A stretch of 64,000 nucleotides of DNA. Source: Umezawaea tangerina (lineage in GTDB: Bacteria; Actinomycetota; Actinomycetes; Mycobacteriales; Pseudonocardiaceae). Below, piece by piece: positions 1 through 64,000 of the stretch. Position numbers and translations under genes: made by a program. Location of the stretch: contig NZ_PVTF01000004.1 of the NCBI RefSeq assembly GCF_003002815.1, positions 496,001 to 560,000 of the forward strand, given 5' to 3'. The first letter of the stretch is position 1. Each line of letters opens with the position of its first letter. A model generated the notes under the pieces. That model was not told the origin of the DNA. It did no database searches and saw nothing but the letters and a program-made list of their open reading frames with translations.

Positions 1-776
1 AGCACCTGGGAGCCGAAGTTCTTCACCGGCGGCAGCAGGCTGGTCTGCGAGCTGAACCGCACACCGGGCAGCTCGTAGATCTTCGGCTTGACCGACTGGT
101 AGTCCGCGTCGCGCAGCGCGGCCACCTGGTAGACCTGCCCCTCCGGCGTCTTGGCCACGCCGTCGGCGATGGCCTGCGGGGTCAGCGCCGCGTCGAACGG
201 GGTCAGCGCCTCCCCCAGCGCCGTCGTGACGGCCGCCAGGTCGGGCACGTCCTTGCGGTCGACCAGGACCGACACGACCGCGTCCGGGGCGAGCAGCGGC
301 GACCCGTCGCGGTCGAGCACGGGCGCCAGGTTCGGGGTCAGGTCGGCGACCGCGAGGCTCTGCTGGGCGGCCAGCTTCGGGTGCACCAGCGACGGCGCCC
401 AGTGGACCTTCCAGTCGTCGTCGTCGCGACGCAGGTCGACCTTGCCCTGGTAGCCCCAGCGGTGGTTGTGCCCGAGGTCCCAGTCGTAGGTGACCGTCGC
501 GTCCGCCGTGGTGCCCTCGCCCTTGGCGTTGCGGACCTGCTCGACCTTCACCGACACGGACTCCGGCTTCAGCGCCGCCCGCACCTTGTCCAGCACGTCC
601 TTGGCCTGGCCGGGGTCGTCGGTCAGCGCGGCCGCGGCCTGCGTGTCCCCGCTCGACAGCCGGGCCAGGAAGTCGTCCGTGATCCGGTCGGGTCCCGGCC
701 TCGACTGGAACAGGCCGCAACCGCTGATCACCAGCAGCGCGCTCATCACCACGGTCAACTCAGGGTTCACCCGCAC
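1..776 (-). CDS. Penicillin-binding lipoprotein, N-terminal part (runs off the window)
   Basis: The first about 258 residues of a secreted penicillin-binding protein. The GTG start at 776 gives a short hydrophobic signal ending in a lipobox (ISGC, Cys at residue 20), so the protein should be a lipid-anchored exported protein. The region after it (ITDDFLARL, VTYDWDLGHNHRW, DDDDWKVHW) looks like the NTF2-like N-terminal domain of MecA-type class B PBPs, followed by the start of the dimerisation domain. The transpeptidase domain lies outside the window. It begins 22 nt after the GNAT gene stop, so the two are probably co-transcribed. M. tuberculosis has a penicillin-binding lipoprotein (Rv2864c) in the same place next to the GNAT gene and ispG. 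Confidence 0.85.
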   Translation of the reverse strand, partial: MRVNPELTVVMSALLVISGCGLFQSRPGPDRITDDFLARLSSGDTQAAAALTDDPGQAKDVLDKVRAALKPESVSVKVEQVRNAKGEGTTADATVTYDWDLGHNHRWGYQGKVDLRRDDDDWKVHWAPSLVHPKLAAQQSLAVADLTPNLAPVLDRDGSPLLAPDAVVSVLVDRKDVPDLAAVTTALGEALTPFDAALTPQAIADGVAKTPEGQVYQVAALRDADYQSVKPKIYELPGVRFSSQTSLLPPVKNFGSQV

Positions 777-798
777 GGCCGCAGTATGCCGCAAGGAG

Positions 799-1653
799 TC
801 AGAACAGGACCGTGGCGTACTGGCCGACCTGGGTGAAACCGATCCGCCGGTAGGCGGCCCTGGCGACCTCGTTGTAGCCGTTCACGTAGAGGCTGGCAGT
901 CCGCCCGAGGCCGCGCACCAACCGGTCCGCCACCGCCGCGGTCGCCGCCGTGCCGATGCCCGCGCCCCGCCGGTCCGGCCGCACCCACACGCCCTGGATC
1001 TGGCCGACCTTGCTGGACATGGCCCCGATCTCGGCCTTGAACACCACGTCACCGCCCTCGAACCGGGCGAACGCCCGGCCGCCCGCGATCAGCTCCGACA
1101 CCCGCGCCCGGTAGCTCGCGCCACCGTCCTCGGCGCACGGGTCGACGCCCACCTCCTCGATGAACATCGCGATCGCGGCGGGCAGGTACCGGTCCAGCTC
1201 CTCGGGGCGCACCGGCCGCACCAGCGGGTCCGGCTCCACGTCCGGTCCACGCCCCAGCGCCATCAGCGGCTGGTCGTCGCGCACCTCGCGGGCGGGGCCC
1301 CAGTCCGGCTGGAGCTCCTGCCACAGCCCGAGCACCTGCTCGGCGGGCCCGACCAGCGACGAGCACATCCGCCCCCGGCGGCGGGCCCGGTCGGCGAAGC
1401 TCCGCAGCGCCGTCGGGTTGCCGCGCAGCGGGATCAGGTTGGGACCGGCGAAGCACAGCCCGTCGACCCTCCCCCCGCGCAGGGCCCGGTGGTCGCACGC
1501 CCACACCTCGCCACCCAGCCGCCACGGGTCGAGCCCGGCGACCTCCACCCGTGCGGCGACCATGCAGGAAGCCACGGGATCGGCCTCCAGCAGCCCGAGC
1601 ACCTCGGGCAGGTCCCGTCCGTCGAGCAGCCGCGCTCCGGCCAACCTCAGCAC
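799..1653 (-). CDS. GNAT-family acetyltransferase (DUF4081-GNAT type, Rv2867c-like)
   Basis: A 284-residue protein with a poorly conserved N-terminal half and a GNAT domain in the C-terminal half. The acetyl-CoA loop is visible as VRPDRRGAGIGTAAT (around residues 225-240), followed by SLYVNGYNEVARAAYRRIGF, a typical motif B end. GNAT proteins transfer acetyl groups from acetyl-CoA; the substrate here is unknown. The arrangement N-terminal DUF4081 plus GNAT, sitting between ispG and a PBP lipoprotein, matches Rv2867c. The GTG start has only a weak ribosome binding site. It is separated from ispG by a strong hairpin terminator, so it likely starts its own transcript with the PBP gene. Confidence 0.85.
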   Translation of the reverse strand: MLRLAGARLLDGRDLPEVLGLLEADPVASCMVAARVEVAGLDPWRLGGEVWACDHRALRGGRVDGLCFAGPNLIPLRGNPTALRSFADRARRRGRMCSSLVGPAEQVLGLWQELQPDWGPAREVRDDQPLMALGRGPDVEPDPLVRPVRPEELDRYLPAAIAMFIEEVGVDPCAEDGGASYRARVSELIAGGRAFARFEGGDVVFKAEIGAMSSKVGQIQGVWVRPDRRGAGIGTAATAAVADRLVRGLGRTASLYVNGYNEVARAAYRRIGFTQVGQYATVLF

Positions 1654-1744
1654 GTCCTAAGCCTGCCAGATGAACAGGGGAAAGCGCTCGCTCACCTTGG
1701 ACGACTTCGGTGGTGCGAGATCCGTTCGGGTTCGGCCGCGACGC

Positions 1745-1782
1745 GCGACGGCGGCCACCGGGTGCCCGGTGGCCGCCGTCGC
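1745..1782 (-). terminator. Strong terminator-like hairpin after ispG
   Basis: Two 18-nt arms are perfectly complementary (1745-1762 and 1765-1782), starting 15 nt beyond the ispG stop codon. It has no U tract, as is common in actinobacteria. It separates ispG from the GNAT gene. Confidence 0.8.
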
Positions 1783-1796
1783 GACGGGAACCCCGT

Positions 1797-2951
1797 TCAG
1801 CTGACCGACACGGCGGGCGCGACGCCCTCGACGGGCTCCATGTCCTCCGCCAGCCGCATGGCCTCCTCGATCAGCGTCTCCACGATCTGGTGCTCGGGCA
1901 CGGTCTTGATGACCTTGCCCTTCACGAAGATCTGGCCCTTGCCGTTGCCCGACGCGACCCCGAGGTCCGCCTCGCGGGCCTCGCCGGGGCCGTTCACGAC
2001 GCAGCCCATGACGGCGACGCGGAGCGGCACCTCCATGCCCTCCAGCCCGGCCGTGACCTGCTCGGCCAGCGTGTACACGTCGACCTGGGCCCGCCCGCAC
2101 GACGGGCAGGACACGATCTCCAGCTTGCGCGGCCGCAGGTTGAGCGACTGGAGGATCTGGATGCCGACCTTGACCTCCTCGACCGGGGGCGCGGACAGGG
2201 ACACCCGGATCGTGTCGCCGATGCCCTGGCGCAGCAGCGCGCCGAACGCCACCGCGGACTTGATCGTCCCCTGGAACGCGGGACCGGCCTCGGTGACGCC
2301 CAGGTGCAGCGGGTAGTCGCACTGGTCGGCCAGGATCTCGTAGGCGCGGATCATCACGACCGGGTCGTTGTGCTTGACCGAGATCTTGATGTCGTGGAAG
2401 TCGTGCTCGGCGAACAGCGACGCCTCCCACATGGCCGACTCGGCCAACGCCTCCGGCGTCGCCTTGCCGTGCTTCGCCATCAGCCTCGGGTCCAGCGACC
2501 CGGCGTTCACGCCGATGCGGATCGGGGTGCCGTGGTCCTTCGCGGCGGCCGCGATCTCCTTGACCTGGTCGTCGAACTTGCGGATGTTGCCGGGGTTCAC
2601 CCGGACGGCCGCACAGCCCGCCTCGATGGCCGCGAACACGTACTTCGGCTGGAAGTGGATGTCCGCGATCACCGGGATCTGCGACTTCGTCGCGATCGCC
2701 TTCAGCGCGTCCGCGTCGTCCTGCGACGGGCACGCCACCCGCACGATGTCGCAGCCGGACGCGGTGAGCTCCGCGATCTGCTGCAGCGTCGCGTTGACGT
2801 CCGAGGTCAGCGTGGTCGTCATGGACTGCACCGACACCGGGAACTCGCTGCCGACGCCCACCGAACCCACCATGAGCTGCCGCGTCTTGCGACGCTCGGA
2901 CAACACCGGCGGCGGCAACGCCGGCATTCCGAGCATTACGCCGTCACTCAT
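1797..2951 (-). CDS. ispG: 4-hydroxy-3-methylbut-2-enyl diphosphate synthase
   Basis: IspG (GcpE) makes HMBPP from MEcPP, the penultimate step of the MEP isoprenoid pathway, using a [4Fe-4S] cluster. At 384 residues it is of usual bacterial length. The TIM-barrel part shows VQSMTTT and IVRVACPS near the N-terminus and ADIHF and RVNPGNI further on. The cluster ligands are seen as CPSCGR and, in the C-terminal domain, [10 protein letters not shown]. The ATG is preceded by GAGAGGTG. It follows rip1 and dxr in one minus-strand run, the same order as Rv2870c-Rv2868c, so two MEP pathway enzymes flank the site-2 protease. A hairpin ends the transcript. Confidence 0.97.
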
Positions 2952-2967
2952 GGAATTGCACCTCTCA

Positions 2968-4164
2968 CTAGGGGAGTCTGATCGGATTGACGATGTCGGC
3001 GGTCACGGTCAGCAGCGTGATGCCACCACCGATGAAGATGACGAAATAGGTGAGGGGAAGGAGCCGCATGTAGTTCACGGGTCCACCGGCGGGCTTGCCG
3101 CGGAGCCTGCGCAGCCAGTCTCGCACCCGCTCGTAGAGGTTCACCGCAATGTGCCCACCATCGAGTGGAAGTAGCGGCAGGAGGTTGAAAACACCCACGA
3201 AGAAGTTGAGGCCGGCGAGCATCAGCAGGAAGAACTGCCAAAGGCCCTGTTCGGCCGCGTCACCGCCGAGCCTGCTGGCGCCGACGACGCTCACCGGGGA
3301 CTCCAGGTCGCGCTCGCCGCCGCCGATCGCCTTGATGACCGCCGGGATCTTCTCCGGGAACTTCAGCAGCCCGTGCCAGGTGTTCACGAACATGTCGCCG
3401 GTGAACGAGGTGGCTGCCCCGACCGCGGTCAGCGCGTTGTAGTCGAAGTTGTTCTGCCACTGCACGCCGATGGCGCCGACCTCGCGGCTCTCCTTGGTGC
3501 CGTCCGCCTTGGTGACCTCGCGGGTCACCCTGGGGACGTCCATGGTCACCTTCATCTCGGCGCCGTCGCGCAGGACGGTGAACTCGGTCGGACCGCCGCG
3601 CTCCTGCGTCTTCTTCAGCAGCTCGGTCCACGTCGGCGTCGCCTGACCGGCCACGGCGACGATCTGGTCGCCCGGCTGGATGCCCGCGGCCTTCGCCGGG
3701 GCCGGGGCGCCGCTCGCGCACGCGGTGGTCGCCGGGCCGCTCTGCACGCAGTCGCTGACCGCGGCGATGACCGGCTCGTTCTTGAGGTTCGGCAGGCCCA
3801 TGGTCGCGGCCATCACGTAGAGCACGACGAACCCGACGATGAAGTGGGTGATCGAGCCCGCGGACAGCACGACCACGCGCTTCCAGGTCTTCTGCCGGTA
3901 GAAGGCGCGCGGCGCGTCGTCCGGGTGCACCTCCTCCAGGGCGGTCATGCCGGTGATCTCGCAGAACCCGCCCGCCGGGATGGCCTTGAGCCCGTACTCG
4001 GTCTCGCCCTTGCGGAAGGACCAGATCTTCGGCCCGAACCCGACGAAGTACCTGGTCACCTTCATGCCGAACGCCTTCGCGGTCAGCAGGTGGCCGAATT
4101 CATGCAGGGCGATCGACACACCGATGAGCAGTGCGAAGAGCACTACGCCCAAGACGTTGACCAC
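2968..4164 (-). CDS. rip1: Site-2 intramembrane metalloprotease (RseP/Rip1 family, M50)
   Basis: A 398-residue membrane zinc protease that cleaves transmembrane substrates such as anti-sigma factors within the membrane. The first helix holds the HEFGH zinc motif (HExxH); the second metal site is [11 protein letters not shown] near residue 345 (the LDG motif). A PDZ domain lies between ([15 protein letters not shown]). I place the start at GTG 4164, two bases after the dxr stop and 7 nt after GGAAGGGA, because the first residues then run straight into the helix; upstream codons belong to the dxr frame. M. tuberculosis Rip1 (404 aa) occupies the same slot. Coupling to dxr suggests joint translation. 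Confidence 0.95.
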
Positions 4165-4166
4165 GT

Positions 4167-5429
4167 TCAGTCCCTTCCAGACTCCACCGAAGTGGCCACA
4201 AGTTCCCGTGCCCGTGCGCGTGCCCAGTCCTCGGCCGCCAGCACCTCGGCGACGTCGGCGGGCTCGTGCGCCCACCCGTCCGCCTCGGCGAGCACTCGCG
4301 TGACAGTGTCCACGATGGAGGTGAAAGCCGTGTTGCCGTCCAGGAAGACGTCGACTGCCTCCTCGTTGGCGGCGTTGTAGACGGCGGGCAGGCAACCGCC
4401 CGTCGACCCCGCGTGCCTGGCCAGTTCGACCGCCGGGAAGGTGTCGTTGTCCAGCGGCTCGAAAGTCCAGGCCGTCGGCACCTCAAAACTACACCTGGAC
4501 GCGGCACCGGGGACGCGGTCGGGCCAGCCGAGGCCCAGTGAGATGGGCAACTTCATGTCCGGCGGGCTGGCCTGCGACAGTATCGAGCCGTCGGTGAACG
4601 CCACCATCGAGTGCACCACCGACTGCGGGTGCACGACCACGTCGATCCGGTCGTAGGGCACGCCGAACAGCAGGTGCGCCTCGATCAGCTCCAGCCCCTT
4701 GTTGATGAGCGTCGACGAGTTGATGGTGATGACCGGCCCCATCGCCCACGTCGGGTGCGCCATCGCGTCCGCCGCCGTCACGCTGTCCAGCTCGGCGCGG
4801 GTGCGGCCGCGGAACGGGCCGCCGGAGGCGGTGAGGACCAGCCGGTCCACCTCGTCGGAGCGGCCGCCGCGCAGGCACTGGGCGATCGCCGAGTGCTCGG
4901 AGTCGACCGAGACGAGCTGGCCCGGCTTGGCCGCGTTGAGCACCAGCGAGCCGCCCGCGATCAGCGACTCCTTGTTCGCGAGCGCCATGGTCGCGCCGGT
5001 GGCCAGCGCGCGGAGCGTGGGCTCCAGGCCGCGCGAGCCGGTGATGGCGTTGAGCACCACGTCGGCGGGCGTGGACTCGATCAGGTCGAGCACGGCCGTC
5101 GGCCCGGCGAACACCTTGGGCATCCGGAACCCACCCCGCGCGTACCCGCGGCGCTGGGCCTCGGCGTACAGGGCGAGCGTGACGTCCTCCGCGGCCGTCG
5201 CACGGGACACGGCGACGGCGAGGACCTCGAACTCGATGGCCTGGCGGGCCAGGACGGCCGGGTCGGCACCCCCCGCGGCGATGCCGACGACGGAGAACCG
5301 GTCGCGGTTCGCGGCGATCACGTCGAGCGCCTGCGTCCCGACCGAACCCGTCGACCCGAGGAGGAGCACGGACCGCGCGGCAGGGGTGAACTGCGGCGTC
5401 GTCCGGGTGGCGTGCGCGGAGGTTTCCAT
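4167..5429 (-). CDS. dxr: 1-deoxy-D-xylulose 5-phosphate reductoisomerase
   Basis: Dxr converts DXP to MEP with NADPH, the first committed step of the MEP pathway. The Rossmann motif GSTGSVG opens the enzyme. Signature stretches include [36 protein letters not shown] and HPQSVVHS, covering the metal and substrate sites (the fosmidomycin target). With the ATG at 5429 (GGAAGA upstream) the protein is 420 residues, close to the 413 of M. tuberculosis Dxr; an earlier ATG at 5468 is possible but would add unconserved sequence. It heads the dxr-rip1-ispG group. Confidence 0.96.
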
Positions 5430-5584
5430 GTCCGCCGATTCTTCCGGACAGTCGCCGATAGACCACATGGAGGCACTCAGATTACGGAACGGTAAATCGC
5501 GCATGGTCCTGTGCGCGGCGGGGCACTCCACCCCTGACGCCGCGAGGGAGAAGCCCACCGCGGCCCGCTGGAAGGAGAGCCCCC

Positions 5585-5851
5585 GTGGGCATCTTGGGCT
5601 GGATCGTCCTGGGTCTTATCGCGGGTGCCATCGCCAAGGCGATCATGCCGGGCAAGGACCCCGGCGGCATCATCATCACGATGCTGATCGGCATCGTCGG
5701 CGCCATCCTCGGCGGCTTCATCGGCCGCGCGCTGTTCAACAGCGACATCAACAGCTTCTTCGACCTGAGCACGTGGCTGCTGGCCATCCTCGGCTCGTTG
5801 GTGCTGCTCGGCATCTACCGACTGGTCACGGGTCGCCGGGCGCACGCCTGA
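5585..5851 (+). CDS. GlsB/YeaQ/YmgE-family stress membrane protein
   Basis: An 88-residue integral membrane protein with three hydrophobic segments (about 3-22, 27-48 and 60-80) and the family pattern [19 protein letters not shown] followed by [13 protein letters not shown]. Family members are small stress-induced inner membrane proteins with no defined biochemical role. The GTG start follows GGAAGGAGAG. It stands alone between divergent dxr and a convergent response regulator, with a shared terminator after it. Confidence 0.85.
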
Positions 5852-5864
5852 CCCCCCTCGACGA

Positions 5865-5900
5865 CGAGAAGGGCCGTCCCCTCGGGGGCGGCCCTTCTCG
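5865..5900. terminator. Bidirectional terminator between convergent genes
   Basis: A hairpin with arms CGAGAAGGGCCG and its near-perfect complement CGGCCCTTCTCG around a short G/C centre. It sits between the GlsB-like gene (plus) and the response regulator gene (minus) and can serve both. Confidence 0.8.
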
Positions 5901-5906
5901 CTGTCC

Positions 5907-6563
5907 TCAGCCCGCGAGTCCCGCGTCCCTGGCCAGCAGAGCGGCCTGGACCCGGTTGGTGAGCCCGAGCTTGGCCAGCAGGCGGCTCACGTAGGTCTTC
6001 ACGGTCGCCTCGCTCATGTGCAGCCGCTGGCCGACGTCGGCGTTGGACATGCCGAGGCCCAGCAGCGCCAGCACCTCGACCTCGCGTTCGGTCAGGCCCT
6101 CGACCTGCCGCTTCGCCTCCTGCCGCCGCGGCTGCCCGGCGTGCGCGACCATGCCGACGACGCGGCTGGTGACCATCGGCGACAGGTAGGCCTCGCCGAC
6201 GTGCACGGCCCGGACCGCGCGCAGCAGCTCCTCGGGCGCGGAGTCCTTGAGCAGGAACCCCGCCGCGCCGTCGGACAGCGCGCGCACGATGTTGTCGTCC
6301 TCGCCGAACGTCGTCAGCACCACCACCCGCACAGCGGGCGCGACCGACCGCAGCTCGCGGGCGGCGGCCAGGCCGTCCATCCGGGGCATCCGGATGTCCA
6401 GCACGGCGACGTCGACCCGCCGTTCCAGCGCGATCCGCACCGCCTCGCGCCCGTCACCCGCCTCGGCGACCAGCTCGATGTCGTCGGCGGTGCCGAGGAT
6501 GGCCTTGATGCCCGCCCTCATCAGCGGTTCGTCGTCGGCGATCAAGACCCGGATCACGGTCAC
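5907..6563 (-). CDS. NarL/FixJ-type response regulator
   Basis: A 218-residue two-component regulator. The receiver domain has the acidic pair in ADDEPLM, the phospho-acceptor Asp in LDIRMPRMDG, a Thr in VVLTTFG and Lys in FLLKDS. The C-terminal LuxR-type helix-turn-helix is LTEREVEVLALLGLGMSNADVG, ending in VKTYVSRLLAKLGLTNRVQA. Its GTG start immediately follows the TGA of the histidine kinase gene (no gap), so the two are coupled partners. The targets cannot be read from the sequence. Confidence 0.93.
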   Translation of the reverse strand: MTVIRVLIADDEPLMRAGIKAILGTADDIELVAEAGDGREAVRIALERRVDVAVLDIRMPRMDGLAAARELRSVAPAVRVVVLTTFGEDDNIVRALSDGAAGFLLKDSAPEELLRAVRAVHVGEAYLSPMVTSRVVGMVAHAGQPRRQEAKRQVEGLTEREVEVLALLGLGMSNADVGQRLHMSEATVKTYVSRLLAKLGLTNRVQAALLARDAGLAG

Positions 6564-8204
6564 TCAGATCCTCTGCAGGTGGGAGTTCTTCTCGACGACC
6601 TTGCCGCCCGCGAAGCAGAAGCGCAGGACCAGCTGGCCACCCGAGGTGTAAGTCTGCTCGTCGGAGAGCCGGTACTCGCACACGGCCCCCGCCGGTTCGG
6701 GCGCCGAGTCCTTGCGCAGGTCGCCGATGGAGTTCGCGGGCTGCGCGCCGTCGGTCAGCCGCGCCCGCACCTCCGACTCGGGCTGCCCGCGGTAGACCGA
6801 GTCGTAGAACGCCCGGTCGACCACGTTCGTGACCGGCTGGATGCCGATCCAGGTGTAGCCGCCGACGATCACCAGCAGCACCACGCCCGCCGCGACGATC
6901 GACCCGACGCCCGCCCACTTGCGCACACCCGACCGCGCGGTCCCGGCGACCAGCACCTCGTCGCTGTCCTCGGGCTCCTCGGCGACGGTCGTGTCCTCGT
7001 AGGGCAGCACGGCGGCGATCCGGAACCCGCCGGTCGGCAGCGGCCCCACGTGCAGCAGCCCGCCCGCGACGCGCACCCGTTCACCGAGACCGATCAGACC
7101 GACTCCGGGGCTGCCCGCGACGCCGGACCGCGACGGGTTGTTGCGCACCTCCACCACCAGCGCGTCCGGCTCGTACTTCACGGTGACCTGCACGCTCGCC
7201 CCCGGCGCGTGCTTGTTCGCGTTGGTGAGCCCCTCCTGCGCCACCCGGTAGGCCGCGTGGCTGACCTTCGACGGCAGCGGGCACGGCTGCCCGCCGCGCA
7301 CCAGGCTGACCCGCACCCCGGCCCGCCGGGCGCCCTCGACGAGCTCGTCGATCGCCTCCACGGTCCGCCGGGCCAGGTCCTCCTCCGGCGGGTCGTCGCG
7401 GCGCAGCACCCCGATCACGCCGCGCAGCTCCTCCATGCCGGTCAGGGCCGCGCTGCGCAGCACCTGGACCGCCTCGCGCTGCCGCTCCCCCAGGTCGCCG
7501 TCCAGCGCCAGCGCCCCCGCGTGCACCGAGATGAGGCTCAGCCGGTGGCCGAGGCTGTCGTGCATGTCCTGGGCGATCCGGTTCCGCTCCCGCAGCCGGA
7601 CCTGCCTGGTCAGCATCGTGCGCTCGCGGCGCATCCGCTCCTCGCGCTCCTGCAGCGCGGCCACCAGCGCGTTGCGCTGGGCGATGTAGCGGCCGACCAG
7701 GAACGGCAGCGCGACCACCATGCCGTACACGGTCAGCATCACGAACGAGCCGAGGAAACCGGTCAGGCCCGGCACCCCGCCCTCCCACAGGAGCATGTAG
7801 AGCGCGAGGCCGATCACCGCCGTGGGCAGCGCCCGCCGCCACGACGCGATCCGGTAGCCCGCCGCGTACGCCACGACCACCATCAACGTGATGCCGCCGC
7901 TGTTCGTCCCGAACGCCACCAGCAGCGCCAGCAGCAGCGCGACCGCCGGGAAGCACAGCCGCATCAGGTAGAGCACGACGAAGGCCGCCGCCAGCCCGAC
8001 CAGCGCCCACCCGGACGGGTGGGTGTCGGACAGCCAGCCGGGGGCGAGGTCGAGCAGGAACACCCAGGCGAGGCCGAAGACCTCGCACCCGACCCGCCAC
8101 GGCGTGACCTGCCGGACCCGGTGCAGGACGTCCCGCAGGTAGGCCGAGGGCCGTTCCCACGACCCGGTCAGTTCGGGCACGAGTCGACGCACGGCGATGG
8201 TCAC
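6564..8204 (-). CDS. NarL-partner histidine kinase with an extra C-terminal membrane anchor and outer domain
   Basis: A 546-residue kinase. Residues about 36-180 form five or six membrane helices without a large N-terminal sensor loop. The HisKA_3 dimerisation domain holds the phospho-acceptor His215 (AQDMHDSLGHR); the ATPase domain shows the N box AAYRVAQEGLTNANKHA and the G box GVGLIGLGERV. Unlike most of this family the chain does not stop there: residues 433-455 form another membrane helix (VGSIVAAGVVLLVIVGG), followed by about 90 residues that should lie outside. These carry FYDSVYRGQPESEVRARL and a Cys pair (509, 530), resembling a small BamE/SmpA-like fold. Its stop abuts the response regulator start. 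Confidence 0.92.
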   Translation of the reverse strand: MTIAVRRLVPELTGSWERPSAYLRDVLHRVRQVTPWRVGCEVFGLAWVFLLDLAPGWLSDTHPSGWALVGLAAAFVVLYLMRLCFPAVALLLALLVAFGTNSGGITLMVVVAYAAGYRIASWRRALPTAVIGLALYMLLWEGGVPGLTGFLGSFVMLTVYGMVVALPFLVGRYIAQRNALVAALQEREERMRRERTMLTRQVRLRERNRIAQDMHDSLGHRLSLISVHAGALALDGDLGERQREAVQVLRSAALTGMEELRGVIGVLRRDDPPEEDLARRTVEAIDELVEGARRAGVRVSLVRGGQPCPLPSKVSHAAYRVAQEGLTNANKHAPGASVQVTVKYEPDALVVEVRNNPSRSGVAGSPGVGLIGLGERVRVAGGLLHVGPLPTGGFRIAAVLPYEDTTVAEEPEDSDEVLVAGTARSGVRKWAGVGSIVAAGVVLLVIVGGYTWIGIQPVTNVVDRAFYDSVYRGQPESEVRARLTDGAQPANSIGDLRKDSAPEPAGAVCEYRLSDEQTYTSGGQLVLRFCFAGGKVVEKNSHLQRI

Positions 8205-8333
8205 CCTCCCAACGTAGAAGACCGCGCCCGTCCTGTCGGCTCACGTTGGTCGCTTCGTCGGACGACGAAAGTTGACCGGTCAGCGGATTCCCCGCCGCGG
8301 AGCCGCCGGTCCCGGTACAAGGCGACTCGGCGC

Positions 8334-8364
8334 TTGACCTCCAGCTAAGTCGAGGTCCCATGCT
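8334..8364 (+). promoter_or_regulatory. MerR/SoxR-type promoter with 19-bp spacer and dyad
   Basis: TTGACC (8334-8339), a 19-nt spacer and CATGCT (8359-8364), with an imperfect 22-nt dyad (8336-8357, outer arms GACCTC/GAGGTC) between the boxes. A dyad inside an over-long spacer is the layout of MerR-family activated promoters. It lies 36 nt before the quinone oxidoreductase start. Confidence 0.45.
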
Positions 8365-8399
8365 GGTGCGCGTTGCCGGCCACGTGGGGAGGAACGACT

Positions 8400-9371
8400 G
8401 TGCGAGTGGTGCGGGCGATGGGGTTCGGCGGGCCGGAGGTGCTGGTGGCGGGCGAGGCGCCGGACCCGGCAGCGGGGCCGGGGCAGGTCGTGGTGGACGT
8501 GGCCGTGGTGGCGCTGTCGTTCGTCCAGACGCAGCTCCGCCGCGGGGTCACACCGGGGCCGCCGCTGCCGGAGCCGCCGTACGTCCCCGGCGCGTCGGTG
8601 GCCGGGCTGGTCACCGCGGTCGGGCACGGCGTCGACCTGGCGTGGGTCGGCAGGCGCGTCGTCGGGCACACCGCGAGCGGGGACGGCGGCAGCGCCGAAC
8701 GCGCCGTCGTGGCCGTCGAGGACCTGGTCCCGGTGCCTGCCGACGTGGACCTCCGGGTCGCCGCGGCGCTGCTCGACGACGGCGCCACCGCGCTCGGGCT
8801 GGTCGAGGGCGCCGCGATCCGGCCGGACGAGTGGGTGCTGGTCGAGGCCGCGGCGGGCGGGCTCGGCAGCCTGCTGGTGCAGCTCGCCCGCACCGCCGGG
8901 GCACGGGTCGTCGGCGCCGCGCGCGGCCGGGCGAAGCTCGACCTGGCCGAGGAGGTGGGGGCCGACGTCGTGGTCGACTACTCCGAGCCCGGCTGGGCGG
9001 ACCGGGTCCGGGAGGCCACGAACGGCGGGCCCGACCTGGTGTTCGACGGCGTCGGCGGCGCGATCGGCCGGGAGGCGTTCGGGGTGACGGCGCGCGGCGG
9101 CCGGTTCTCCGTGCACGGCGCCTCCAGCGGCACGGCCACCGCCATCGACGACACCGAGGCCCGCCGGGCCGGGGTGACCGTGATCGGGATCGACCAGCTC
9201 CTCGGGTTCGGGGCCCACTCGGCGGGCCGCGCCACCCGTGCACTGGCCGAGGCCGCCGCCGGTCGCCTCCGGCCCGTCATCGGCAAGGCGTTCCCCCTGG
9301 AGCTGGCCTCCTCCGCGCACGCCGCGATGGAGGCCCGCGAAGTGCTCGGCAAGACCCTGCTCGTGCTCTGA
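8400..9371 (+). CDS. Zinc-free MDR family NADPH:quinone oxidoreductase
   Basis: A 323-residue medium-chain dehydrogenase/reductase of the quinone oxidoreductase type. The GroES-like N-terminal half contains PPYVPGASVAGLV; zinc-binding Cys/His ligands of alcohol dehydrogenases are absent. The Rossmann motif is AAAGGLGSLLVQLA with the downstream VVGAARGRAKLDLAEEVGADVVVDY. The GTG at 8400 is preferred because GGGGAGGAA lies five bases upstream. Such enzymes reduce quinones or enones with NADPH. The next gene (PPOX protein) starts 16 nt after the stop, so the pair forms an operon, possibly redox-responsive given the promoter layout. Confidence 0.9.
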   Translation: MRVVRAMGFGGPEVLVAGEAPDPAAGPGQVVVDVAVVALSFVQTQLRRGVTPGPPLPEPPYVPGASVAGLVTAVGHGVDLAWVGRRVVGHTASGDGGSAERAVVAVEDLVPVPADVDLRVAAALLDDGATALGLVEGAAIRPDEWVLVEAAAGGLGSLLVQLARTAGARVVGAARGRAKLDLAEEVGADVVVDYSEPGWADRVREATNGGPDLVFDGVGGAIGREAFGVTARGGRFSVHGASSGTATAIDDTEARRAGVTVIGIDQLLGFGAHSAGRATRALAEAAAGRLRPVIGKAFPLELASSAHAAMEAREVLGKTLLVL

Positions 9372-9387
9372 CGACCATTGGAGAACC

Positions 9388-9807
9388 ATGTCCTTCACCG
9401 ACTCCGAGCTCGCCTACCTCGCCTCCCAGCACCTCGGGCGGCTGGCGACCCGCCAACCCGACGGGACGCTCCAGGTGAACCCGGTCGGGTTCCGGTACAA
9501 CGCGGAGACCGGGACCATCGACATCGGCGGCTACAACATGGCCGCCAGCCGGAAGTACCGCAACCTCGCCGAGAACGGGCAGGTGGCGTTCGTGGTCGAC
9601 GACATCGCCTCGCTCAGCCCGTGGCGGGTGCGCTGCGTCGAGGTCCGCGGCACGGGTGAGGCGGTCGGCACCGGCGGCGACACCGGCGGCGGGATGGACG
9701 GGGCGATCATCCGGATCCACCCGCGCCGGATCCTCAGCTTCGGGATCGACGACGCGCCCGACGTCGCGCCGCACGACATGGTGCCGAACAAGCGCGACGT
9801 CGGGTGA
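9388..9807 (+). CDS. PPOX-class F420-dependent oxidoreductase
   Basis: A 139-residue split beta-barrel flavin/F420-binding protein. The family pattern is clear: LGRLATRQPDGTLQVNPVGFR, GGYNMAASRKYRNL, VAFVVDD and the C-terminal IRIHPRRILSFGID. Members use F420 or flavin for unspecified reductions. The ATG at 9388 follows TTGGAGAA. It is the second gene of the oxidoreductase pair and its stop codon lies inside a perfect palindrome shared with the convergent exporter gene. Confidence 0.88.
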   Translation: MSFTDSELAYLASQHLGRLATRQPDGTLQVNPVGFRYNAETGTIDIGGYNMAASRKYRNLAENGQVAFVVDDIASLSPWRVRCVEVRGTGEAVGTGGDTGGGMDGAIIRIHPRRILSFGIDDAPDVAPHDMVPNKRDVG

Positions 9808-9820
9808 CCGGTCACCCGAC
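9799..9820. terminator. Perfect 22-bp palindrome containing both convergent stop codons
   Basis: A self-complementary sequence (half-site GTCGGGTGACC) with no spacer, covering the TGA of the PPOX gene (9805-9807) and the TGA of the ABC permease gene on the other strand (9812-9814). It can fold in either transcript and may act as a minimal bidirectional terminator. Confidence 0.5.
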
Positions 9821-10657
9821 CCGGCCCAGCGCCCTCTCGCGCCGGCCCGCCACGGTCGACCCCGACTCGCGGCGGGCCATCCGGCGCAGCACGACCGGGG
9901 CCACCAGCAGCCCGAGCACCGCCCAGACGCCCAGCACGGCGACGGTCTCCGCGTGCCGCCACGACCCGCCGATCTCCACGGCCGCAGCGCTGTCCGGCAG
10001 CAGCGCCGAGCGCATCCCCAGGCCCAGCCAGTAGACCGGGGCCGACTGCGCGACCCACTGCACCCACTGCGGCATGGCGGTGACCGGGTAGAAGACGCCG
10101 GAGATCCCGATCAGGCCCAGGATCGGCAGCGTGATCAGCCCCTGGGCGCGGACGCTGGTGAACACCGACCCCAGCACCGCGCCCAGGGGCAGCGTGGCCA
10201 GCAGCCCCAGCGCCAGCACCCACGCCAGCGTCGGCCAGGAACCGGGCCCGACGGCGAGACCGGGCACGAGGACCATCGCGGGCACCAGGAAGACGGCCAG
10301 GTCCACGACCAGCCCGCCGGACACCGACACGACCTTGCCGAGCAGCAGCGTCGTCATCCCGTTCGGCGTCGCCTTGGCCCGCAGCAGCGTGCCGTCCTCG
10401 CGGTCGGCGGTCAGCTGCTGGCTCATGCTCACCATCGCCATCGACGCGTTCATGCCGAGGATGCTCGGCAGCACGAGCGTGCCGAGCAGGAACCCGCTGC
10501 CGCCGAAGGACACGTCGCGCAGGAAGTACGTGACGACGACCATCAGCGACGGCCAGAAGAAGTGCCCCCAGAGGTCCGCGCCGTTGGTGAACGACTGCCG
10601 CAGCTCCACCAGCCCGCGCGCCCACCCCGCGCGCAGCGCCGTCGCCATCGGGCTCAC
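9812..10657 (-). CDS. ABC-2 type exporter, membrane subunit
   Basis: A 281-residue permease with six predicted membrane helices and the ABC-2 motif region QLTADREDGTLLRAKATP, followed by GISGVFYPVTAMPQWVQW and a late helix. It forms the channel of an exporter driven by the ATPase encoded just upstream; the GTG start overlaps the ATPase stop (GTGA), showing translational coupling. The substrate is unknown; the divergent regulator suggests drug or metabolite efflux. Confidence 0.9.
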   Translation of the reverse strand: MSPMATALRAGWARGLVELRQSFTNGADLWGHFFWPSLMVVVTYFLRDVSFGGSGFLLGTLVLPSILGMNASMAMVSMSQQLTADREDGTLLRAKATPNGMTTLLLGKVVSVSGGLVVDLAVFLVPAMVLVPGLAVGPGSWPTLAWVLALGLLATLPLGAVLGSVFTSVRAQGLITLPILGLIGISGVFYPVTAMPQWVQWVAQSAPVYWLGLGMRSALLPDSAAAVEIGGSWRHAETVAVLGVWAVLGLLVAPVVLRRMARRESGSTVAGRRERALGRVG

Positions 10658-11541
10658 CGGGACACCTCCGCCTTGCGCACCAGCGCGAGGTAGGTGTCCT
10701 CCAGCGAGGACCGCCGCACCTCCAGGTCGGTCACGGTGTCGCCGTACCGGCGGAACAGGTCGAACGCGAACGCGGTGGAGTCGGCGGTCGACACCTCGAA
10801 CGCGCGGCCGTCGCGGACCCAGCGCACCTCGTCCTGCCCCGCGATCAGCCGGGCCAGCTCGGCGGCGGTGCCGTCGGCGATGATCCGGCCGCCGTCGAGG
10901 ACCACGATGCGGTCGGCGAGCTTCTCCGCCTCGGCGAGGTCGTGCGTGGTGAGCAGGACCGTGGTCTCGTGCCGGGCGGCGAGGTCGCGCACGAGGTCGT
11001 GGAACTCCCGGCGCGCCTCCGGGTCGAAGCCCGCGGTCGGCTCGTCGAGGAACAGCAGCTCCGGACGGCCCACGATGCCGATCGCCACGTCCAGCCTGCG
11101 CCGCTGGCCGCCGGAAAGCGTCCGGATCTTCTTGCCCGCGTGCTCGGTGAGCCCCACCGCGGCGACCAGGTCGTCGGCGTCCCACGGCCGCGCGACCCGG
11201 TCGGTGGAGTAGCAGGCGTAGCAGGAACCGAGGTGGGCCAGCAGCTCGCGGACCCGCCACTTGCCGTGGTCCCGCCACGACTGCAGCACGACGCCCACCC
11301 GCGCGCGCCAGCCCTCGTCGGCGTGCGCCGGGTCCGACCCGAGGACGTCGACGCGGCCCGCCGACCGGTTCCGGAAGCCCTCGAGGATCTCGATCGTGGT
11401 GGTCTTGCCCGCGCCGTTCGGGCCCAGCAGCGCCAGCACCTCGCCCTGGCGCGCTCGAAAGGTGACGTCGCGCAGGACGTCGTTGTCGCCGTAGCGCATG
11501 CGCAGGCCCTCGACGTCCAGCACGGTGTGCCCGGTGCTCAT
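10654..11541 (-). CDS. ABC-2 type exporter, ATP-binding subunit
   Basis: A 295-residue ATPase with Walker A GPNGAGKTT, Q-loop VVLQSW, signature LSGGQRRRLD, Walker B LLFLDEPT and switch His in LLTTHDLAEAE. The C-terminal tail (about 220-295) is the usual DrrA-like extension. The ATG at 11541 follows GGGGGCGGG; longer in-frame upstream sequence is not conserved. The insert YACYSTDRVARPWD between the Q-loop and the signature is slightly unusual. It pairs with the permease gene and is divergent from the regulator at 11726, whose intergenic region holds a palindrome. Confidence 0.93.
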   Translation of the reverse strand: MSTGHTVLDVEGLRMRYGDNDVLRDVTFRARQGEVLALLGPNGAGKTTTIEILEGFRNRSAGRVDVLGSDPAHADEGWRARVGVVLQSWRDHGKWRVRELLAHLGSCYACYSTDRVARPWDADDLVAAVGLTEHAGKKIRTLSGGQRRRLDVAIGIVGRPELLFLDEPTAGFDPEARREFHDLVRDLAARHETTVLLTTHDLAEAEKLADRIVVLDGGRIIADGTAAELARLIAGQDEVRWVRDGRAFEVSTADSTAFAFDLFRRYGDTVTDLEVRRSSLEDTYLALVRKAEVSR

Positions 11542-11677
11542 CCCGCCCCCATGGTTGTGATCTTCAGTGCTCACGAACGCTACGTTGCGTTTCCGGCACC
11601 GACAACACCTCGGACGGCCGTTTTCGCTTTTATAGCCGTGTTTTGTCGGATACGGTGCAATGACTTTGTCGGTGAAC

Positions 11678-11692
11678 GCAACTACCCGTTGC
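11678..11692. promoter_or_regulatory. Candidate operator between exporter and regulator
   Basis: GCAAC, five bases, GTTGC: a perfect 5-5-5 dyad 34 nt before the regulator start. TGCAATGA also occurs twice nearby (11657-11664 and 11690-11697). It is a plausible binding site for the adjacent regulator. Confidence 0.4.
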
Positions 11693-11725
11693 AATGATCT
11701 GATGGTGAACGCACAGGAGGGCGCG

Positions 11726-12637
11726 ATGCCGGGAGGCAGGCTGACCGACGAGGACCGCGGGCACGTCGCCGCGGGACTGGCCGAGGGGCTGGGGTACGCC
11801 GAGATCGCCCGGCGGCTGGACCGGCCGACGTCGACCATCAGCCGGGAGGTCGCGCGCAACGGCGGCCCCACCGGGTACCGCGCGGACTACGCCCGCGCGG
11901 CCACGTCGCACCGGGCCAAGCGCCGTCGACCGGCACCGGGCCCTGCCCTCGGGACGCCCGAGGCGGTGCGCGGGTTCGTGGAGCGGTTCGCCGGGATGAT
12001 GGTGCGGACCGGGCTGCCGAGGATGGCCGCGCGGGTGTTCGCCAGCCTGGTCACGACGGACTCCGGCGCGCTGACCGCCGTCGAACTGGTGGCCGGACTG
12101 GAGGTCAGCCCGGCCTCGGTGTCCAAGGCCGTCGGGTACCTCGAAGGGCTGGAGCTGGTGCGGCGGGACTCGTCGGGGCGGCGGGAGAGGTACTTCATCG
12201 ACGACGACGTGTGGCTGCACACGTGGCTCACGAGCGCGCGCACCAACGCGATGTGGGCGGAGGCGGCCGAACAGGGGGCCGCGGTGCTCGGGCCCGGCAC
12301 GCCCGCCGGTGCCCGGCTGGAGCTGATGCGTGGGTTCTTCGCGCAGCTCAGCGACGACATGGCGGGCGGGCCCAGCACGGCCGCGGCCAACGACGCGTTG
12401 ACGGTGACGGCGGCGCTGGTGCACGTGGGCGGGGTGCGGACGGCGGCGGAGCTGGCCGCCGGGCTCGGCTGGGAGGCGGACCGGGTGGTCCGGGCGCTCG
12501 GGGACGCGCAGCTGCACACCGACCTCACGGACCCGGTCGTCGTCCGCCGCGTCGGGCCGGACGGCCACACCGCCGCGGCCGGCGCCGCCAGGCTCACCGC
12601 CGACCAGCGCGAGGCGCTGGACCGGCGGGGCCGCTGA
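11726..12637 (+). CDS. Fused transcriptional regulator: IS30-type HTH plus GbsR/MarR-like winged helix
   Basis: A 303-residue protein. Residues 1-55 form a helix-turn-helix like the N-terminus of IS30 transposases (LTDEDRGHVAAGL, YAEIARRLDRPTSTISREVARN). From about residue 85 a GbsR/MarR-like winged helix follows (ALTAVELVAGLEVSPASVSKAVGYLEGLELVRR, ERYFIDDD). The last 90 residues look like a second, weaker winged-helix repeat (VHVGGVRTAAELAAGLGWEADRVVRALGD). The start is the ATG after GGAGGGCGCG. It is divergent from the ABC exporter and probably controls it. No transposase catalytic residues are present. Confidence 0.85.
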   Translation: MPGGRLTDEDRGHVAAGLAEGLGYAEIARRLDRPTSTISREVARNGGPTGYRADYARAATSHRAKRRRPAPGPALGTPEAVRGFVERFAGMMVRTGLPRMAARVFASLVTTDSGALTAVELVAGLEVSPASVSKAVGYLEGLELVRRDSSGRRERYFIDDDVWLHTWLTSARTNAMWAEAAEQGAAVLGPGTPAGARLELMRGFFAQLSDDMAGGPSTAAANDALTVTAALVHVGGVRTAAELAAGLGWEADRVVRALGDAQLHTDLTDPVVVRRVGPDGHTAAAGAARLTADQREALDRRGR

Positions 12638-12716
12638 GCCGCGCACCCCGGTCGCCCCGGCCCGCCTCGGGCCCGTGTGCGAAAATGGGGTGTTCATCGG
12701 ATCGGGTGGGAAGGTC

Positions 12717-12983
12717 GTGGCTGCTGTGTCTTCGTCTTCTGAGCTGGACAAGCGTCCGGCAGTGGACGTCCACGACGAGCCGTCTGCCGAGTGGGGCTGG
12801 CACGGGTCGTTCCCGAAGGCCATCCGGGTGGCGGGCTGGCTGTCGACGGTGGCGGTGTTCGGGCTGCTGATCGGGAACCACCACGGTCGCACCGAGAACC
12901 TGTTCCTGATCCTGATCGGCGTCGCGATGATCGCGATGCTGGTGCGCGACCAGGTGCGCAGCCGCACCTCCTGGCGCCGCTAG
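12717..12983 (+). CDS. DUF2631 small membrane protein
   Basis: An 88-residue actinobacterial protein of unknown function with a polar N-terminus (DVHDEPSAEWGWHG, the family signature) and two membrane helices (about 38-54 and 60-77). The GTG start follows GGGAAGG. It is monocistronic, with a small hairpin (CCTGGCC/GGCCAGG, 12994-13018) shortly after the stop. Confidence 0.8.
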   Translation: MAAVSSSSELDKRPAVDVHDEPSAEWGWHGSFPKAIRVAGWLSTVAVFGLLIGNHHGRTENLFLILIGVAMIAMLVRDQVRSRTSWRR

Positions 12984-13080
12984 CCCTTTCGGCCTGGCCG
13001 GGTCGCCCCTGGCCAGGCAGCGGAACGGCCAGTCCTCGGTGACGAGCACGGCGATCTCGACGAGCCAGGCCAGCCGGTAC

Positions 13081-13152
13081 TTCCCGGTCGAGGACTCCGT
13101 GCGCGGCTTCGTCTTCGACGTCGCCACCGGGAAGCTCAAAGAGGTCGACTAG
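13081..13152 (+). pseudogene. Remnant of the C-terminus of a CanA-type beta-carbonic anhydrase
   Basis: The reading frame ending at TAG 13150-13152 gives DSVRGFVFDVATGKLKEVD, which matches the C-terminal end of mycobacterial CanA (Rv1284, as I recall it) almost residue for residue. Upstream of about 13084 the same frame shows nothing carbonic-anhydrase-like, and no zinc ligands are present in any frame. It therefore looks like the last about 20 codons of a deleted gene. Its stop overlaps the 3' end of the kinase gene on the other strand. Confidence 0.55.
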
Positions 13153-14675
13153 CCCAGGACCCAGCCGTACTGGAACTCGACGGGCTGCCCCTCGCAGTCG
13201 GTGGTGACCGAGTCGAAGTGGTGGGCTCCGGCGTTGCAGCGGAACAGCGGCAGCGAGGGCACGTCCGCGGGCTTCGCGTCGAGCACGTACCCGAGCAGCC
13301 CGTACACCGCGTTGCCCTCGCAGTTCGCCGACAGCGACGACATCCGGTCCTCGGTGCCGGTGAGCGCGCACGAGTACAGCGGTTTCGTTCCGGGGTCGGG
13401 GTTCGCGAGCAGCTTCCCCATCCCGCCCTCGGCCGCGAACCCGGCCGGTGGCGCGACCTTCGCCGTCCCGCTGTAGTGCCAGCCCGCGGCGTTGCGGTAG
13501 CGCAGCAGCTGCACCGACTCCGGTGGCGGCTTGGGCGCGTCGGTCGTCGTCGTCACCACCGGTGGCGGGACCGACTGCGTGGTCGTCTCGGTCGTGGTGG
13601 TCGGCGCCGGACTCCCGCTCGACGGCGCACTGCTCGGCGCGGCGCTCGTGGTCGTCACCGCGCCGGACGACTGGGCCAGGCCGCCCGGCACCGGCGTCGC
13701 CTCACCGCCGAGCTTCGGCTGGAGGAGGAACCCGGCGGCCACCGCCGCCGCCACCAACACCGCCCCCGCGACCAGGAAAGCCTTGCGCCGCTTGGGTTTC
13801 GCCGACACCTCCTCCGTCCACTCCGGAGTGTCGACCGGCCGGGTCGCGTACGACGTCACCGGTTCCATGACCACCGTCTCCGGCTCCCCCGGCCTGCGCA
13901 GAAGCTCCCGCACCTGCGCCGCCGTCGGCCGCCCTTCGACGGCACGGGTCAGCAACCGCATCACCACCGCCGCCAACGGCCCCGACCCGACCGCCAGCAC
14001 CGGCGGCTCGTACAGCACCGCGTGCATCGTCGACGCCGTCGTGTCCCGCAGGAACGGCGCCCGCCCTTCGACGGCGTGGAACAGCGTCGCCCCCAACGCC
14101 CACAGGTCACTGGCCGGCGTGGGCACCGCCCCGTTGAACAGCTCCGGCGCCATGTACCCCGGCGTCCCCATCATGCTGCCCGTGGCCGTCAACCTCGGAT
14201 CGTCCATCGCCCGCGCGATCCCGAAGTCCGCCAGCTTCGCCCCACCGTCCGGCAACACCATGATGTTGCTGGGCTTCACATCCCGGTGCACGATCCCCGC
14301 CGCGTGCGCCGTCTCCAACGCGCTCAGCACGTGCAACCCGATCGACACGACCCGCTCCGCGGGCAACGCGCCTTCCCGCTTCATCACGTCGGCCAACGTC
14401 GGCGCCTCGACCAACTCCATCACGAGGTAGGTCGCACCGTCCTCAACGACCACGTCGTACACACCGACCACGTTCGGACTGTTCAACCGCCCTGCGGTCC
14501 GCGCCTCCCGCAACACCCGCTCAGCTTCAAGCGGCGACGACGTCGGCAACTCCTTCAACGCCACCCGCCGCCCGATCACCAGATCCTCGGCCAACCACAC
14601 AACACCCATGCCCCCGCGGCCAAGCCGGCGCAACGCGGAATACCGCCCCGCCACCACTTTCACCACGTCACCCAC
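13149..14675 (-). CDS. PknB-type transmembrane Ser/Thr protein kinase
   Basis: A 508-residue Hanks-type kinase. The catalytic domain (about 10-265) has LGRGGMGVV, the Lys of VALKEL, HRDVKPSNI, DFGIA and APE. A positively charged stop (KPKRRKA) precedes a membrane helix near 303-322. A Thr/Ser/Pro-rich stretch follows, then an outside domain of about 115 residues with two imperfect repeats, each with a Cys pair (LYSCALTG...SANCEG and LFRCNAGAHHFDSVTTDCEG); these resemble DUF5648-type repeats and are the likely ligand-sensing part. It is single-gene, between the carbonic anhydrase remnant and a repeat-bearing intergenic region. Confidence 0.92.
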   Translation of the reverse strand: MGDVVKVVAGRYSALRRLGRGGMGVVWLAEDLVIGRRVALKELPTSSPLEAERVLREARTAGRLNSPNVVGVYDVVVEDGATYLVMELVEAPTLADVMKREGALPAERVVSIGLHVLSALETAHAAGIVHRDVKPSNIMVLPDGGAKLADFGIARAMDDPRLTATGSMMGTPGYMAPELFNGAVPTPASDLWALGATLFHAVEGRAPFLRDTTASTMHAVLYEPPVLAVGSGPLAAVVMRLLTRAVEGRPTAAQVRELLRRPGEPETVVMEPVTSYATRPVDTPEWTEEVSAKPKRRKAFLVAGAVLVAAAVAAGFLLQPKLGGEATPVPGGLAQSSGAVTTTSAAPSSAPSSGSPAPTTTTETTTQSVPPPVVTTTTDAPKPPPESVQLLRYRNAAGWHYSGTAKVAPPAGFAAEGGMGKLLANPDPGTKPLYSCALTGTEDRMSSLSANCEGNAVYGLLGYVLDAKPADVPSLPLFRCNAGAHHFDSVTTDCEGQPVEFQYGWVLG

Positions 14676-15197
14676 GCCCGGATGCTATCCCGAGCCCCCA
14701 CCAAGCTCGCCCATCACGACCACCCCAGGAGCACCAAAGGGCTCAACCGGACTGGAAGCAACGCGCCAAACCCACCCAACAACGCTGAACCAAAAGACAA
14801 ACGCCCAACAACGCTGGCAACAGCAGACAAGCCAACGTCCCAACCCAGCTGGAAGCGAGCATGCTCGTCCGCTAGTGCGGTCGGCTTGACTTGGGGTTTT
14901 TGGGCTTAGACTTGCGGCGGCGGGCAGGCTCTACCACCTGCCCTTTTTCGCCCGACGAAGCCCAAAAAAAGGGGCCCCAAGTCAAGCCGACCGCACCTAG
15001 GTCCGCTGCAGCGACACCCCGGAGACCGCGGATAGCGTACACCCCCGGAGACCGCGGTTAGCGACACTGGGCGACACAACACGGCGGCCCGAACACCCGG
15101 CGTCGAGGCACCAGTCACCCATAACAGGCGAGCCCCGCCGTGCCACCCTTACCGAGCAAGACACACGACCCCCCAGCACCAGGCAACAACCCCGAAA
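14676..15197. other. Gene-free interval with short repeats around the 122-bp element
   Basis: No convincing gene. Between 14775 and 14850 the phrase CAACAACGCTG recurs; the duplicated 122-bp element follows (14875-14996). After it come degenerate copies of CCCCGGAGACCGCGG(A/T)TAGCG (15016-15070). The same three kinds of repeat, in the same order, occur around 59250-59570. Confidence 0.6.
14875..14996. repeat. 122-bp inverted-arm element, copy 1
   Basis: Outer arms of 22 nt (14875-14896 and 14975-14996, beginning GTGCGGTCGGCTTGACTT) are perfectly complementary. An inner pair, TTTTTGGGCTT and AAGCCCAAAAA, extends the stem. The centre carries a further small hairpin, GGGCAGG/CCTGCCC. Copy 2 at 59374-59494 differs at one base and by one A in an A-run. 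No reading frame of note. It resembles a MITE or REP-like element. Confidence 0.8.
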
Positions 15198-16304
15198 TCA
15201 GCCCTCCGCCGCCAACTGCCCACAAGCAGCCGCGATCTCCTGACCCCGCGTGTCCCGCACAGTGCAGGTGACCCCTTGCGCGATCACCCTCCGCACGAAC
15301 TCCCGCTCCACCGGCTTCGGTGACGCGTCCCACTTCGATCCCGGCGTCGGGTTCAGCGGGATCAGGTTCACGTGCACCAGGGGGCCGAGGTGCTTGCGCA
15401 GGAGCTTGCCGAGCATGTCCGCGCGCCAACCCTGGTCGTTGATGTCGCGGATCAGCGCGTACTCGATCGACACCCGCCGCCCGGTCCGGTCGGCGTACCC
15501 GCGGGCCGCTTCCATCACCTCGGACACCTTCCACCGGGTGTTCACCGGCACCAGGGTGTCGCGCAGTTCGTCGTCCGGGGTGTGCAGGGAGACCGCGAGG
15601 CGGACGTGCAGTCCTTCTTCGGTCATGCGGCGGATCGCGGGTACCAGGCCAACCGTGGACACCGTGACCGAGCGCTGGGAGATCCCCAGCCCGTCGGGCG
15701 CGGGGTCGCAGATGCGGTGCACCGCGTCGATCACCCGCTTGTAGTTGGCCAGCGGCTCGCCCATGCCCATGAACACGATGTTCGACAGCCGCCCCGGTCC
15801 ACCGGGCAGCTCGCCGTCGCGCATCGCGGCCGCGCCACGGCGCACCTGGTCGACGATCTCCGCGGTCGACAGGTTGCGCTGGAGCCCGCCCTGGCCGGTG
15901 GCGCAGAACGGGCACGCCATGCCGCAGCCCGCCTGGCTGGAGATGCACAGCGTGGCGCGGTCGGGGTAGCGCATGAGGACGCTCTCGACGAGCGTGCCGT
16001 CGTGGGCGCGCAGCAGGGTCTTGCGGGTCGTGCCGTCGTCGCACGCGACCGAGCGGACCTCGGTGAACAGCGGCGGCATGAGGTCGGCGACGAGGGCTTC
16101 GCGGGTGGCGGCCGGGATGTCGGTCATCGCCGCCGGGTCGACCGTGAGCCTGCCGAAGTAGTGGTTCGACAGCTGGGCGGCCCGGAAGGGCTTCTCGCCC
16201 AGTGCGGCGACGGCTTCTCGACGCCCTTCGGCGGAGAGGTCGGCCAGGTGGCGCGGCGGAAGCCCGCGCTTGGGTGCGTCGAAGACGAGGGGGAGGGCAG
16301 TCAT
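15198..16304 (-). CDS. rlmN: 23S rRNA (adenine2503-C2)/tRNA methyltransferase
   Basis: A radical-SAM enzyme of 368 residues that methylates C2 of A2503 in 23S rRNA and of A37 in some tRNAs. The cluster motif is CGMACPFC (CxxxCxxC). Also seen are [42 protein letters not shown] and [12 protein letters not shown]. The conserved Cys near the C-terminus is in [11 protein letters not shown]. The ATG at 16304 gives the usual family length; longer in-frame upstream sequence is the antisense of the PadR leader. M. tuberculosis has rlmN (Rv2880c) just before cdsA, as here but with five extra genes inserted. Confidence 0.96.
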
Positions 16305-16383
16305 AGCACCTACCAGTGTCCCACGGCCCGGAGGGTGCTCCTGACCACTCGACCGACAATCGCCGTTGCATCGCGATAGCTTC

Positions 16384-16393
16384 CGATATATCG
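16384..16393 (+). promoter_or_regulatory. PadR-type operator CGATATATCG
   Basis: A perfect 10-bp palindrome rich in ATAT, in a local AT-rich patch 41 nt before the PadR start. PadR-family regulators often bind sites with TATATCG-like half-sites in their own promoter, so autoregulation is likely. Confidence 0.5.
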
Positions 16394-16434
16394 TTAGCTC
16401 GTCCCTACCGATACCAGTCAGAGGAGCGATCGAG

Positions 16435-17127
16435 ATGCGATCCCACCACGACCACCACGAGCACCACGGCCGCAGGCACCACCGTTCCGGCGGCTTCGAG
16501 GACCCGCGCCAGGGCTTCGGCGGCGGCTTCGGGGAACCACCGGTCCCCCCGTTCCCGCCGGACGCCCGGATGCCGTTCCCGCCCATGCCCCCCGGACCCT
16601 GGGGCGGCCGACGGGGCGGCGGCAGGCGCGGCGGACCGGGCCACGGTCACGGCGGGCGGCAGCCCCGCGGCAACGTCCGCGCGGCCGTCATCGCGCTGCT
16701 GGCCGAAAGGCCCATGCACGGCTACGAGATGATCCAGGAGATCGGCCAGCGCACCGACGGCGTGTGGCGCCCGAGCCCCGGCTCGGTCTACCCGACGCTG
16801 CAGATGCTGGCCGACGAGGGCCTGGTCTCCGCCACCGAGGAGGCGGGCGGCAAGAAGCTGTTCACGCTCACCGAGGCGGGCACGGCGGAGGCGGCCAAGC
16901 ACGAGGGCGCGACCCCGTGGGAGCAGGTCAACGACGAGATCGACAGCGTCGCGGCCAAGCTCCGCACGGCGTCGCGGCACCTCGGGTCCGCGATGCAGCA
17001 GATGGCGCACGCGGGCACCAGGGAGCAGAAGGGCCGGGCCGTCGAGGTCCTCAACGAGGCCCGCCGCAAGATCTACGCGATCCTGGGCGAGCTCGACGTC
17101 GAAGAGGACACCGACGACTCGGAGTGA
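16435..17127 (+). CDS. PadR-family regulator with a His- and Gly/Pro-rich N-terminus
   Basis: A 230-residue regulator. Residues 1-80 are low complexity: a His-rich start ([14 protein letters not shown]), then Gly/Pro/Phe and Arg/Gly runs. The PadR winged helix begins near residue 83 with [19 protein letters not shown] and [16 protein letters not shown]. The C-terminal helices (about 155-220) form the dimerisation part. The ATG follows GAGGAGCGATCGAG. The histidine cluster suggests metal binding, an inference. It is convergent with the aldo/keto reductase gene; their stops share TGATCA with no gap. Confidence 0.92.
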
Positions 17128-18111
17128 TCACCAGCGGTCGTGCACGTGCGGCCGCACCAGCTCGTCGTAGACGGCCGCGACCTCGGACAGCGCCTCTGGT
17201 GTGAGGGGCGCCAGGTCGGCCGCCGCGACGTTGCCGCCCACCTGTTCGGCGTTGCGCGCACCGGGGATCACGACGGTGACGCCCGGCTGGTCGACGATCC
17301 AGCGCAGCGCGAACTGGGCGAGCGTCGCGCCCGCGGGTACCAGCGGGCGCAGCCGTTCGACGGCCTCCAGGCCCACCTCGAACGGCACGCCGGAGAACGT
17401 CTCGCCCTGGTCGAACGCCTCGCCGTTGCGGTTGTACGTGCGGTGGTCGTCGTCGCCGAACGTCGTCGCGGCGGTGTACCGCCCGGACAGCAGGCCCGAG
17501 GCCAGCGGCACCCGCGCGATGATCGCGACACCCGCCTCGGCGGCCGCCGGGAGCACCCGCTCCAGCGGCTTGAGGCGGAAGGCGTTCAGGATGATCTGCA
17601 CGCTCACCACGTTCGGCCGCGCGATGGCCAGCAGCGCCTCCTCGACCGTCTCGACGCTCACGCCGTAGGCCGCGATCCGCTTGGCCTGCACCAGCTCGTC
17701 GAGGCTGTCGAACACCTCGTCGGTCGAGTACACGGGGGTCGGCGGGCAGTGCAGCTGGACCAGGTCGATCGTGTCCACGCCCAGGTTCGCGCGCGAGCGG
17801 TCGTTCCACGCGAGGAAGTTCTCGCGGGTGTAGTTCTCCGGCACCTGCTCGACTCGACGGCCCATCTTGGTCGCGACGAAGACGCCCGAGTCGTCCCGTT
17901 CCCGCAGGAACCGCCCGACCAGCTTCTCGCTGCGGCCGTCGCCGTACACGTCGGCGGTGTCGAAGAAGGTCACGCCCGCGTCGGCGGCAGCGTGGAGGAG
18001 GGCGATGCCGTCGCCCTCCTCCACCTGCCCCCAGTCGCCGCCGAGCTGCCAGCAACCCAAACCCACGACGCCCACGGGGCGTCCGATCCTGCTCGCGCTT
18101 CGCTTCTCCAC
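17128..18111 (-). CDS. Aldo/keto reductase
   Basis: A 327-residue NADPH-dependent reductase with the catalytic tetrad visible: Asp and Tyr in FFDTADVYGDG, Lys in ATKMGR and His in LVQLHCPP. The C-terminal NADPH-binding end shows VIPGARNAEQVGGN. It belongs to the broad YghZ/YajO-like branch. Substrate unknown. It is followed (in transcription) by the convergent PadR gene and preceded by the META-like membrane protein, 16 nt upstream. Confidence 0.93.
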   Translation of the reverse strand: MEKRSASRIGRPVGVVGLGCWQLGGDWGQVEEGDGIALLHAAADAGVTFFDTADVYGDGRSEKLVGRFLRERDDSGVFVATKMGRRVEQVPENYTRENFLAWNDRSRANLGVDTIDLVQLHCPPTPVYSTDEVFDSLDELVQAKRIAAYGVSVETVEEALLAIARPNVVSVQIILNAFRLKPLERVLPAAAEAGVAIIARVPLASGLLSGRYTAATTFGDDDHRTYNRNGEAFDQGETFSGVPFEVGLEAVERLRPLVPAGATLAQFALRWIVDQPGVTVVIPGARNAEQVGGNVAAADLAPLTPEALSEVAAVYDELVRPHVHDRW

Positions 18112-18127
18112 GAACGAAATCCTACGG

Positions 18128-18583
18128 TCAGCCGCCCGCTCTGGCGTATCGGCCGACCTCGACCCCGGCGCCGTCGAGGAACGTCAGCACGTCCCCGTCG
18201 ACGTCGACCCTCTTTGCCTTGAGGACCACGCCCAGGTTCGGCACGGCCCAGCACCCGATGTCCGTCTGCGGTCCCGGCGCGCCGTGGCCGAACGCCCCCT
18301 GCTCGCCGACCGTGTACGGGATCTCGACGACGTTGCAGCCGTCGCTGGTGGTCAGCGTCCCGTCCGGGCGGAACTCGACCAGCGGCTCCCTCGGGTTGGC
18401 CGCGGTCCGCGCCGGGTCGATGGTGTAGCCGGCGATGGACTCCGGGCGCCACCGGCCCTCGACACCGGGGACCGACGCCCCGTCCCGGTTCCACAGCACG
18501 ACCACCACCGCGGTCGCCAGCACGGCACCGCCGATCCCCAGCACCCACCACCGGTACCGCGGCGCCCGTTCTCCCTCTTCCAC
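18128..18583 (-). CDS. Membrane-anchored META/HslJ-like protein
   Basis: A 151-residue protein with one N-terminal membrane helix (about 12-31) and an outside domain. The domain pattern, EGRWRPESIAGYTID, LVEFRPDGTLTTSDGCN and TDIGCW with two cysteines, resembles META domains (HslJ-like), which are of unknown function. I prefer the GTG at 18583 because GAGGGG is five bases upstream; an earlier GTG at 18589 exists. It likely shares a transcript with the aldo/keto reductase gene. Confidence 0.65.
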   Translation of the reverse strand: MEEGERAPRYRWWVLGIGGAVLATAVVVVLWNRDGASVPGVEGRWRPESIAGYTIDPARTAANPREPLVEFRPDGTLTTSDGCNVVEIPYTVGEQGAFGHGAPGPQTDIGCWAVPNLGVVLKAKRVDVDGDVLTFLDGAGVEVGRYARAGG

Positions 18584-18642
18584 GTGCACCCCTCACCTCG
18601 TCCTGCCGGCTGGACGGAACGGGTCTGGACTTCGGTTGCCCG

Positions 18643-19389
18643 CTAAGGAAGGACGAGCCCCTTCGGCTTGTCGCGCACGTGCAGCCGGTAGCCGACGTCG
18701 AACGACAGCCCCGGCGTCTCGGCGATGGCCCGCTGCGCCACCTTGGCGGAGAACTCGATGCGCAGCACGGCCTCCAGGTCCTCGCGCCGCTCGAACTCCC
18801 ACCTCGCGGTGACCCGCACCAGCCGGAAACCGTTGTCCGCGAAGAACCCCAGCACCTCGGAAGGGTTGTAGCGGGGCTCGTCCGCGCACAGCCACGGCCC
18901 GTACGGGGACGACTCGCCGTCGAGGTCCACGATCGCCAGCGCGCCACCCGGCCGCAGCACGCGGTCCGCCTCGCGCAGCCCCGGTTCGCAGCCGGGGCCG
19001 AAGAAGTACGCCGTGCGCGCGTGCACGAGGTCCGCGCTCGCGTCCGGCAGCGGCAGCCGTTGCGCCGGACCGGCCACGACCGAGGCGTTGGCCAGGCCCT
19101 CGACCCTGGTCCTGGCCCGCACGACCAGCGGCGGGTGCGGCTCGACGCCGACCACCGACCGCGCGGTCGCCGCGAACACCGGCAGGTGGAACCCGTCGCC
19201 GCAGCCGACGTCGACGACGTCCAGCCCGGCCCAGCCGCACTCGGCACCCAGTGCGGTCCAGATGTCGCCGTTCACGTCCTGTGCGCGGTTCTCGACCTGG
19301 TACACCTCGGGCCAGTGCCAGATGTTCGGGCTCGGCAGGACATCGGCGGGACGAATAGCCGCCAAAGCCGCGCGCATGAATCCCTTCAC
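18643..19389 (-). CDS. Class I SAM-dependent methyltransferase
   Basis: About 248 residues. Motif I is VVDVGCGDGFHLP, with VVGVEPHP as the acidic-loop region and ADLVHARTAYFFGPGCEPGL as the post-motif. Conserved VLRPGGALAIVDLDG marks motif III. It belongs to the UbiE-like group; substrate not predictable. The start is uncertain: GTG 19389 or ATG 19377. It is divergent from the VOC gene at 19484. Confidence 0.85.
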   Translation of the reverse strand: MKGFMRAALAAIRPADVLPSPNIWHWPEVYQVENRAQDVNGDIWTALGAECGWAGLDVVDVGCGDGFHLPVFAATARSVVGVEPHPPLVVRARTRVEGLANASVVAGPAQRLPLPDASADLVHARTAYFFGPGCEPGLREADRVLRPGGALAIVDLDGESSPYGPWLCADEPRYNPSEVLGFFADNGFRLVRVTARWEFERREDLEAVLRIEFSAKVAQRAIAETPGLSFDVGYRLHVRDKPKGLVLP

Positions 19390-19483
19390 GATCCAAACTG
19401 TAGAGGTCGCACGCCGGATGACGGTGCTATTCCAGCCCACCCCGGCGTAGCGTGATCTGGACAATTGGTATGAGGAGGCGTCC

Positions 19484-20329
19484 TTGTCCATCACGCCGAA
19501 CTCGCCCGCGCTGGCCGCCCTGCACCCAGGCGCGCCGTGCTGGGCGGAACTGCCCGTCACCGACCTGACCGCCGCGACCGACTTCTACACCGGGCTGTTC
19601 GGCTGGGAGTACGTCGACGACCAGGGGTACACGGTCGCCGTGCTCGACGGCGTCCCCGTCGCGGGCCTGCCCAAGGGCCGCGCGCTGCCCGAGCAGTACA
19701 CCGCGTGGACCCTGTTCCTGCACACCAGGCACGCGCGCGCCACGGCGGAGAAGGTCTTCGCGCTCGGCGGCCAGGTGCTGCGCAACCCCACGCCGGAGGT
19801 CGACCACACGCAGAGCACCGTGGTGCTCGACCCGACCGGTGCCGTGATCGGCTTCCGGCACGTGCCGCCGGACTGGCGGTTCGGCACGACCGGGCACGGC
19901 GCGTTCGCGTGGGCCGAGCTGAACACCCGTGACGGGGCGGCGGCCGACGCGTTCTTCCGGGACCTGTGCCACTTCGACGTGATGCAGATCGGCGACGGGC
20001 ACAACGTGGACTACACGGTCTGGTCCGTGGAGGGGCAGAGCGTGCTGGGCAGGCAGCGGATGGGGCGCCGGTCGTTCCCGGCGAACGTGCCCGCGCACTG
20101 GATGGTCTACTTCACGGCCGCGCCCGAGATCGGGGCCGACTCGGTGGCGAGCCGGGTGCTCGAGCTCGGCGGGCGGATCACCGTGGAGCCCTACGACACG
20201 CCCTACGGCCGCGTCACCGAGGTCCAGGACCACGCCGGGGAGACGTTCTCGGTGATCGACTCGTCCCGCGCGGTGCCGCTCACCGACGAGGATCGCGGCG
20301 CCGAGGTGGACGACCCCTACGACGACTGA
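19484..20329 (+). CDS. Two-domain VOC-family protein (glyoxalase/bleomycin-resistance fold)
   Basis: A 281-residue protein with two tandem VOC modules (about 15-125 and 140-260). The first opens with CWAELPVTDLTAATDFYTGLFGWEY, the second with FAWAELNTRDGAAADAFFRDL. The family binds a metal and small hydrophobic ligands. The TTG start is supported by GAGGAGG five bases upstream. The stop lies 6 nt from the convergent cdsA stop. Confidence 0.9.
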   Translation: MSITPNSPALAALHPGAPCWAELPVTDLTAATDFYTGLFGWEYVDDQGYTVAVLDGVPVAGLPKGRALPEQYTAWTLFLHTRHARATAEKVFALGGQVLRNPTPEVDHTQSTVVLDPTGAVIGFRHVPPDWRFGTTGHGAFAWAELNTRDGAAADAFFRDLCHFDVMQIGDGHNVDYTVWSVEGQSVLGRQRMGRRSFPANVPAHWMVYFTAAPEIGADSVASRVLELGGRITVEPYDTPYGRVTEVQDHAGETFSVIDSSRAVPLTDEDRGAEVDDPYDD

Positions 20330-20335
20330 GGTCCG

Positions 20336-21208
20336 CTACGGCACGAACAGGTGCAGGAGCAGCCAGGCGACCACGGCCGACGGCAGCAGCGAGTCCATGC
20401 GGTCCATCAGGCCGCCGTGGCCGGGCAGCAGCGTGCCCATGTCCTTGATGCCCAGGTCGCGCTTGATCAGCGACTCCATCAGGTCGCCGACCGTGGAGCT
20501 GACCACGAGCGCCGCGCCGAACAGGACGCCCTGCCACCACTGGCCGTCCAGCAGCAGGCTCACCGTGAGCGCGCCGCCGACCATGCCCGCGAGCACCGAC
20601 CCGGCGAAGCCCTCCCAGGACTTCTTGGGGCTGATCGTGGGAGCCATCGGGTGCTTGCCGAAGAGCACGCCCGCGATGTAGCCGCCGGTGTCCGACAGCA
20701 CGACGCCCAGGATGAACGCGATCACCCGGTACGCGCCGTCCTCCGGCACGACCAGCATCACGGCGAACGAGGCGAACACCGCGACGTAGGCGACCGTGAA
20801 GATCGACGCGGTGACGTCGCGCAGGTACCCCTCCGCGCCGTCCTTGAGGCGCCACACCATGCACGCGAGCATGGTCAGCACGAACGCGCTGAGCACCCCC
20901 GCGCGCTCGTACGGCCAGGCGAGCCACAGCACCGCCTGCCCGCCGACGAGCACGGGCACCAGTGCGACCTGGATGCCCGCGCTCGTCCTGAGCGCACGGG
21001 CCAACTCGAAGATCGACACCGCCACCGCCGCCGCGACGACGGCGATGAACACCTGCCGCACGGTGAACAGGGAGACGAGGACCACGACGCCCAGACCGAC
21101 GCCGACCGCGATGGCCGACCTCAGGTCGCGTCCCGCCCGTGACGGCTTCTTCGCGCCGTCCGCACCACCGGACGGCGCCTGCGCGTCCTGCTCACCGCCG
21201 CCTGGCAC
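20336..21208 (-). CDS. cdsA: Phosphatidate cytidylyltransferase
   Basis: CdsA makes CDP-diacylglycerol from CTP and phosphatidate, the entry to phospholipid synthesis. It is an integral membrane enzyme with about eight helices; the CTP-transferase signature is VGDLMESLIKRDLGIKD and LLPGHGGLMDRMDS. The GTG at 21208 has AGGAG five bases upstream; an in-frame GTG at 21232 is the alternative start. It is the last gene of the rpsB-tsf-pyrH-frr-cdsA series, as in M. tuberculosis. Confidence 0.94.
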   Translation of the reverse strand: MPGGGEQDAQAPSGGADGAKKPSRAGRDLRSAIAVGVGLGVVVLVSLFTVRQVFIAVVAAAVAVSIFELARALRTSAGIQVALVPVLVGGQAVLWLAWPYERAGVLSAFVLTMLACMVWRLKDGAEGYLRDVTASIFTVAYVAVFASFAVMLVVPEDGAYRVIAFILGVVLSDTGGYIAGVLFGKHPMAPTISPKKSWEGFAGSVLAGMVGGALTVSLLLDGQWWQGVLFGAALVVSSTVGDLMESLIKRDLGIKDMGTLLPGHGGLMDRMDSLLPSAVVAWLLLHLFVP

Positions 21209-21239
21209 CTGTGCTCCTATCACGACTCCCACGTCACCA

Positions 21240-21797
21240 TCAGACTTCGAGCAGCTCGGCTTCCTTGTGCTTCACGAGCTCGTCGATCTGGTGCACGTAC
21301 TTCTGCGTCACCAGCTCGAGTTCCTTCTCGCCGCGAGTGCCCTCGTCCTCGCCGGACTCGCCGTCCTTCACCAGGCGCTCGATCTCCTCCTTCGCCTTGC
21401 GGCGGATGTTGCGCATGGTGATCTTGGCGTCCTCGCCCTTGGTCTTCGCGACCTTCACCATCTCCTTGCGGCGCTCCTCGGAGAGCTGCGGGATGACGAT
21501 GCGGATGATCGAGCCGTCGTTGCTCGGGTTCACGCCCAGGTCGGAGTCCCGGATCGCCTTCTCGATGGCGTTGAGCTGGCTCGCGTCGTACGGCTTGACG
21601 ACCGCCATGCGCGCCTCGGGGATCGCGATGCTCGCCAGCTGGTTCAGCGGGGTCGGCGAACCGTAGTAGTCGACGACGATGCGCGAGAACATGGCGGGCG
21701 AAGCGCGGCCCGTGCGGACGGCCGCGAGGTCGTCCTTCGCCACGGCCACCGCTTTTTCCATCTTCTCCTCGGCGTCGAGGAGGGTCTCGTCGATCAC
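21240..21797 (-). CDS. frr: Ribosome recycling factor
   Basis: A 185-residue factor that, with EF-G, splits post-termination ribosomes. The sequence is typical throughout ([71 protein letters not shown]). The GTG start follows AAGGAG. It is 49 nt after pyrH. Confidence 0.97.
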
Positions 21798-21846
21798 GGC
21801 TACTCCTTAGTGCGAGCCGGGGCAGGCGGACCTGGTCCCAGCGGGT

Positions 21847-22590
21847 CTAGAAGGACGGGCGACCACCGGGGGTGCTCACCAATGTTCCGATCTTCTCACC
21901 ACGCACCGCACGCGCGATGTTCCCCTCGGTGAGGAGGTTGAACACCATGATGGGCATGTTGTTGTCCATGCACAGGCTGAACGCGGTCGAGTCCGCCACG
22001 TTGAGCCCGCGTTCCAGCACTTCGCGGTGCGTGATGTTGTCGAACATCAGCGCGTCCGGGTCGATCTTGGGGTCGGCGGTGTAGATGCCGTCCACGGCCT
22101 TCGCCATGAGCACGATCTCGCAGCCGATCTCCAGCGCGCGCTGGGCGGCCGTCGTGTCGGTGGAGAAGTAGGGCATGCCCGCGCCGCCGCCGAAGATCAC
22201 GACGCGGCCCTTCTCCAGGTGCCGCATCGCGCGGCGCGGGATGTAGGACTCGGCGACCTGGCCCATCGTGATGGACGTCTGCACCCTGGTGTCGATGCCG
22301 TGCTCGCGCTCCAGGAAGTCCTGCAGGGCCAGGCAGTTCATCACGGTGCCGAGCATGCCCATGTAGTCGGCGCGGCTGCGGTCCATGCCGCGCTGCTGGA
22401 GCTCGGCGCCGCGGAAGAAGTTGCCGCCTCCGATGACCACGGCGACCTGGGCGCCGGTGCGGACCACCGCGGCGATCTGGCGGGCGACGACCACGACGAC
22501 GTCGGGGTCGACACCGACCTCACCGCCGCCGAACATCTCCCCGCCCAGCTTGAGCATCACGCGCTTGTAACCATCGACGTCTTCGCTCAC
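21847..22590 (-). CDS. pyrH: UMP kinase
   Basis: A 247-residue amino-acid-kinase-fold enzyme that phosphorylates UMP to UDP. Seen are [47 protein letters not shown] and [13 protein letters not shown]. The GTG at 22590 with GAGGAGG upstream fits the family start. A terminator-like hairpin lies between tsf and pyrH, so pyrH-frr-cdsA may also have their own promoter. Confidence 0.96.
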
Positions 22591-22629
22591 AGGTCCTCCT
22601 CGCGGCGCTGGGGGTCTGGACACGGCGAA

Positions 22630-22659
22630 GGCGGGGTTGCAAGTCGCAGCAACCCCGCC
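22630..22659 (-). terminator. Terminator after tsf
   Basis: Perfect 11-bp stem (GGCGGGGTTGC and its complement) with an 8-nt loop, beginning 11 nt beyond the tsf stop. Confidence 0.75.
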
Positions 22660-22669
22660 CTCACGCGAA

Positions 22670-23485
22670 TCAGGCCTGGCCGACCTCGAACCGGGCGAAG
22701 CGGGTAACCGCGACGCCGGCCTCGTCGAGCACTGCCTTGACGGTCTTCTTGGACTCCACCACGGAGGACTGCTCCAGGAGCACGACGTCCTTGAAGAAGC
22801 CGTTCACCCGGCCTTCGGCGATCTTGGCGATCGCGCCCTCGGGCTTGCCCTCTTCGCGGGCGGTCTCCTCGGCGATGCGGCGCTCGTTGGCGACCAGCTC
22901 GTCGGAGACGTCCTCGCGCGTGAGGTACTTCGCCCGCATGGCCGCGATCTGCTTCGCGGTGTCCGCGGCGACGCTCGCGTTGTCACCGGTGTACTCGACG
23001 ACCACGCCGATGGCGGGCGGCAGGTCGGCCGAGCGGCGGTGCAGGTAGGTGGCGACGGTGCCGTCGAACACCGCGACGTTGCCGACCTCGAGCTTCTCGG
23101 ACAGCTTCGCCGAGTACTCCTCGACCACTCCTGCGACGGTCTTGCCGTCGATCTCGCTGGTCAGCAGGGACGCGACGTCGTTGGCGCGGGACGCCTTGGC
23201 GGCCGCGAGCACCGTGGCGGCGAACTCCTGGAAGCCCTCCGTCTTGGCCACGAAGTCGGTCTCGCACAGCACCTGGACGATCACGCCGTCCTCGGCGGTG
23301 ACGAGACCGTTGGTGGCGGTGCGGCCAGCGCGCTTGCCGACGTCCTTCGCACCCTTGATGCGCAGGATCTCGACGGCCTTGTCGAAGTCGCCGTCGGTCT
23401 CCTCGAGCGCGTTCTTGCAAGCCATCATGCCCGCGGCCGTGAGCTCGCGGAGGCGCTTCACATCAGCGGCGGTGTAGTTCGCCAT
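22670..23485 (-). CDS. tsf: Elongation factor Ts
   Basis: A 271-residue nucleotide exchange factor for EF-Tu. The N-terminal UBA-like module ([22 protein letters not shown]), the TDFVAKT motif that contacts EF-Tu and the central core ([10 protein letters not shown]) are all present. It follows rpsB in the usual operon, with a GC-rich hairpin between them. Confidence 0.97.
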
Positions 23486-23527
23486 CGTGACGATTTCCGT
23501 TCCTTCTGCGGGGGTGATGCCGAGAAC

Positions 23528-23560
23528 ACGCCGCGCCCGCGCCGGAGCGGGGCGCGGCGT
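23528..23560 (-). promoter_or_regulatory. Hairpin between rpsB and tsf
   Basis: 11-bp arms (ACGCCGCGCCC and complement) around an 11-nt loop, in the 84-nt rpsB-tsf gap. It may act as a processing site or attenuator that sets the S2 to EF-Ts ratio. Confidence 0.5.
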
Positions 23561-23569
23561 GCCGGTGGA

Positions 23570-24433
<864 letters not shown>

Positions 24434-24660
24434 AGCCGGGTTCGCACCTTTTCCATCAGGCGCACCGGACCAGCCGGTGCGCGTTGTCCGGTTGTCGCGA
24501 CGAGCCGGGATGGCACGCCGCCCTAGTGCCCTGCCGCCGCCCAGACCCAGAGATGTGTGCACTTTGGGACCGCCGGACGCCGTGACTCGACCACACTCGA
24601 AAGGGATCGGATCAGCAGTGGCACGCGAAGTCGTCCCGCACGCAGACGGGGCGTGGAACA

Positions 24661-24690
24661 AGTGTACGCCGAAACCCCACGATCTCCGAA
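24661..24690 (-). promoter_or_regulatory. Probable rpsB promoter
   Basis: On the minus strand TTCGGA (24690-24685), 18 nt, TACACT (24666-24661). The -10 is a good actinobacterial TANNNT box. The implied start leaves a long leader before rpsB. Confidence 0.5.
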
Positions 24691-24703
24691 CCGGGCCTCC
24701 GGG

Positions 24704-24731
24704 TTATCCACAGGCCCCGCGGCTGTCCACA
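24704..24731 (+). promoter_or_regulatory. Pair of DnaA-box-like sites upstream of the rpsB promoter
   Basis: TTATCCACA (24704-24712), the exact E. coli DnaA-box consensus, and CTGTCCACA (24723-24731), one mismatch from the actinobacterial form TTGTCCACA, with 10 nt between. The pair lies just upstream of the proposed -35. A second pair with the same 10-nt spacing occurs at 31793-31820. Confidence 0.5.
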
Positions 24732-24779
24732 GTTCACCCCCACCCCCTGGCGTCCGCCCAGCTCAGCCCCGACCGTTGA

Positions 24780-25482
24780 CCCATGCGCACCCCACCACTC
24801 CCCCGGCCTGCTCAGGTGCTCCGGGAGGGGGTGCGTTGGAGGGGTTCGCGGTGGGGTCGGAGGTGGGGTGAGCGGTGGGGTTTGTCGGGTTTGCCTGGGT
24901 GGGTGTCGGTCGGCGGGGTGGTGCTGCCGCTCCGGGGGATGTCGCTTCGCCGGACTGGCGGGCGGCCAGCCGGGTGGCGCGCGTGGGTGGTGGGGCTTGG
25001 CCGGGTGGTGGTCCGGTCTGGGGCGCTACTTGGCTGGGCGAGCGCGCAGCTGGGTCGGAGGCACACACAGGCGGTGTCCCCACAGCAGGCAACGCCACTC
25101 CGCTCGGCTGGGTCACCTCGACGAACCGGTGAGCAGCCGAGCAAGTGGTGTGAGCAAGTGGCGGGCCTTGGCCGGTTGCGGTGATTCGTTGGGCGACACC
25201 ACCGCGCCGGACGAGTGCGTCACCGGGCCCGTGGTGCGAGCAGGTGTCACCAGGGTGCATGGCACCGGATTCACTCGGCGAGACCACCCCGCCGGGTGGG
25301 CGTGCGATTGCGCAGGTGGCGGGCAAGCGGTGTCACCAGGGCGCATGGCTTCTCTTCGCGCGGCGAGATCAACCCGTCGGGCGGGTGCGCGGCTGGGTGG
25401 GTGGTGCGGGCGCGTGGTGGCACTTCATCGGTGTCTTCGCGTGGCTCGGCGAGGTCATGCAGGTGTGCGTTGTGGAGGGGCG
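24780..25482. repeat. Gene-poor G-rich stretch with degenerate 75-96-bp repeats
   Basis: No recognisable protein in any frame. Four units begin with GGTGTC/G at about 25072, 25147, 25243 and 25329. The last two are clearly related (GGTGTCACCAGGGYGCATGG, then CGGCGAGAYCAMCCCGYCGGG). The first part (24797-25020) is a G/T-rich, strongly skewed sequence on the plus strand. Confidence 0.5.
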
Positions 25483-26451
25483 GTGTTGAGGCGGATGGCG
25501 GGTCTGGGTGGGTGGCGGGTGTGGGTGGTGGCGCTGGTGGGTGTGTTGGTGGGTGTGGTTGGCGTGGGGGCGGCGGATGGGGTGGATGGGGTGGATGGGG
25601 TGGGTGGGCGGTTTGGGTGGCCGTTTGGGGTGCCGCATCCGGTTGTGAGGGGTTTCAGTGCGCCGGCGAGTCCGTACGGGCCGGGGCATCGGGGGGTGGA
25701 TTTGGGTGGGGTGGTGGGTGAGGCGGTGTTCGCGGCGGGGGATGGGACTGTGGTGTTCGCGGGCGCGGTGGGTGGGCGGTCGGTGGTGTCGGTGGGTCAT
25801 GGGGGTGGGTTGCGGACCACGTACGAGCCGGTCGAGCCGGTAGTGAGGGCGGGTTCGGCGGTGCGGCGGGGTGAGCGGATCGGCACGTTGGTGGCGGGTC
25901 ATGAGGGCTGTCCTCGGCCGGCGTGCCTGCACTGGGGTGCGCGGAGGGGTGTCGACTACGTCAACCCGCTGCGGTTGGTCACGGGCGGGCGGGTGCGTTT
26001 GCTGCCGGTGACGCCGACGGACAACGCGGAGTACGGCGGGGCGCGAAGTCGTCGGGCCGAGTTCGTTGTCGGCCGTTCGGGAAATGCGCGGGAATTGTCC
26101 GTGGCGATCGTTCACAGTGGATTGGGAGTTCGGGAATTCCTGCCCGGAGATAATCGCCTCGAATGCGCTGGGACCCCGCCCGCGATTCGCGATCCACCGG
26201 ACGGTGGTACGGGTCAGGACAACCCGTCAACCGGTCGGCGGTCGGACCGTGGAGGGCGGTGCTGGGCGCAGGTGTCGCCGCGGCCGGAATTCGGGGTTCC
26301 GGCCGCGGGGGTCCTGGCAGGTGGTCAGTCGGTCTGCTCGTTGAGCTTGGTGCGGAGGCGGAGCACGGCTCGGGTGTGGAGCTGGCAGACGCGGGACTCG
26401 GTGACGCCGAGGACCTTGCCGATCTCGGCGAGGGTGAGGTTCTCGAAGTAG
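25483..26451 (+). CDS. Secreted M23-family peptidase (LytM-like), with a doubtful C-terminal tail
   Basis: A membrane-targeted or secreted zinc endopeptidase domain. A hydrophobic signal segment (VWVVALVGVLVGVVGVG) is followed by the M23 core: GHRGVDLGG (first His and Asp), GDGTVVFAG, VSVGHGGGLRTTYEPV and CLHWGARRG (HxW site). Family proteins usually end near VRLLP, reached here at about 26008. The frame instead continues for about 145 codons of changed composition and overlaps the 3' end of whiG by 127 nt. A TGA lies one base out of frame at VRLLP, so a small frameshift or base-call error is possible. The start (GTG 25483 or TTG 25486) follows GGAGGGG. M. tuberculosis has an M23-like gene (Rv2891) after rpsB. 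Confidence 0.75.
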   Translation: MLRRMAGLGGWRVWVVALVGVLVGVVGVGAADGVDGVDGVGGRFGWPFGVPHPVVRGFSAPASPYGPGHRGVDLGGVVGEAVFAAGDGTVVFAGAVGGRSVVSVGHGGGLRTTYEPVEPVVRAGSAVRRGERIGTLVAGHEGCPRPACLHWGARRGVDYVNPLRLVTGGRVRLLPVTPTDNAEYGGARSRRAEFVVGRSGNARELSVAIVHSGLGVREFLPGDNRLECAGTPPAIRDPPDGGTGQDNPSTGRRSDRGGRCWAQVSPRPEFGVPAAGVLAGGQSVCSLSLVRRRSTARVWSWQTRDSVTPRTLPISARVRFSK

Positions 26452-27353
26452 TAGAGGGTGACGACGACCCGGTCGCGTTCGGCGAGCTGGGCGATGGCGT
26501 CGGCGAGCTGGCGGCGGCTGTCGAGGTCGACGAGGGCGGCGACCGGGTCCTCCGCGTGGTTGTCCGGCAGCGACTCGGCGAGCGAGGCGCCCGCGCCGGT
26601 TCCCCCGCGGCCCGCGGCGATGAGCTCGTCCAGCGCCACGACGCTGGTGAGCTGCAGCTGGGCGTAGAGCTCGCGCAGCTCGGCGAGACCGATCTTGAGC
26701 TCGGCGGCGAGCTCGCGGTCGGTCGGTGTGCGCTGGAGCTTCGCGCCGAGGCGTTCGAGGGCGCGTTCGACGTCCCGCGCGCGGGAGCGGACCGAGCGCG
26801 GCACCCAGTCCTGGGAGCGGAGGTCGTCCAGGATCGCGCCGCGGATGCGCTGCATGGCGTAGGTCTCGAACTTGAGCCCGCGCTCGAACTCGAACTTCTC
26901 GATGGCGTCGACCAGCCCGAAGATGCCGGACTGGATCAGGTCGCCGACGTCGACGTGCGCGGGCAGACCGGTGCCGACGCGGCCCGCGACGTACTTGACC
27001 AGCGGCGCGTAGTGCAGCACCAGCCGGTCGCGCACGACCTGCTCGTGCGACTTCCCGTACTTCTGCCACAGGGCGATGATCCCGGCCTCGACGTCGTCCG
27101 CGGTGCGGGAGTCGGACGCCGGGTGCGCCGGGCGCGTGGAACCGTTGCGCACGGCCGTCGCGAGCATGACGGCATGGCCGTTCGGGGCGGCACTCCCGTT
27201 ATGGAGGGGCTCACCGTCGACGCGGTGACCGTTCGTCCCTGCCGGGGAGTGCGCCTCCGACGAGGTTCCGACGTGCGCCGCGGAAGGGGAGTTCACGGTT
27301 GCGGTCCGCGAACCTCCCCCGGCGACGTCAGGAACGGGGGTGGGTTCGGTCAT
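26325..27353 (-). CDS. whiG: WhiG/FliA-family RNA polymerase sigma factor
   Basis: A 342-residue sigma-28-type factor; in Streptomyces WhiG commits aerial hyphae to sporulation. Region 2 is seen in LVKYVAGRVGTGLP, DLIQSGIFGLVDAIEKFE and RGLKFETYAMQRIRGAILDDLR; region 3 in RDVERALERLGAKLQRTPTDRELA; region 4 in QLAERDRVVVTLYYFENLTLAEIGKVLGV with CQLHTRAVLRLR. An extra N-terminus of about 80 residues, rich in Ser/Thr/Asn/Gly, makes it about 60 residues longer than Streptomyces WhiG. Its start overlaps the end of the decayed xerC. An orphan regulator: no anti-sigma gene is next to it. Confidence 0.93.
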   Translation of the reverse strand: MTEPTPVPDVAGGGSRTATVNSPSAAHVGTSSEAHSPAGTNGHRVDGEPLHNGSAAPNGHAVMLATAVRNGSTRPAHPASDSRTADDVEAGIIALWQKYGKSHEQVVRDRLVLHYAPLVKYVAGRVGTGLPAHVDVGDLIQSGIFGLVDAIEKFEFERGLKFETYAMQRIRGAILDDLRSQDWVPRSVRSRARDVERALERLGAKLQRTPTDRELAAELKIGLAELRELYAQLQLTSVVALDELIAAGRGGTGAGASLAESLPDNHAEDPVAALVDLDSRRQLADAIAQLAERDRVVVTLYYFENLTLAEIGKVLGVTESRVCQLHTRAVLRLRTKLNEQTD

Positions 27354-28305
27354 GGATCGCCTTCAGCCGTTCGACTGTTACATGTGTGTAGAGCTGAGTT
27401 GTTGCGAGCGTAGCGTGACCAAGGAGATCTTGGACTGTGCGCAGGTCCGCTCCCCCTTCCAAGGCGTGCGCCGCCGCTGGGCGACTGGGTCCGCGCGACC
27501 CCGAAGGGGCCGTACCGGGTACCGCACCCACTACATCGTGAACAACCCGTCCAGCGGTACGGGAATCGGGAATCCGACCTCGGACCCCCTCGGGCAACGA
27601 CATTGGCGCACCCGCGCTGAACAGCGCCGATCGGCTTTGTTCCGCCCAACGTCGTACCGCACGTTCGGCCGGAACGCCGAACGGGGCGGTGCGTTCGCGA
27701 CTGCCCTTGCCAAGAACCCGAATCACCCTTTGGGAGTAGTCCACGTCGCCGAGGTCGAGACCACGCAACCCGGCGACCCGGACGCCCGTTGCGCAGGGCA
27801 ACTCCACCACGGGTTGGTCACGCAGCGCAACCGGCTGGCCATTCTCCGCTGCGGAACCGACAGCCGACAAGGCCCCTCCGACCCGCCCCGGACACGGCCC
27901 CGAAGGCGTCTTCCGGTGCGCTCGCGGAACAGCCGGCCAAGGCCCCGCCACACCAGCGGGACGCCCCGCACGGGCCATCCCGACGGTGAACGGCCTGGCT
28001 GCGGCGGCTTCGCGGGCAGTCGACCCGCGACTCGCCCGCGAATCTAACCAGGCCGCTGAGCGGGATCGCGGAGCCGCGGAGGCGACCGACCTGGCGGTCG
28101 GCTGCCCGGAATCCCCTTCGGCGACGTGCACCGAAAGGCCGACAAGATTGCCCGGACACGCACGCACCGTGTGCGGCGACGAGCCGCTTCCCCGGACCCG
28201 GTACCGCCCGATCCCACCCGGCACCGCCCGGACGCCCGCGCACGGCTCGGCACGCGACCGGACCCGGTCGGCACGACGAGTCCGTGCTGGCGGCTGCAAG
28301 GACAT
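27328..28305 (-). pseudogene. xerC: Decayed XerC-type tyrosine recombinase
   Basis: The frame is open but the protein is eroded. Recognisable pieces are SPHTVRACPGNLVGL (N-terminal SAM-like domain), CATGVRVAGLRGLDL with the first catalytic Arg, IRVLGKGSRERTAPFGVP with the Lys, EGGADLRTVQDLLGHATLATTQLYTH with the late His and the Tyr nucleophile, and AIHDRTHPRS. The stretch that should read HGLRHSAATHLLEGG is replaced by unrelated residues (SGSRGPSRPAAAHALEGG), so the catalytic HxxR is missing. The N-terminal half is scrambled as if by several frameshifts. M. tuberculosis has intact xerC (Rv2894c) at this point. Confidence 0.75.
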
Positions 28306-28338
28306 AGGGGATGACGCTGCGCCCTCCGTGGCCCTTGG

Positions 28339-29493
28339 TCAAGCATCGCCACACCCAGCGGTGACATGAGAGCGTTTCCAACCCGTGTCGACCCGTTCGG
28401 CGAGCCCGGCCATCTCGAACTCGGGCAGCAGCGCCCGGACTGTCGACAAAGCGACTCCCGACTCGACCGCGATCACCTCCGCGCTGTGCCCGGTCGTCAA
28501 CCCGAGCGCCTCGTGCACGCGGACCGCGTCGCCGTTCGGCGGACCGATGGCGGTGGACGACTGCCGGGTGGACTCGACCAGGTCGGCACCGATCCGCCCG
28601 GTCGACTCGACCACCTCGGCCACGGTGCTGACCGCGATGGCCTGGCCGGACCGCAGCAGCTCGTGGCAGCCGGTCGAGCTCGCCGAGGTCACCGGCCCCG
28701 GCACCGCCATCAGCACCCGGCCCAGCGCGGTGGTCGACGCCGCCGTGTTCTTCGCCCCGCTGCGCCGCCCGGCCTCGACGACGACCGTGCCGTCGCCCAG
28801 CGCCGCGATCAGCCGGTTGCGGGTCAGGAACCGGTGCCGGGCGGGCGTGTGCGCGGGCGGGTACTCGCTGACCACCAGGCCCCGCTCCGGGATGCGCGCG
28901 ATGAGGTTCGCGTGCCCCGCCGGGTACGGCACGTCCACCCCGCACGCGAGCACCGCGATGGTCGACCCCTCCGCCGCGAGCGCACCGCGGTGGGCGCAGC
29001 CGTCGATGCCGTACGCGGCACCGGACACGACCACGATCCCCTTCTCCGCGAGGCCGTACCCGAACTCCGTCGCGATGTGCTGGCCGTACCCGCTGGCGTC
29101 CCGCGACCCCACGACGGCCACCGCCCGCTCGGCGAGCTCGGCCACGTTCGCCTTGCCCCGCACCCACAGCGCGAGCGGTGCCAGACCGCACTTCAGCCCG
29201 TTCGCGGCGGCCAGGGTCAGGGCGTTGAACGGCCACTCCGGCCACTCGTCGTCCTCCGGGACCACCAGCCTCCCGCCCAGCTCCGCCATCCGCCGCAGGT
29301 CCTGCTCGGCCCGGTCCTCGCCCCGTCGAGCGGACGTCTGCCCCTCCACCGCCTCGGGCACCCTGCCCGCCCGCACCAGCTCCGCCGCCTTGACCGGCCC
29401 GACCTCGTCGACGAACGCGGCGAGCGCGGGCGCGGGCGGTTCCGCGACGCGGGAGAGGTACGCGCGCGTCAACCGCACCTTGTCAATGCTCAT
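28339..29493 (-). CDS. dprA: DNA processing protein DprA
   Basis: A 384-residue Rossmann-fold protein that loads RecA on incoming single-stranded DNA during transformation. The DNA-processing core shows AVVGSRDASGYG, VVSGAAYGIDGCAHRGAL, ACGVDVPYPAGHANLI, LVVSEYPP, RNRLIAALGDGTVVVEA and VMAVPGPVTS. A C-terminal winged helix (HSAEVIAVESGVALSTVRALL) follows. The ATG at 29493 has GGAGGT four bases upstream. It follows comM and yraN, as in most actinobacteria; a 27-codon frame overlaps its start. Confidence 0.95.
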   Translation of the reverse strand: MSIDKVRLTRAYLSRVAEPPAPALAAFVDEVGPVKAAELVRAGRVPEAVEGQTSARRGEDRAEQDLRRMAELGGRLVVPEDDEWPEWPFNALTLAAANGLKCGLAPLALWVRGKANVAELAERAVAVVGSRDASGYGQHIATEFGYGLAEKGIVVVSGAAYGIDGCAHRGALAAEGSTIAVLACGVDVPYPAGHANLIARIPERGLVVSEYPPAHTPARHRFLTRNRLIAALGDGTVVVEAGRRSGAKNTAASTTALGRVLMAVPGPVTSASSTGCHELLRSGQAIAVSTVAEVVESTGRIGADLVESTRQSSTAIGPPNGDAVRVHEALGLTTGHSAEVIAVESGVALSTVRALLPEFEMAGLAERVDTGWKRSHVTAGCGDA

Positions 29494-29566
29494 GACGACC
29501 TCCATCGAGGGATTTCCGTTGGTGCGGCGGGGTTTCCGCGCGCGGCGGGGCCAGGAACGGGGACAT
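29483..29566 (-). CDS. Possible 27-codon leader peptide overlapping the dprA start
   Basis: ATG at 29566 with AAGGAGA five bases upstream, coding for MSPFLAPPRAETPPHQRKSL and seven more residues, and ending 9 bases inside dprA (the TGA overlaps dprA codons 2-4). The good ribosome site and the overlapping stop suggest translational coupling. No homologue is known to me and it could be chance. Confidence 0.35.
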   Translation of the reverse strand: MSPFLAPPRAETPPHQRKSLDGGRHEH

Positions 29567-29826
29567 GGGGTCTCCTTCGTCGGGAACAGCGGAACGCGGT
29601 GCGGCCCAACCTCCGAGCCAAGGTCGGTTAACCGGTCTTGCAGCTACCTCGCCAAGTCCGCCCGAACAACGCAGCCACCGGAATGGCCGGAAGACCACCG
29701 GCAGCCATCCAGAAGAACCAGAGGTGGAAGCGAGTGCGCGAGCGGAACCGAGCCCTCGCACGAACCGATCGGTGCAGCACAGGGACGAGCACGACTTGCA
29801 GAGTGGTTAGAGGGCGACGGAAGGGG

Positions 29827-31350
29827 CTACCAGGAGGCGCGGCGCTCCCGGAACTCGAGCGCCGCCGCCACGTGCGAGGCGTCCGGGCGGTCGGACTCCG
29901 CCAGGTCCGCGAGCGTCCACGCGACCCTGATGCAGCGGTCCGCGCCGCGGCCCGTCAGGGTGCCCGTGGTGAGGGCGCGGTCCAGCAGGGCCGTGGTCTG
30001 GCGCGGCAGGGCGAACTCCTGGCGCAGCGACGGGCCGGGGACCTCCGCGTTGGTGCGCCACGGCTGGCCGTGCGACGACCAGCGCTCGGCGGCACGGGTG
30101 CGGGCCTTGAGCACGCGTTCGCGGACGACCGCCGTCGGTTCGGGCGCGGACACCTCGGCGCCGGTCATGGCCGTGAGGGGACGCATCTTCACCCGCAGGT
30201 CGACCCGGTCCAGCAGCGGACCGGAGAGCTTGGCCAGGTACCTGCGGCGGTCCTTGGGCGTGCAGGTGCAGTCGATCTCCTTCGGTGGTGCGCAGGGACA
30301 GGTGTTGGTGGCCAGGACCAGCTGGAACCTCGCCGGGTAGCGGACCGTGCCCGCCTGCCTGGCCAGCCGGACCTCGCCCTCCTCCAACGCGGTGCGCAGG
30401 GCGTCCAGCCCCACCCGGCTGAACTCGCAGGCCTCATCGAGGAAGAGCACGCCCCGGTGGGCCTTGCTGGCCGACCCCGGTTTCGCCAGCCCGGTGCCGC
30501 CGCCGACCAGCGCCGCCACCGAGGCGGAGTGGTGCAGGGCGATGAACGGCGGAGCACCGACCAGCGGCGCCTCGGCGGACAGCAGCCCCGCCACCGAGTG
30601 GATCGCCGTGACCTCCAGCGCCTCCTGGCTGGTCAACGGCGGCAGCAGGCCGCTCAGCCGTTGGGCCAGCATGGTCTTGCCGGTGCCCGGTGGACCGCTG
30701 AGCAGCAGGTGGTGCGCACCCGCGGCGGCCACCTCCAGCGCCCACCGCGCCTCGGGCTGCCCCAGGACGTCCGCCAGGTCCGCCGTCGGCACCGGTCGCG
30801 GTGCCTCCGGCGGCGGGGCCGGGCGCAACGCGGCGTCGTCGCCGGTCAGCCAGGCGACCACCTCGGTCAGGGAGGAGGCCCCGCGGACGGTCAGCCCGTC
30901 CACCAGCGACGCCTCGGACAGCGACTCCACCGGCACGACGGCCTCGCGCAGCCCCGCCCGCCTGGCGGCGAGCAGCGACGGCAGGACGCCCCGCACGCCG
31001 CGCAGCCTCCCGTCCAACGCCAGCTCGCCCAGCAGCACCGTGGTCGCGAGGCGCTCGGCCGGAACGGACTGCGCGGCGGCCAGCACCACCGACGCCAAGG
31101 CCAGGTCGTACCCGGCTCCGCCCTTCGGCAGGGCAGCGGGCGAGAGACCGAGGGTGACGCGCTGGGTCGGCCAGTCGTGGCCGCTGTTGCGGATGGCGGC
31201 GCGCACGCGGTCCTTGGACTCGTGCAGGGCCGCGTCCGGCAGCCCGAGCAGCTGGGTCGCGACCGCGCCCGCGCCGACGTCGGCCTCGATCTCCACGACC
31301 ACGCCGTCGACCCCGAACAGCGCCACGGACCAGGCCCGTGCGAGGCCCAC
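29827..31350 (-). CDS. comM: YifB/ComM-family Mg-chelatase-like AAA+ ATPase
   Basis: A 507-residue AAA+ protein; ComM is a hexameric helicase helping branch migration during transformation. The N-terminal Lon-protease-like fold shows IVEADV-type strands and LGLSPAALPKGGAGYDLAL. Walker A is GPPGTGKT, Walker B VLFLDEACEF. A four-Cys cluster (CPCAPPKEIDCTCTP) follows, then sensor regions (LLDRVDL). The GTG start overlaps the yraN stop by one base (TAGTG). Confidence 0.95.
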   Translation of the reverse strand: MGLARAWSVALFGVDGVVVEIEADVGAGAVATQLLGLPDAALHESKDRVRAAIRNSGHDWPTQRVTLGLSPAALPKGGAGYDLALASVVLAAAQSVPAERLATTVLLGELALDGRLRGVRGVLPSLLAARRAGLREAVVPVESLSEASLVDGLTVRGASSLTEVVAWLTGDDAALRPAPPPEAPRPVPTADLADVLGQPEARWALEVAAAGAHHLLLSGPPGTGKTMLAQRLSGLLPPLTSQEALEVTAIHSVAGLLSAEAPLVGAPPFIALHHSASVAALVGGGTGLAKPGSASKAHRGVLFLDEACEFSRVGLDALRTALEEGEVRLARQAGTVRYPARFQLVLATNTCPCAPPKEIDCTCTPKDRRRYLAKLSGPLLDRVDLRVKMRPLTAMTGAEVSAPEPTAVVRERVLKARTRAAERWSSHGQPWRTNAEVPGPSLRQEFALPRQTTALLDRALTTGTLTGRGADRCIRVAWTLADLAESDRPDASHVAAALEFRERRASW

Positions 31351-31721
31351 TACAACCCCTTCAGGTGATGCAGCCGAACTTCACCCTCCGGTGGCCACAA
31401 CACGGACACGGCGTCGTACCTGACGTCCACCCAGCCGACCCGGTAGGCCATCAGCCACCGCTGGGTCACCTTGCGCATCCGGTGCAGCTTCTCCGGTGTC
31501 ACGGCCTCCAGCGGACTCCCGCAGGCGACACCGGACCGGCTCTTCACCTCGCACACCACCAACAACTTGCCGTCCGTGGCGACGATGTCCAGCTCGCCCT
31601 CGCGGCAGCTCCAGTTGCGGCTCAGCACCACCAACCCCTGGCGCTCCAGGTACTCGCACGCCAGGTCCTCCCCCTGTTCGCCCAGGTCGCGCTTGGTCCG
31701 CCGGGCCACTTCCACCGTCAT
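31350..31721 (-). CDS. yraN: YraN (UPF0102) endonuclease-like protein
   Basis: A 123-residue protein with a restriction-endonuclease-type fold: GELDIVATDGKLLVVCEVKSR matches the ExD...ExK active-site pattern. Function not established; it is genetically linked to comM and dprA here and widely. The ATG follows GAGGGGGAG. Confidence 0.93.
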   Translation of the reverse strand: MTVEVARRTKRDLGEQGEDLACEYLERQGLVVLSRNWSCREGELDIVATDGKLLVVCEVKSRSGVACGSPLEAVTPEKLHRMRKVTQRWLMAYRVGWVDVRYDAVSVLWPPEGEVRLHHLKGL

Positions 31722-31792
31722 CGCTCCCCCTCGGTCGTCTGGGTTCGACCTTGCCGGGAGCTGGGCGGCGGGACCAGCGGGTACCGCGGAAC

Positions 31793-31820
31793 TGTGGACA
31801 AGTGGAGGGCCTGTGGACAG
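31793..31820 (-). promoter_or_regulatory. Pair of DnaA-box-like sites upstream of yraN
   Basis: TGTGGACAA (31793-31801), the complement of the perfect actinobacterial DnaA box TTGTCCACA, and TGTGGACAG (31812-31820), one mismatch, with 10 nt between. They lie 72-99 nt before the yraN start. Confidence 0.5.
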
Positions 31821-31883
31821 GTCGCGATCTTGAACGCCCGGAACCCGCCGGACTGTCGGGGGGTCGTGCTATGGGCGGACAGG

Positions 31884-31926
31884 CTTCAGGGGACCCCTCC
31901 GCCACGTGCGGAAGGGTCCCCTGAAG
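31884..31926 (-). terminator. Strong terminator after the DUF2469 gene
   Basis: A hairpin with arms of about 19 nt (CTTCAGGGGACCC and complement, one mismatch) and a short loop, 27 nt beyond the DUF2469 stop. It ends the lepB-rnhB-DUF2469 transcript. Confidence 0.8.
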
Positions 31927-31953
31927 TTCTGAGTGCGGCGTGCGGCTGCCCCA

Positions 31954-32277
31954 TCAGCTGTCAAACGGTCCACCCTCGGGAAGACGCAGGTCGGGCTTGT
32001 CCAGCTCCTCGACGTTGACGTCCTTGAAGGTGATGACCCGAACGTTCTTCACGAACCGGGCGGGGCGGTACATGTCCCACACCCAGGCGTCCGACATCCG
32101 CACCTCGAAGTAGACCTCGCCGTCCGCGTTGCGAACCTGCACGTCGACCGAATTGGCCAGGTAGAACCGCCGTTCGGTCTCCACGACGAACGAGAACTGG
32201 CTGACGATGTCGCGGTACTCCTTGTACAGCGACAACTCCATCTCGGTCTCGTACTTCTCGAGATCCTCTGCACTCAT
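31954..32277 (-). CDS. DUF2469 protein
   Basis: A 107-residue, acidic, strongly conserved actinobacterial protein of unknown function (start [21 protein letters not shown], then FVVETERRFYLANSVDV and DVNVEELDKPDLRLPEG). It corresponds to Rv2901c. The ATG shares one base with the rnhB stop (TAATG). No catalytic motif is apparent. Confidence 0.93.
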   Translation of the reverse strand: MSAEDLEKYETEMELSLYKEYRDIVSQFSFVVETERRFYLANSVDVQVRNADGEVYFEVRMSDAWVWDMYRPARFVKNVRVITFKDVNVEELDKPDLRLPEGGPFDS

Positions 32278-33074
32278 TACGCCTCCGCGCGGGTAATCAT
32301 CGAATCCGCGCCCCTCCTCGTCGCGAGCCCTGCCACCCCCGCAGCAGCAGGGGGTGCCCCATTCTGGACCACGCCGATCGCGGCCACACTGCGCGCCACA
32401 CGGTGTGGCGGCTCAAGTCCGTGCCGGATTGCGGCTGACGCCACGTTCGCATACGACCACCGGTGCTCCGCGCTCGGGCCGTGCTCGACCAGCGCGGAGG
32501 TGTGCACGGGGGTGTTGTAGCCCTTGTGGACGTCGAAGCCGTAGACCGGCAGGGCGTCGTGCATGCCCTCCATGATCCGGTCCCTGGTGACCTTCGCGAG
32601 CACCGACGCGGCCGCGACGCAGGCGGCGACCCGGTCGCCCTTCACCACCGGCATGTTTGGCGCGGCGAGGCCGGGGACGCGGAACCCGTCCGTCAGCACG
32701 TAGCCGGGGTGCGCGCCGAGCTGGGCGACCGCGCGGCGCATGCCCTCGATGTTCGCCACGTGCACGCCGGTCAGGTCCACCTCGGCGGCCGGGATGACGA
32801 TCACCGCGCAGTCGACCGCGCGGGACAGCACCACGTCGTACATGCGGTCCCTGGCGGCGGCCGTGAGCAGCTTGGAGTCGGTGAGGCCCTCGAACTTGGC
32901 GGCGTCCTTGGGCCTGAGCACGCACGACGCCACCACGAGCGGACCGGCGCACGCGCCGCGCCCGGCTTCGTCGACACCCGCGACGGGGCCCAGTCCGCGG
33001 CGGTCGAGCGCGGCCTGCAGCGCCCAGATTCCTGCGTCCCGCCGAACGATGGCACGGGGTGGGTTGCAGATCAC
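32277..33074 (-). CDS. rnhB: Ribonuclease HII
   Basis: A 265-residue enzyme that removes ribonucleotides and RNA primers from RNA-DNA hybrids. The active site shows [16 protein letters not shown] (first Asp-Glu), LTDSK and VLTDGF (later Asp). HKGYNTPVH is the usual C-terminal motif. The last about 40 residues are a poorly conserved extension. It ends in a one-base overlap with DUF2469. Confidence 0.95.
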
Positions 33075-33083
33075 CCGTCGACC

Positions 33084-33998
33084 CTATCCCAGGGTCTTCC
33101 GGCGGAACCGGGCCCGCGCGCGCTTGCCCAGGAACAACACCGGCCACGCACCGGCGATGCCGACGCCCGCGGGCAGCGCGTCCTGCCACGCCGGGGCGCC
33201 CATCGCGACGGCCTGGCCCTGCGGGTTGTGGTCCGTGACGCCCTGCCAGCGCGACGGCGGCAGCACGATCAGCCGCGCCTTGCCCACCACGTTGCCGATC
33301 GGCACGAGTCCGCCTTCGCGGCCGTCGCCCTGGCACCGCGAGTCGCACGAGTCGTTGCGGTTGTCGCCGAGCACGAACAGGAAGCCCGGCGGGATCGTCA
33401 GGTCCGCGAACGACTCCTGGACGGTGCTCCGGCCCGGCTCCCAGTACAGGTACGACTCGTCGAGGGCCTTCCCGTCGACCGAGACCCGGTTCTTGTCGTC
33501 GCAGCACTTCACCGTCTGGCCGCCGACCGCGACGACCCGCTTGACGAAGTCCTCCTCGCTGGCCGACGGGAGGCCGACCAGCGACCCGAGGCCCTGGAGC
33601 GCCTTCTGGAACGCGTTCGTCGGCTCCTGCGCCGTGAAGTCGTTCTGCCAGCTCTGCGGCCCGTGGAAGACGATCACGTCGCCGGGGGCGGGGTCGCTGA
33701 AGTCGTAGGTGACCTTGTCAACCAGCACGCGGTCGCCGTAGCAGCCGTTGCAGCCGTGCAGGGTCTGCTCCATCGACTCCGACGGGATCATGTAGACCCG
33801 CGCCAGGAACGTCTGGATCAGGAACGCGAGACCGAACGCCACGACCACCAGGATCGGCAGCTCGCGCCAGAACGAGCCCTTGCGCTTGCCCTTCTGGGCT
33901 TTCCGGGCGCGCGCTCGCCAGGCCTCGACCGCCTCCTCATCGCTGTCGCGATAGGGGTCATCATCTGATGGGCCACGGGAGGGCACGACGTCTACCAC
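33084..33998 (-). CDS. lepB: Signal peptidase I, second copy of a tandem pair
   Basis: A 304-residue membrane protease that removes signal peptides. A cytoplasmic N-terminus is followed by one membrane helix (about 47-66), the catalytic Ser in IPSESMEQT and the Lys in FVKRVVAVGG. LGDNRNDSCDSR is the late family motif. Unusual cysteines flank the active site (LHGCNGC and VKCCDD). A second hydrophobic segment near the C-terminus (about 277-292) may be another membrane anchor. It lies between the other lepB and rnhB. Confidence 0.95.
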   Translation of the reverse strand: MVDVVPSRGPSDDDPYRDSDEEAVEAWRARARKAQKGKRKGSFWRELPILVVVAFGLAFLIQTFLARVYMIPSESMEQTLHGCNGCYGDRVLVDKVTYDFSDPAPGDVIVFHGPQSWQNDFTAQEPTNAFQKALQGLGSLVGLPSASEEDFVKRVVAVGGQTVKCCDDKNRVSVDGKALDESYLYWEPGRSTVQESFADLTIPPGFLFVLGDNRNDSCDSRCQGDGREGGLVPIGNVVGKARLIVLPPSRWQGVTDHNPQGQAVAMGAPAWQDALPAGVGIAGAWPVLFLGKRARARFRRKTLG

Positions 33999-34034
33999 TT
34001 GGCAAGAGTACCCAGGATGGGTGTGTGGGCCCGG

Positions 34035-34973
34035 TCAGCGACCGGGGAAAAGCCTTTCGCGCAGCCTGCGGCCGAAGAACAGAACCGGCCACGCGGCGGC
34101 AAACCCGACACCCGCGGGCAAACCGCGCTGCCACTCGGGAGCTCCGATGGCCACGGCCTGCGGGTTGAAGTCGCTGATGCCGCCCCAGCGCGACGGCGGG
34201 ATCACGATCACCCGCGCCTTGCCGATCACGTTCTCCACCGGCACGGTGCCCGCCACGCCCCCGCCGCCCTGCTTGCGCGAGTCGGTGGAGTTCGTGCGGT
34301 TGTCACCCATCACCCAGAGGTGGCCTTCGGGGACCTTCACGGGCTCGAACGGGTCGTGGTCCTCGGGACCGGTGCCCGGCTGCCAGTAGATGTACGGCTC
34401 GTCGAGGGGCTTCCCGTCGACGATGAGCCGGTGCTGGTCGTCGCAGCACTGGACGGTCTGGCCGCCCACGGCGATGACGCGCTTCACGAAGTCGCGCTCG
34501 TCCGGCGGCGCGAGGCCCACCACGGAAGCGGCGCTCTGGAGCGCGGCGACGACCGGGTTGTCCGAACGGTTGGACTGGATGTCGTTCTGGCCCCACGCGT
34601 CGGGGCCGCGGAACACGACGACCTCACCCGGCGAGATGTCGGTGAAGTCATAGGTGATCTTGTCGACGAGCACCTTGTCGTTCACGCAGCCGGGGCAGCC
34701 GTGCAGCGTCTTCTCCATCGACGCCGACGGGATCACGTAGACCCGCGCCAGGAACGTCTGGATGATGAAGGTGAGCACCAGTGCGGTTCCCGCGAGGATC
34801 AGCAGTTCGCGCCACAGCGGGGTCTTCTTCTTCGCCTTCGACCTGCCGCCCCCGGCCGAGTCCGGAATGGACTCGAACTCGGCCTCGGGGGTTACGGCTG
34901 GGTCGCTGACACGATCTTCGCCAGAGGGTTCTGAATCGTTGTCGTCAGCGGACGAACGCACGGGGTCTGCCAC
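34035..34973 (-). CDS. lepB: Signal peptidase I, first copy of a tandem pair
   Basis: A 312-residue paralogue of the following gene with the same layout: acidic N-terminus, membrane helix (about 55-74), Ser in IPSASMEKT, Lys in FVKRVIAVGG, MGDNRTNSTDSR and a C-terminal hydrophobic segment. The cysteine pairs LHGCPGC and VQCCDD are shared. About half of the residues appear identical to copy two by eye. M. tuberculosis has a single lepB at this position (Rv2903c), so a lineage duplication is likely. Confidence 0.95.
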   Translation of the reverse strand: MADPVRSSADDNDSEPSGEDRVSDPAVTPEAEFESIPDSAGGGRSKAKKKTPLWRELLILAGTALVLTFIIQTFLARVYVIPSASMEKTLHGCPGCVNDKVLVDKITYDFTDISPGEVVVFRGPDAWGQNDIQSNRSDNPVVAALQSAASVVGLAPPDERDFVKRVIAVGGQTVQCCDDQHRLIVDGKPLDEPYIYWQPGTGPEDHDPFEPVKVPEGHLWVMGDNRTNSTDSRKQGGGGVAGTVPVENVIGKARVIVIPPSRWGGISDFNPQAVAIGAPEWQRGLPAGVGFAAAWPVLFFGRRLRERLFPGR

Positions 34974-35007
34974 GTGGGCAGGCTACGCGCAGCTGCTCGA
35001 CGGGCTG

Positions 35008-35367
35008 TCAGGCACCCGGCTTCGCGGTGCGCTTCTCCTTGATCTTGGCGGCCTTGCCGCGCAGGTCGCGGAGGTAGTACAGCTTCGCGCGGCGCACGGC
35101 GCCACGGGTCGCGACCTCGACCTCGGCGATGTTCGGGGAGTGCACCGGGAAGGTGCGCTCGACGCCAACGCCGAAGGAGACCTTGCGCACGGTGAAGGTC
35201 TCGCGGATCCCGCCGCCCTGGCGGCGGATCACGATGCCCTGGAACACCTGGACGCGCTCGCGCGAGCCCTCGATGACCCGGACGTGGACCTTCAGCGTGT
35301 CGCCCGGCCGGAAGCTGGGAATGTCGGAGCGCAGCGACTGGGCGTCAAGAGCGTCCAGGGTGTTCAT
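35008..35367 (-). CDS. rplS: Ribosomal protein L19
   Basis: A 119-residue large-subunit protein at the subunit interface. Family stretches: [47 protein letters not shown] and [18 protein letters not shown]. The ATG at 35367 is preceded by GAGGACGGA. It is separated from trmD by 166 nt, which probably carry its own promoter. Confidence 0.97.
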
Positions 35368-35533
35368 CGGTGGTCCGTCCTCGTCCTCATGTGTCTCGCG
35401 TACTCCCCCAGAGCGCAATGAAGCTTCAGAGTGCGACACCGTGGGGGCGGGCTTGCGGCGCGCGCCGGAACTAATAACCGGCTGCAGCAACCTGTCCAGT
35501 GTGCCAGACGGGCACTCCGGAATGAAATCGAGG

Positions 35534-36286
35534 CTACTCCTGCACCGACCTCAGCCGGTCCAGCAGGGCCCGGTCGTGCTTGTCGAACGCCTCTTCGGGA
35601 AGGGCTTCGAGCAGCTCAGGACGCCTGTGCAGGGTCCGTTCGAGCGATTGGTCACGGCGCCAGCGGTCGATCAGCCGGTGGTTCCCGGAGAGCAGCACCT
35701 CCGGCACCGCGAGATCGCGCCACACCTCGGGCCGCGTGTAGCTCGGGCCCTCCAGCAGGCCGTCGGAGAACGAGTCCTCCGCCGCCGAGCGCGGGTTGCC
35801 GAGCACACCGGGCAACAGGCGGACGACGGCCTCGACCATCACCAGCACGGCCACCTCGCCGCCGACGAGCACGTAGTCGCCGATGGAGACCTCGTCCACG
35901 CGCATGCGGGTGGACGCGTCGTCGATCACGCGCTGGTCGATGCCCTCGTAGCGCCCGCAGGCGAACACCAGCCGCGGCTCGGCCGCGTACTCGTGCGCCA
36001 GCGCCTGGGTGAACGGCCGCCCCGCCGGGGTCGGCACGACCAGCCGCGGCGCCGGGTCGCCCGCGCACACCTGGTCGAGCGCGTCGCCCCAGATCTGCGG
36101 CCGCATCACCATGCCGGGACCACCGCCGTAGGGGCTGTTGTCCACGGCCTTGTGCACGTCGTGCGTCCAGTCGCGGAGGTCGTGCACGTCGACGCTGATC
36201 AGGCCCTTGTCGATCGCCTTGCCGAGGAGCGCGGCCCTGATCGGGTCGAGGTACTCGGGGAAGATCGTCAGAACGTCAATCCGCAT
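35534..36286 (-). CDS. trmD: tRNA (guanine37-N1)-methyltransferase
   Basis: A 250-residue SPOUT enzyme that prevents +1 frameshifting. Seen are [37 protein letters not shown], and the trefoil-knot motif [31 protein letters not shown]. It overlaps rimM by 11 nt in the classic rpsP-rimM-trmD order. Confidence 0.97.
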
Positions 36287-36794
36287 CGAGCAGGCCTTCC
36301 GGCGGGTCGATGACGACCTTGCCCGCCTTCACGTCCACGGTCGGCACGATCTGGCGCACGAACGGCACCAGCAGCTCGCCACCGCCTTCGCGGTTGACGA
36401 CGAGCAGCTCGCCGCCCGCCCCGTGCGCGATCTCCTTGACGGTGCCCACCTCGGACCCGTCCAGCAGCTCCACGACCAGGCCTTCCAGCTCGTGGTCGTA
36501 GAACTCGTCCGGGTCGTCGGTCGGCGGCAGGTCGTCCGTGCTGCCCAGCAACAGCGTGCCGCGCAGCGACTCCGCGACGTCCCTGGTCAGCACTTCGTCG
36601 AAACGCACCAGCAGCCGCCCGGAGTGGTTCCGGGCGGCTGCGACGGTGAGGGTGCGCGTCGTCCCGTCGCGCAGCTTCGCGACCAGTGCCGAACCGAGTG
36701 CGAACCGCATCTCGGGTGAATCGGTGCGCACGTCAACGGCGAGTTCACCGGTGATCCCGTGCGCCTTGGCCACGCGGCCGACGACGACGTCCAT
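36276..36794 (-). CDS. rimM: Ribosome maturation factor RimM
   Basis: A 172-residue factor for 30S head assembly that binds S19. The N-terminal beta-barrel opens with [18 protein letters not shown], and the PRC-barrel follows with [23 protein letters not shown] and [14 protein letters not shown]. Coupled to trmD by overlap. Confidence 0.95.
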
Positions 36795-36817
36795 GCCCTA
36801 CTTCTTGCTTGTTGTGG

Positions 36818-37057
36818 CTAGCGGTCGGTGTCGACCACGTCGACGCGCACGCCACGGCCGCCGATGCCGGCCATGACGGTGCGCAGCGCGGTCGCGGTGC
36901 GACCGCCGCGCCCGATCACCTTGCCGAGGTCGTCCGGGTGGACGTGCACCTCGAGGGTGCGACCGCGACGGGTGGTGACCAGGGTCACCCGGACGTCGTC
37001 CGGGTGGTCGACGATGCCACGAACGAGGTGTTCGAGGGCGTCAGCCAACAAACTCAC
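36818..37057 (-). CDS. khpA: KH-domain RNA-binding protein KhpA
   Basis: A 79-residue single KH-domain protein with the RNA-contact loop GRGG in [19 protein letters not shown]. KhpA-type proteins act with KhpB in RNA regulation and cell envelope control in other Gram-positives. The GTG start overlaps the rpsP stop by four bases. Confidence 0.93.
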
Positions 37058-37491
37058 GCCTCGTCCTTGGGCGCCTCGGCAGCAGGCTCTGCGTCAGCCT
37101 TCTTGGACGCCTTCTTCTTCGGCGTGGTGGCCTCGGCCATCGGCTCGGAGGACGCGGCGGCGAGAGCGGCTGCGAACAGGTCCGCCTTCGACGTCTTCGG
37201 CTCCTTGACCTTCAGCGTGCCCTCGGCGCCCGGCAGGCCCTTGAACTTCTGCCAGTCACCGGTGATCTCCAGCAGGCGCTGGACGGACTCGGTCGGCTGC
37301 GCGCCGACGCCCAGCCAGTACTGCGCCCGGTCGGAGTCGACGGCGATGAAGCTCGGCTCCTCCTTGGGGTGGTACTTGCCGATCGTCTCGATGGCCTTGC
37401 CGTTGCGGCGGGTGCGAGCGTCCGAAACGATGATCCGGTAGTACGGCTGACGGATCTTGCCAAGCCGCTGCAGCTTGATCTTGACGGCCAC
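37054..37491 (-). CDS. rpsP: Ribosomal protein S16
   Basis: A 145-residue S16: [31 protein letters not shown] and [26 protein letters not shown]. The C-terminal about 45 residues form an Ala/Lys/Glu-rich actinobacterial tail. It heads the rpsP-khpA-rimM-trmD operon. Confidence 0.97.
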
Positions 37492-37646
37492 GGGTACTGG
37501 TACTCCTCAAGCTCTCGTAAACCAAGGTGCGGGCGCTCGTCACCCGAGTGGGGCACGGGTGGGAAAGCCCAAAGAACATGGCGCCACAGCACGGTGAGAG
37601 GGTCCGGCCTCGGCGAACAACCAGCCATTCTGCCAGACGGCCTGCC

Positions 37647-38411
37647 CTAGGTCCGAATCGGCCGGGTGAAAGCCACCGGATCGGTGCCCGCGGACACCAG
37701 CGCGTCGCGGACCGCGAGGGCGTGCGCGACGGCTCCGGGGGTGTCCCCGTGCAGGCAGAGCGACCGGGCCTCGGTCGGGAGCACGGTGCCGTCGACGGCG
37801 ACCAGCTCACCGCTCCCCGCGAGGCGCAAGGCCCGCTCGACGATCTTCGCGGTGTCCGTGATGAGCGCGTCCGGCCGGTTCCGCGGCACCAGGGTGCCCT
37901 CCGGCGTGTACCCGCGGTCCGCGAACGCCTCCTTGACGGCGGGCAGCCCGGCGGCCTCGGCTGCGGCCAGCAGCCGCGATCCCGGCAGCCCCAGGACAGG
38001 CAGTCCGCCGAACGCCCCGACACCGTCGACGACCGCCTTGGCCTGGGCCTCGTGGTGCACGACGGCGTTGTAGAGGGCGCCGTGCGGCTTGACGTAGGCG
38101 ACGGCCGTGCCCGCCGCGCGGGCGCACGCCTCCAGCGCGCCGATCTGGTAGAGCACCTCGTCGGCCAGTTCCACCGGGTCCACGTCGATGAACCGGCGGC
38201 CGAACCCGGCGAGGTCGCGGTAGGACACCTGCGCGCCGACGGCGACCCCGCGCTCGGCGGCCTGGCGGCACACCCGGCGCATGGTCGACGGGTCGCCCGC
38301 GTGGAAGCCGCAGGCGACGTTGGCGCTCGTGATGACGTCCAGCAGGGCCTCGTCGTCGCCGAGCGCCCAGATGCCGAACCCCTCGCCGAGGTCGCTGTTC
38401 AGGTCGATCAT
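37647..38411 (-). CDS. pxpA: LamB/YcsF family protein, 5-oxoprolinase subunit A-like
   Basis: A 254-residue protein with the family signature [26 protein letters not shown]-type [22 protein letters not shown] and [27 protein letters not shown]. In bacteria PxpA works with PxpB and PxpC to open 5-oxoproline to glutamate. The partner genes pxpB/pxpC are not in this neighbourhood, so the assignment is to the subunit and not a proven activity. Confidence 0.88.
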
Positions 38412-38445
38412 GTCGCCGCCTCCGCGGGGAAAAGCACGTCGTCGG

Positions 38446-39231
38446 TCAAGACATCACCCCCGTGGCGACCAACAGGAGCGTGAGACCGGGGAGGAAGTTG
38501 TTGACCACGTGCGCCACGACGCTCGCGGTGAGCCTGCGGGTGATCAGCCTGGCGATGCCGATGGGCAGCGCGATGATGATCAGCAGCGACGTGCGCAGCG
38601 GTTCGAGGTGGCTGGCGGCGAAGATCAGCGTGCTGAGCAGGAACGCCGCCCACCGGCTCCAGCCCTGCCGCTCGATCGCGCCCCACAGCAGGCCGCGGTA
38701 GATCAGCTCCTCGCAGACCGGGCCGAGGAAGCAGACGTAGACGAACATCACCACGGCGGCCGACAGCGGCAGCGCGGTGCCGTCGACCAGCTCACCGATC
38801 GCCGAGGTCGCGTTCTGGGTCCCGACGACCCTCGACCACACCGTGGCGGCCACCACCGTCAGCAGGATGCCCAGCAGCCCCAGCTTCAGCCCGACCTTCA
38901 CGTCCGCCCAGTCCCAGCCCAGGCGCAGGTCGATGAGCGGTCCGTTGCCGCGCACCCTCGTGATCACGACGGCCGTGGCCGCGGCGAGCACGGTCGGCAC
39001 CATCGATCCGACCAGGACGAACGACACCGAGCTGGACAGGTCCGTGCCCGACGTGCTGGCGAGCGCGGTGATGAACACCGCGCTCAGGATGAAGACGGCC
39101 TCGACGAGCAGGAACGCGCCGAAACCCCAGCGCTGCCCCTCCCGTTCGGGTTCGGGCTCCCTGCTCACCGCGCGGACGCTGGCCAGCAGGCCCGGCGGCT
39201 GCTCCGGTGGGGGTTCGAGCGGAGGGTTCAC
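38446..39231 (-). CDS. CPBP family intramembrane glutamic/metalloprotease
   Basis: A 261-residue membrane protein with about seven helices. The three CPBP (Abi/CAAX protease) motifs are present: EELIYRG (EExxxR), FAASH (FxxxH) and HVVNN (HxxxN). These proteases process prenylated or other membrane substrates; the target here is unknown. It follows a homologous gene 15 nt upstream. Confidence 0.9.
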
Positions 39232-39246
39232 GGGTCATCACCCTAA

Positions 39247-39963
39247 TCACGAGGCTCCGACGTACAGGTAAACAGCCGGGAGCAGGTTGTTGGTGGCGTG
39301 CGCCACGATGCTGGACGACGTCCGGCCCGTGATCATCCTGGCGGTGCCGATCGCCATGCCCTGGGCGAAGAGGCCGATGGTGCGCCAGGACTCCTCGTGC
39401 AGGAAGGCGAAGATCAACGCGGTCAGGGCGAGGATGGTGAGGCGGGGGATGCGGTGGTGCTCCAGGGCGTTCCAGAGGGCACCTCGGGTGAGGAGCTCCT
39501 CGGTGAGGGGCGCGCCCAGGAAGACGAAGAGGGCGGCCACGGCGAGCCACACGGACTTGCCGCCGGACAGGAGGCCGATGTCCTCCAGGGCGGAGGTGGC
39601 GTCGGCGGTGTCCCGGCGGATGCTCAGGAGCAGGACGCCGACGATCCAGGCCAGGAGCAGGGAGAGACCGCCGCAGGCCAAGCCGACCTTGACGTCGCGC
39701 CAGGTGGGTTTGAGGCCGTAGTCGGAGGAGGGGCCGTTGCCCTTGAGGTGGGAGAGGGTCAAGGGGCCTGCTCCGAGGAGGAGGTTGGGGAGGAAGAGGA
39801 GCAGGAGGAGAGGACCCAGGACCGGGGGGTCGCTGACGTCGAAGGAATCGAAGCGGTCGGCTGTCAGGGCTGTGACGGCGAGGGTGCAGAGGTAGTAGCC
39901 GGCCAAGCCGGAGAAGAAGGCGGCGAAGGCCCAGTGGGCTCGGACGGGGGTCGGTTCCTCCAC
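39247..39963 (-). CDS. CPBP family intramembrane protease, tandem paralogue
   Basis: A membrane protein of about 238 residues with the same motifs: EELLTRG (EExxxR), FAFLH (FxxxH) and HATNN (HxxxN). A shared stretch (KGNGPSSDYGL and [11 protein letters not shown] in the neighbour) before the fourth helix points to duplication. The start is uncertain; I chose the GTG at 39963, just before the first helix, though no clear ribosome site is seen, and the upstream frame is low-complexity. Confidence 0.82.
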   Translation of the reverse strand: MEEPTPVRAHWAFAAFFSGLAGYYLCTLAVTALTADRFDSFDVSDPPVLGPLLLLLFLPNLLLGAGPLTLSHLKGNGPSSDYGLKPTWRDVKVGLACGGLSLLLAWIVGVLLLSIRRDTADATSALEDIGLLSGGKSVWLAVAALFVFLGAPLTEELLTRGALWNALEHHRIPRLTILALTALIFAFLHEESWRTIGLFAQGMAIGTARMITGRTSSSIVAHATNNLLPAVYLYVGAS

Positions 39964-40211
39964 CTGTACGAACGTAGTGGTGCTGGGGGTTGGGGACCGA
40001 ACAGGTGGACCCGGATGGAGGTGGGGTGGGGGCTCTGCGGTTTTCGGTTGGTGCTCGTCACTATGGGAAGAGTGGTGCCGGTCCCTGGTGGAGCCTGGCC
40101 ATGCCCCCCGGTGTGATGCCCAGCCTCCGCCCCTCCCACCCCGCTGGTGAAGCCCGTCTTCCGGCCCTCCCACCCCTGGGAAGCCCAGCCCCCGGCGCGC
40201 GATTGTCTCAA
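39964..40211. other. Gene-free stretch before hairpin element B1
   Basis: No convincing gene. The last 33 nt (40180-40212) are part of the repeated element: the complement of ATTGAGACAATCGCGCGCC and GGGGGCTGGGCTTC, also seen after the hairpin at 50389-50443. Confidence 0.5.
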
Positions 40212-40266
40212 TGCTTGATCTTGCTTGTCAAGACGATAGAGCTGTCTTGACAAGCAAGATCAAGCA
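40212..40266 (-). repeat. Hairpin element B1 (23-bp stem, 9-nt loop)
   Basis: A perfect inverted repeat with core TTGTCAAGAC/GTCTTGACAA and, read on the minus strand, the loop AGCTCTATC. The outer stem TGCTTGATCTTGC differs from copies B2 and B3 but is fully paired. B1 is inverted relative to B2 and B3. Confidence 0.85.
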
Positions 40267-40300
40267 GGAGGGCGCTGTGGATCGGGGGCAGAGGGGAAGT

Positions 40301-40505
40301 CTGGCTTCGCCAGCATCGAGCTTCGCTCGACTCGGGCATCGGGCTTTGCCCGACACTGCATCCTCGGCTTCGCCGTTGGACAGGGCATCCGCGCTTCGCG
40401 TCGGACAAAACATCCGCGCTTCGCGGCGGACCAGGCATCGGCTGGCGCCGACAAGGCCCCAGGCGCTCCGCGCCGGATGCGCGTTGGCGGGCTGCGCCCA
40501 ACGGG
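40301..40505 (-). repeat. Array of about 25-nt mini-hairpin units accompanying B1
   Basis: Eight or nine units, read on the minus strand, each with a short stem around a GNA-type triloop (for example TGGCGAAGCCA, GGCGCGGAGCGCC) followed by GATGCC and TGTCC. The stems change between units but remain paired. The unit order matches array B2. No protein is coded. Confidence 0.75.
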
Positions 40506-40544
40506 GCGGGGTGGGTGGGCGTTGGGGTTGGTTTGGGTTTTGGG

Positions 40545-41615
40545 TTAGTGGATGCGACCCCTGAGCATGATCAGCTTGGGGTGGCGGAGGGTGGTGAGGT
40601 TGGTGCGGGGGTCGTCTGAGTAGACGACTATGTCGGCGGCTGAGCCTTCGGTGAGGTTGGGGTAGCCGAGCCAGGTGCGGGAGGACCAGGAGGCGGCGGC
40701 GATGGCTTGTTCCTTGGTCATGCCGATGCGGTGGAGGGCTTCGATCTCGTCGACGATGTGGCCGTGGTCGATGCCGCCGCCGGCGTCGGTGCCCGCGTAG
40801 ACGGGGATGCCGGCTTCGATGGCTTTGCTGACGGTTGATGAGGCGCGGGCGTGCAGGGAGCGCATGTGGGTGGCGTAGTCGGGGTACTTCGATGCGCTGT
40901 CGGCGATGCCGGGGAAGGTCTCCACGTTGATGAGGGTGGGGACCAGGGCGGTGCCGGAGGTGGCCATCTGGTCGATGGTGGCGTCGGTGAGGCCGGTGCC
41001 GTGTTCGATGCAGTCGATGCCCGCCGCGAGGAGGCCCGGTAGGGCGTCTTCGCCGAAGACGTGGGCGGTGACGCGGGCGCCGTTCTCGTGGGCGACCTTG
41101 ATGGCCTCGGTGAGGACGTCGTCGGACCAGAGCGGGGCGAGGTCGCCCTGGGAGCGGTCGATCCAGTCGCCGACGAGCTTGACCCAGCCGTCGCCGTAGG
41201 CGGCCTGTTCGGCCACGGCGGCGGGCAGGTCGGCCGGGTCCTCGATGTCGATGCCCAGGTACGGGATGTAGCGCTTGGGGCGGACCAGGTGCCTGCCCGC
41301 GCGGATGATGCGGGGCAGGTCGAGGCGCTCCTGCAACGGGCGGGTGTCGATCGGGGAGCCGCAGTCGCGGATGAGCAGGGTGCCCGAGTCGCGGTCGGTC
41401 ACGGCCTGGTCGGCGGCCTCCGGCAGCTCGACCGGACCCTTGGGCCCTATGCCGACGTGGCAGTGGGCGTCGACCAGGCCCGGCAGGAGGTAGCCGCCGT
41501 CGACGACGGTGCGCGCACCGGGGACCTCACGGGTCCGGATGCGGCCGTTGACGACCCACAGGTCGCGCTGGTCGCCGTCCGGGAGGACGACGCCGCGCAG
41601 GTGCAGACCGCTCAT
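40545..41615 (-). CDS. Metal-dependent amidohydrolase (imidazolonepropionase-like)
   Basis: A 356-residue TIM-barrel hydrolase. The metal ligands are visible: DAHCHVG (HxH), VTAHVFGEDA (His), CIEHGTG (His) and AGTDAGGG (Asp), with a Lys in GWVKLVG as likely carbamylated ligand. Close to the prolidase/imidazolonepropionase-like group; substrate unknown. M. tuberculosis carries a similar gene (Rv2915c) after ffh. The ATG overlaps the ffh stop by four bases, so it is translated with ffh. Confidence 0.9.
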   Translation of the reverse strand: MSGLHLRGVVLPDGDQRDLWVVNGRIRTREVPGARTVVDGGYLLPGLVDAHCHVGIGPKGPVELPEAADQAVTDRDSGTLLIRDCGSPIDTRPLQERLDLPRIIRAGRHLVRPKRYIPYLGIDIEDPADLPAAVAEQAAYGDGWVKLVGDWIDRSQGDLAPLWSDDVLTEAIKVAHENGARVTAHVFGEDALPGLLAAGIDCIEHGTGLTDATIDQMATSGTALVPTLINVETFPGIADSASKYPDYATHMRSLHARASSTVSKAIEAGIPVYAGTDAGGGIDHGHIVDEIEALHRIGMTKEQAIAAASWSSRTWLGYPNLTEGSAADIVVYSDDPRTNLTTLRHPKLIMLRGRIH

Positions 41616-43153
41616 TTGTCGAACTTGAACTTGGTCGGGTCGAAGCCGGGCGGCAGGTCGTTGAGGCCGCCCAGGCCAGGGGGCAGCTGGGGCGTGCCGC
41701 CGCCGGGGGGCATGCCCGGCATGCCGCCGCCGGGGAACATGCCGGGGAAACCGCCCTTGATCTTGGGCTGGGTCGGGCCGCGGCCGCTGCCCTTGCCCTT
41801 CTTCCCCTTCTTGCCCTTGCGGTTGTTCTTGCCGCCACCGCCGGGCATGCCGAAGCGGCCCGCCATCTGCGACATCATCTTGCGGGCGTCGAAGAAGCGG
41901 TTGACGAGGTCGTTGACGTCGCTGACCTTCACGCCGGAGCCGTTCGCGATGCGCAGGCGACGGGAAGCGTTGATGATCTTCGGGTCGTCGCGCTCGGCGG
42001 GCGTCATGCCGCGGATGATGGCCTGCACGCGGTCGAGGTGCTTCTCGTCCAGCATGGCGAGCTGGTCCTTCATCTGACCGGCACCGGGCAGCATGCCCAG
42101 CAGGTTCGCGATGGGACCCATCTTGCGGATGGCGAGCATCTGCTCCAGGAAGTCCTCCAGCGTGAGCTGGCCGGACCCCATCTTCTGGGCGGCGACCTCC
42201 GCCTTCTCCTGGTCGAAGGCCTGCTCGGCCTGCTCGATCAGGGTCAGCATGTCGCCCATGCCGAGGATGCGGCTGGCCATCCGGTCCGGGTGGAAGACGT
42301 CGAAGTCCTCGAGCTTCTCACCGTTGGACGCGAACAGGATCGGCTGGCCGGTGACCTCGCGGACGCTCAGCGCGGCACCACCGCGGGCGTCGCCGTCGAG
42401 CTTGGTCAGCACGACACCGGTGAAGCCGACGCCGTCGGCGAAGGCCTGCGCGGTGTTGACCGCGTCCTGGCCGACCATCGCGTCGACGACGAACAGGACC
42501 TCTTCGGGCTGGACGGCGTCGCGGATGTCCTTGGCCTGCTGCATCAGCTCCGCGTCGATGCCGAGACGACCGGCGGTGTCGACGAGCACGATGTCGTGCT
42601 GCGCGCGCCGGGCCTCCTCGATGCCGCGGCGGGCCACGTCCACCGGGTTGCCGACGCCGTTGCCCGGCTCGGGGGCGAACACGGGCACGCCCGCGCGCTC
42701 GCCGACGACCTGGAGCTGGGTCACCGCGTTGGGGCGCTGGAGGTCGCAGGCGACGAGCATCGGCGTGTGGCCCTGGGTCTTCAGCCACTTCGCGAGCTTG
42801 CCCGCCAGCGTCGTCTTGCCCGCACCCTGGAGGCCGGCGAGCATGATCACGGTCGGCGGGTTCTTCGCCAGGTTCAGCCTGCGGGTCTCACCGCCGAGGA
42901 TGCCGACCAGCTCTTCGTTGACGATCTTGATGACCTGCTGGGCCGGGTTCAGCGCGCCGGAGACCTCGGCGCCCTTGGCGCGTTCCTTGATCTTCGCGAT
43001 GAACGTCCGCACCACGAGCAGCGCGACGTCGGCCTCGAGCAGCGCCACCCTGATCTCGCGGCAGGTGGCGTCGATGTCGGCCTCGGAGAGCCGCCCCTTG
43101 CCCCGCAGGTTCTGCAGGACCGAGGTGAGCCGGTCGGAAAGGGTGTTGAACAC
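41612..43153 (-). CDS. ffh: Signal recognition particle GTPase
   Basis: A 513-residue SRP54 homologue that binds signal sequences and 4.5S RNA and targets proteins to FtsY. The N and G domains show GLQGAGKTT, ACDLQRPNA, VDTAGRLGID, and VLTKLDGDARGG. The Met-rich M domain follows (LEDFLEQMLAIRKMGPI). The tail is a Lys-rich segment then Gly/Pro/Met repeats (GMFPGGGMPGMPPGG). The GTG start is the conserved FNTLSDRL beginning. Confidence 0.97.
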   Translation of the reverse strand: MFNTLSDRLTSVLQNLRGKGRLSEADIDATCREIRVALLEADVALLVVRTFIAKIKERAKGAEVSGALNPAQQVIKIVNEELVGILGGETRRLNLAKNPPTVIMLAGLQGAGKTTLAGKLAKWLKTQGHTPMLVACDLQRPNAVTQLQVVGERAGVPVFAPEPGNGVGNPVDVARRGIEEARRAQHDIVLVDTAGRLGIDAELMQQAKDIRDAVQPEEVLFVVDAMVGQDAVNTAQAFADGVGFTGVVLTKLDGDARGGAALSVREVTGQPILFASNGEKLEDFDVFHPDRMASRILGMGDMLTLIEQAEQAFDQEKAEVAAQKMGSGQLTLEDFLEQMLAIRKMGPIANLLGMLPGAGQMKDQLAMLDEKHLDRVQAIIRGMTPAERDDPKIINASRRLRIANGSGVKVSDVNDLVNRFFDARKMMSQMAGRFGMPGGGGKNNRKGKKGKKGKGSGRGPTQPKIKGGFPGMFPGGGMPGMPPGGGTPQLPPGLGGLNDLPPGFDPTKFKFDK

Positions 43154-43212
43154 GGTGCCGCCAGACCTCGCACGTCGTCGGATAGAGCAACGACCAGCGT
43201 AGCCGCACCGGA

Positions 43213-43764
43213 TCAGTCGGGTGTCACGGACAGCCGCACCCGATCCCGACGGGTCAGCACCGTCAGCGCGTGCCAGCCGCGCGGCACCCAGCCCTCGGCG
43301 AACCGGTCGCGCAGCCACGCCGCGCGCCGCACGTGCCGGGCGAACGAGGTCCCGCGCACCAGCCTGCCGCGTTCGACCTGGCCGGCCATGGCCTCCTCGG
43401 CGGTGGCGTCGAGCCACAGGAACTGCCGGTGGCGAACGGCGAGGAAGCCGACCAGCACCAGCCACGCCCTGGTGGTGGGCCTGGTCGACGGCTCGTGGAC
43501 CACCAGCAACCCGGTGCGGCCAGCCGCGAACAGCAGGACCCTCGCCCGGTGCACGAGGTGCACCAGGGGGCGGTAGAACCGGTACGGCAGGCGCGCCGGG
43601 AACACGGTGCGCAACCGCGCGCGGACCTGGTCGGAGTCGAGCACGACCACCGGGACACCGCCCGCGTCCAGGTGTGCCAGCAGGGTGCTCTTGCCGGCCC
43701 CCGGCAGACCGGCCAGCACGACGAGCGAACGTGGCCGAACCGCGACGGCAGTCATCAACTCCAT
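43213..43764 (-). CDS. P-loop kinase-like AAA family protein
   Basis: A 183-residue protein with Walker A GLPGAGKST and a kinase-like layout (VLDSDQVRARLR, then a lid region with VERGRLVRGTSF). It resembles small zeta-toxin- or adenylylsulfate-kinase-like P-loop kinases; function unknown. A palindrome overlaps its start. It sits between glnD and ffh in the same orientation; Rv2917 is at a comparable position in M. tuberculosis but I cannot confirm homology. Confidence 0.8.
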   Translation of the reverse strand: MELMTAVAVRPRSLVVLAGLPGAGKSTLLAHLDAGGVPVVVLDSDQVRARLRTVFPARLPYRFYRPLVHLVHRARVLLFAAGRTGLLVVHEPSTRPTTRAWLVLVGFLAVRHRQFLWLDATAEEAMAGQVERGRLVRGTSFARHVRRAAWLRDRFAEGWVPRGWHALTVLTRRDRVRLSVTPD

Positions 43765-43788
43765 AGTAGGAGGACGTTCGTCCTACTA
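43764..43788. promoter_or_regulatory. Palindrome at the start of the P-loop kinase gene
   Basis: TAGTAGGA, 9 nt, TCCTACTA, with a further inner pair AGGACG/CGTCCT. It begins at the start codon of the gene and extends upstream. It could be a repressor operator or an mRNA hairpin that hides the ribosome site. Confidence 0.45.
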
Positions 43789-43810
43789 GTCCGGTTCACC
43801 CGAAAATTTC

Positions 43811-43843
43811 GGGGGCGGCCCCACCCCTCGACGGGCCGCCCCC
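43811..43843 (-). terminator. Terminator after glnD
   Basis: Perfect 11-bp stem (GGGGGCGGCCC and complement) with an 11-nt loop; a small CCGAAA/TTTCGG hairpin precedes it on the plus strand. It lies 125 nt beyond the glnD stop. Confidence 0.7.
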
Positions 43844-43967
43844 GTGCGGCGCGCCGGTCCCGCTCCCCCCGAAGCGGCCCCTCGCGTCGCGGTGCCAAGC
43901 CTGCCGCGTCACGAGGGGCGCCGGGAGCGCAAGCACCCCGATCGGTTGTGCGTAGTCCTACGCGACC

Positions 43968-46337
43968 TCACCGGGAGGCGGCGAGCACCAGCCGTTCGAT
44001 CTTCTTCCGCAACGTCGAGTCCAGCCCGCCGTCCTCGGTGGCCAGGCTGAACGAGTCCACCACGGTGCCGCCGAGGGTCGCCACGCGCGCCCACCGGATG
44101 TCCACGCCGCACTGCTCCAGCGCGTCCGCCACGTGGTGCAGCAGCCCGATCCGGTCCGCCGCGCGCAGTTCGAGCACGACGGCGCCGGTGGCCTCGTCGT
44201 CGAACCACAGCACCTTGGCGGGCGGTGGGTCCTGCGGCGGGCCGCCGTAGTCGCGTTCCTTGGCGGCCAGCTTGTCGGCCAGCGCCAGCGACCCGTCCAC
44301 GGCCCTGGAGAGCTGCTCGCGCAGCAGGGACGCGTCGGGCAACGACCCGAACCGGGGCGAGACGGTGAAGACGTCGATCACGACGCCCTCGTGGCCCCGC
44401 AACGTCGCCGTGTGCACCTCCAGCGAGTTCAGCGCCAGCACGCCCGCGGCCCTGGACAGCACGCCCGGCCGGTCCGGGGCGGCCATCGTGACCAGCGCGG
44501 CGCCGTCGGTCGGCGTGATCAGCACGTCCGGCTTGCCGGTGGACGCGACCTTCTCCGCCAGTTCCAGCTGGGCCTGGTCGAGCGGCTCCGGGTCGGGCAG
44601 CGGGTCGCCCGCCATCGCGGTCCGGCAGCGGCGCACCAGGTCCGCGATCAGCGACGCCTTCCAGTCCGTCCACACGCCGGGGCCGGTGGCCAGGGAGTCG
44701 GCCTCCGCCAACGCGTGCAGCAGCTCCAGCAGCACCGGGTCGCCGCCGAGGGTGTCGACCACGCGGTGCACGGTCGCGTCGTCCTCGACGTCGCGGCGGG
44801 TCGCGGTGTGCGGCAGCAGCAGGTGGTGGCGGACCATCGCGGTCAGCGTCTCCACGTCCTGCGGCCACAGGCCGAGCCGTTCGCCGATCTGGGTCGCCAG
44901 CGCGGCGCCCACCTCGGAGTGGTCGGTCTGCCTGCCCTTGCCGATGTCGTGCACGAGCGCGCCGAGCAGCAGCAGGTCGGGCCGCGACACGGTGGTCGCG
45001 AGCCGCGCGGCGTGCGCGGTGGCCTGCACGAGGTGCCGGTCGACGGTCCACATGTGCGCGGCGTCGCGCGGCGGCAGGTCGCGCACCGCGCCCCACTCCG
45101 GGAAGAGCCTGCCCCACAACCCGGTGCGGTCCAGGGCTTCCACGACGTCGATCAGCCCGGCACCGCTGCCCAGCAGCGCGAGCAGCTCCTCGCGGGCCTC
45201 GCGCGGCCACGGCTGGCGCAGCTCCGGGGCGGAGTCGGCGAGGCGGGACAGCGTGCCCGCCGCGATCGGGTGCTTGCTGCGCGCGGCGGCCGTCGCGACC
45301 CGCAGCAGCAGCGCCGGGTCCCGGTTCGGCATGGCGTCGCGGGCCAGCGCGACCTCGGCGCCGTGCAGCACCACGCCCTCGTCCAGCGGACGGCGCGCGG
45401 GCGAGCGGCGCAGCGGGGACCTGGCGAACGCGCCGAGCCCGCGCTTGGGCGCTGCGGCACGGGCGGTGCGCATCGAGACGTCCACCGCGTACACGACCGT
45501 GCGCGCGGCCGAGGACAGCGCTCTCGCCAACGCGAACCGGTCGGTGAGGCCGAGCGCGGAGGCGACCTCGTCGCCGTCCTGCGCCCGCAGCACGTCCCTC
45601 GGCTTGCGCGCGACCCGGCGCAGTTCGGTGCGCACGTCGAGCAGGAGCCTGCGGGCGTCGTTGACCTCGACCGACGCCCGGTCGGTCAGCTGGGCCACCG
45701 ACAGCGCGTCCAGCAGCGTGATGTCGCGCAGGCCGCCGCGGCCGTGCTTGAGGTCCGGTTCGACGCGGTGCGCGATCTCGCCGCTGCGCGCCCACCGCCG
45801 CTGCGCGGACTCGGCCATCTCGTCGAGCCGGGTGCGGACGTTGGAGCGCCACGCCTGGCGCGCGCTCTCCGCGAGTCGTTGGGACACCTCGGGGTCTCCC
45901 GCGAGGTGGCGGACGTCGAGCAGTCCGAGCGCGGTCCGCAGGTCGCCCGCGGCCACCCGCAGACCCTCGCCGACGGTGCGCACGGAGTGGTCGAGCCCGA
46001 CACCGGAGTTCCACAGCGGGTACCAGAGCTTGTCGGCGACCGCGTCGATCCCCTTGTGCCCGTTGTGCACCAGGACGAGGTCGAGGTCGGAGTAGGGCAC
46101 CAGTTCCCTTCGCCCCAGCCCGCCGACGGCGACCAGCGCCATGCCGGGGCCCGCGACCCCCGCGCTCGTGGCGTGCGCGGTCAGCCAGAACTCGTGCAGG
46201 TCGACCAGGGCTTCGCGCAGGAGCTCCCCCGTCAGCCGCTTGCGGCCGGGCGCCAGCAGTCTGTCGCGGGCCTTCACCAGGTCGTCAGCGGTCACGATCT
46301 CCGAACCAGAGTTCGCCTCGGCCGAGACGCTGTCCAT
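43968..46337 (-). CDS. glnD: PII uridylyltransferase/adenylyltransferase GlnD
   Basis: A 789-residue nitrogen sensor that modifies PII according to glutamine; in actinobacteria the modification is adenylylation. Domains in order: nucleotidyltransferase (GGLGRRELVPYSDLDLVLVH), GlnE-like helical region, HD hydrolase (LVHDIGKGRQTDHSEVG, AMVRHHLLLPHTA) and two ACT domains (APDRPGVLSRAAGVLAL, and AADRIGLLHHVADALEQCGVDI). The ATG at 46337 follows GAAGGCGG. It is the third gene of amtB-glnB-glnD. Confidence 0.96.
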   Translation of the reverse strand: MDSVSAEANSGSEIVTADDLVKARDRLLAPGRKRLTGELLREALVDLHEFWLTAHATSAGVAGPGMALVAVGGLGRRELVPYSDLDLVLVHNGHKGIDAVADKLWYPLWNSGVGLDHSVRTVGEGLRVAAGDLRTALGLLDVRHLAGDPEVSQRLAESARQAWRSNVRTRLDEMAESAQRRWARSGEIAHRVEPDLKHGRGGLRDITLLDALSVAQLTDRASVEVNDARRLLLDVRTELRRVARKPRDVLRAQDGDEVASALGLTDRFALARALSSAARTVVYAVDVSMRTARAAAPKRGLGAFARSPLRRSPARRPLDEGVVLHGAEVALARDAMPNRDPALLLRVATAAARSKHPIAAGTLSRLADSAPELRQPWPREAREELLALLGSGAGLIDVVEALDRTGLWGRLFPEWGAVRDLPPRDAAHMWTVDRHLVQATAHAARLATTVSRPDLLLLGALVHDIGKGRQTDHSEVGAALATQIGERLGLWPQDVETLTAMVRHHLLLPHTATRRDVEDDATVHRVVDTLGGDPVLLELLHALAEADSLATGPGVWTDWKASLIADLVRRCRTAMAGDPLPDPEPLDQAQLELAEKVASTGKPDVLITPTDGAALVTMAAPDRPGVLSRAAGVLALNSLEVHTATLRGHEGVVIDVFTVSPRFGSLPDASLLREQLSRAVDGSLALADKLAAKERDYGGPPQDPPPAKVLWFDDEATGAVVLELRAADRIGLLHHVADALEQCGVDIRWARVATLGGTVVDSFSLATEDGGLDSTLRKKIERLVLAASR

Positions 46338-46363
46338 CAGGCCGCCTTCCCCGTGATCGGCAA

Positions 46364-46400
46364 GACGGGGCATGCGGATGACGCTCCCGCATGCCCCGTC
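46364..46400 (-). terminator. Hairpin between glnB and glnD
   Basis: A perfect 14-bp stem (GACGGGGCATGCGG and complement) with a 9-nt loop, 16 nt beyond the glnB stop. It likely lowers glnD expression relative to amtB-glnB. Confidence 0.75.
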
Positions 46401-46416
46401 CCAGACTTCATCGCTA

Positions 46417-48303
<1,887 letters not shown>

Positions 48304-48375
48304 TCATTCGGGTCCGGAACAGCCCGTGAACACGCTTCGCAACAACGTTTCCGATCTTCGACTTTCCGGGTGACG

Positions 48376-48413
48376 CGCGCGGGGCGACCGGACATGGTCG
48401 GTCGCCCCGCGCG
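48376..48413 (-). terminator. Terminator of the tripeptidyl aminopeptidase gene
   Basis: Perfect 14-bp stem (CGCGCGGGGCGACC and complement) with a 10-nt loop, 9 nt beyond the stop codon. Confidence 0.8.
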
Positions 48414-48422
48414 GGTCGGGTC

Positions 48423-50000
48423 CTAGCGCTGCCGCTGCCAGCCCGGCAGCCCCGGCTTCGGGCCCGCGGGCAACGCGGTCGTGCCCGCCGAGTCGACCGA
48501 GGCCGTCTGCGGCTGCGGCTCGACCGCCGCGCACCTGGTGCCGTCGCGCGGGACGGTCAGGTCGACGAGGTAGTCGTCCGACGCGCCGAGCGTGCACTCC
48601 GAGCGGTCGTAGGCACCGTGGCCCCAGCCCTCGTAGGTGAGCAGCACGGTCTTGTCGCGGGTCTGCTTGTGGGCGTTCGCCGCCCACGCGTACGCCGTGG
48701 CCGGGTCGTGCAGGGCGTTCAGCATCAGGATCTTCGGCGAGCTGGTGATGCGCAGCCGGTGCTGCGGGTTGTTCGCCTTGGCCGGGTAGCCGATGCAGGA
48801 CGCGATCGCGTAGTGGCCGAGCCTGCTGCCACCCATGTGCGGGGCCAGCCGCTTCGCGTCGGCGACCAGACCGGCCAGCTCCCGGTAGTCCTTCACCCGG
48901 TACTGGTAGTCCTGGCAGAAGACCGCGGGGAACGGGTTCCCGGCGGTCTCGTCGGCGAACGCGGACATCCCCGCCGGGGTGGGCGTCCCGCTGCCGAGCG
49001 CGTCGAGCCAGCTCGCCAGGAAGCTCCAGGCGGGCCCGTAGAACACGCTGAACGCCGTCCCGGTGATCTCCTCCGAGGTGACCGTCCTGGTCGGGTCGTC
49101 CGGGTCCTTCAGCTCACCGCGGTCGGCCCTGGCCAGCAGGTCGTCCCAGTACGCCGCCACGTCCCGGCCGTGCAGGGCGCACGACTCGGTGCGGTCGCAC
49201 CACTTCACGAACTCCTGGAACGAGTCCTCCGCGGTCGCCGCCTCCGTGGCGTTGAACGCCTTCGCGTCCAGGCTGTGGTCCATGTTGCTGTCGATCACCA
49301 TCGCCCGGACCCGGTGCCCGAACCGCTCGGCGTACTGCTGCCCCATGATCGTGCCGTAGGAGATGCCGTAGTAGTTGATCTTCTGCTCGCCCAGCGACCG
49401 CCGGATCGCGTCCATGTCGTTGGTGACGGCGATCGTGTCGGCGTGGTCGAAGATCGCCCCGCTCCTCGCCCGGCAGTCCGCCGCCAGCTCCTGGTTGTAC
49501 GCCTTCAGCTTGTCGAACTCCGCCTGGTCCTTCGGGAACAGCGAGGGCTGGGCGTTCAGCAGGTCCAGCGAGCACTTGACCGGCTGGCTGCGCGCGACCC
49601 CGCGCGGGTCGAACCCGATGATGTCGAACCGCTCCTGCACCTCGGCGCTGAAGTAGGTGTTCGCCCCGTACGCGAAACTCACCCCCGACCCACCAGGCCC
49701 ACCGGGGTTGATCAGCATGATCCCGATCCGCTTCGCCGGATCCGTCGCCTTGCGACGAGCCACCGCCAGGTCGAACTTCTCCCCGCGCGGCTTGCTCCAG
49801 TCGACCGGCAAGCTCAACTTCCCGCACTCGACCCCCGCCGGCGCCCCCGGCTCACTGCACGGCGCCCACGCGATCGACCCCACAACCCCTTGCAGCCCAA
49901 CATCTTCCTGCTGCTGCGGCGCCGCACCCGCGACCCCCGCCCCGACTACCAGTGTCCCGCTCGCGATCACGGCGCCAATCGCCCGGATCATCGCACGCAC
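48423..50000 (-). CDS. Secreted tripeptidyl aminopeptidase-type alpha/beta hydrolase
   Basis: A 525-residue exported serine peptidase. The signal peptide is MIRAIGAVIASGTLVVGAG followed by VAGAAPQQ. The oxyanion region is INPGGPGGSG, the nucleophile is in YYGISYGTIMG (GxSxG), the Asp in NALHDPATA and the His in GWGHGAY; a C-terminal cap and Cys residues follow the TAP/SlpD pattern. These enzymes trim tripeptides or hydrophobic amino acids from secreted proteins. The GTG at 50000 has GGGGAGG five bases upstream. A B2 hairpin array lies directly upstream. Confidence 0.93.
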   Translation of the reverse strand: MRAMIRAIGAVIASGTLVVGAGVAGAAPQQQEDVGLQGVVGSIAWAPCSEPGAPAGVECGKLSLPVDWSKPRGEKFDLAVARRKATDPAKRIGIMLINPGGPGGSGVSFAYGANTYFSAEVQERFDIIGFDPRGVARSQPVKCSLDLLNAQPSLFPKDQAEFDKLKAYNQELAADCRARSGAIFDHADTIAVTNDMDAIRRSLGEQKINYYGISYGTIMGQQYAERFGHRVRAMVIDSNMDHSLDAKAFNATEAATAEDSFQEFVKWCDRTESCALHGRDVAAYWDDLLARADRGELKDPDDPTRTVTSEEITGTAFSVFYGPAWSFLASWLDALGSGTPTPAGMSAFADETAGNPFPAVFCQDYQYRVKDYRELAGLVADAKRLAPHMGGSRLGHYAIASCIGYPAKANNPQHRLRITSSPKILMLNALHDPATAYAWAANAHKQTRDKTVLLTYEGWGHGAYDRSECTLGASDDYLVDLTVPRDGTRCAAVEPQPQTASVDSAGTTALPAGPKPGLPGWQRQR

Positions 50001-50172
50001 AGGTTCCTCCCCAAATCGTTGCGCCCGCCCGACAACCGACGGACCAACCGAGGCTTTCAGCGCCACGACAACCCGCACAACCAACTGAAGTCGCACAGCA
50101 CGATCAACCCAAGGCATCTTGACGCCACACCACTTCGTCGGACTACGACCAAAACAAAACCCACCCCCTCCC
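50001..50172. other. Upstream region of the hydrolase gene
   Basis: No gene seen. It holds the hydrolase ribosome site and a locally AT-richer stretch (50010-50160) where the promoter should be, but I cannot place clear -35/-10 boxes. Confidence 0.4.
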
Positions 50173-50354
50173 CATTGGGCGCAGCCCGCCAACGCGCATC
50201 CGGCGCGGAGCGCCTGGGGCCTTGTCCGCCGCGCAGCAAGGATGCCCTGTCCGCCGCGAAGCGCGGATGCCTTGTCCAACGGCGAAGCCGAGGATGCTTT
50301 GTCGGACGGAGTCCGATGCTTGAGTCAGGCGCAGCCTGATGCTGGCGAAGCCAG
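50173..50354 (+). repeat. Array of about 25-nt mini-hairpin units accompanying B2
   Basis: About eight units such as GGCGCGGAGCGCC, CCGCGCAGCAAGGATGCC, CGCGAAGCGCGGATGCC, GGCGAAGCCGAGGATGC, GGACGGAGTCCGATGC, AGGCGCAGCCTGATGC and CTGGCGAAGCCAG. Each contains a stem around GAA, GCA or GGA; linkers read TTGTCC. Unit order is that of B1. Confidence 0.75.
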
Positions 50355-50388
50355 ACTTCCCCTCTGCCCCCGATCCACAGCGCCCTCC

Positions 50389-50443
50389 TGCCCGATCTTC
50401 GTTGTCAAGACAGCTTCATCGTCTTGACAACGAAGATCGGGCA
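50389..50443 (+). repeat. Hairpin element B2 (23-bp stem, 9-nt loop)
   Basis: Core TTGTCAAGAC/GTCTTGACAA with loop AGCTTCATC. The outer stem TGCCCGATCTTCG is fully paired. Against B1 it differs at four outer positions, each compensated on the opposite arm. It is followed by TTGAGACAATCGCGCGCC, identical to the B1 flank. Confidence 0.85.
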
Positions 50444-50501
50444 TTGAGACAATCGCGCGCCGGGGGCTGGGCTTCGCTCACTCCCCCCAACCCCACACCC
50501 C

Positions 50502-51542
50502 CTACCCCCCAACAACCCTCGCATGCCCCTCCGGCAACAGCCCCAACCACCGCCGCCTCAACCCCTCATACCCCTCACCGCTCAACCCCCCGAACAACCG
50601 CATCCGCGCCATCCCCCCATCCGGGTAGATGTCCAACCGCGCATGCGTCACCTCGACTCCCCCCACCACCACGAACCGATGCCTCGTGTCCGGCTGCAAC
50701 CTCGTCCGCGGCAGCAGCTCGAACCACTCCTCCGGGTCCTTCCGCGCGTCGCACCCCAGCACCGACGCCCACCCCGGCGCGTTCCCCTTGAAGTGGCTCG
50801 TGTCCAGCTCCGCCAGCGTCACCGTCCCGGCTTCGGCCAGCTTCACCGCGACCCACTCGTTCCCCTCTTCCCGGCGCCGCGCGGTCTCCCACCCCTCCCC
50901 CATCACCGTCGCCTGTCCGGGCGCGATGAGGTTGCTGGGCGAGCTGTAGAACATGTTGGAGCACCCGACCACCGACGCCCCGTTCTCCAGTGCCGCCAGG
51001 TCGAGCGCGCCCGCCACCAGGAACCGCGGGTCCGCCACCGGTTCCCCGAACACCCTGAGCCTGGCCACCCCGCCGTCCGGGTAGATCGTCAGCCGGACGT
51101 GCGTGTACCGCCGTTCCACCCCGACCCCGAAGTAGTGCTTCTGGTTGCCCCCCAAGGGGAACTTCGGCACCAGCACCTCCCACTCGGCCTGGCCGAGCTC
51201 CTCCGGTGACGGGTACCCCTCGACGGAGGTGGCCTCGACGGATCCGTGCGGCGGGAAGTTCCCCGTGAAGAACGCCGTGTCCACGACGACGCCGCGCACC
51301 ACTCCCGGCAGCCCGAGCCGGACGACCGCCGCGTCCTGGCCGGCCTCCCGCCTGCGGCGGGTCTCCCACCCGTCGTACACCTGCCCTTTGTGGCCGAACG
51401 TGTAGGTCTGGTAGACGGGTTCCGTCGGCCTGATCAGGTTCTCGCGCTCGGCGAAGAACTCGTCGTTGGCCCACACCACGCTGCCGCCGACCGCTCGGGA
51501 AGCCAGGTCGGGGAGCCTCGTCCAGCCGGGCACTTCGCTCAT
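50502..51542 (-). CDS. alc: Allantoicase
   Basis: A 346-residue enzyme that splits allantoate to ureidoglycolate and urea. It has two homologous jelly-roll halves: the first with [26 protein letters not shown] and [11 protein letters not shown], the second with [14 protein letters not shown] and [16 protein letters not shown]; each has [11 protein letters not shown] or [11 protein letters not shown]. The ATG has AGGAG upstream and overlaps the allantoinase stop by four bases. Confidence 0.95.
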
Positions 51543-52843
51543 GCGTCTCCTCTGCTCAGCAACCGCCCGAGCGGTTCCGTTCCGGTGATCTCCTGGCCGC
51601 GCAGCCACGTCTGCCGCACCACACCCGCGAGCGGACGCCCGTGGTAGGGCGTGACCGGGTTGCGGTGGCGCAGCTTCGCCCGGTCGACGACGAACGCGTC
51701 GTCGGGCGCGAACACGCAGAAGTCCGCGTCGCCGCCCACGGCGATGCGCCCCTTGTGCGCGAACCCGACCTGGTCGGCGGGTGCCGACGCCATCCACCGC
51801 ACCACGTCGGTGAGCGCGTGCCCCCGTTGCCGGGCCTGGGTCCACACGGCGGGCAGGCCCAGCTGCAGGCTCGCGATCCCGCCCCAGGCGGTCGCGAAGT
51901 CCCCCGCCTTCAGCTCCGGCGTGCACGGCGAGTGGTCGCTCACGACCAGGTCGATCGTGCCCTCCGCCAGCCCCCGCCACAGCAGCTCGCGGTTGGCCGC
52001 CTCGCGGATCGGCGGGCAGCACTTGAACTGGGTCGCGGTGTCCGCGACCTCCTCCGCCGTGAACGTCAGGTAGTGCGGACAGGTCTCGACGGTGATCTGC
52101 ACGCCGTCGCGCTTGGCGGCCGCGATCACCGGCAGCGCACCGGCGTTGGACAGGTGCAGCACGTGCGCACGTCCACCCGTCCGCCGCGCGGTCTCGACGA
52201 CCTGCTGGATGGCGATCGTCTCGGCGGCACCCGGCCGGGAGGCCAGGAACCCGGCGTAGTCCGGGGCCGCGTCGGTGATCGTGTGCGCGTCCTCCGCGTG
52301 CACGATGGCCAGCGCGTCGAAGGAGGCCAGCTCCTCCAGCGCCGCGTCGAAGTCAGCGGGCTCGACGTGCGGGAACTCGTCCACGCCCGAGTGCACGAGG
52401 AAGCACTTGAACCCGAACACCCCGGCGTCGTGCAGTCCGCGCAGGTCGGGGAGGTTGCCGGGGATGATGCCGCCCCAGAACCCCACGTCGGTGTGCACCC
52501 GGCCGCGCGCGGTCTTGCGCTTGACCTCCAGCGCGGCCACGTCGACCGTCGGCGGGAGGCTGTTGAGCGGCATGTCGACGATGGTCGTCACGCCGCCCGC
52601 CGCCGCGGCGAGGGTCGCCGTCTCGAAGCCCTCCCACTCGGTGCGGCCGGGGTCGTTCACGTGGACGTGGGTGTCCACGAGTCCGGGCAGCAGCACCTCG
52701 TCGTCGCCCAGCTCGACGACGCGCGGCGCGTCGAGGTCGGGGCCGATCGCCGCGATGCGGCCGTCCCGCACACCCACCGAGGTCATGGTCTCACCGTCCG
52801 GCGTGACCACTCTGCGAGCGCGGAACACCAGGTCGAAGGTCAT
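51539..52843 (-). CDS. allB: Allantoinase
   Basis: A 434-residue cyclic amidohydrolase that opens allantoin to allantoate. The metal site is [17 protein letters not shown] (HxH), the carboxylated Lys in [11 protein letters not shown], His in [10 protein letters not shown] and Asp in VVSDHSPC. The ATG at 52843 starts [13 protein letters not shown]. It is separated by 5 nt from the glycerate kinase gene. Confidence 0.96.
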
Positions 52844-52848
52844 GCGGC

Positions 52849-53856
52849 TCACTCTTCCAGCCAGTCCTCCGCGATGCGACCGGCCAGCCGGGCGAGCAGC
52901 CGCTCGCCGTCGGCGACGCACCGCGTGATGTCCGGCTCGACGTCGAGCAGCGCGTAGGCCGCCTTGATGCCCAGCCCGGTCGGGTCGACCTCGCACCGGC
53001 CCGCCACCGCGACCACCGGGACTCCCCCGGAGGCCGCCGCGACGCCCGCGGGGGCCTTGCCGTGCCGGGTCTGCGCGTCCAGCGCGCCCTCGCCGGTGAC
53101 CACCAGCCGGGCACCGGGCAGCGCGTCGGCGAAGCCGATCAGCTCCAGCACCACCTCGATGCCCGGACGGCGACGCGCGCCCAGCAGCGTCAGCGCGGCG
53201 AAGCCGATACCGCCCGCCGCCCCGGCGCCGGGGGTGTCGACGTGCTCGTGGCCGATCTCGTCGGCCCACGCCCGCAGCCGGTCCTCCAGCACCTCGACGT
53301 CCGCCGGGGTCGCGCCCTTCTGCGGCCCGTAGACGGCGGCCGCGCCGGTCGGGCCGAGCAGCGGGTTGTCCACGTCGGTGGCCAGCACGACCTCGACGCC
53401 GGACAGGTCCCGGCCGCCCAGCGCCTCGACCATCGCCCGCCCGCCATCGGTGCACGCGCTGCCGCCGACCCCGAGCACGATCCGCGTGCAGCCGACGTCG
53501 AGAGCACTGGCCAGCAGCTCACCGGTGCCGCGGCTGGTCGCCGTGAGCGGCGCCAACGGGTGCAGGCCCGCCAGTCCGGACGCCGCCGCGACCTCGACGA
53601 CCGCCGTGTCGCCGCGGACCGCGAACGAGGCGGCGACGGGCTTGCCGACCGGCCCGGTGACCCACCGGCCGACCCTGGTGAACCCGGCGGCGACAGCGGC
53701 GTCGACCGTGCCGTCACCGCCGTCGGCCACCGGCAGGCAGCGCACGTCCAGGCCGGGGACCGCCTCCCGCAGGCCGCGCGCCACGGCCCCGGCGACCCGC
53801 GGGGCCGTCAACGTGCCCTTGAACTTGTCCGGGGCGACCAGGACGTGACCGGTCAC
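52849..53856 (-). CDS. glxK: Glycerate 2-kinase (GlxK/GarK family)
   Basis: A 335-residue kinase that phosphorylates D-glycerate, the last step of the glycerate pathway from glyoxylate. The family start [18 protein letters not shown] and the motif [12 protein letters not shown] are clear; [38 protein letters not shown] follow. The GTG start overlaps the gcl stop (GTGA). It is shorter than E. coli GlxK (about 380). Confidence 0.92.
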
Positions 53857-55568
53857 GGCAGCGGCTCGAACTCGCGCATCGCCGCGATGGACGAGCCGTT
53901 GGCGGTGTTGCCCTCGCGTTCGATCATGACCTCGACGAGCACCGGGCGGCTGGTGCGCTCGGCCTCCTTGCGCGCCCACTCCAGCGACTCGCGGATGCGC
54001 TCGGGCTCGGTGACCCTGGTGCCGGAGCAGCCGTAGGCCTCCATGATCTTGACGTTGTCCGACCCGTTGACGTCGTAGTGGATGTCGACCTCGTACTCCA
54101 TGTCGTACCCGCCGTGGTCCTCGGCCATCCGGATCAGTCCCAGGTACTCGTTGTTCAGCATGATCAGCACGAACGGCACGTCGTACTGGGCGCCGACGGC
54201 GAGCTCCTCGACCAGGAACTGGAACGAGTAGTCGCCGACGATCCCGACCACCTCGGCTCCGGGATCGGTGTGCTTCAACGCCTTCTTCACGCCGATGGCC
54301 GCCGGGATCTCCCAGCCGAGCGGGCCCGCTTGGCCGCACACCTGGTAGTGCCGCGGCTTGTGCGCCTTCTGGTGCTGGCCCGACCAGATCTGGTAGAGCC
54401 CGATGGCCGTCACGAAGTACGTGTCGGGGCCGTAGTACTCGTTGATCTCCTTGAACACCCTGGGCGCCTTGACCGGGACGTCCGGGAAGTCCTCGCGCCG
54501 GGTCAGGGTCGCCTTCAGCTCCTGGACGCGCGCGACCCACGAACCAGCGGCCCGACCGGCGTCGCGCGACCGGGCGAGGTCGATGACCGCGCGCAGGAAC
54601 AGCCTGGTGTCGGCCACGATCCCGAGGTCGGGCCCGAAGACGCGGCCGATCTGGGTCGGCTCGGAGTCGACGTGGATGAACGTCCGCGAGCCCCGGTAGG
54701 TGTCCAGGTCGCCGGTGTGCCGGTCGCCGAACCGCGCGCCCAGCGCCAGCACCAGGTCCGACTCCAGGAAGGACGCGTTGCCGTAGCGCTGCGAGGTCTG
54801 GATGCCGGTCATGCCCGCGTAGAGCGGGTGGTCCTCGTCGACCGCGCCCTTGCCCATCAGGGTCGCCTGGATCGGCACCTGGAGGTACTCGGCCAGCTCC
54901 AGCAGCTCCTCGTGCGCCTCACCGAGGATCACGCCGCCACCCGCGAGCAGCAGCGGCCTCTCCGCCGCCAGCAGCAGCTCCAGCGCGCGTTCGACCCGCG
55001 GCCCGTGCGGCACTGCCCGCGTCACGGGCAGCGGCGCGTCGATCGCGCAGTCCCACTCGACCTCCTGCTTCTGCACGTCCAGCGGCAGGTCGATCAGCAC
55101 CGGACCCGGCCGCCCCGAGCGGGCGATCCGGAACGCCTCGCGGAAGATCCACGGCGCCTGCGCGGCCTCCTTCACCTGCACCGCCCACTTGGTGACCGGC
55201 TTGGCGATCTCGACGATGTCGACCGCCTGGAACGCCTCCTGGTGCAGCTTCGTGGAGACGGCCTGGCCGGTGATGCACAGGATCGGCACCGAGTCGGCCT
55301 GCGCGGTGTACAACCCGGTGATCATGTTCGTGCCGGCGGGACCGGACGTGCCGATGGCGACGCCGACGTTGCCGGTCGTGCGCGACCAGCCGTCGGCCAT
55401 GTGCGTCGCGCCCTCCTCGTGCCGCACGATCAGGTGCTCGATCGTGCCGTCGGTCTCCATCGCCTTGTAGAACGGCAGGATCGCGGCGCCGGGGCAGCCG
55501 AACACGGTGTCGACCCCCTCGGACTTGAGGACCTCGACGACGGCCTGCATGACGGGGATCTTCGGCAT
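53853..55568 (-). CDS. gcl: Glyoxylate carboligase (tartronate-semialdehyde synthase)
   Basis: A 571-residue ThDP enzyme that joins two glyoxylates, releasing CO2, to form tartronate semialdehyde. It aligns well with E. coli Gcl from MPKIPVMQAVVEVL through FGCPGAAILPFY, GTSGPAGTNMITGLY, ILCITGQAV, CGQAGPLGWEIPAAIGV, GDYSFQFLVEELAVGAQ and LNNEYLGLIR to the C-terminus. The segment IVRHEEGATHMADGW has Glu at residue 51, where E. coli Gcl has Val51; other ThDP enzymes have the canonical glutamate there. It lies in gcl-glxR-hyi, so the metabolic role is supported. The ATG overlaps the glxR stop (TAATG). Confidence 0.93.
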   Translation of the reverse strand: MPKIPVMQAVVEVLKSEGVDTVFGCPGAAILPFYKAMETDGTIEHLIVRHEEGATHMADGWSRTTGNVGVAIGTSGPAGTNMITGLYTAQADSVPILCITGQAVSTKLHQEAFQAVDIVEIAKPVTKWAVQVKEAAQAPWIFREAFRIARSGRPGPVLIDLPLDVQKQEVEWDCAIDAPLPVTRAVPHGPRVERALELLLAAERPLLLAGGGVILGEAHEELLELAEYLQVPIQATLMGKGAVDEDHPLYAGMTGIQTSQRYGNASFLESDLVLALGARFGDRHTGDLDTYRGSRTFIHVDSEPTQIGRVFGPDLGIVADTRLFLRAVIDLARSRDAGRAAGSWVARVQELKATLTRREDFPDVPVKAPRVFKEINEYYGPDTYFVTAIGLYQIWSGQHQKAHKPRHYQVCGQAGPLGWEIPAAIGVKKALKHTDPGAEVVGIVGDYSFQFLVEELAVGAQYDVPFVLIMLNNEYLGLIRMAEDHGGYDMEYEVDIHYDVNGSDNVKIMEAYGCSGTRVTEPERIRESLEWARKEAERTSRPVLVEVMIEREGNTANGSSIAAMREFEPLP

Positions 55569-56449
55569 TACGCCCTCCCTGAAAGGTTCTCGACGACCTT
55601 GAGCAGGGCGGAGTGGTCGAGGGAGCCGTACCCCTGCGCCCGTCCCGCCGCGATGAGCTGGGCGATCAGCCCCGTCACCGGTAGTGCGACGTCGACCTGC
55701 CGGGCCGCGGCCAGCGCGATGCCCATGTCCTTGTGGTGCAGGTCGATCCGGAACCCCGGCGCGAACTCGCGGGCGATCATGCCCTCCCGCTTGAGGTCCA
55801 GGATCCGGTTGGCGGCCAGGCCGCCCGCGAGCACGTCGAGGCCCGCCTTCGCGTCCACGCCGGACGCCTCCAGCAGCACGATGGCCTCGGCGACGAGCGC
55901 GTAGATGCCGCCGACCATGAGCTGGTTGGCCGCCTTCACGACCTGGCCCGCGCCGTGCGGGCCGACGTGGACGACGGTCTTGCCGACGGCGTCCAGCACG
56001 GGCCGCGCCGCCGCGAAGTCGGCCTCCTCGCCGCCGACCATGATCGACAACGTGGCCTGCTTCGCCCCCGCCTCACCACCGGACACGGGGGCGTCGAGCA
56101 CCCGGATCCCCTTGGCGGCGGCGGCTTCCGCCACGGCCACCGAGGTCTCCGGCCGGATCGTGCTCATGTCGACCAGCAGCGTCCCCGGCGCCGCGAGCTC
56201 CAGCACCCCGCCCTCGCCGAGCGCGACCTCCTCGACCTGCGGGTGGTTCGGCAGCATGGTGATCACAACGTCCGCGCCCGCCACCGCGTCGGCGACGCTC
56301 GCCGCCGCCGTGCCGCCCGCCGCGACGAGCTTCGCGACCGAGTCGGCGTTGAGGTCGAAGCCGGTCACCCGGTGGCCCGCCGCGACGAGGTGCCCGGACA
56401 TGGGCGAGCCCATGATGCCGAGGCCGATGAACCCGATGGTGGTCGTCAC
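55568..56449 (-). CDS. glxR: Tartronate semialdehyde reductase
   Basis: A 293-residue beta-hydroxyacid dehydrogenase that reduces tartronate semialdehyde to D-glycerate. It has GFIGLGIMGSPMSGHLVAAG (NAD(P) loop), VDMSTIRPETS, DAPVSGGEAGAKQATLSIMVGG and the catalytic Lys in GAGQVVKAANQLMVGG. The GTG overlaps the hyi stop and the gene is coupled to gcl. Confidence 0.95.
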   Translation of the reverse strand: MTTTIGFIGLGIMGSPMSGHLVAAGHRVTGFDLNADSVAKLVAAGGTAAASVADAVAGADVVITMLPNHPQVEEVALGEGGVLELAAPGTLLVDMSTIRPETSVAVAEAAAAKGIRVLDAPVSGGEAGAKQATLSIMVGGEEADFAAARPVLDAVGKTVVHVGPHGAGQVVKAANQLMVGGIYALVAEAIVLLEASGVDAKAGLDVLAGGLAANRILDLKREGMIAREFAPGFRIDLHHKDMGIALAAARQVDVALPVTGLIAQLIAAGRAQGYGSLDHSALLKVVENLSGRA

Positions 56450-57237
56450 TGGTCTTCCTCCCTGGTGAGCCAGCCGAAGCTGGCGGCGCTGGGGCCGGTG
56501 GGCTTGTACTCGGCGCCGACGAACCCCTGGTAGCCGTTCGACTCGAGCTGGGCGAGGTACCGCTCCAGCTCCAGCCCGCCGGAACCCGGTTCGCCGCGGC
56601 CGGGGGCGTCGGCGATCTGCACGTGGCCGATCCGCGCGGTGTGCTCCGCGATCACGGCGTCGACGTCGTCCCCGTTGACGCTGAGGTGGTACAGGTCGGC
56701 GAGCAGGGCCACGTTCGGCTTGCCCAGCCGGTCGATCACGGCGAGCGCGTCGGCCGCGGTGAGCAGCGGGTAGGCCGGGACGGCGCTGACCGGTTCGAGC
56801 AGCACGGTCGCGTCGACCGCGGCCGCGGCGTCGGCGGCGAACGCGAGGTTCCGCAGCGCCAGCGCGTCCTGCTCCGCCGGGTCGACGCCCTCGATCCGGT
56901 TGCCGTACAGGGCGTTGAACGCGCGGCAGCCCGTCTCGCGGGCGATGCCGACCGCGATGTCGACGCTCGCCTTGAACTCGCCCTCGCGGCCGGGCCACGA
57001 CACCAGGCCGCGGTCGCCCGACGGCAGGTCGCCCGCGAAGAAGTTGAGGCCGACCAGGCGGACGCCCGCGTCGGTGATCGCGCCGACGAGCTCCGCGACC
57101 TCGCGCTCGTCCGGCTGGGCGACCGCGAACGGCCACCACAGCTCGACCGCGTCGAACCCGGCGGCGCGGGCGGCCGCGGGGCGGTCGAGCAGCGGCAGCT
57201 CGGTGAACAGGATCGAGAGGTTGACGTCGAACCGCAT
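56446..57237 (-). CDS. hyi: Hydroxypyruvate isomerase
   Basis: A 263-residue TIM-barrel isomerase interconverting hydroxypyruvate and tartronate semialdehyde. It shows NLSILFTELPLLDRPAAARAAGF, ALYGNRIEG, LLEPVSAVPAYPLLTAADA, LLADLYHLSVNGDDV and IGHVQIADAPGRGEPGSG. The ATG at 57237 is 6 nt from GGAAGGA. It is the first gene of the hyi-glxR-gcl-glxK-allB-alc run and divergent from uraD, with operators between. Confidence 0.95.
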   Translation of the reverse strand: MRFDVNLSILFTELPLLDRPAAARAAGFDAVELWWPFAVAQPDEREVAELVGAITDAGVRLVGLNFFAGDLPSGDRGLVSWPGREGEFKASVDIAVGIARETGCRAFNALYGNRIEGVDPAEQDALALRNLAFAADAAAAVDATVLLEPVSAVPAYPLLTAADALAVIDRLGKPNVALLADLYHLSVNGDDVDAVIAEHTARIGHVQIADAPGRGEPGSGGLELERYLAQLESNGYQGFVGAEYKPTGPSAASFGWLTREEDQ

Positions 57238-57256
57238 GAGCATTCCTTCCACAATG

Positions 57257-57272
57257 CGGAAGTAAGATTCCG
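57257..57272. promoter_or_regulatory. IclR-type operator near hyi
   Basis: CGGAA, 6 nt, TTCCG. The half-site matches that at 57354-57371 and one half-site at aceB. It is just downstream of the proposed hyi promoter. Confidence 0.55.
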
Positions 57273-57281
57273 TACAACGAG

Positions 57282-57311
57282 AGCGTAGGCGGCAATCGCG
57301 GAAGAGCGCAA
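57282..57311 (-). promoter_or_regulatory. Probable hyi operon promoter
   Basis: Minus strand TTGCGC (57311-57306), 18 nt, TACGCT (57287-57282). The CGGAA-type operator follows at about +10 to +25. Confidence 0.45.
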
Positions 57312-57316
57312 GACTG

Positions 57317-57345
57317 TTGACAGCGCTCGACCCCGCTCGTACCGT
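57317..57345 (+). promoter_or_regulatory. uraD-uricase promoter
   Basis: TTGACA (57317-57322), 17 nt, TACCGT (57340-57345): a consensus -35 and a good actinobacterial -10. The palindromic operator begins 8 nt after the -10. Confidence 0.7.
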
Positions 57346-57353
57346 CCCTCTCT

Positions 57354-57371
57354 GCGGAATCAGAATTCCGC
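57354..57371. promoter_or_regulatory. Palindromic operator at the uraD transcription start
   Basis: GCGGAAT, 4 nt, ATTCCGC: perfect arms covering the expected transcription start, a position suited to repression. The probable ligand regulator is the IclR protein encoded at 62439 (AllR-like), an inference from the shared half-sites. Confidence 0.6.
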
Positions 57372-57393
57372 GATACAGAAAAGGAACGCGCCT

Positions 57394-57873
57394 GTGCCTG
57401 GCCTGCAAGCGTTCAACACCGCACCGGCGGACGAGCTCCGCCCGCTGCTCACCGAATGCCTCGCGGTCCCCCGCTGGGTGGACGCCGTCCTCGCCGCCCG
57501 GCCCTACCCGGACGTCGACGCGCTGGTCGCCGCCGCCGAGGTGGACCTGAGCACCGACGAGATCCACGGCGCCATCGCGGGCCACCCCCGCATCGGCGAG
57601 CGCGCCCGGCACGACGGGGTGTCCGCGAAGTGGTCGGCGGCCGAGCAGTCCGGCGTCGACCTGTCCGTCGCGGACCGGCTCGTCGCCGCGAACCTCGCCT
57701 ACGAGGAGCGGTTCGGCCACATCTACCTGGTGTGCGCGACCGGGCTCAGCGGCGAGCAGATGCTGGCGGACCTGGCGTCCCGGATGGGCAACGACCCCGA
57801 CACCGAACTCCGCGTGGTCAACGGCGAACTGGCCAGGATCGCGGCCTTGCGGCTGCGCAAGGCCATCGCCTGA
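57394..57873 (+). CDS. uraD: 2-oxo-4-hydroxy-4-carboxy-5-ureidoimidazoline decarboxylase
   Basis: A 159-residue enzyme for the last step of urate to (S)-allantoin. The signature HPRIGERA contains the catalytic His, and the later AEQSGVDLSVADRLVAANLAYEERFGHIYLVCATG is the family core. The GTG follows AAGGAACG. The gene for 5-hydroxyisourate hydrolase, usual between uraD and uricase, is absent; uricase starts 34 nt later. Confidence 0.94.
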   Translation: MPGLQAFNTAPADELRPLLTECLAVPRWVDAVLAARPYPDVDALVAAAEVDLSTDEIHGAIAGHPRIGERARHDGVSAKWSAAEQSGVDLSVADRLVAANLAYEERFGHIYLVCATGLSGEQMLADLASRMGNDPDTELRVVNGELARIAALRLRKAIA

Positions 57874-57907
57874 GATGCACGCACACACCGACCAAGGGAG
57901 CTGATCG

Positions 57908-58786
57908 ATGGGCATCATCCTGGGGCCGAACCAGTACGGGAAGGCCGAGAACCGCCTCGTCGTGGTGTCGCGCGACGGGTCCGTGCACACCGTCAAGGAC
58001 CTGACGGTCAGCACCTCGCTGCGCGGCGACCTGGCCGACACCCACCACACCGGCGACAACTCGAAGGTGCTCGCCACCGACACGCAGAAGAACACCGTCT
58101 ACGCGTTCGCCAAGCAGGCGCCCGTCGGCGAGATCGAGGACTTCGCACTGCGGCTCGGCAGGCACTTCGTCTCGTCCCAGGAGGCCATCACCGGCGCCCG
58201 CGTGCTCGTCGACGAGCACGGGTGGAACCGGATCGACGCCAACGACCACTCGTTCGTCCAGGGCGGCAACGAGAAGCGCACCACCGCGGTCACCGTCCAC
58301 GGGGACGACGCGTGGGTCGTGTCCGGCGTGCGCGACCTCGTCGTGCTCAAGTCGACCGGGTCGGAGTTCCACGGCTTCCCGAAGGACCCGTACACGACGC
58401 TGAAGGAGACCGACGACCGCATCCTGGCCACGTCGGTCACCGCCCGGTGGCGCTACCTGGGCACCGACGTCGACTGGGCGAAGGCCTACCCCGAGATCCG
58501 GGGCCTGCTGCTGGAGGCCTTCGCCACCAAGCACAGCCTCTCGCTGCAGCAAACCCTCTACACCATGGGCGAGTCCGTCCTCCTGGCCAGGCCCGACGTC
58601 GCCGAGGTCCGCCTCTCCATGCCCAACAAGCACCACTTCCTCGTCAACCTCAGCCCGTTCGGGCTGGAGAACGACAACGAGGTGTTCTACGCCGCCGACC
58701 GCCCCTACGGGCTCATCGAGGGCACCGTGCTGCGCGACGACGCCCAGGACGCCGGACACGCCTGGGACACCCTGCCCACCTTCTGA
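57908..58786 (+). CDS. uox: Urate oxidase (uricase)
   Basis: A 292-residue cofactor-free oxidase making 5-hydroxyisourate from urate and O2. Family pieces: LGPNQYGKAENRLVVV, DNSKVLATDTQKNTVYAFAK (the catalytic Thr region), DHSFVQGGNEKRTT, LKSTGSEFHGFPKDPYTTL and MPNKHHFLVNLSPFGLENDNEVFYAADRPYG. The ATG has GGGAG upstream. It ends the uraD-uox transcript, with a strong terminator following. Confidence 0.96.
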   Translation: MGIILGPNQYGKAENRLVVVSRDGSVHTVKDLTVSTSLRGDLADTHHTGDNSKVLATDTQKNTVYAFAKQAPVGEIEDFALRLGRHFVSSQEAITGARVLVDEHGWNRIDANDHSFVQGGNEKRTTAVTVHGDDAWVVSGVRDLVVLKSTGSEFHGFPKDPYTTLKETDDRILATSVTARWRYLGTDVDWAKAYPEIRGLLLEAFATKHSLSLQQTLYTMGESVLLARPDVAEVRLSMPNKHHFLVNLSPFGLENDNEVFYAADRPYGLIEGTVLRDDAQDAGHAWDTLPTF

Positions 58787-58794
58787 TGCCTTCG

Positions 58795-58822
58795 GGGGTG
58801 GTGCGACCTCCCGCACCACCCC
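58795..58822 (+). terminator. Terminator after uricase
   Basis: Perfect 11-bp stem (GGGGTGGTGCG and complement) with a 6-nt loop, 8 nt beyond the stop codon. Confidence 0.8.
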
Positions 58823-58937
58823 TGACCTGCGATATTCACCCTAAAGTGGTGCACATCACTCGTTCGGAGCAATCTCGTGTCTCACAGAGCACCACACGGT
58901 GTCCGCAAGATGTCGAAAAGGCCGTACTCTCGCGAAC

Positions 58938-59243
58938 ATGAGTGATGTCAAACGGGGTCTCTCGCCGGTCACGATGTTCCTGGACGACGAGGCCGTGATC
59001 ACCGTTTCGGGCGCACTGGACGCCACGACGGCTCCGGACTTCAAGCGCATGGTCACCGACTTCTTCGAGTTGGCCGACCGCCCCGACACCGACGTGCTGA
59101 CGTTGGACCTCTCCTCCGTCTCCGCCTGCGACCAGGCCGCCCGCGACCTCGTCCGCTACGCCCAGTCCATCTGCTCCGACCGCTCCATGGCCCTCCGCGT
59201 AGTCCCCAGCGCCCCCGTCAGCCGCGCCCTGACCAAGCACTAG
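58938..59243 (+). CDS. STAS-domain protein, anti-sigma factor antagonist-like
   Basis: A 101-residue single STAS domain (FLDDEAVITVSGALDATTAPDFKRMV, VLTLDLSSVSACDQAARDLVRYA). Typical SpoIIAA-type antagonists have a phosphorylatable Ser in a DSSG-like motif after the third strand; here the corresponding stretch is ACDQAA, with no Ser at that position. It may thus be a constitutively active antagonist or bind another partner. There is no anti-sigma kinase gene beside it. No clear ribosome site precedes the ATG. Confidence 0.8.
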   Translation: MSDVKRGLSPVTMFLDDEAVITVSGALDATTAPDFKRMVTDFFELADRPDTDVLTLDLSSVSACDQAARDLVRYAQSICSDRSMALRVVPSAPVSRALTKH

Positions 59244-59596
59244 GCAAAGGGCAACAAAGCAGCCAGCCACCCAACAACGCTGACAGCAGCACCACAAGCT
59301 GGCCTACCCAACGACGCTGGAAGCGGCCAACAAGCGGCCCACGACGCTGGAAGCGAGCGGTGCTCGTCCGCTAGTGCGGTCGGCTTGACTTGGGGTTTTT
59401 GGGCTTAAACTTGCGGCGGCGGGCAGGCTCTACCACCTGCCCTTTTTCGCCCGACGAAGCCCAAAAAAGGGGCCCCAAGTCAAGCCGACCGCACCCGGAG
59501 ACAGCTATAGCGACACCCCGTAGTCCGCTGCACCGACCCCCGGAGACCCCGGCACCGACACCCCCGGCGGCTAGAACACCGGGCAAGCCCCACGAA
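59244..59596. other. Gene-free interval with repeats around the second 122-bp element
   Basis: No gene. CCCAACAACGCTG and ACGACGCTGGAAGCG phrases recur in 59260-59360, then the 122-bp element (59374-59494), then degenerate CCCCGGAGACC-type phrases (59495-59570). The arrangement is that of 14775-15070. Confidence 0.6.
59374..59494. repeat. 122-bp inverted-arm element, copy 2
   Basis: Same orientation as copy 1 at 14875-14996; one substitution (CTTAAAC for CTTAGAC) and one A fewer in the A-run. The outer 22-nt arms are identical and fully paired. Located between convergent genes, it could also stop transcription. Confidence 0.8.
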
Positions 59597-60784
59597 CTAC
59601 CCCCGACTAGCAAGCCCCCTCAAATCCCCCACTCCCAACCCCGTCACCCTCAACACCTCCGCCTCCCCCAACGCCCCGCACTCCAAAGCCCGCAAGAACG
59701 ACGACGACAACGCCTGCGCCGTAGCAGGCTCGTCCAGCACCGTCCCCCCAGCCCGATCCACGTACGCCTTCAGCCGCCGCGCGTCCCCCTCCACCCCTTC
59801 GAGGTAGAACGCGTGCACCGCCGCGTACCGCGTGACCAGTTGCGCCGGGTGCAGGTCCCAGCCCTGGTAGAAGCCGTGCGCCAACGACCGCCGCACGAGT
59901 CCGTAGTGGGTCCGCCAGCCCTCTTCGACCGCGTCGCCGACCGGCAGGACGTTGGTCGAGCCGTCGGACACCCGGATCCCCGCGTTGGCCGCCGCCACCT
60001 GCATCACGTTGCGCGCGAAGTCGCACGCCCCGTGCGCCAGGTGCTGGTGCGCCGCCCCGAGCCCGCACCCGGCCGTGTAGTCGTAGGTCCCGAAGTGCAG
60101 TCCGGACACCCGACCGCGCCCGGCTTCGACGAACCGGGGGATCGCCAGCCTGCCCTCGGGGTCCACGACGGACTGGGTGGTCTCGACCTGGATCTCGAAC
60201 CGCAGCGGGATCCCGAACATGTCCAGGATCTCCCCGAACACCTCGACCTGCTCCGCCGACGTCACCTTGGGGAACGTCAGCACGAAGCCGGGCGGCGGAT
60301 CCCCCAGCGCGGTCAGGAAGACGTCCAGCGTCCGGATCCCGCGTTCCCGCAACGCCCTGGTGTCGAACGACTTCATCCGGATCCCGACGTACGGCGGCAG
60401 CACGCCGTCCCGCGCCCATCCCGCGACGACACCGGCGGTGCGTTCCGCGTCGGCGTCCTCCACGTCGTCGCCGGGTGCGCCGTACCCGTCCTCGAAGTCG
60501 ATCCTCAGGTCCTCCACGGGCTCGGCCGCCAGCTTCGCCCGCACCCGCTCGCGGATCACCGGCGCCAGCTCCGCGGGCAGCAACGCGGTCAGCGCGTCCT
60601 CGTGCGAGTCCAACGCCGCAAGCGCTTGCGCACCCCAGTCGCGCACCAGGTCGCCGGTCACCGCCGACGCGGGGACGTAGCAGGTGTGCACGGGCTGCCT
60701 GCCGTCGGGCAGCGTGCGCTCCACATCGGACAGCCGTGCGGTGGCGGCCGCGACCGCCACCGCGTCGAGCGACGTCCTCGGCAC
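59597..60784 (-). CDS. HpcH/HpaI-type aldolase/citrate lyase-like protein (DUF6986)
   Basis: A 395-residue TIM-barrel protein. Metal-binding acidic residues are likely in DLRIDFEDGYGAPGDDVEDA and in RFEIQVETTQSV; LHFGTYDYTAGCGL and SLAHGFYQGWDLHPAQLVTRYAAV are also family-like. Similar proteins are next to malate synthase in other actinobacteria. Function may be in C4/C5 acid cleavage; unproved. It starts one nucleotide after the aceB stop, so both form one transcript. Confidence 0.82.
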   Translation of the reverse strand: MPRTSLDAVAVAAATARLSDVERTLPDGRQPVHTCYVPASAVTGDLVRDWGAQALAALDSHEDALTALLPAELAPVIRERVRAKLAAEPVEDLRIDFEDGYGAPGDDVEDADAERTAGVVAGWARDGVLPPYVGIRMKSFDTRALRERGIRTLDVFLTALGDPPPGFVLTFPKVTSAEQVEVFGEILDMFGIPLRFEIQVETTQSVVDPEGRLAIPRFVEAGRGRVSGLHFGTYDYTAGCGLGAAHQHLAHGACDFARNVMQVAAANAGIRVSDGSTNVLPVGDAVEEGWRTHYGLVRRSLAHGFYQGWDLHPAQLVTRYAAVHAFYLEGVEGDARRLKAYVDRAGGTVLDEPATAQALSSSFLRALECGALGEAEVLRVTGLGVGDLRGLASRG

Positions 60785-60785
60785 G

Positions 60786-62327
60786 TCAGGGGATCCGGGC
60801 GTACGCGGGGACGGTCAGGAAGTCCGCGAACTCCTCGCTCAGCGCGACCTGTTCGAACAGCTCCGCGGCCAGCTCGACGTGCTCGCCGGACAGCTCGAAC
60901 TTGGTGCGCGCCAGCACTTCCCGCACCAGGTCCGCCGTCACCGGCGTGCCGTCGCCGAGCACGACCTTGTTGTGCACCCACTGCCACAGCTGGGAGCGCG
61001 AGATCTCGGCGGTGGCCGCGTCCTCCATCAGGTTGTGGATCGCCGCCGCGCCGTTGCCGCCCAACCAGGACACCAGGTAGCGCAGGCCGACGTCCACAGC
61101 GGACTCGACACCCGCCCTGGTCGCCTCGCCGCCGGTGGCCTTGAAGTCCAGCAGCTGAGCGGCCGTCACGGACACGTCCTCGCGCTGCCGGTCGAGCTGG
61201 TTCGGCGCGTCCCCGAGCTTCGCGTCGAAGATCTCCTTGCACACCGGCACGAGGTCCGGGTGCGCCACCCACGAGCCGTCGAACCCGTCGTTCGCCTCGC
61301 GGTTCTTGTCGTCGCGCACCTTCGTCAACGCCTGCGCGGTGACCTCCGGGTCACGCCGGTTCGGGATGAACGCCGCCATGCCGCCCATCGCGAACGCCCC
61401 GCGCTTGTGGCAGGTGCGGACCAGCAGCTCGGTGTAGGCGCGCATGAACGGCGCCGTCATCGTGATGCTGTTGCGGTCGGGCAGCACGAAGTCCGCGCCC
61501 GCGTCGCGGAAGTACTTGATGATGCTGAACAGGTAGTCCCAGCGGCCCGCGTTGAGCCCCGACGCGTGCTCGCGCAGCTCGTAGAGGATCTCCTCCATCT
61601 CGAACGCCGCCGGGATCGTCTCGATCAGCACGGTCGCGCGGATCGTGCCGTGCTCCACGCCCAACCGCTCCTCGGCCGCCGTGAACACGTCGTTCCACAG
61701 CCGCGCCTCGAGGTGGCTCTCCATCTTCGGCAGGTAGTAGTACGGCTTGCCGAGCGACGCGTTGTGGAAGAAGTGCAGCCCGAAGTCCACCAGCGCGCCC
61801 ACCGCGGACCGGCCGTCGAACTCCAGGTGCCGCTCGTCCAGGTGCCAGCCGCGCGGCCGCACCACGATCGCGGGCCGCTCCACGTCGTCCTTCAACGCGT
61901 AGTGCTTGCCCTCCGGGGAGGTGAACTCGATCGTGCCGCGCGCCGCGTCGTACAGGTTGACCTGCCCCGACACCACGTTCTCCCAGTGCGGCGTGTTCGC
62001 GTCCTCCAGATCCGCGAGCCACACCTTCGCCCCCGAGTTGAGCGCGTTGATCGCCATCTTCCGCTCGGTCGGCCCGGTGATCTCCACCCGCCGGTCGGTC
62101 AACGCCTCGGGCGCGGGCGCCACCCGCCACTCCGCCTCCCGGACCTCCGCCGTCTCCGGCAGGAAGTCCAACGTCCCCGAAGCCCGCCGCTCCGCCCGCC
62201 GCGCCAGCAGATCGTCGCGGGTGGCCGCGAAGTCGCGGTGCAGCCCCGCCACGAACTCGAGCGCTTCCGGCGTCAGGACCTCCTCACCACGATCGACCTG
62301 GCCGCCGAGGACGCGGATGTCGGACAT
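60786..62327 (-). CDS. aceB: Malate synthase A
   Basis: A 513-residue enzyme joining glyoxylate and acetyl-CoA to malate. Conserved pieces are [97 protein letters not shown] and [10 protein letters not shown], covering the catalytic Arg, Glu and Asp. The ATG at 62327 is the conserved start. In this setting it consumes glyoxylate from purine breakdown. No aceA (isocitrate lyase) is in the window. Confidence 0.95.
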
Positions 62328-62366
62328 GGAGGTCCACCTCGCTTCTGGGGGCTGTGTTTCTACTTC

Positions 62367-62393
62367 GCGGACTATAGTTTTTGCATAGCGGAA
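62367..62393. promoter_or_regulatory. GCGGA half-sites overlapping the aceB promoter
   Basis: GCGGAC (62367-62372) touches the -10 box and GCGGAA (62388-62393) lies in the spacer, 21 bp apart (two helical turns). The half-site is that of the hyi/uraD operators, suggesting one regulator for both. Confidence 0.5.
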
Positions 62394-62399
62394 CTGCAA
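62371..62399 (-). promoter_or_regulatory. aceB promoter
   Basis: Minus strand TTGCAG (62399-62394), 17 nt, TATAGT (62376-62371). A near-consensus promoter in an AT-rich patch. Confidence 0.7.
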
Positions 62400-62438
62400 C
62401 GATGGTTAGACTCCAGCCGGTCTACCAGGGGAGTGATC

Positions 62439-63194
62439 ATGGCGCGCGAGTCGTCAGGCGGAGTCCAGTCCCTCCAACGCGCCTTCGACCTGCTCGAACG
62501 CCTCGCGGACGCCGGCGGCGAAGCCAGCCTCTCCGAGCTCGCCGCCACCTCGGGCCTCCCCCTCCCGACCATCCACCGCCTCATCCGCACCCTTGTCACG
62601 CTGGGGTACGTGCGCCAGAACCGCAACCGCCGCTACACCCTCGGCTCCCGCCTCATCCGCCTCGGCGAGAGCGCGGGCCGCCAATTCGGCACCTGGGCCC
62701 GCCCCTTCCTGACCGAGTTGGTCGACCAGGTGGAGGAAACGGCGAACCTCGCCGTCCTGGACGGCGACGAGGTCGTCTACGTCGCCCAGGTGCCCTCGAA
62801 GCACTCCATGCGCATGTTCACCGAAGTCGGCAGACGCCTCCTCCCCCACGGCACCGGCGTCGGCAAAGCAATGCTCTCCCAACTCCCCCGCCCAGAAGTC
62901 CAGGCACTCCTGGACCGCACCGGCCTTCCCGCCTACACCCCGAACACCATCACCGACCCGGCAGAACTCCTGGACTCCCTCGACCGCATCGCCGACCAGG
63001 GCTACGCCCTCGACGAAAGCGAACAGGAACTAGGCGTCCGCTGCATCGCAGTCCCCCTGTCCGGCGCCCCCACCCTCTCCGCCGTCTCCGTCTCCGGCCC
63101 CGAAGGCCGACTCACCAAGGACGCCGTCGCCCGCATCCTCCCCGAGGTCCTGGCCATCGCGAAACGCCTAAGCGACCAAGCCGCCAACTCCTAA
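62439..63194 (+). CDS. IclR-family regulator (AllR-like)
   Basis: A 251-residue regulator: N-terminal winged helix (VQSLQRAFDLLERLADAGGEASLSELAATSGLPLPTIHRLIRTL) and C-terminal effector domain (ETANLAVLDGDEVVYVAQVPSKHSMRMF, LPHGTGVGKAMLSQL, ESEQELGVRCIAVPL). In allantoin systems such regulators are released by glyoxylate or allantoin-related ligands. It is divergent from aceB with the half-sites between, and likely controls the whole purine-glyoxylate region. The ATG follows GGGGAGTGATC. Confidence 0.9.
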   Translation: MARESSGGVQSLQRAFDLLERLADAGGEASLSELAATSGLPLPTIHRLIRTLVTLGYVRQNRNRRYTLGSRLIRLGESAGRQFGTWARPFLTELVDQVEETANLAVLDGDEVVYVAQVPSKHSMRMFTEVGRRLLPHGTGVGKAMLSQLPRPEVQALLDRTGLPAYTPNTITDPAELLDSLDRIADQGYALDESEQELGVRCIAVPLSGAPTLSAVSVSGPEGRLTKDAVARILPEVLAIAKRLSDQAANS

Positions 63195-63231
63195 AACACA
63201 CCCCAACACCCAACGCGAACGCCCTCCTCAC

Positions 63232-63635
63232 CGAGCGCAGCCCACCAACACCCATCCGACGCGCAGCAAGGACGCCTCGTCCGACGCGCAGCGAGGACGC
63301 CTCGTCCGACGCGCAGCGAGGACGCCTCGTCCGACGCGCAGCGAGGACGCCTCGTCCGACGCGCAGCGAGGACGCCTCGTCCGACGCGCAGCGAGGACGC
63401 CTCGTCCGACGCGCAGCGAGGACGCCTCGTCCGACGCGCAGCGAGGACGCCTCGTCCGACGCGCAGCGAGGATGCCTTCCCTGTCCAACGGCGCAGCCGA
63501 GGATCCCCACCGGGGCGCAGCCCGCCACCTCGCATCCGGCGCGGAGCGCCTAGAGCCTTGTCCGCAGCGCAGCAAGGATGCCCAGTCCGACGCGCAGCCG
63601 AGGATGCCCTGTCCGTCGCGGAGCGTCGGATGCCC
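63232..63635 (+). repeat. Array B3, including nine 25-bp direct repeats
   Basis: Repeats of exactly 25 bp start at 63258, 63283, 63308, 63333, 63358, 63383, 63408, 63433 and 63458; the first has one A for G and the last is divergent. Each unit has GCGCAGC and CGAGGACGCCTCG, both able to fold. Flanking units (GGCGCGGAGCGCCTAGAGCC, GTCGCGGAGCGTCGGATGCC) resemble those of B1/B2. Confidence 0.85.
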
Positions 63636-63678
63636 TCCCCACCCACACTCCCCCCACGCACCCCGCCGAAAAACCATC

Positions 63679-63741
63679 TCTATACCCGCCGAATCTTGTC
63701 AAGACAGCCCTATCGTCTTGACAAGATTCGGCGGGTATAGA
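63679..63741 (+). repeat. Hairpin element B3 (27-bp stem, 9-nt loop)
   Basis: Core TTGTCAAGAC/GTCTTGACAA with loop AGCCCTATC. The outer stem TCTATACCCGCCGAATC is unlike B1/B2 in sequence but perfectly paired. It is followed by ACAATCGGCGAGCCGGGG, a variant of the B1/B2 downstream flank. Confidence 0.85.
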
Positions 63742-63811
63742 ACAATCGGCGAGCCGGGGTGCCCCCAAACAAACCCCGAAACAACACCCCCACCCTGATC
63801 AGCCCAAATAT

Positions 63812-63837
63812 CCCCCCTACCCCCTCCCCAAACCCCC
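63812..63837 (-). other. Potential G-quadruplex
   Basis: Minus strand: G5, AAA-complement loop TTT, G4, A, G5, TA, G6 - four long G-tracts with loops of 1-3 nt. It lies 111 nt before the glycosyltransferase start. Confidence 0.6.
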
Positions 63838-63947
63838 ATAGGGGAACATCAGGGGTATCAACCCACCCCCCGCGTCCCTATCTTTTCCTCACGAGTCTCC
63901 CCATTCCGCCATATCGCGGTAATCGACTGGAGAAGGCGGCGCGTCCG

Positions 63948-64000
63948 ATGAAGGTACTGGTTACCAGCTGTCCCAATCAGGGCCATTTCTACCCGATGAT
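63948..64000 (+). CDS. Glycosyltransferase, N-terminal end only
   Basis: The first 17 codons read MKVLVTSCPNQGHFYPM, the usual beginning of GT1-type (macrolide/antibiotic) glycosyltransferases with the GHFYPM motif. GGAGAAGGCGGCG lies 7-20 nt upstream. The rest is outside the window. It may begin a natural-product cluster, but one end cannot show that. Confidence 0.7.
   Translation, partial: MKVLVTSCPNQGHFYPM

Follow-up and report, generated by a model that had tools for sequence, protein, structure and literature searches.

Actinomycete integrative and conjugative elements (AICEs) transfer double-stranded DNA via TraB. Stable GNA triloops in single-stranded DNA are known from the hairpin promoters of the N4 virion RNA polymerase and from d(GCGNAGC) mini-hairpins. 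In many single-strand origins (sso), RNA polymerase is described as recognising the folded single-stranded DNA as a promoter (PMC4595007), and the sso of pSN22 is reported to be RNA-polymerase-independent (PMC4170104). The Frpo/ssi elements of conjugative plasmids are described as adopting a secondary structure that imitates a duplex promoter with -35 and -10 boxes, with Frpo as the promoter for early leading-region genes (PMC11541004); REPs are given as 20-40 bp in length (PMC3733652). The terms ‘sso’ and ‘hairpin’ do not occur in an AICE survey (PMC3218068), and searches of open-licence papers gave no lagging-strand origin for RepSA-type AICEs. A literature search for dispersed single-strand origins found none, and the matches listed by a search with the core sequence of the element described here were unrelated by title.

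The window analysed is a 64,000-nt stretch from Umezawaea tangerina (contig NZ_PVTF01000004.1, positions 496,001 to 560,000), in which the original prediction placed a hairpin-plus-array composite at three sites; perfect hairpins with adjoining arrays of ~25-nt units are present in the sequence at all three. The element is ~115 nt long and consists of an outer stem, an internal loop, a stem usually of 23-27 bp, and a 9-nt loop, with very low folding energies. The perfect hairpins lie at 40212-40266 (B1), 50389-50443 (B2), and 63679-63741 (B3), with arms of 23, 23, and 27 nt and loops of 9 nt; the full elements extend over 40182-40296 on the minus strand (B1; R1 model match at 40182-40295 minus, 93.5 bits), and over 50359-50473 (B2) and 63653-63767 (B3) on the plus strand, both located by hairpin detection and an R1 model match. 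As had been claimed, all three hairpins share a common core and the loop AGCYYYATC (on the minus strand in B1) beside a conserved ACAATCG... flank, and the four outer-stem positions that differ between B1 and B2 are all compensated. With the AGCYYYATC strand as reference, an array sits 5' of each hairpin: mini-hairpin units at 40297-40505 minus (B1) and 50173-50370 plus (B2), recognised from the sequence and its repeats and lying outside the strict array definition, and at 63232-63632 plus (B3) 25-bp tandem units that are almost identical and, after them, mixed mini-hairpin units, including a strict GNA array at 63492-63542. The notion of hairpin and array as one composite holds in the window; elsewhere the two are separable, as by eye nine copies from Amycolatopsis and Actinokineospora, and the copy at the B1 locus in the genus genome G001, have the hairpin with no such array.

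The family had been taken to number three copies, which is a large undercount: the core hairpin is present, without mismatch, 131 times in the 10.68 Mb genome against 0 for the reversed-pattern control, so the family is not a product of chance. At up to two mismatches, the three genomes of the genus hold 177 (the source genome), 74, and 134 copies; relatives also occur in congeners, Amycolatopsis, and Actinokineospora, and a genome survey scoring up to 18 candidates per genome found the element at high copy in certain lineages only. These copies are related to one another, therefore their counts are not independent; most (L044-L163) were collected by the exact 29-nt core, which makes core conservation partly a result of their selection, and the source-genome tiles were picked around copies already known. 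The outer stem and the xAxxxT motif discussed below were absent from every pattern used to gather copies. The chromosomal copies lie mostly between convergent genes, without clear strand preference, a setting that reveals no use for them there.

High copy number in some lineages only, the terminal inverted repeats CCCCG/CGGGG carried by the element, and its presence or absence at a syntenic site would all fit an ordinary MITE-like transposon, in which the palindrome would be only transposase-related and the likeness to a promoter incidental. The syntenic case is the B2 locus, which has an ortholog with compensated changes in the genus genome G002 and a site lacking the element in G001; no target duplication is visible at that single absent site, where the flanks are too diverged, and the search for PF01797 identified no helper transposase. 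MITEs are not expected to have long, variable yet paired stems or the strand-specific G·T pairs set out below, and this explanation is considered quite unlikely. The proposal of REP/RAYT-like mobilisation was rejected for the genus because PF01797 (Y1 transposase) had 0 matches in its three genomes (G000, G001, G002); among the 41 genomes searched, five had a match. Sites resembling the attC of cassettes were considered and set aside.

Pairing of the outer stem was assessed in an alignment of 52 of 58 diverse copies, which is biased in favour of pairing since six copies with broken stems or rearranged flanks were omitted; 96.6% of its outer-stem cells are paired compared to 74.2% when shuffled, 364 cells are changed on both sides compared to 102.5, and the covariation score is 0.554 compared to 0.133. 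Two further covariation measures on the same copies are barely above the shuffles (20 pairs against 18.2, and 56 further types against 55.2).

The fold also has the geometry of a promoter. TTGACA in the stem is followed 17-19 nt on by xAxxxT (mostly xACAAT or xACACT) in 143/143 copies, counted from 144, and on the complement strand in 26/143; TTGACA was part of the search patterns and xAxxxT was not. Among distinct sequences the spaced pair is found in 115/115, against a shuffled mean of 18.8 and maximum of 31, and the spacing keeps to this range although the usual perfect arm ranges from 23 to 27 bp. In the window, the -35-like TTGACA lies at 40226-40231 minus in the 3' arm of B1, at 50424-50429 plus in B2, and at 63718-63723 plus in B3; the -10-like hexamer is GACAAT at 40202-40207 minus, immediately outside the B1 stem (spacer 18), GACAAT at 50448-50453 plus in B2 (spacer 18), and AACAAT at 63741-63746 plus, at the junction of stem and internal loop in B3 (spacer 17). 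A generic promoter scan recovers the B1 and B3 sites, each scoring 10/12, with shuffle means of 0.0 and 0.2, while those of B2 were read off the sequence, its -35 also with the support of the family spacing statistics; predicted DNA folds leave 5, 5, and 4 of the six -10 bases unpaired in B1, B2, and B3 respectively, the first and last being paired in B3. For a sigma-70-type promoter the commonest spacer, 19 nt, is long, and the -10 box opens with C, G, or A in place of T.

Position between genes bears on a further explanation, that the hairpins are bidirectional transcription terminators or 3'-end protectors common to convergent genes. Convergent sites are frequent, at 13/22 and 42/86 copies against 26/126 and 60/264 intergenic gaps of at least 150 bp (length otherwise unmatched), and divergent sites are rare (1/22 and 8/86 copies); these counts omit copies at locus edges (2/24 and 38/124) and use gene calls from a simple codon-usage caller made for the analysis. 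Perfect pairing would moreover be usable in both directions of transcription. However, the T-run that follows the G+C-rich stem of an intrinsic terminator (here 5 T among 8 nt that begin 0-2 nt past the arm) is found in 0/144 copies on the A-loop strand and 26/144 on the complement, and termination leaves the conserved core, the loop, and ACAAT unexplained; a terminator scan gave no call at the B1 and B3 hairpins, which is no test as the scan is blind to 9-nt loops. A role in termination is thought very unlikely.

The surroundings of the element in other genera point to AICEs. Of 37 few-copy hits, 22 have a gene for RepSA (pSAM2-type, rolling-circle) within 15 kb, and all 22 hairpins are on the strand of that gene, 5.6-9.9 kb upstream of it; a true element also obtains an R1 score on its reverse strand (E 1.6e-12 to 2.2e-8), so for few-copy loci the strand was verified in the sequence itself and not by the model alone. 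In two islands Pfam identifies RepSA, FtsK/SpoIIIE (TraB-like), and a tyrosine integrase. In 6/7 islands, direct repeats of 36-56 bp bracket the island, hairpin included, with one repeat 147-204 bp from the hairpin; the hairpin as att site is ruled out by this position of the repeats outside it (the seventh island, G078, has 14-16 bp matches only). A RepSA relative is absent within 15 kb of the other 15/37 hits, 10/31 near-full-length RepSA genes in the few-copy-hit genomes have no hairpin match nearby, and RepSA, present in 159/200 genomes of the family, alone does not predict the element. Two queries against plasmid records gave no match at E up to 0.01. Nine RepSA genes were counted in the genus; the regions of the four examined (one in G000, three in G001) all lack an R1 match at E up to 1, and an AICE-type pattern is absent from the genus, so the link between element and RepSA is drawn from the other genera.

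On the RepSA-sense strand, which is presumably the displaced strand, the 21 parsed copies near RepSA have 382 Watson-Crick, 77 G·T, 0 A·C, and 24 other pairs; this asymmetry indicates that it is that strand which folds, and all 21 also have xAxxxT at 17-20 nt. Over all 27 parsed few-copy loci (3/30 could not be parsed) the count is 84 G·T to 1 A·C, with xAxxxT in 23/27. Covariation, the G·T signature, and copy number support that part of the original prediction which sees a family with true covariation, here a dispersed one, acting as a folded single strand. The excess of G·T on one strand is equally compatible with G·U in RNA, and the strand that folds coincides with the sense strand of the adjoining RepSA genes; the hairpin could then be part of a transcript, a leader or 3'-end RNA of very low folding energy, with pairing kept for RNA folding. 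Such an RNA leaves TTGACA and xAxxxT at fixed spacing within the fold unexplained, Rfam gives 0 matches in window positions 39500-64000 (E up to 0.1) and at 15 loci (gathering score), and the strand of chromosomal copies has no clear bias with respect to the genes around them (tandem 4 vs 4; 21 vs 15). The earlier suggestion of a non-coding RNA is therefore compatible with the pairing and disfavoured by the geometry, and is considered unlikely; the -35/-10 geometry, together with a strand-locked placement next to RepSA genes, favours an sso-like single-stranded DNA promoter over a plain non-coding RNA.

The element, read as a folded single strand, is thus probably a relative of a hairpin in RepSA-type AICEs, where it would most likely serve as an sso, with the chromosomal copies as its dispersed relatives. 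On folding of the displaced strand, TTGACA together with the stem would give a duplex -35 box and spacer; xACAAT, largely unpaired within the internal loop, would be a -10 opened in advance, and the duplex downstream would come from the outer stem. RNA polymerase, and not primase, could then start a primer RNA from which second-strand synthesis begins. The sequence of the outer stem would be free to vary because it serves only as a spacer, with pairing and the 17-19 nt spacing still required. Chromosomal copies, those of the window included, would be relatives of the AICE element whose numbers have grown in a few lineages, the direction of spread being from AICE to chromosome.

Outside the core, Watson-Crick pairs make up 99.0% of the dispersed stems (1527/1543 pairs) and 76% (239/315) of those near RepSA; one stem tally excluded six stems of fewer than 20 pairs. 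With near-perfect dispersed stems set against mispaired RepSA-linked ones, a copying process that preserves the palindrome remains a candidate beside selection. It is conceivable, if improbable, that a single-strand origin of the plasmid type has turned into a chromosomal repeat that spreads itself through self-priming or snap-back, the 3' arm being templated by the 5' arm, which would give near-perfect stems of drifting sequence; re-insertion between genes may be transposase-free and perhaps AICE-helped, leaving more than 100 orientation-specific single-stranded DNA promoters that would fire only where DNA becomes single-stranded.

The hairpin offers a specific candidate for the lagging-strand origin in AICEs of the RepSA type. 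Such an element is also present in high copy in the chromosomes of several genera, and a repeat made up of dispersed sites of this kind would be of a new type. The near-perfect chromosomal and G·T-tolerant RepSA-linked stems offer a natural experiment on whether it is selection or templated copying that maintains palindromes; if chromosomes contain folded promoters of this type at scattered sites, exposed single strands could be reported or repaired by them.

Among known systems, REP/REPIN sequences are likewise numerous, short, palindromic, and extragenic, however the element here is longer and the three genomes of the genus have no Y1 transposase. The N4 hairpin promoters and d(GCGNAGC) resemble the neighbouring arrays in loop type only, through their GNA triloops. 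Frpo/ssi, known by description, presents -35 and -10 boxes through its fold, as the predicted fold of the element does; it serves early leading-region genes, whereas AICEs transfer double-stranded DNA. The sso (ssoA and ssoU types, sso1 of ICEBs1, sti of pIJ101), set beside the element by description, are folded non-coding elements on rolling-circle replicons in which structure likely matters alongside or in place of sequence, and the RepSA-linked copies share this setting; the element differs in its single very long stem, and the window copies differ in being chromosomal repeats.

The three hairpins of the window, those of elements B1 (40182−40296, minus strand), B2 (50359−50473, plus strand) and B3 (63653−63767, plus strand), and their neighboring arrays are present as described in the original prediction, and the covarying family is real; its size of three copies was far too low, as the core TTGTCAAGAC-N4-14-GTCTTGACAA has 131 exact matches in the host genome versus none for the backwards pattern. 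Allowing two mismatches or fewer at a loop length of 9 nt gives 177, 74, and 134 copies in the genus's three genomes. The compensated core TTGTCAAGGC/GCCTTGACAA occupies every site of the congener G001 among the matches listed; the 29-mer of this type is exact in at least 120 record stretches, and the 80 titled ones among the matches listed belong to Amycolatopsis, Umezawaea endophytica, and an Actinokineospora. A 463-kb sample of host sequence, picked around known copies, contains 24 perfect hairpins whose arms reach 20 nt or more; 22 of them belong to the family. A perfect arm of 52 nt at the contig end of locus L089 probably represents a palindrome created by assembly and not a biological feature.

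Aligned copies define an element of ~115 nt with an outer stem (CCCCG/CGGGG, with further pairs beyond), an internal loop, a long stem, and a 9-nt loop; the long stem is usually 23−27 bp, its inner part constant and its outer part variable. Pairing holds in 96.6% of 1634 cells across 52 diverse copies compared to 74.2% when shuffled, the covariation score is 0.554 compared to 0.133, and both sides have changed at 20 of 32 pairs (18.2 in shuffles); shifting the partner by one column lowers pairing to 43−47%. Folding energies lie far under those of shuffles for all seven sequences folded as RNA and for five of six folded as DNA; for the DNA fold of L190, an AICE (actinomycete integrative and conjugative element) copy, one shuffle was equally stable. 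Five Amycolatopsis loci (L057, L068, L080, L081, and L112) display a second small repeat, caatgtcgccNccaggcgacgagccg, with its own hairpin downstream of the element hairpin.

At the B2 locus the congener G002 is collinear with the window across 12 kb at 90% identity, and its ortholog has a core A-T pair replaced by G-C along with changes in the loop and outer stem, all still fully paired; the element is absent from this locus in G001. The B1 locus has the element in both congeners, the G002 copy with one stem mismatch. At orthologous Amycolatopsis loci the outer stems often differ blockwise with both arms altered together, which may reflect conversion between copies. None of 22 host and 86 other copies lies within genes predicted by a simple gene caller; 13 and 42, respectively, fall between convergent genes, and 1 and 8 between divergent genes. 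This placement fits tolerance away from promoters equally with any 3′-end function; T-rich tails are found on one strand in 26 of 144 copies and on the other in none.

In host stretches chosen around known copies, the search for arrays was limited to those with at least three GC-GNA-GC mini-hairpins; all 13 found lie within 450 nt 5′ of a long hairpin and share its strand, and such an array accompanies 12 of 23 long hairpins. GNA triloops are unusually stable in single-stranded DNA; they account for 117 of 124 triloops closed by C-G on stems of at least 4 in these 5′ stretches, and for 76 of 107 when stems are at least 5 with any closing pair. In this genus the arrays accompany the element without belonging to its core; should the element be a priming site, the array next to it would be copied first as template. 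At window positions 63255−63480 there are about nine near-identical 25-bp tandem units; their uniformity, far exceeding that of the arrays beside B1 and B2, suggests recent expansion.

The A-loop strand is defined by its loop sequence, AGCYYYATC or ATCTTTCCC. On it, xAxxxT (mostly CACAAT, GACAAT, CACACT, or AACACT) follows TTGACA by 17−19 nt in all 143 TTGACA-bearing copies despite varying arm length, and in 26 of 143 on the complement strand; for distinct sequences the geometry holds in 115 of 115 versus a shuffled mean of 18.8. A generic promoter scan recovers these sites in B1 and B3, and the predicted folds of B1, B2, and B3 as single-stranded DNA leave 5, 5, and 4 of the six box bases unpaired, respectively. 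From the fixed spacing and mostly unpaired box, the variable outer stem appears to be a spacer between the boxes; this would explain why it is free to drift yet bound to pair and keep its length.

A covariance model, scoring up to 18 candidates per genome, finds the element in 47 of 200 family genomes and 14 of 46 genera, the host included; copies are many in a few lineages and number one to four elsewhere. Among a further 196 genomes sampled from the class, 1 has a match. In genus g26, many-copy elements at L176 have a 10-nt loop like that of AICE copies, suggesting that spread there occurred in a burst of its own. The few-copy matches in other genera (37 in 28 genomes) include 22 with a relative of RepSA, the pSAM2-type rolling-circle replication protein, within 15 kb, always on the same strand and 5.6−9.9 kb downstream; the other 15 have none within 15 kb. 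Pfam assigns genes in two islands to RepSA (E about 1e-102), FtsK/SpoIIIE, and tyrosine integrase. Of seven islands tested, six are flanked by direct repeats of 36−56 bp that enclose the hairpin, one repeat lying 147−204 bp away from it. RepSA is found in 159 of 200 family genomes and, being common, does not predict the element; nine RepSA genes were counted in the genus, and the four whose regions were examined lack the element.

Genes adjoining three AICE hairpins look like defense cargo and encode a reverse transcriptase with a match to DRT RT_UG22 (L218:5422−7107; E 1.7e-142), an NsnA-like GmrSD_N protein close to a DNA methylase (L208:5374−8406), and a SoFic-like Fic protein (L213:3293−4690); this slot may be a defense hotspot. 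A conserved protein of ~150 residues (L211:9238−9714 and homologs), one member of which has no Pfam or NCBIfam match, is encoded close to few-copy hairpins in 16 of 20 cases, each time on the strand of the hairpin.

On the A-loop strand, stems near RepSA (21 parsed copies) contain 382 Watson-Crick pairs, 77 G·T pairs, no A·C pairs, and 24 pairs of other types, and the corresponding counts for few-copy stems (all 27 parsed loci) are 509, 84, 1, and 27; the excess of G·T over A·C therefore places this strand under structural constraint. The 106 distinct dispersed stems, from the many-copy chromosomal hairpins, contain 2584, 11, 2, and 6, or 1527, 8, 2, and 6 with the core left out because it had served to find the copies.

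The best explanation, held with moderate confidence, is that the window hairpins are dispersed relatives of an AICE element resembling a single-strand origin (sso) with a folded promoter. The chromosomal copies have sequence and architecture in common with the AICE hairpin and most likely derive from it; this direction is supported, short of proof, by the broader distribution of the AICE form. The kinship is firmer than the putative function of the AICE hairpin. Rolling-circle elements require a priming site on the displaced strand, and the AICE hairpin is proposed to be such a site; priming by a primase instead of RNA polymerase is a live alternative, for which an RNA-polymerase-independent case, pSN22, is cited in PMC4170104. 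Rolling-circle priming sites are described as folded, and RNA polymerase recognizes many of them as promoters (PMC4595007; PMC5714925); Frpo is described as a folded single-strand promoter (PMC11541004). The AICE hairpin shows these features of an sso-like folded promoter.
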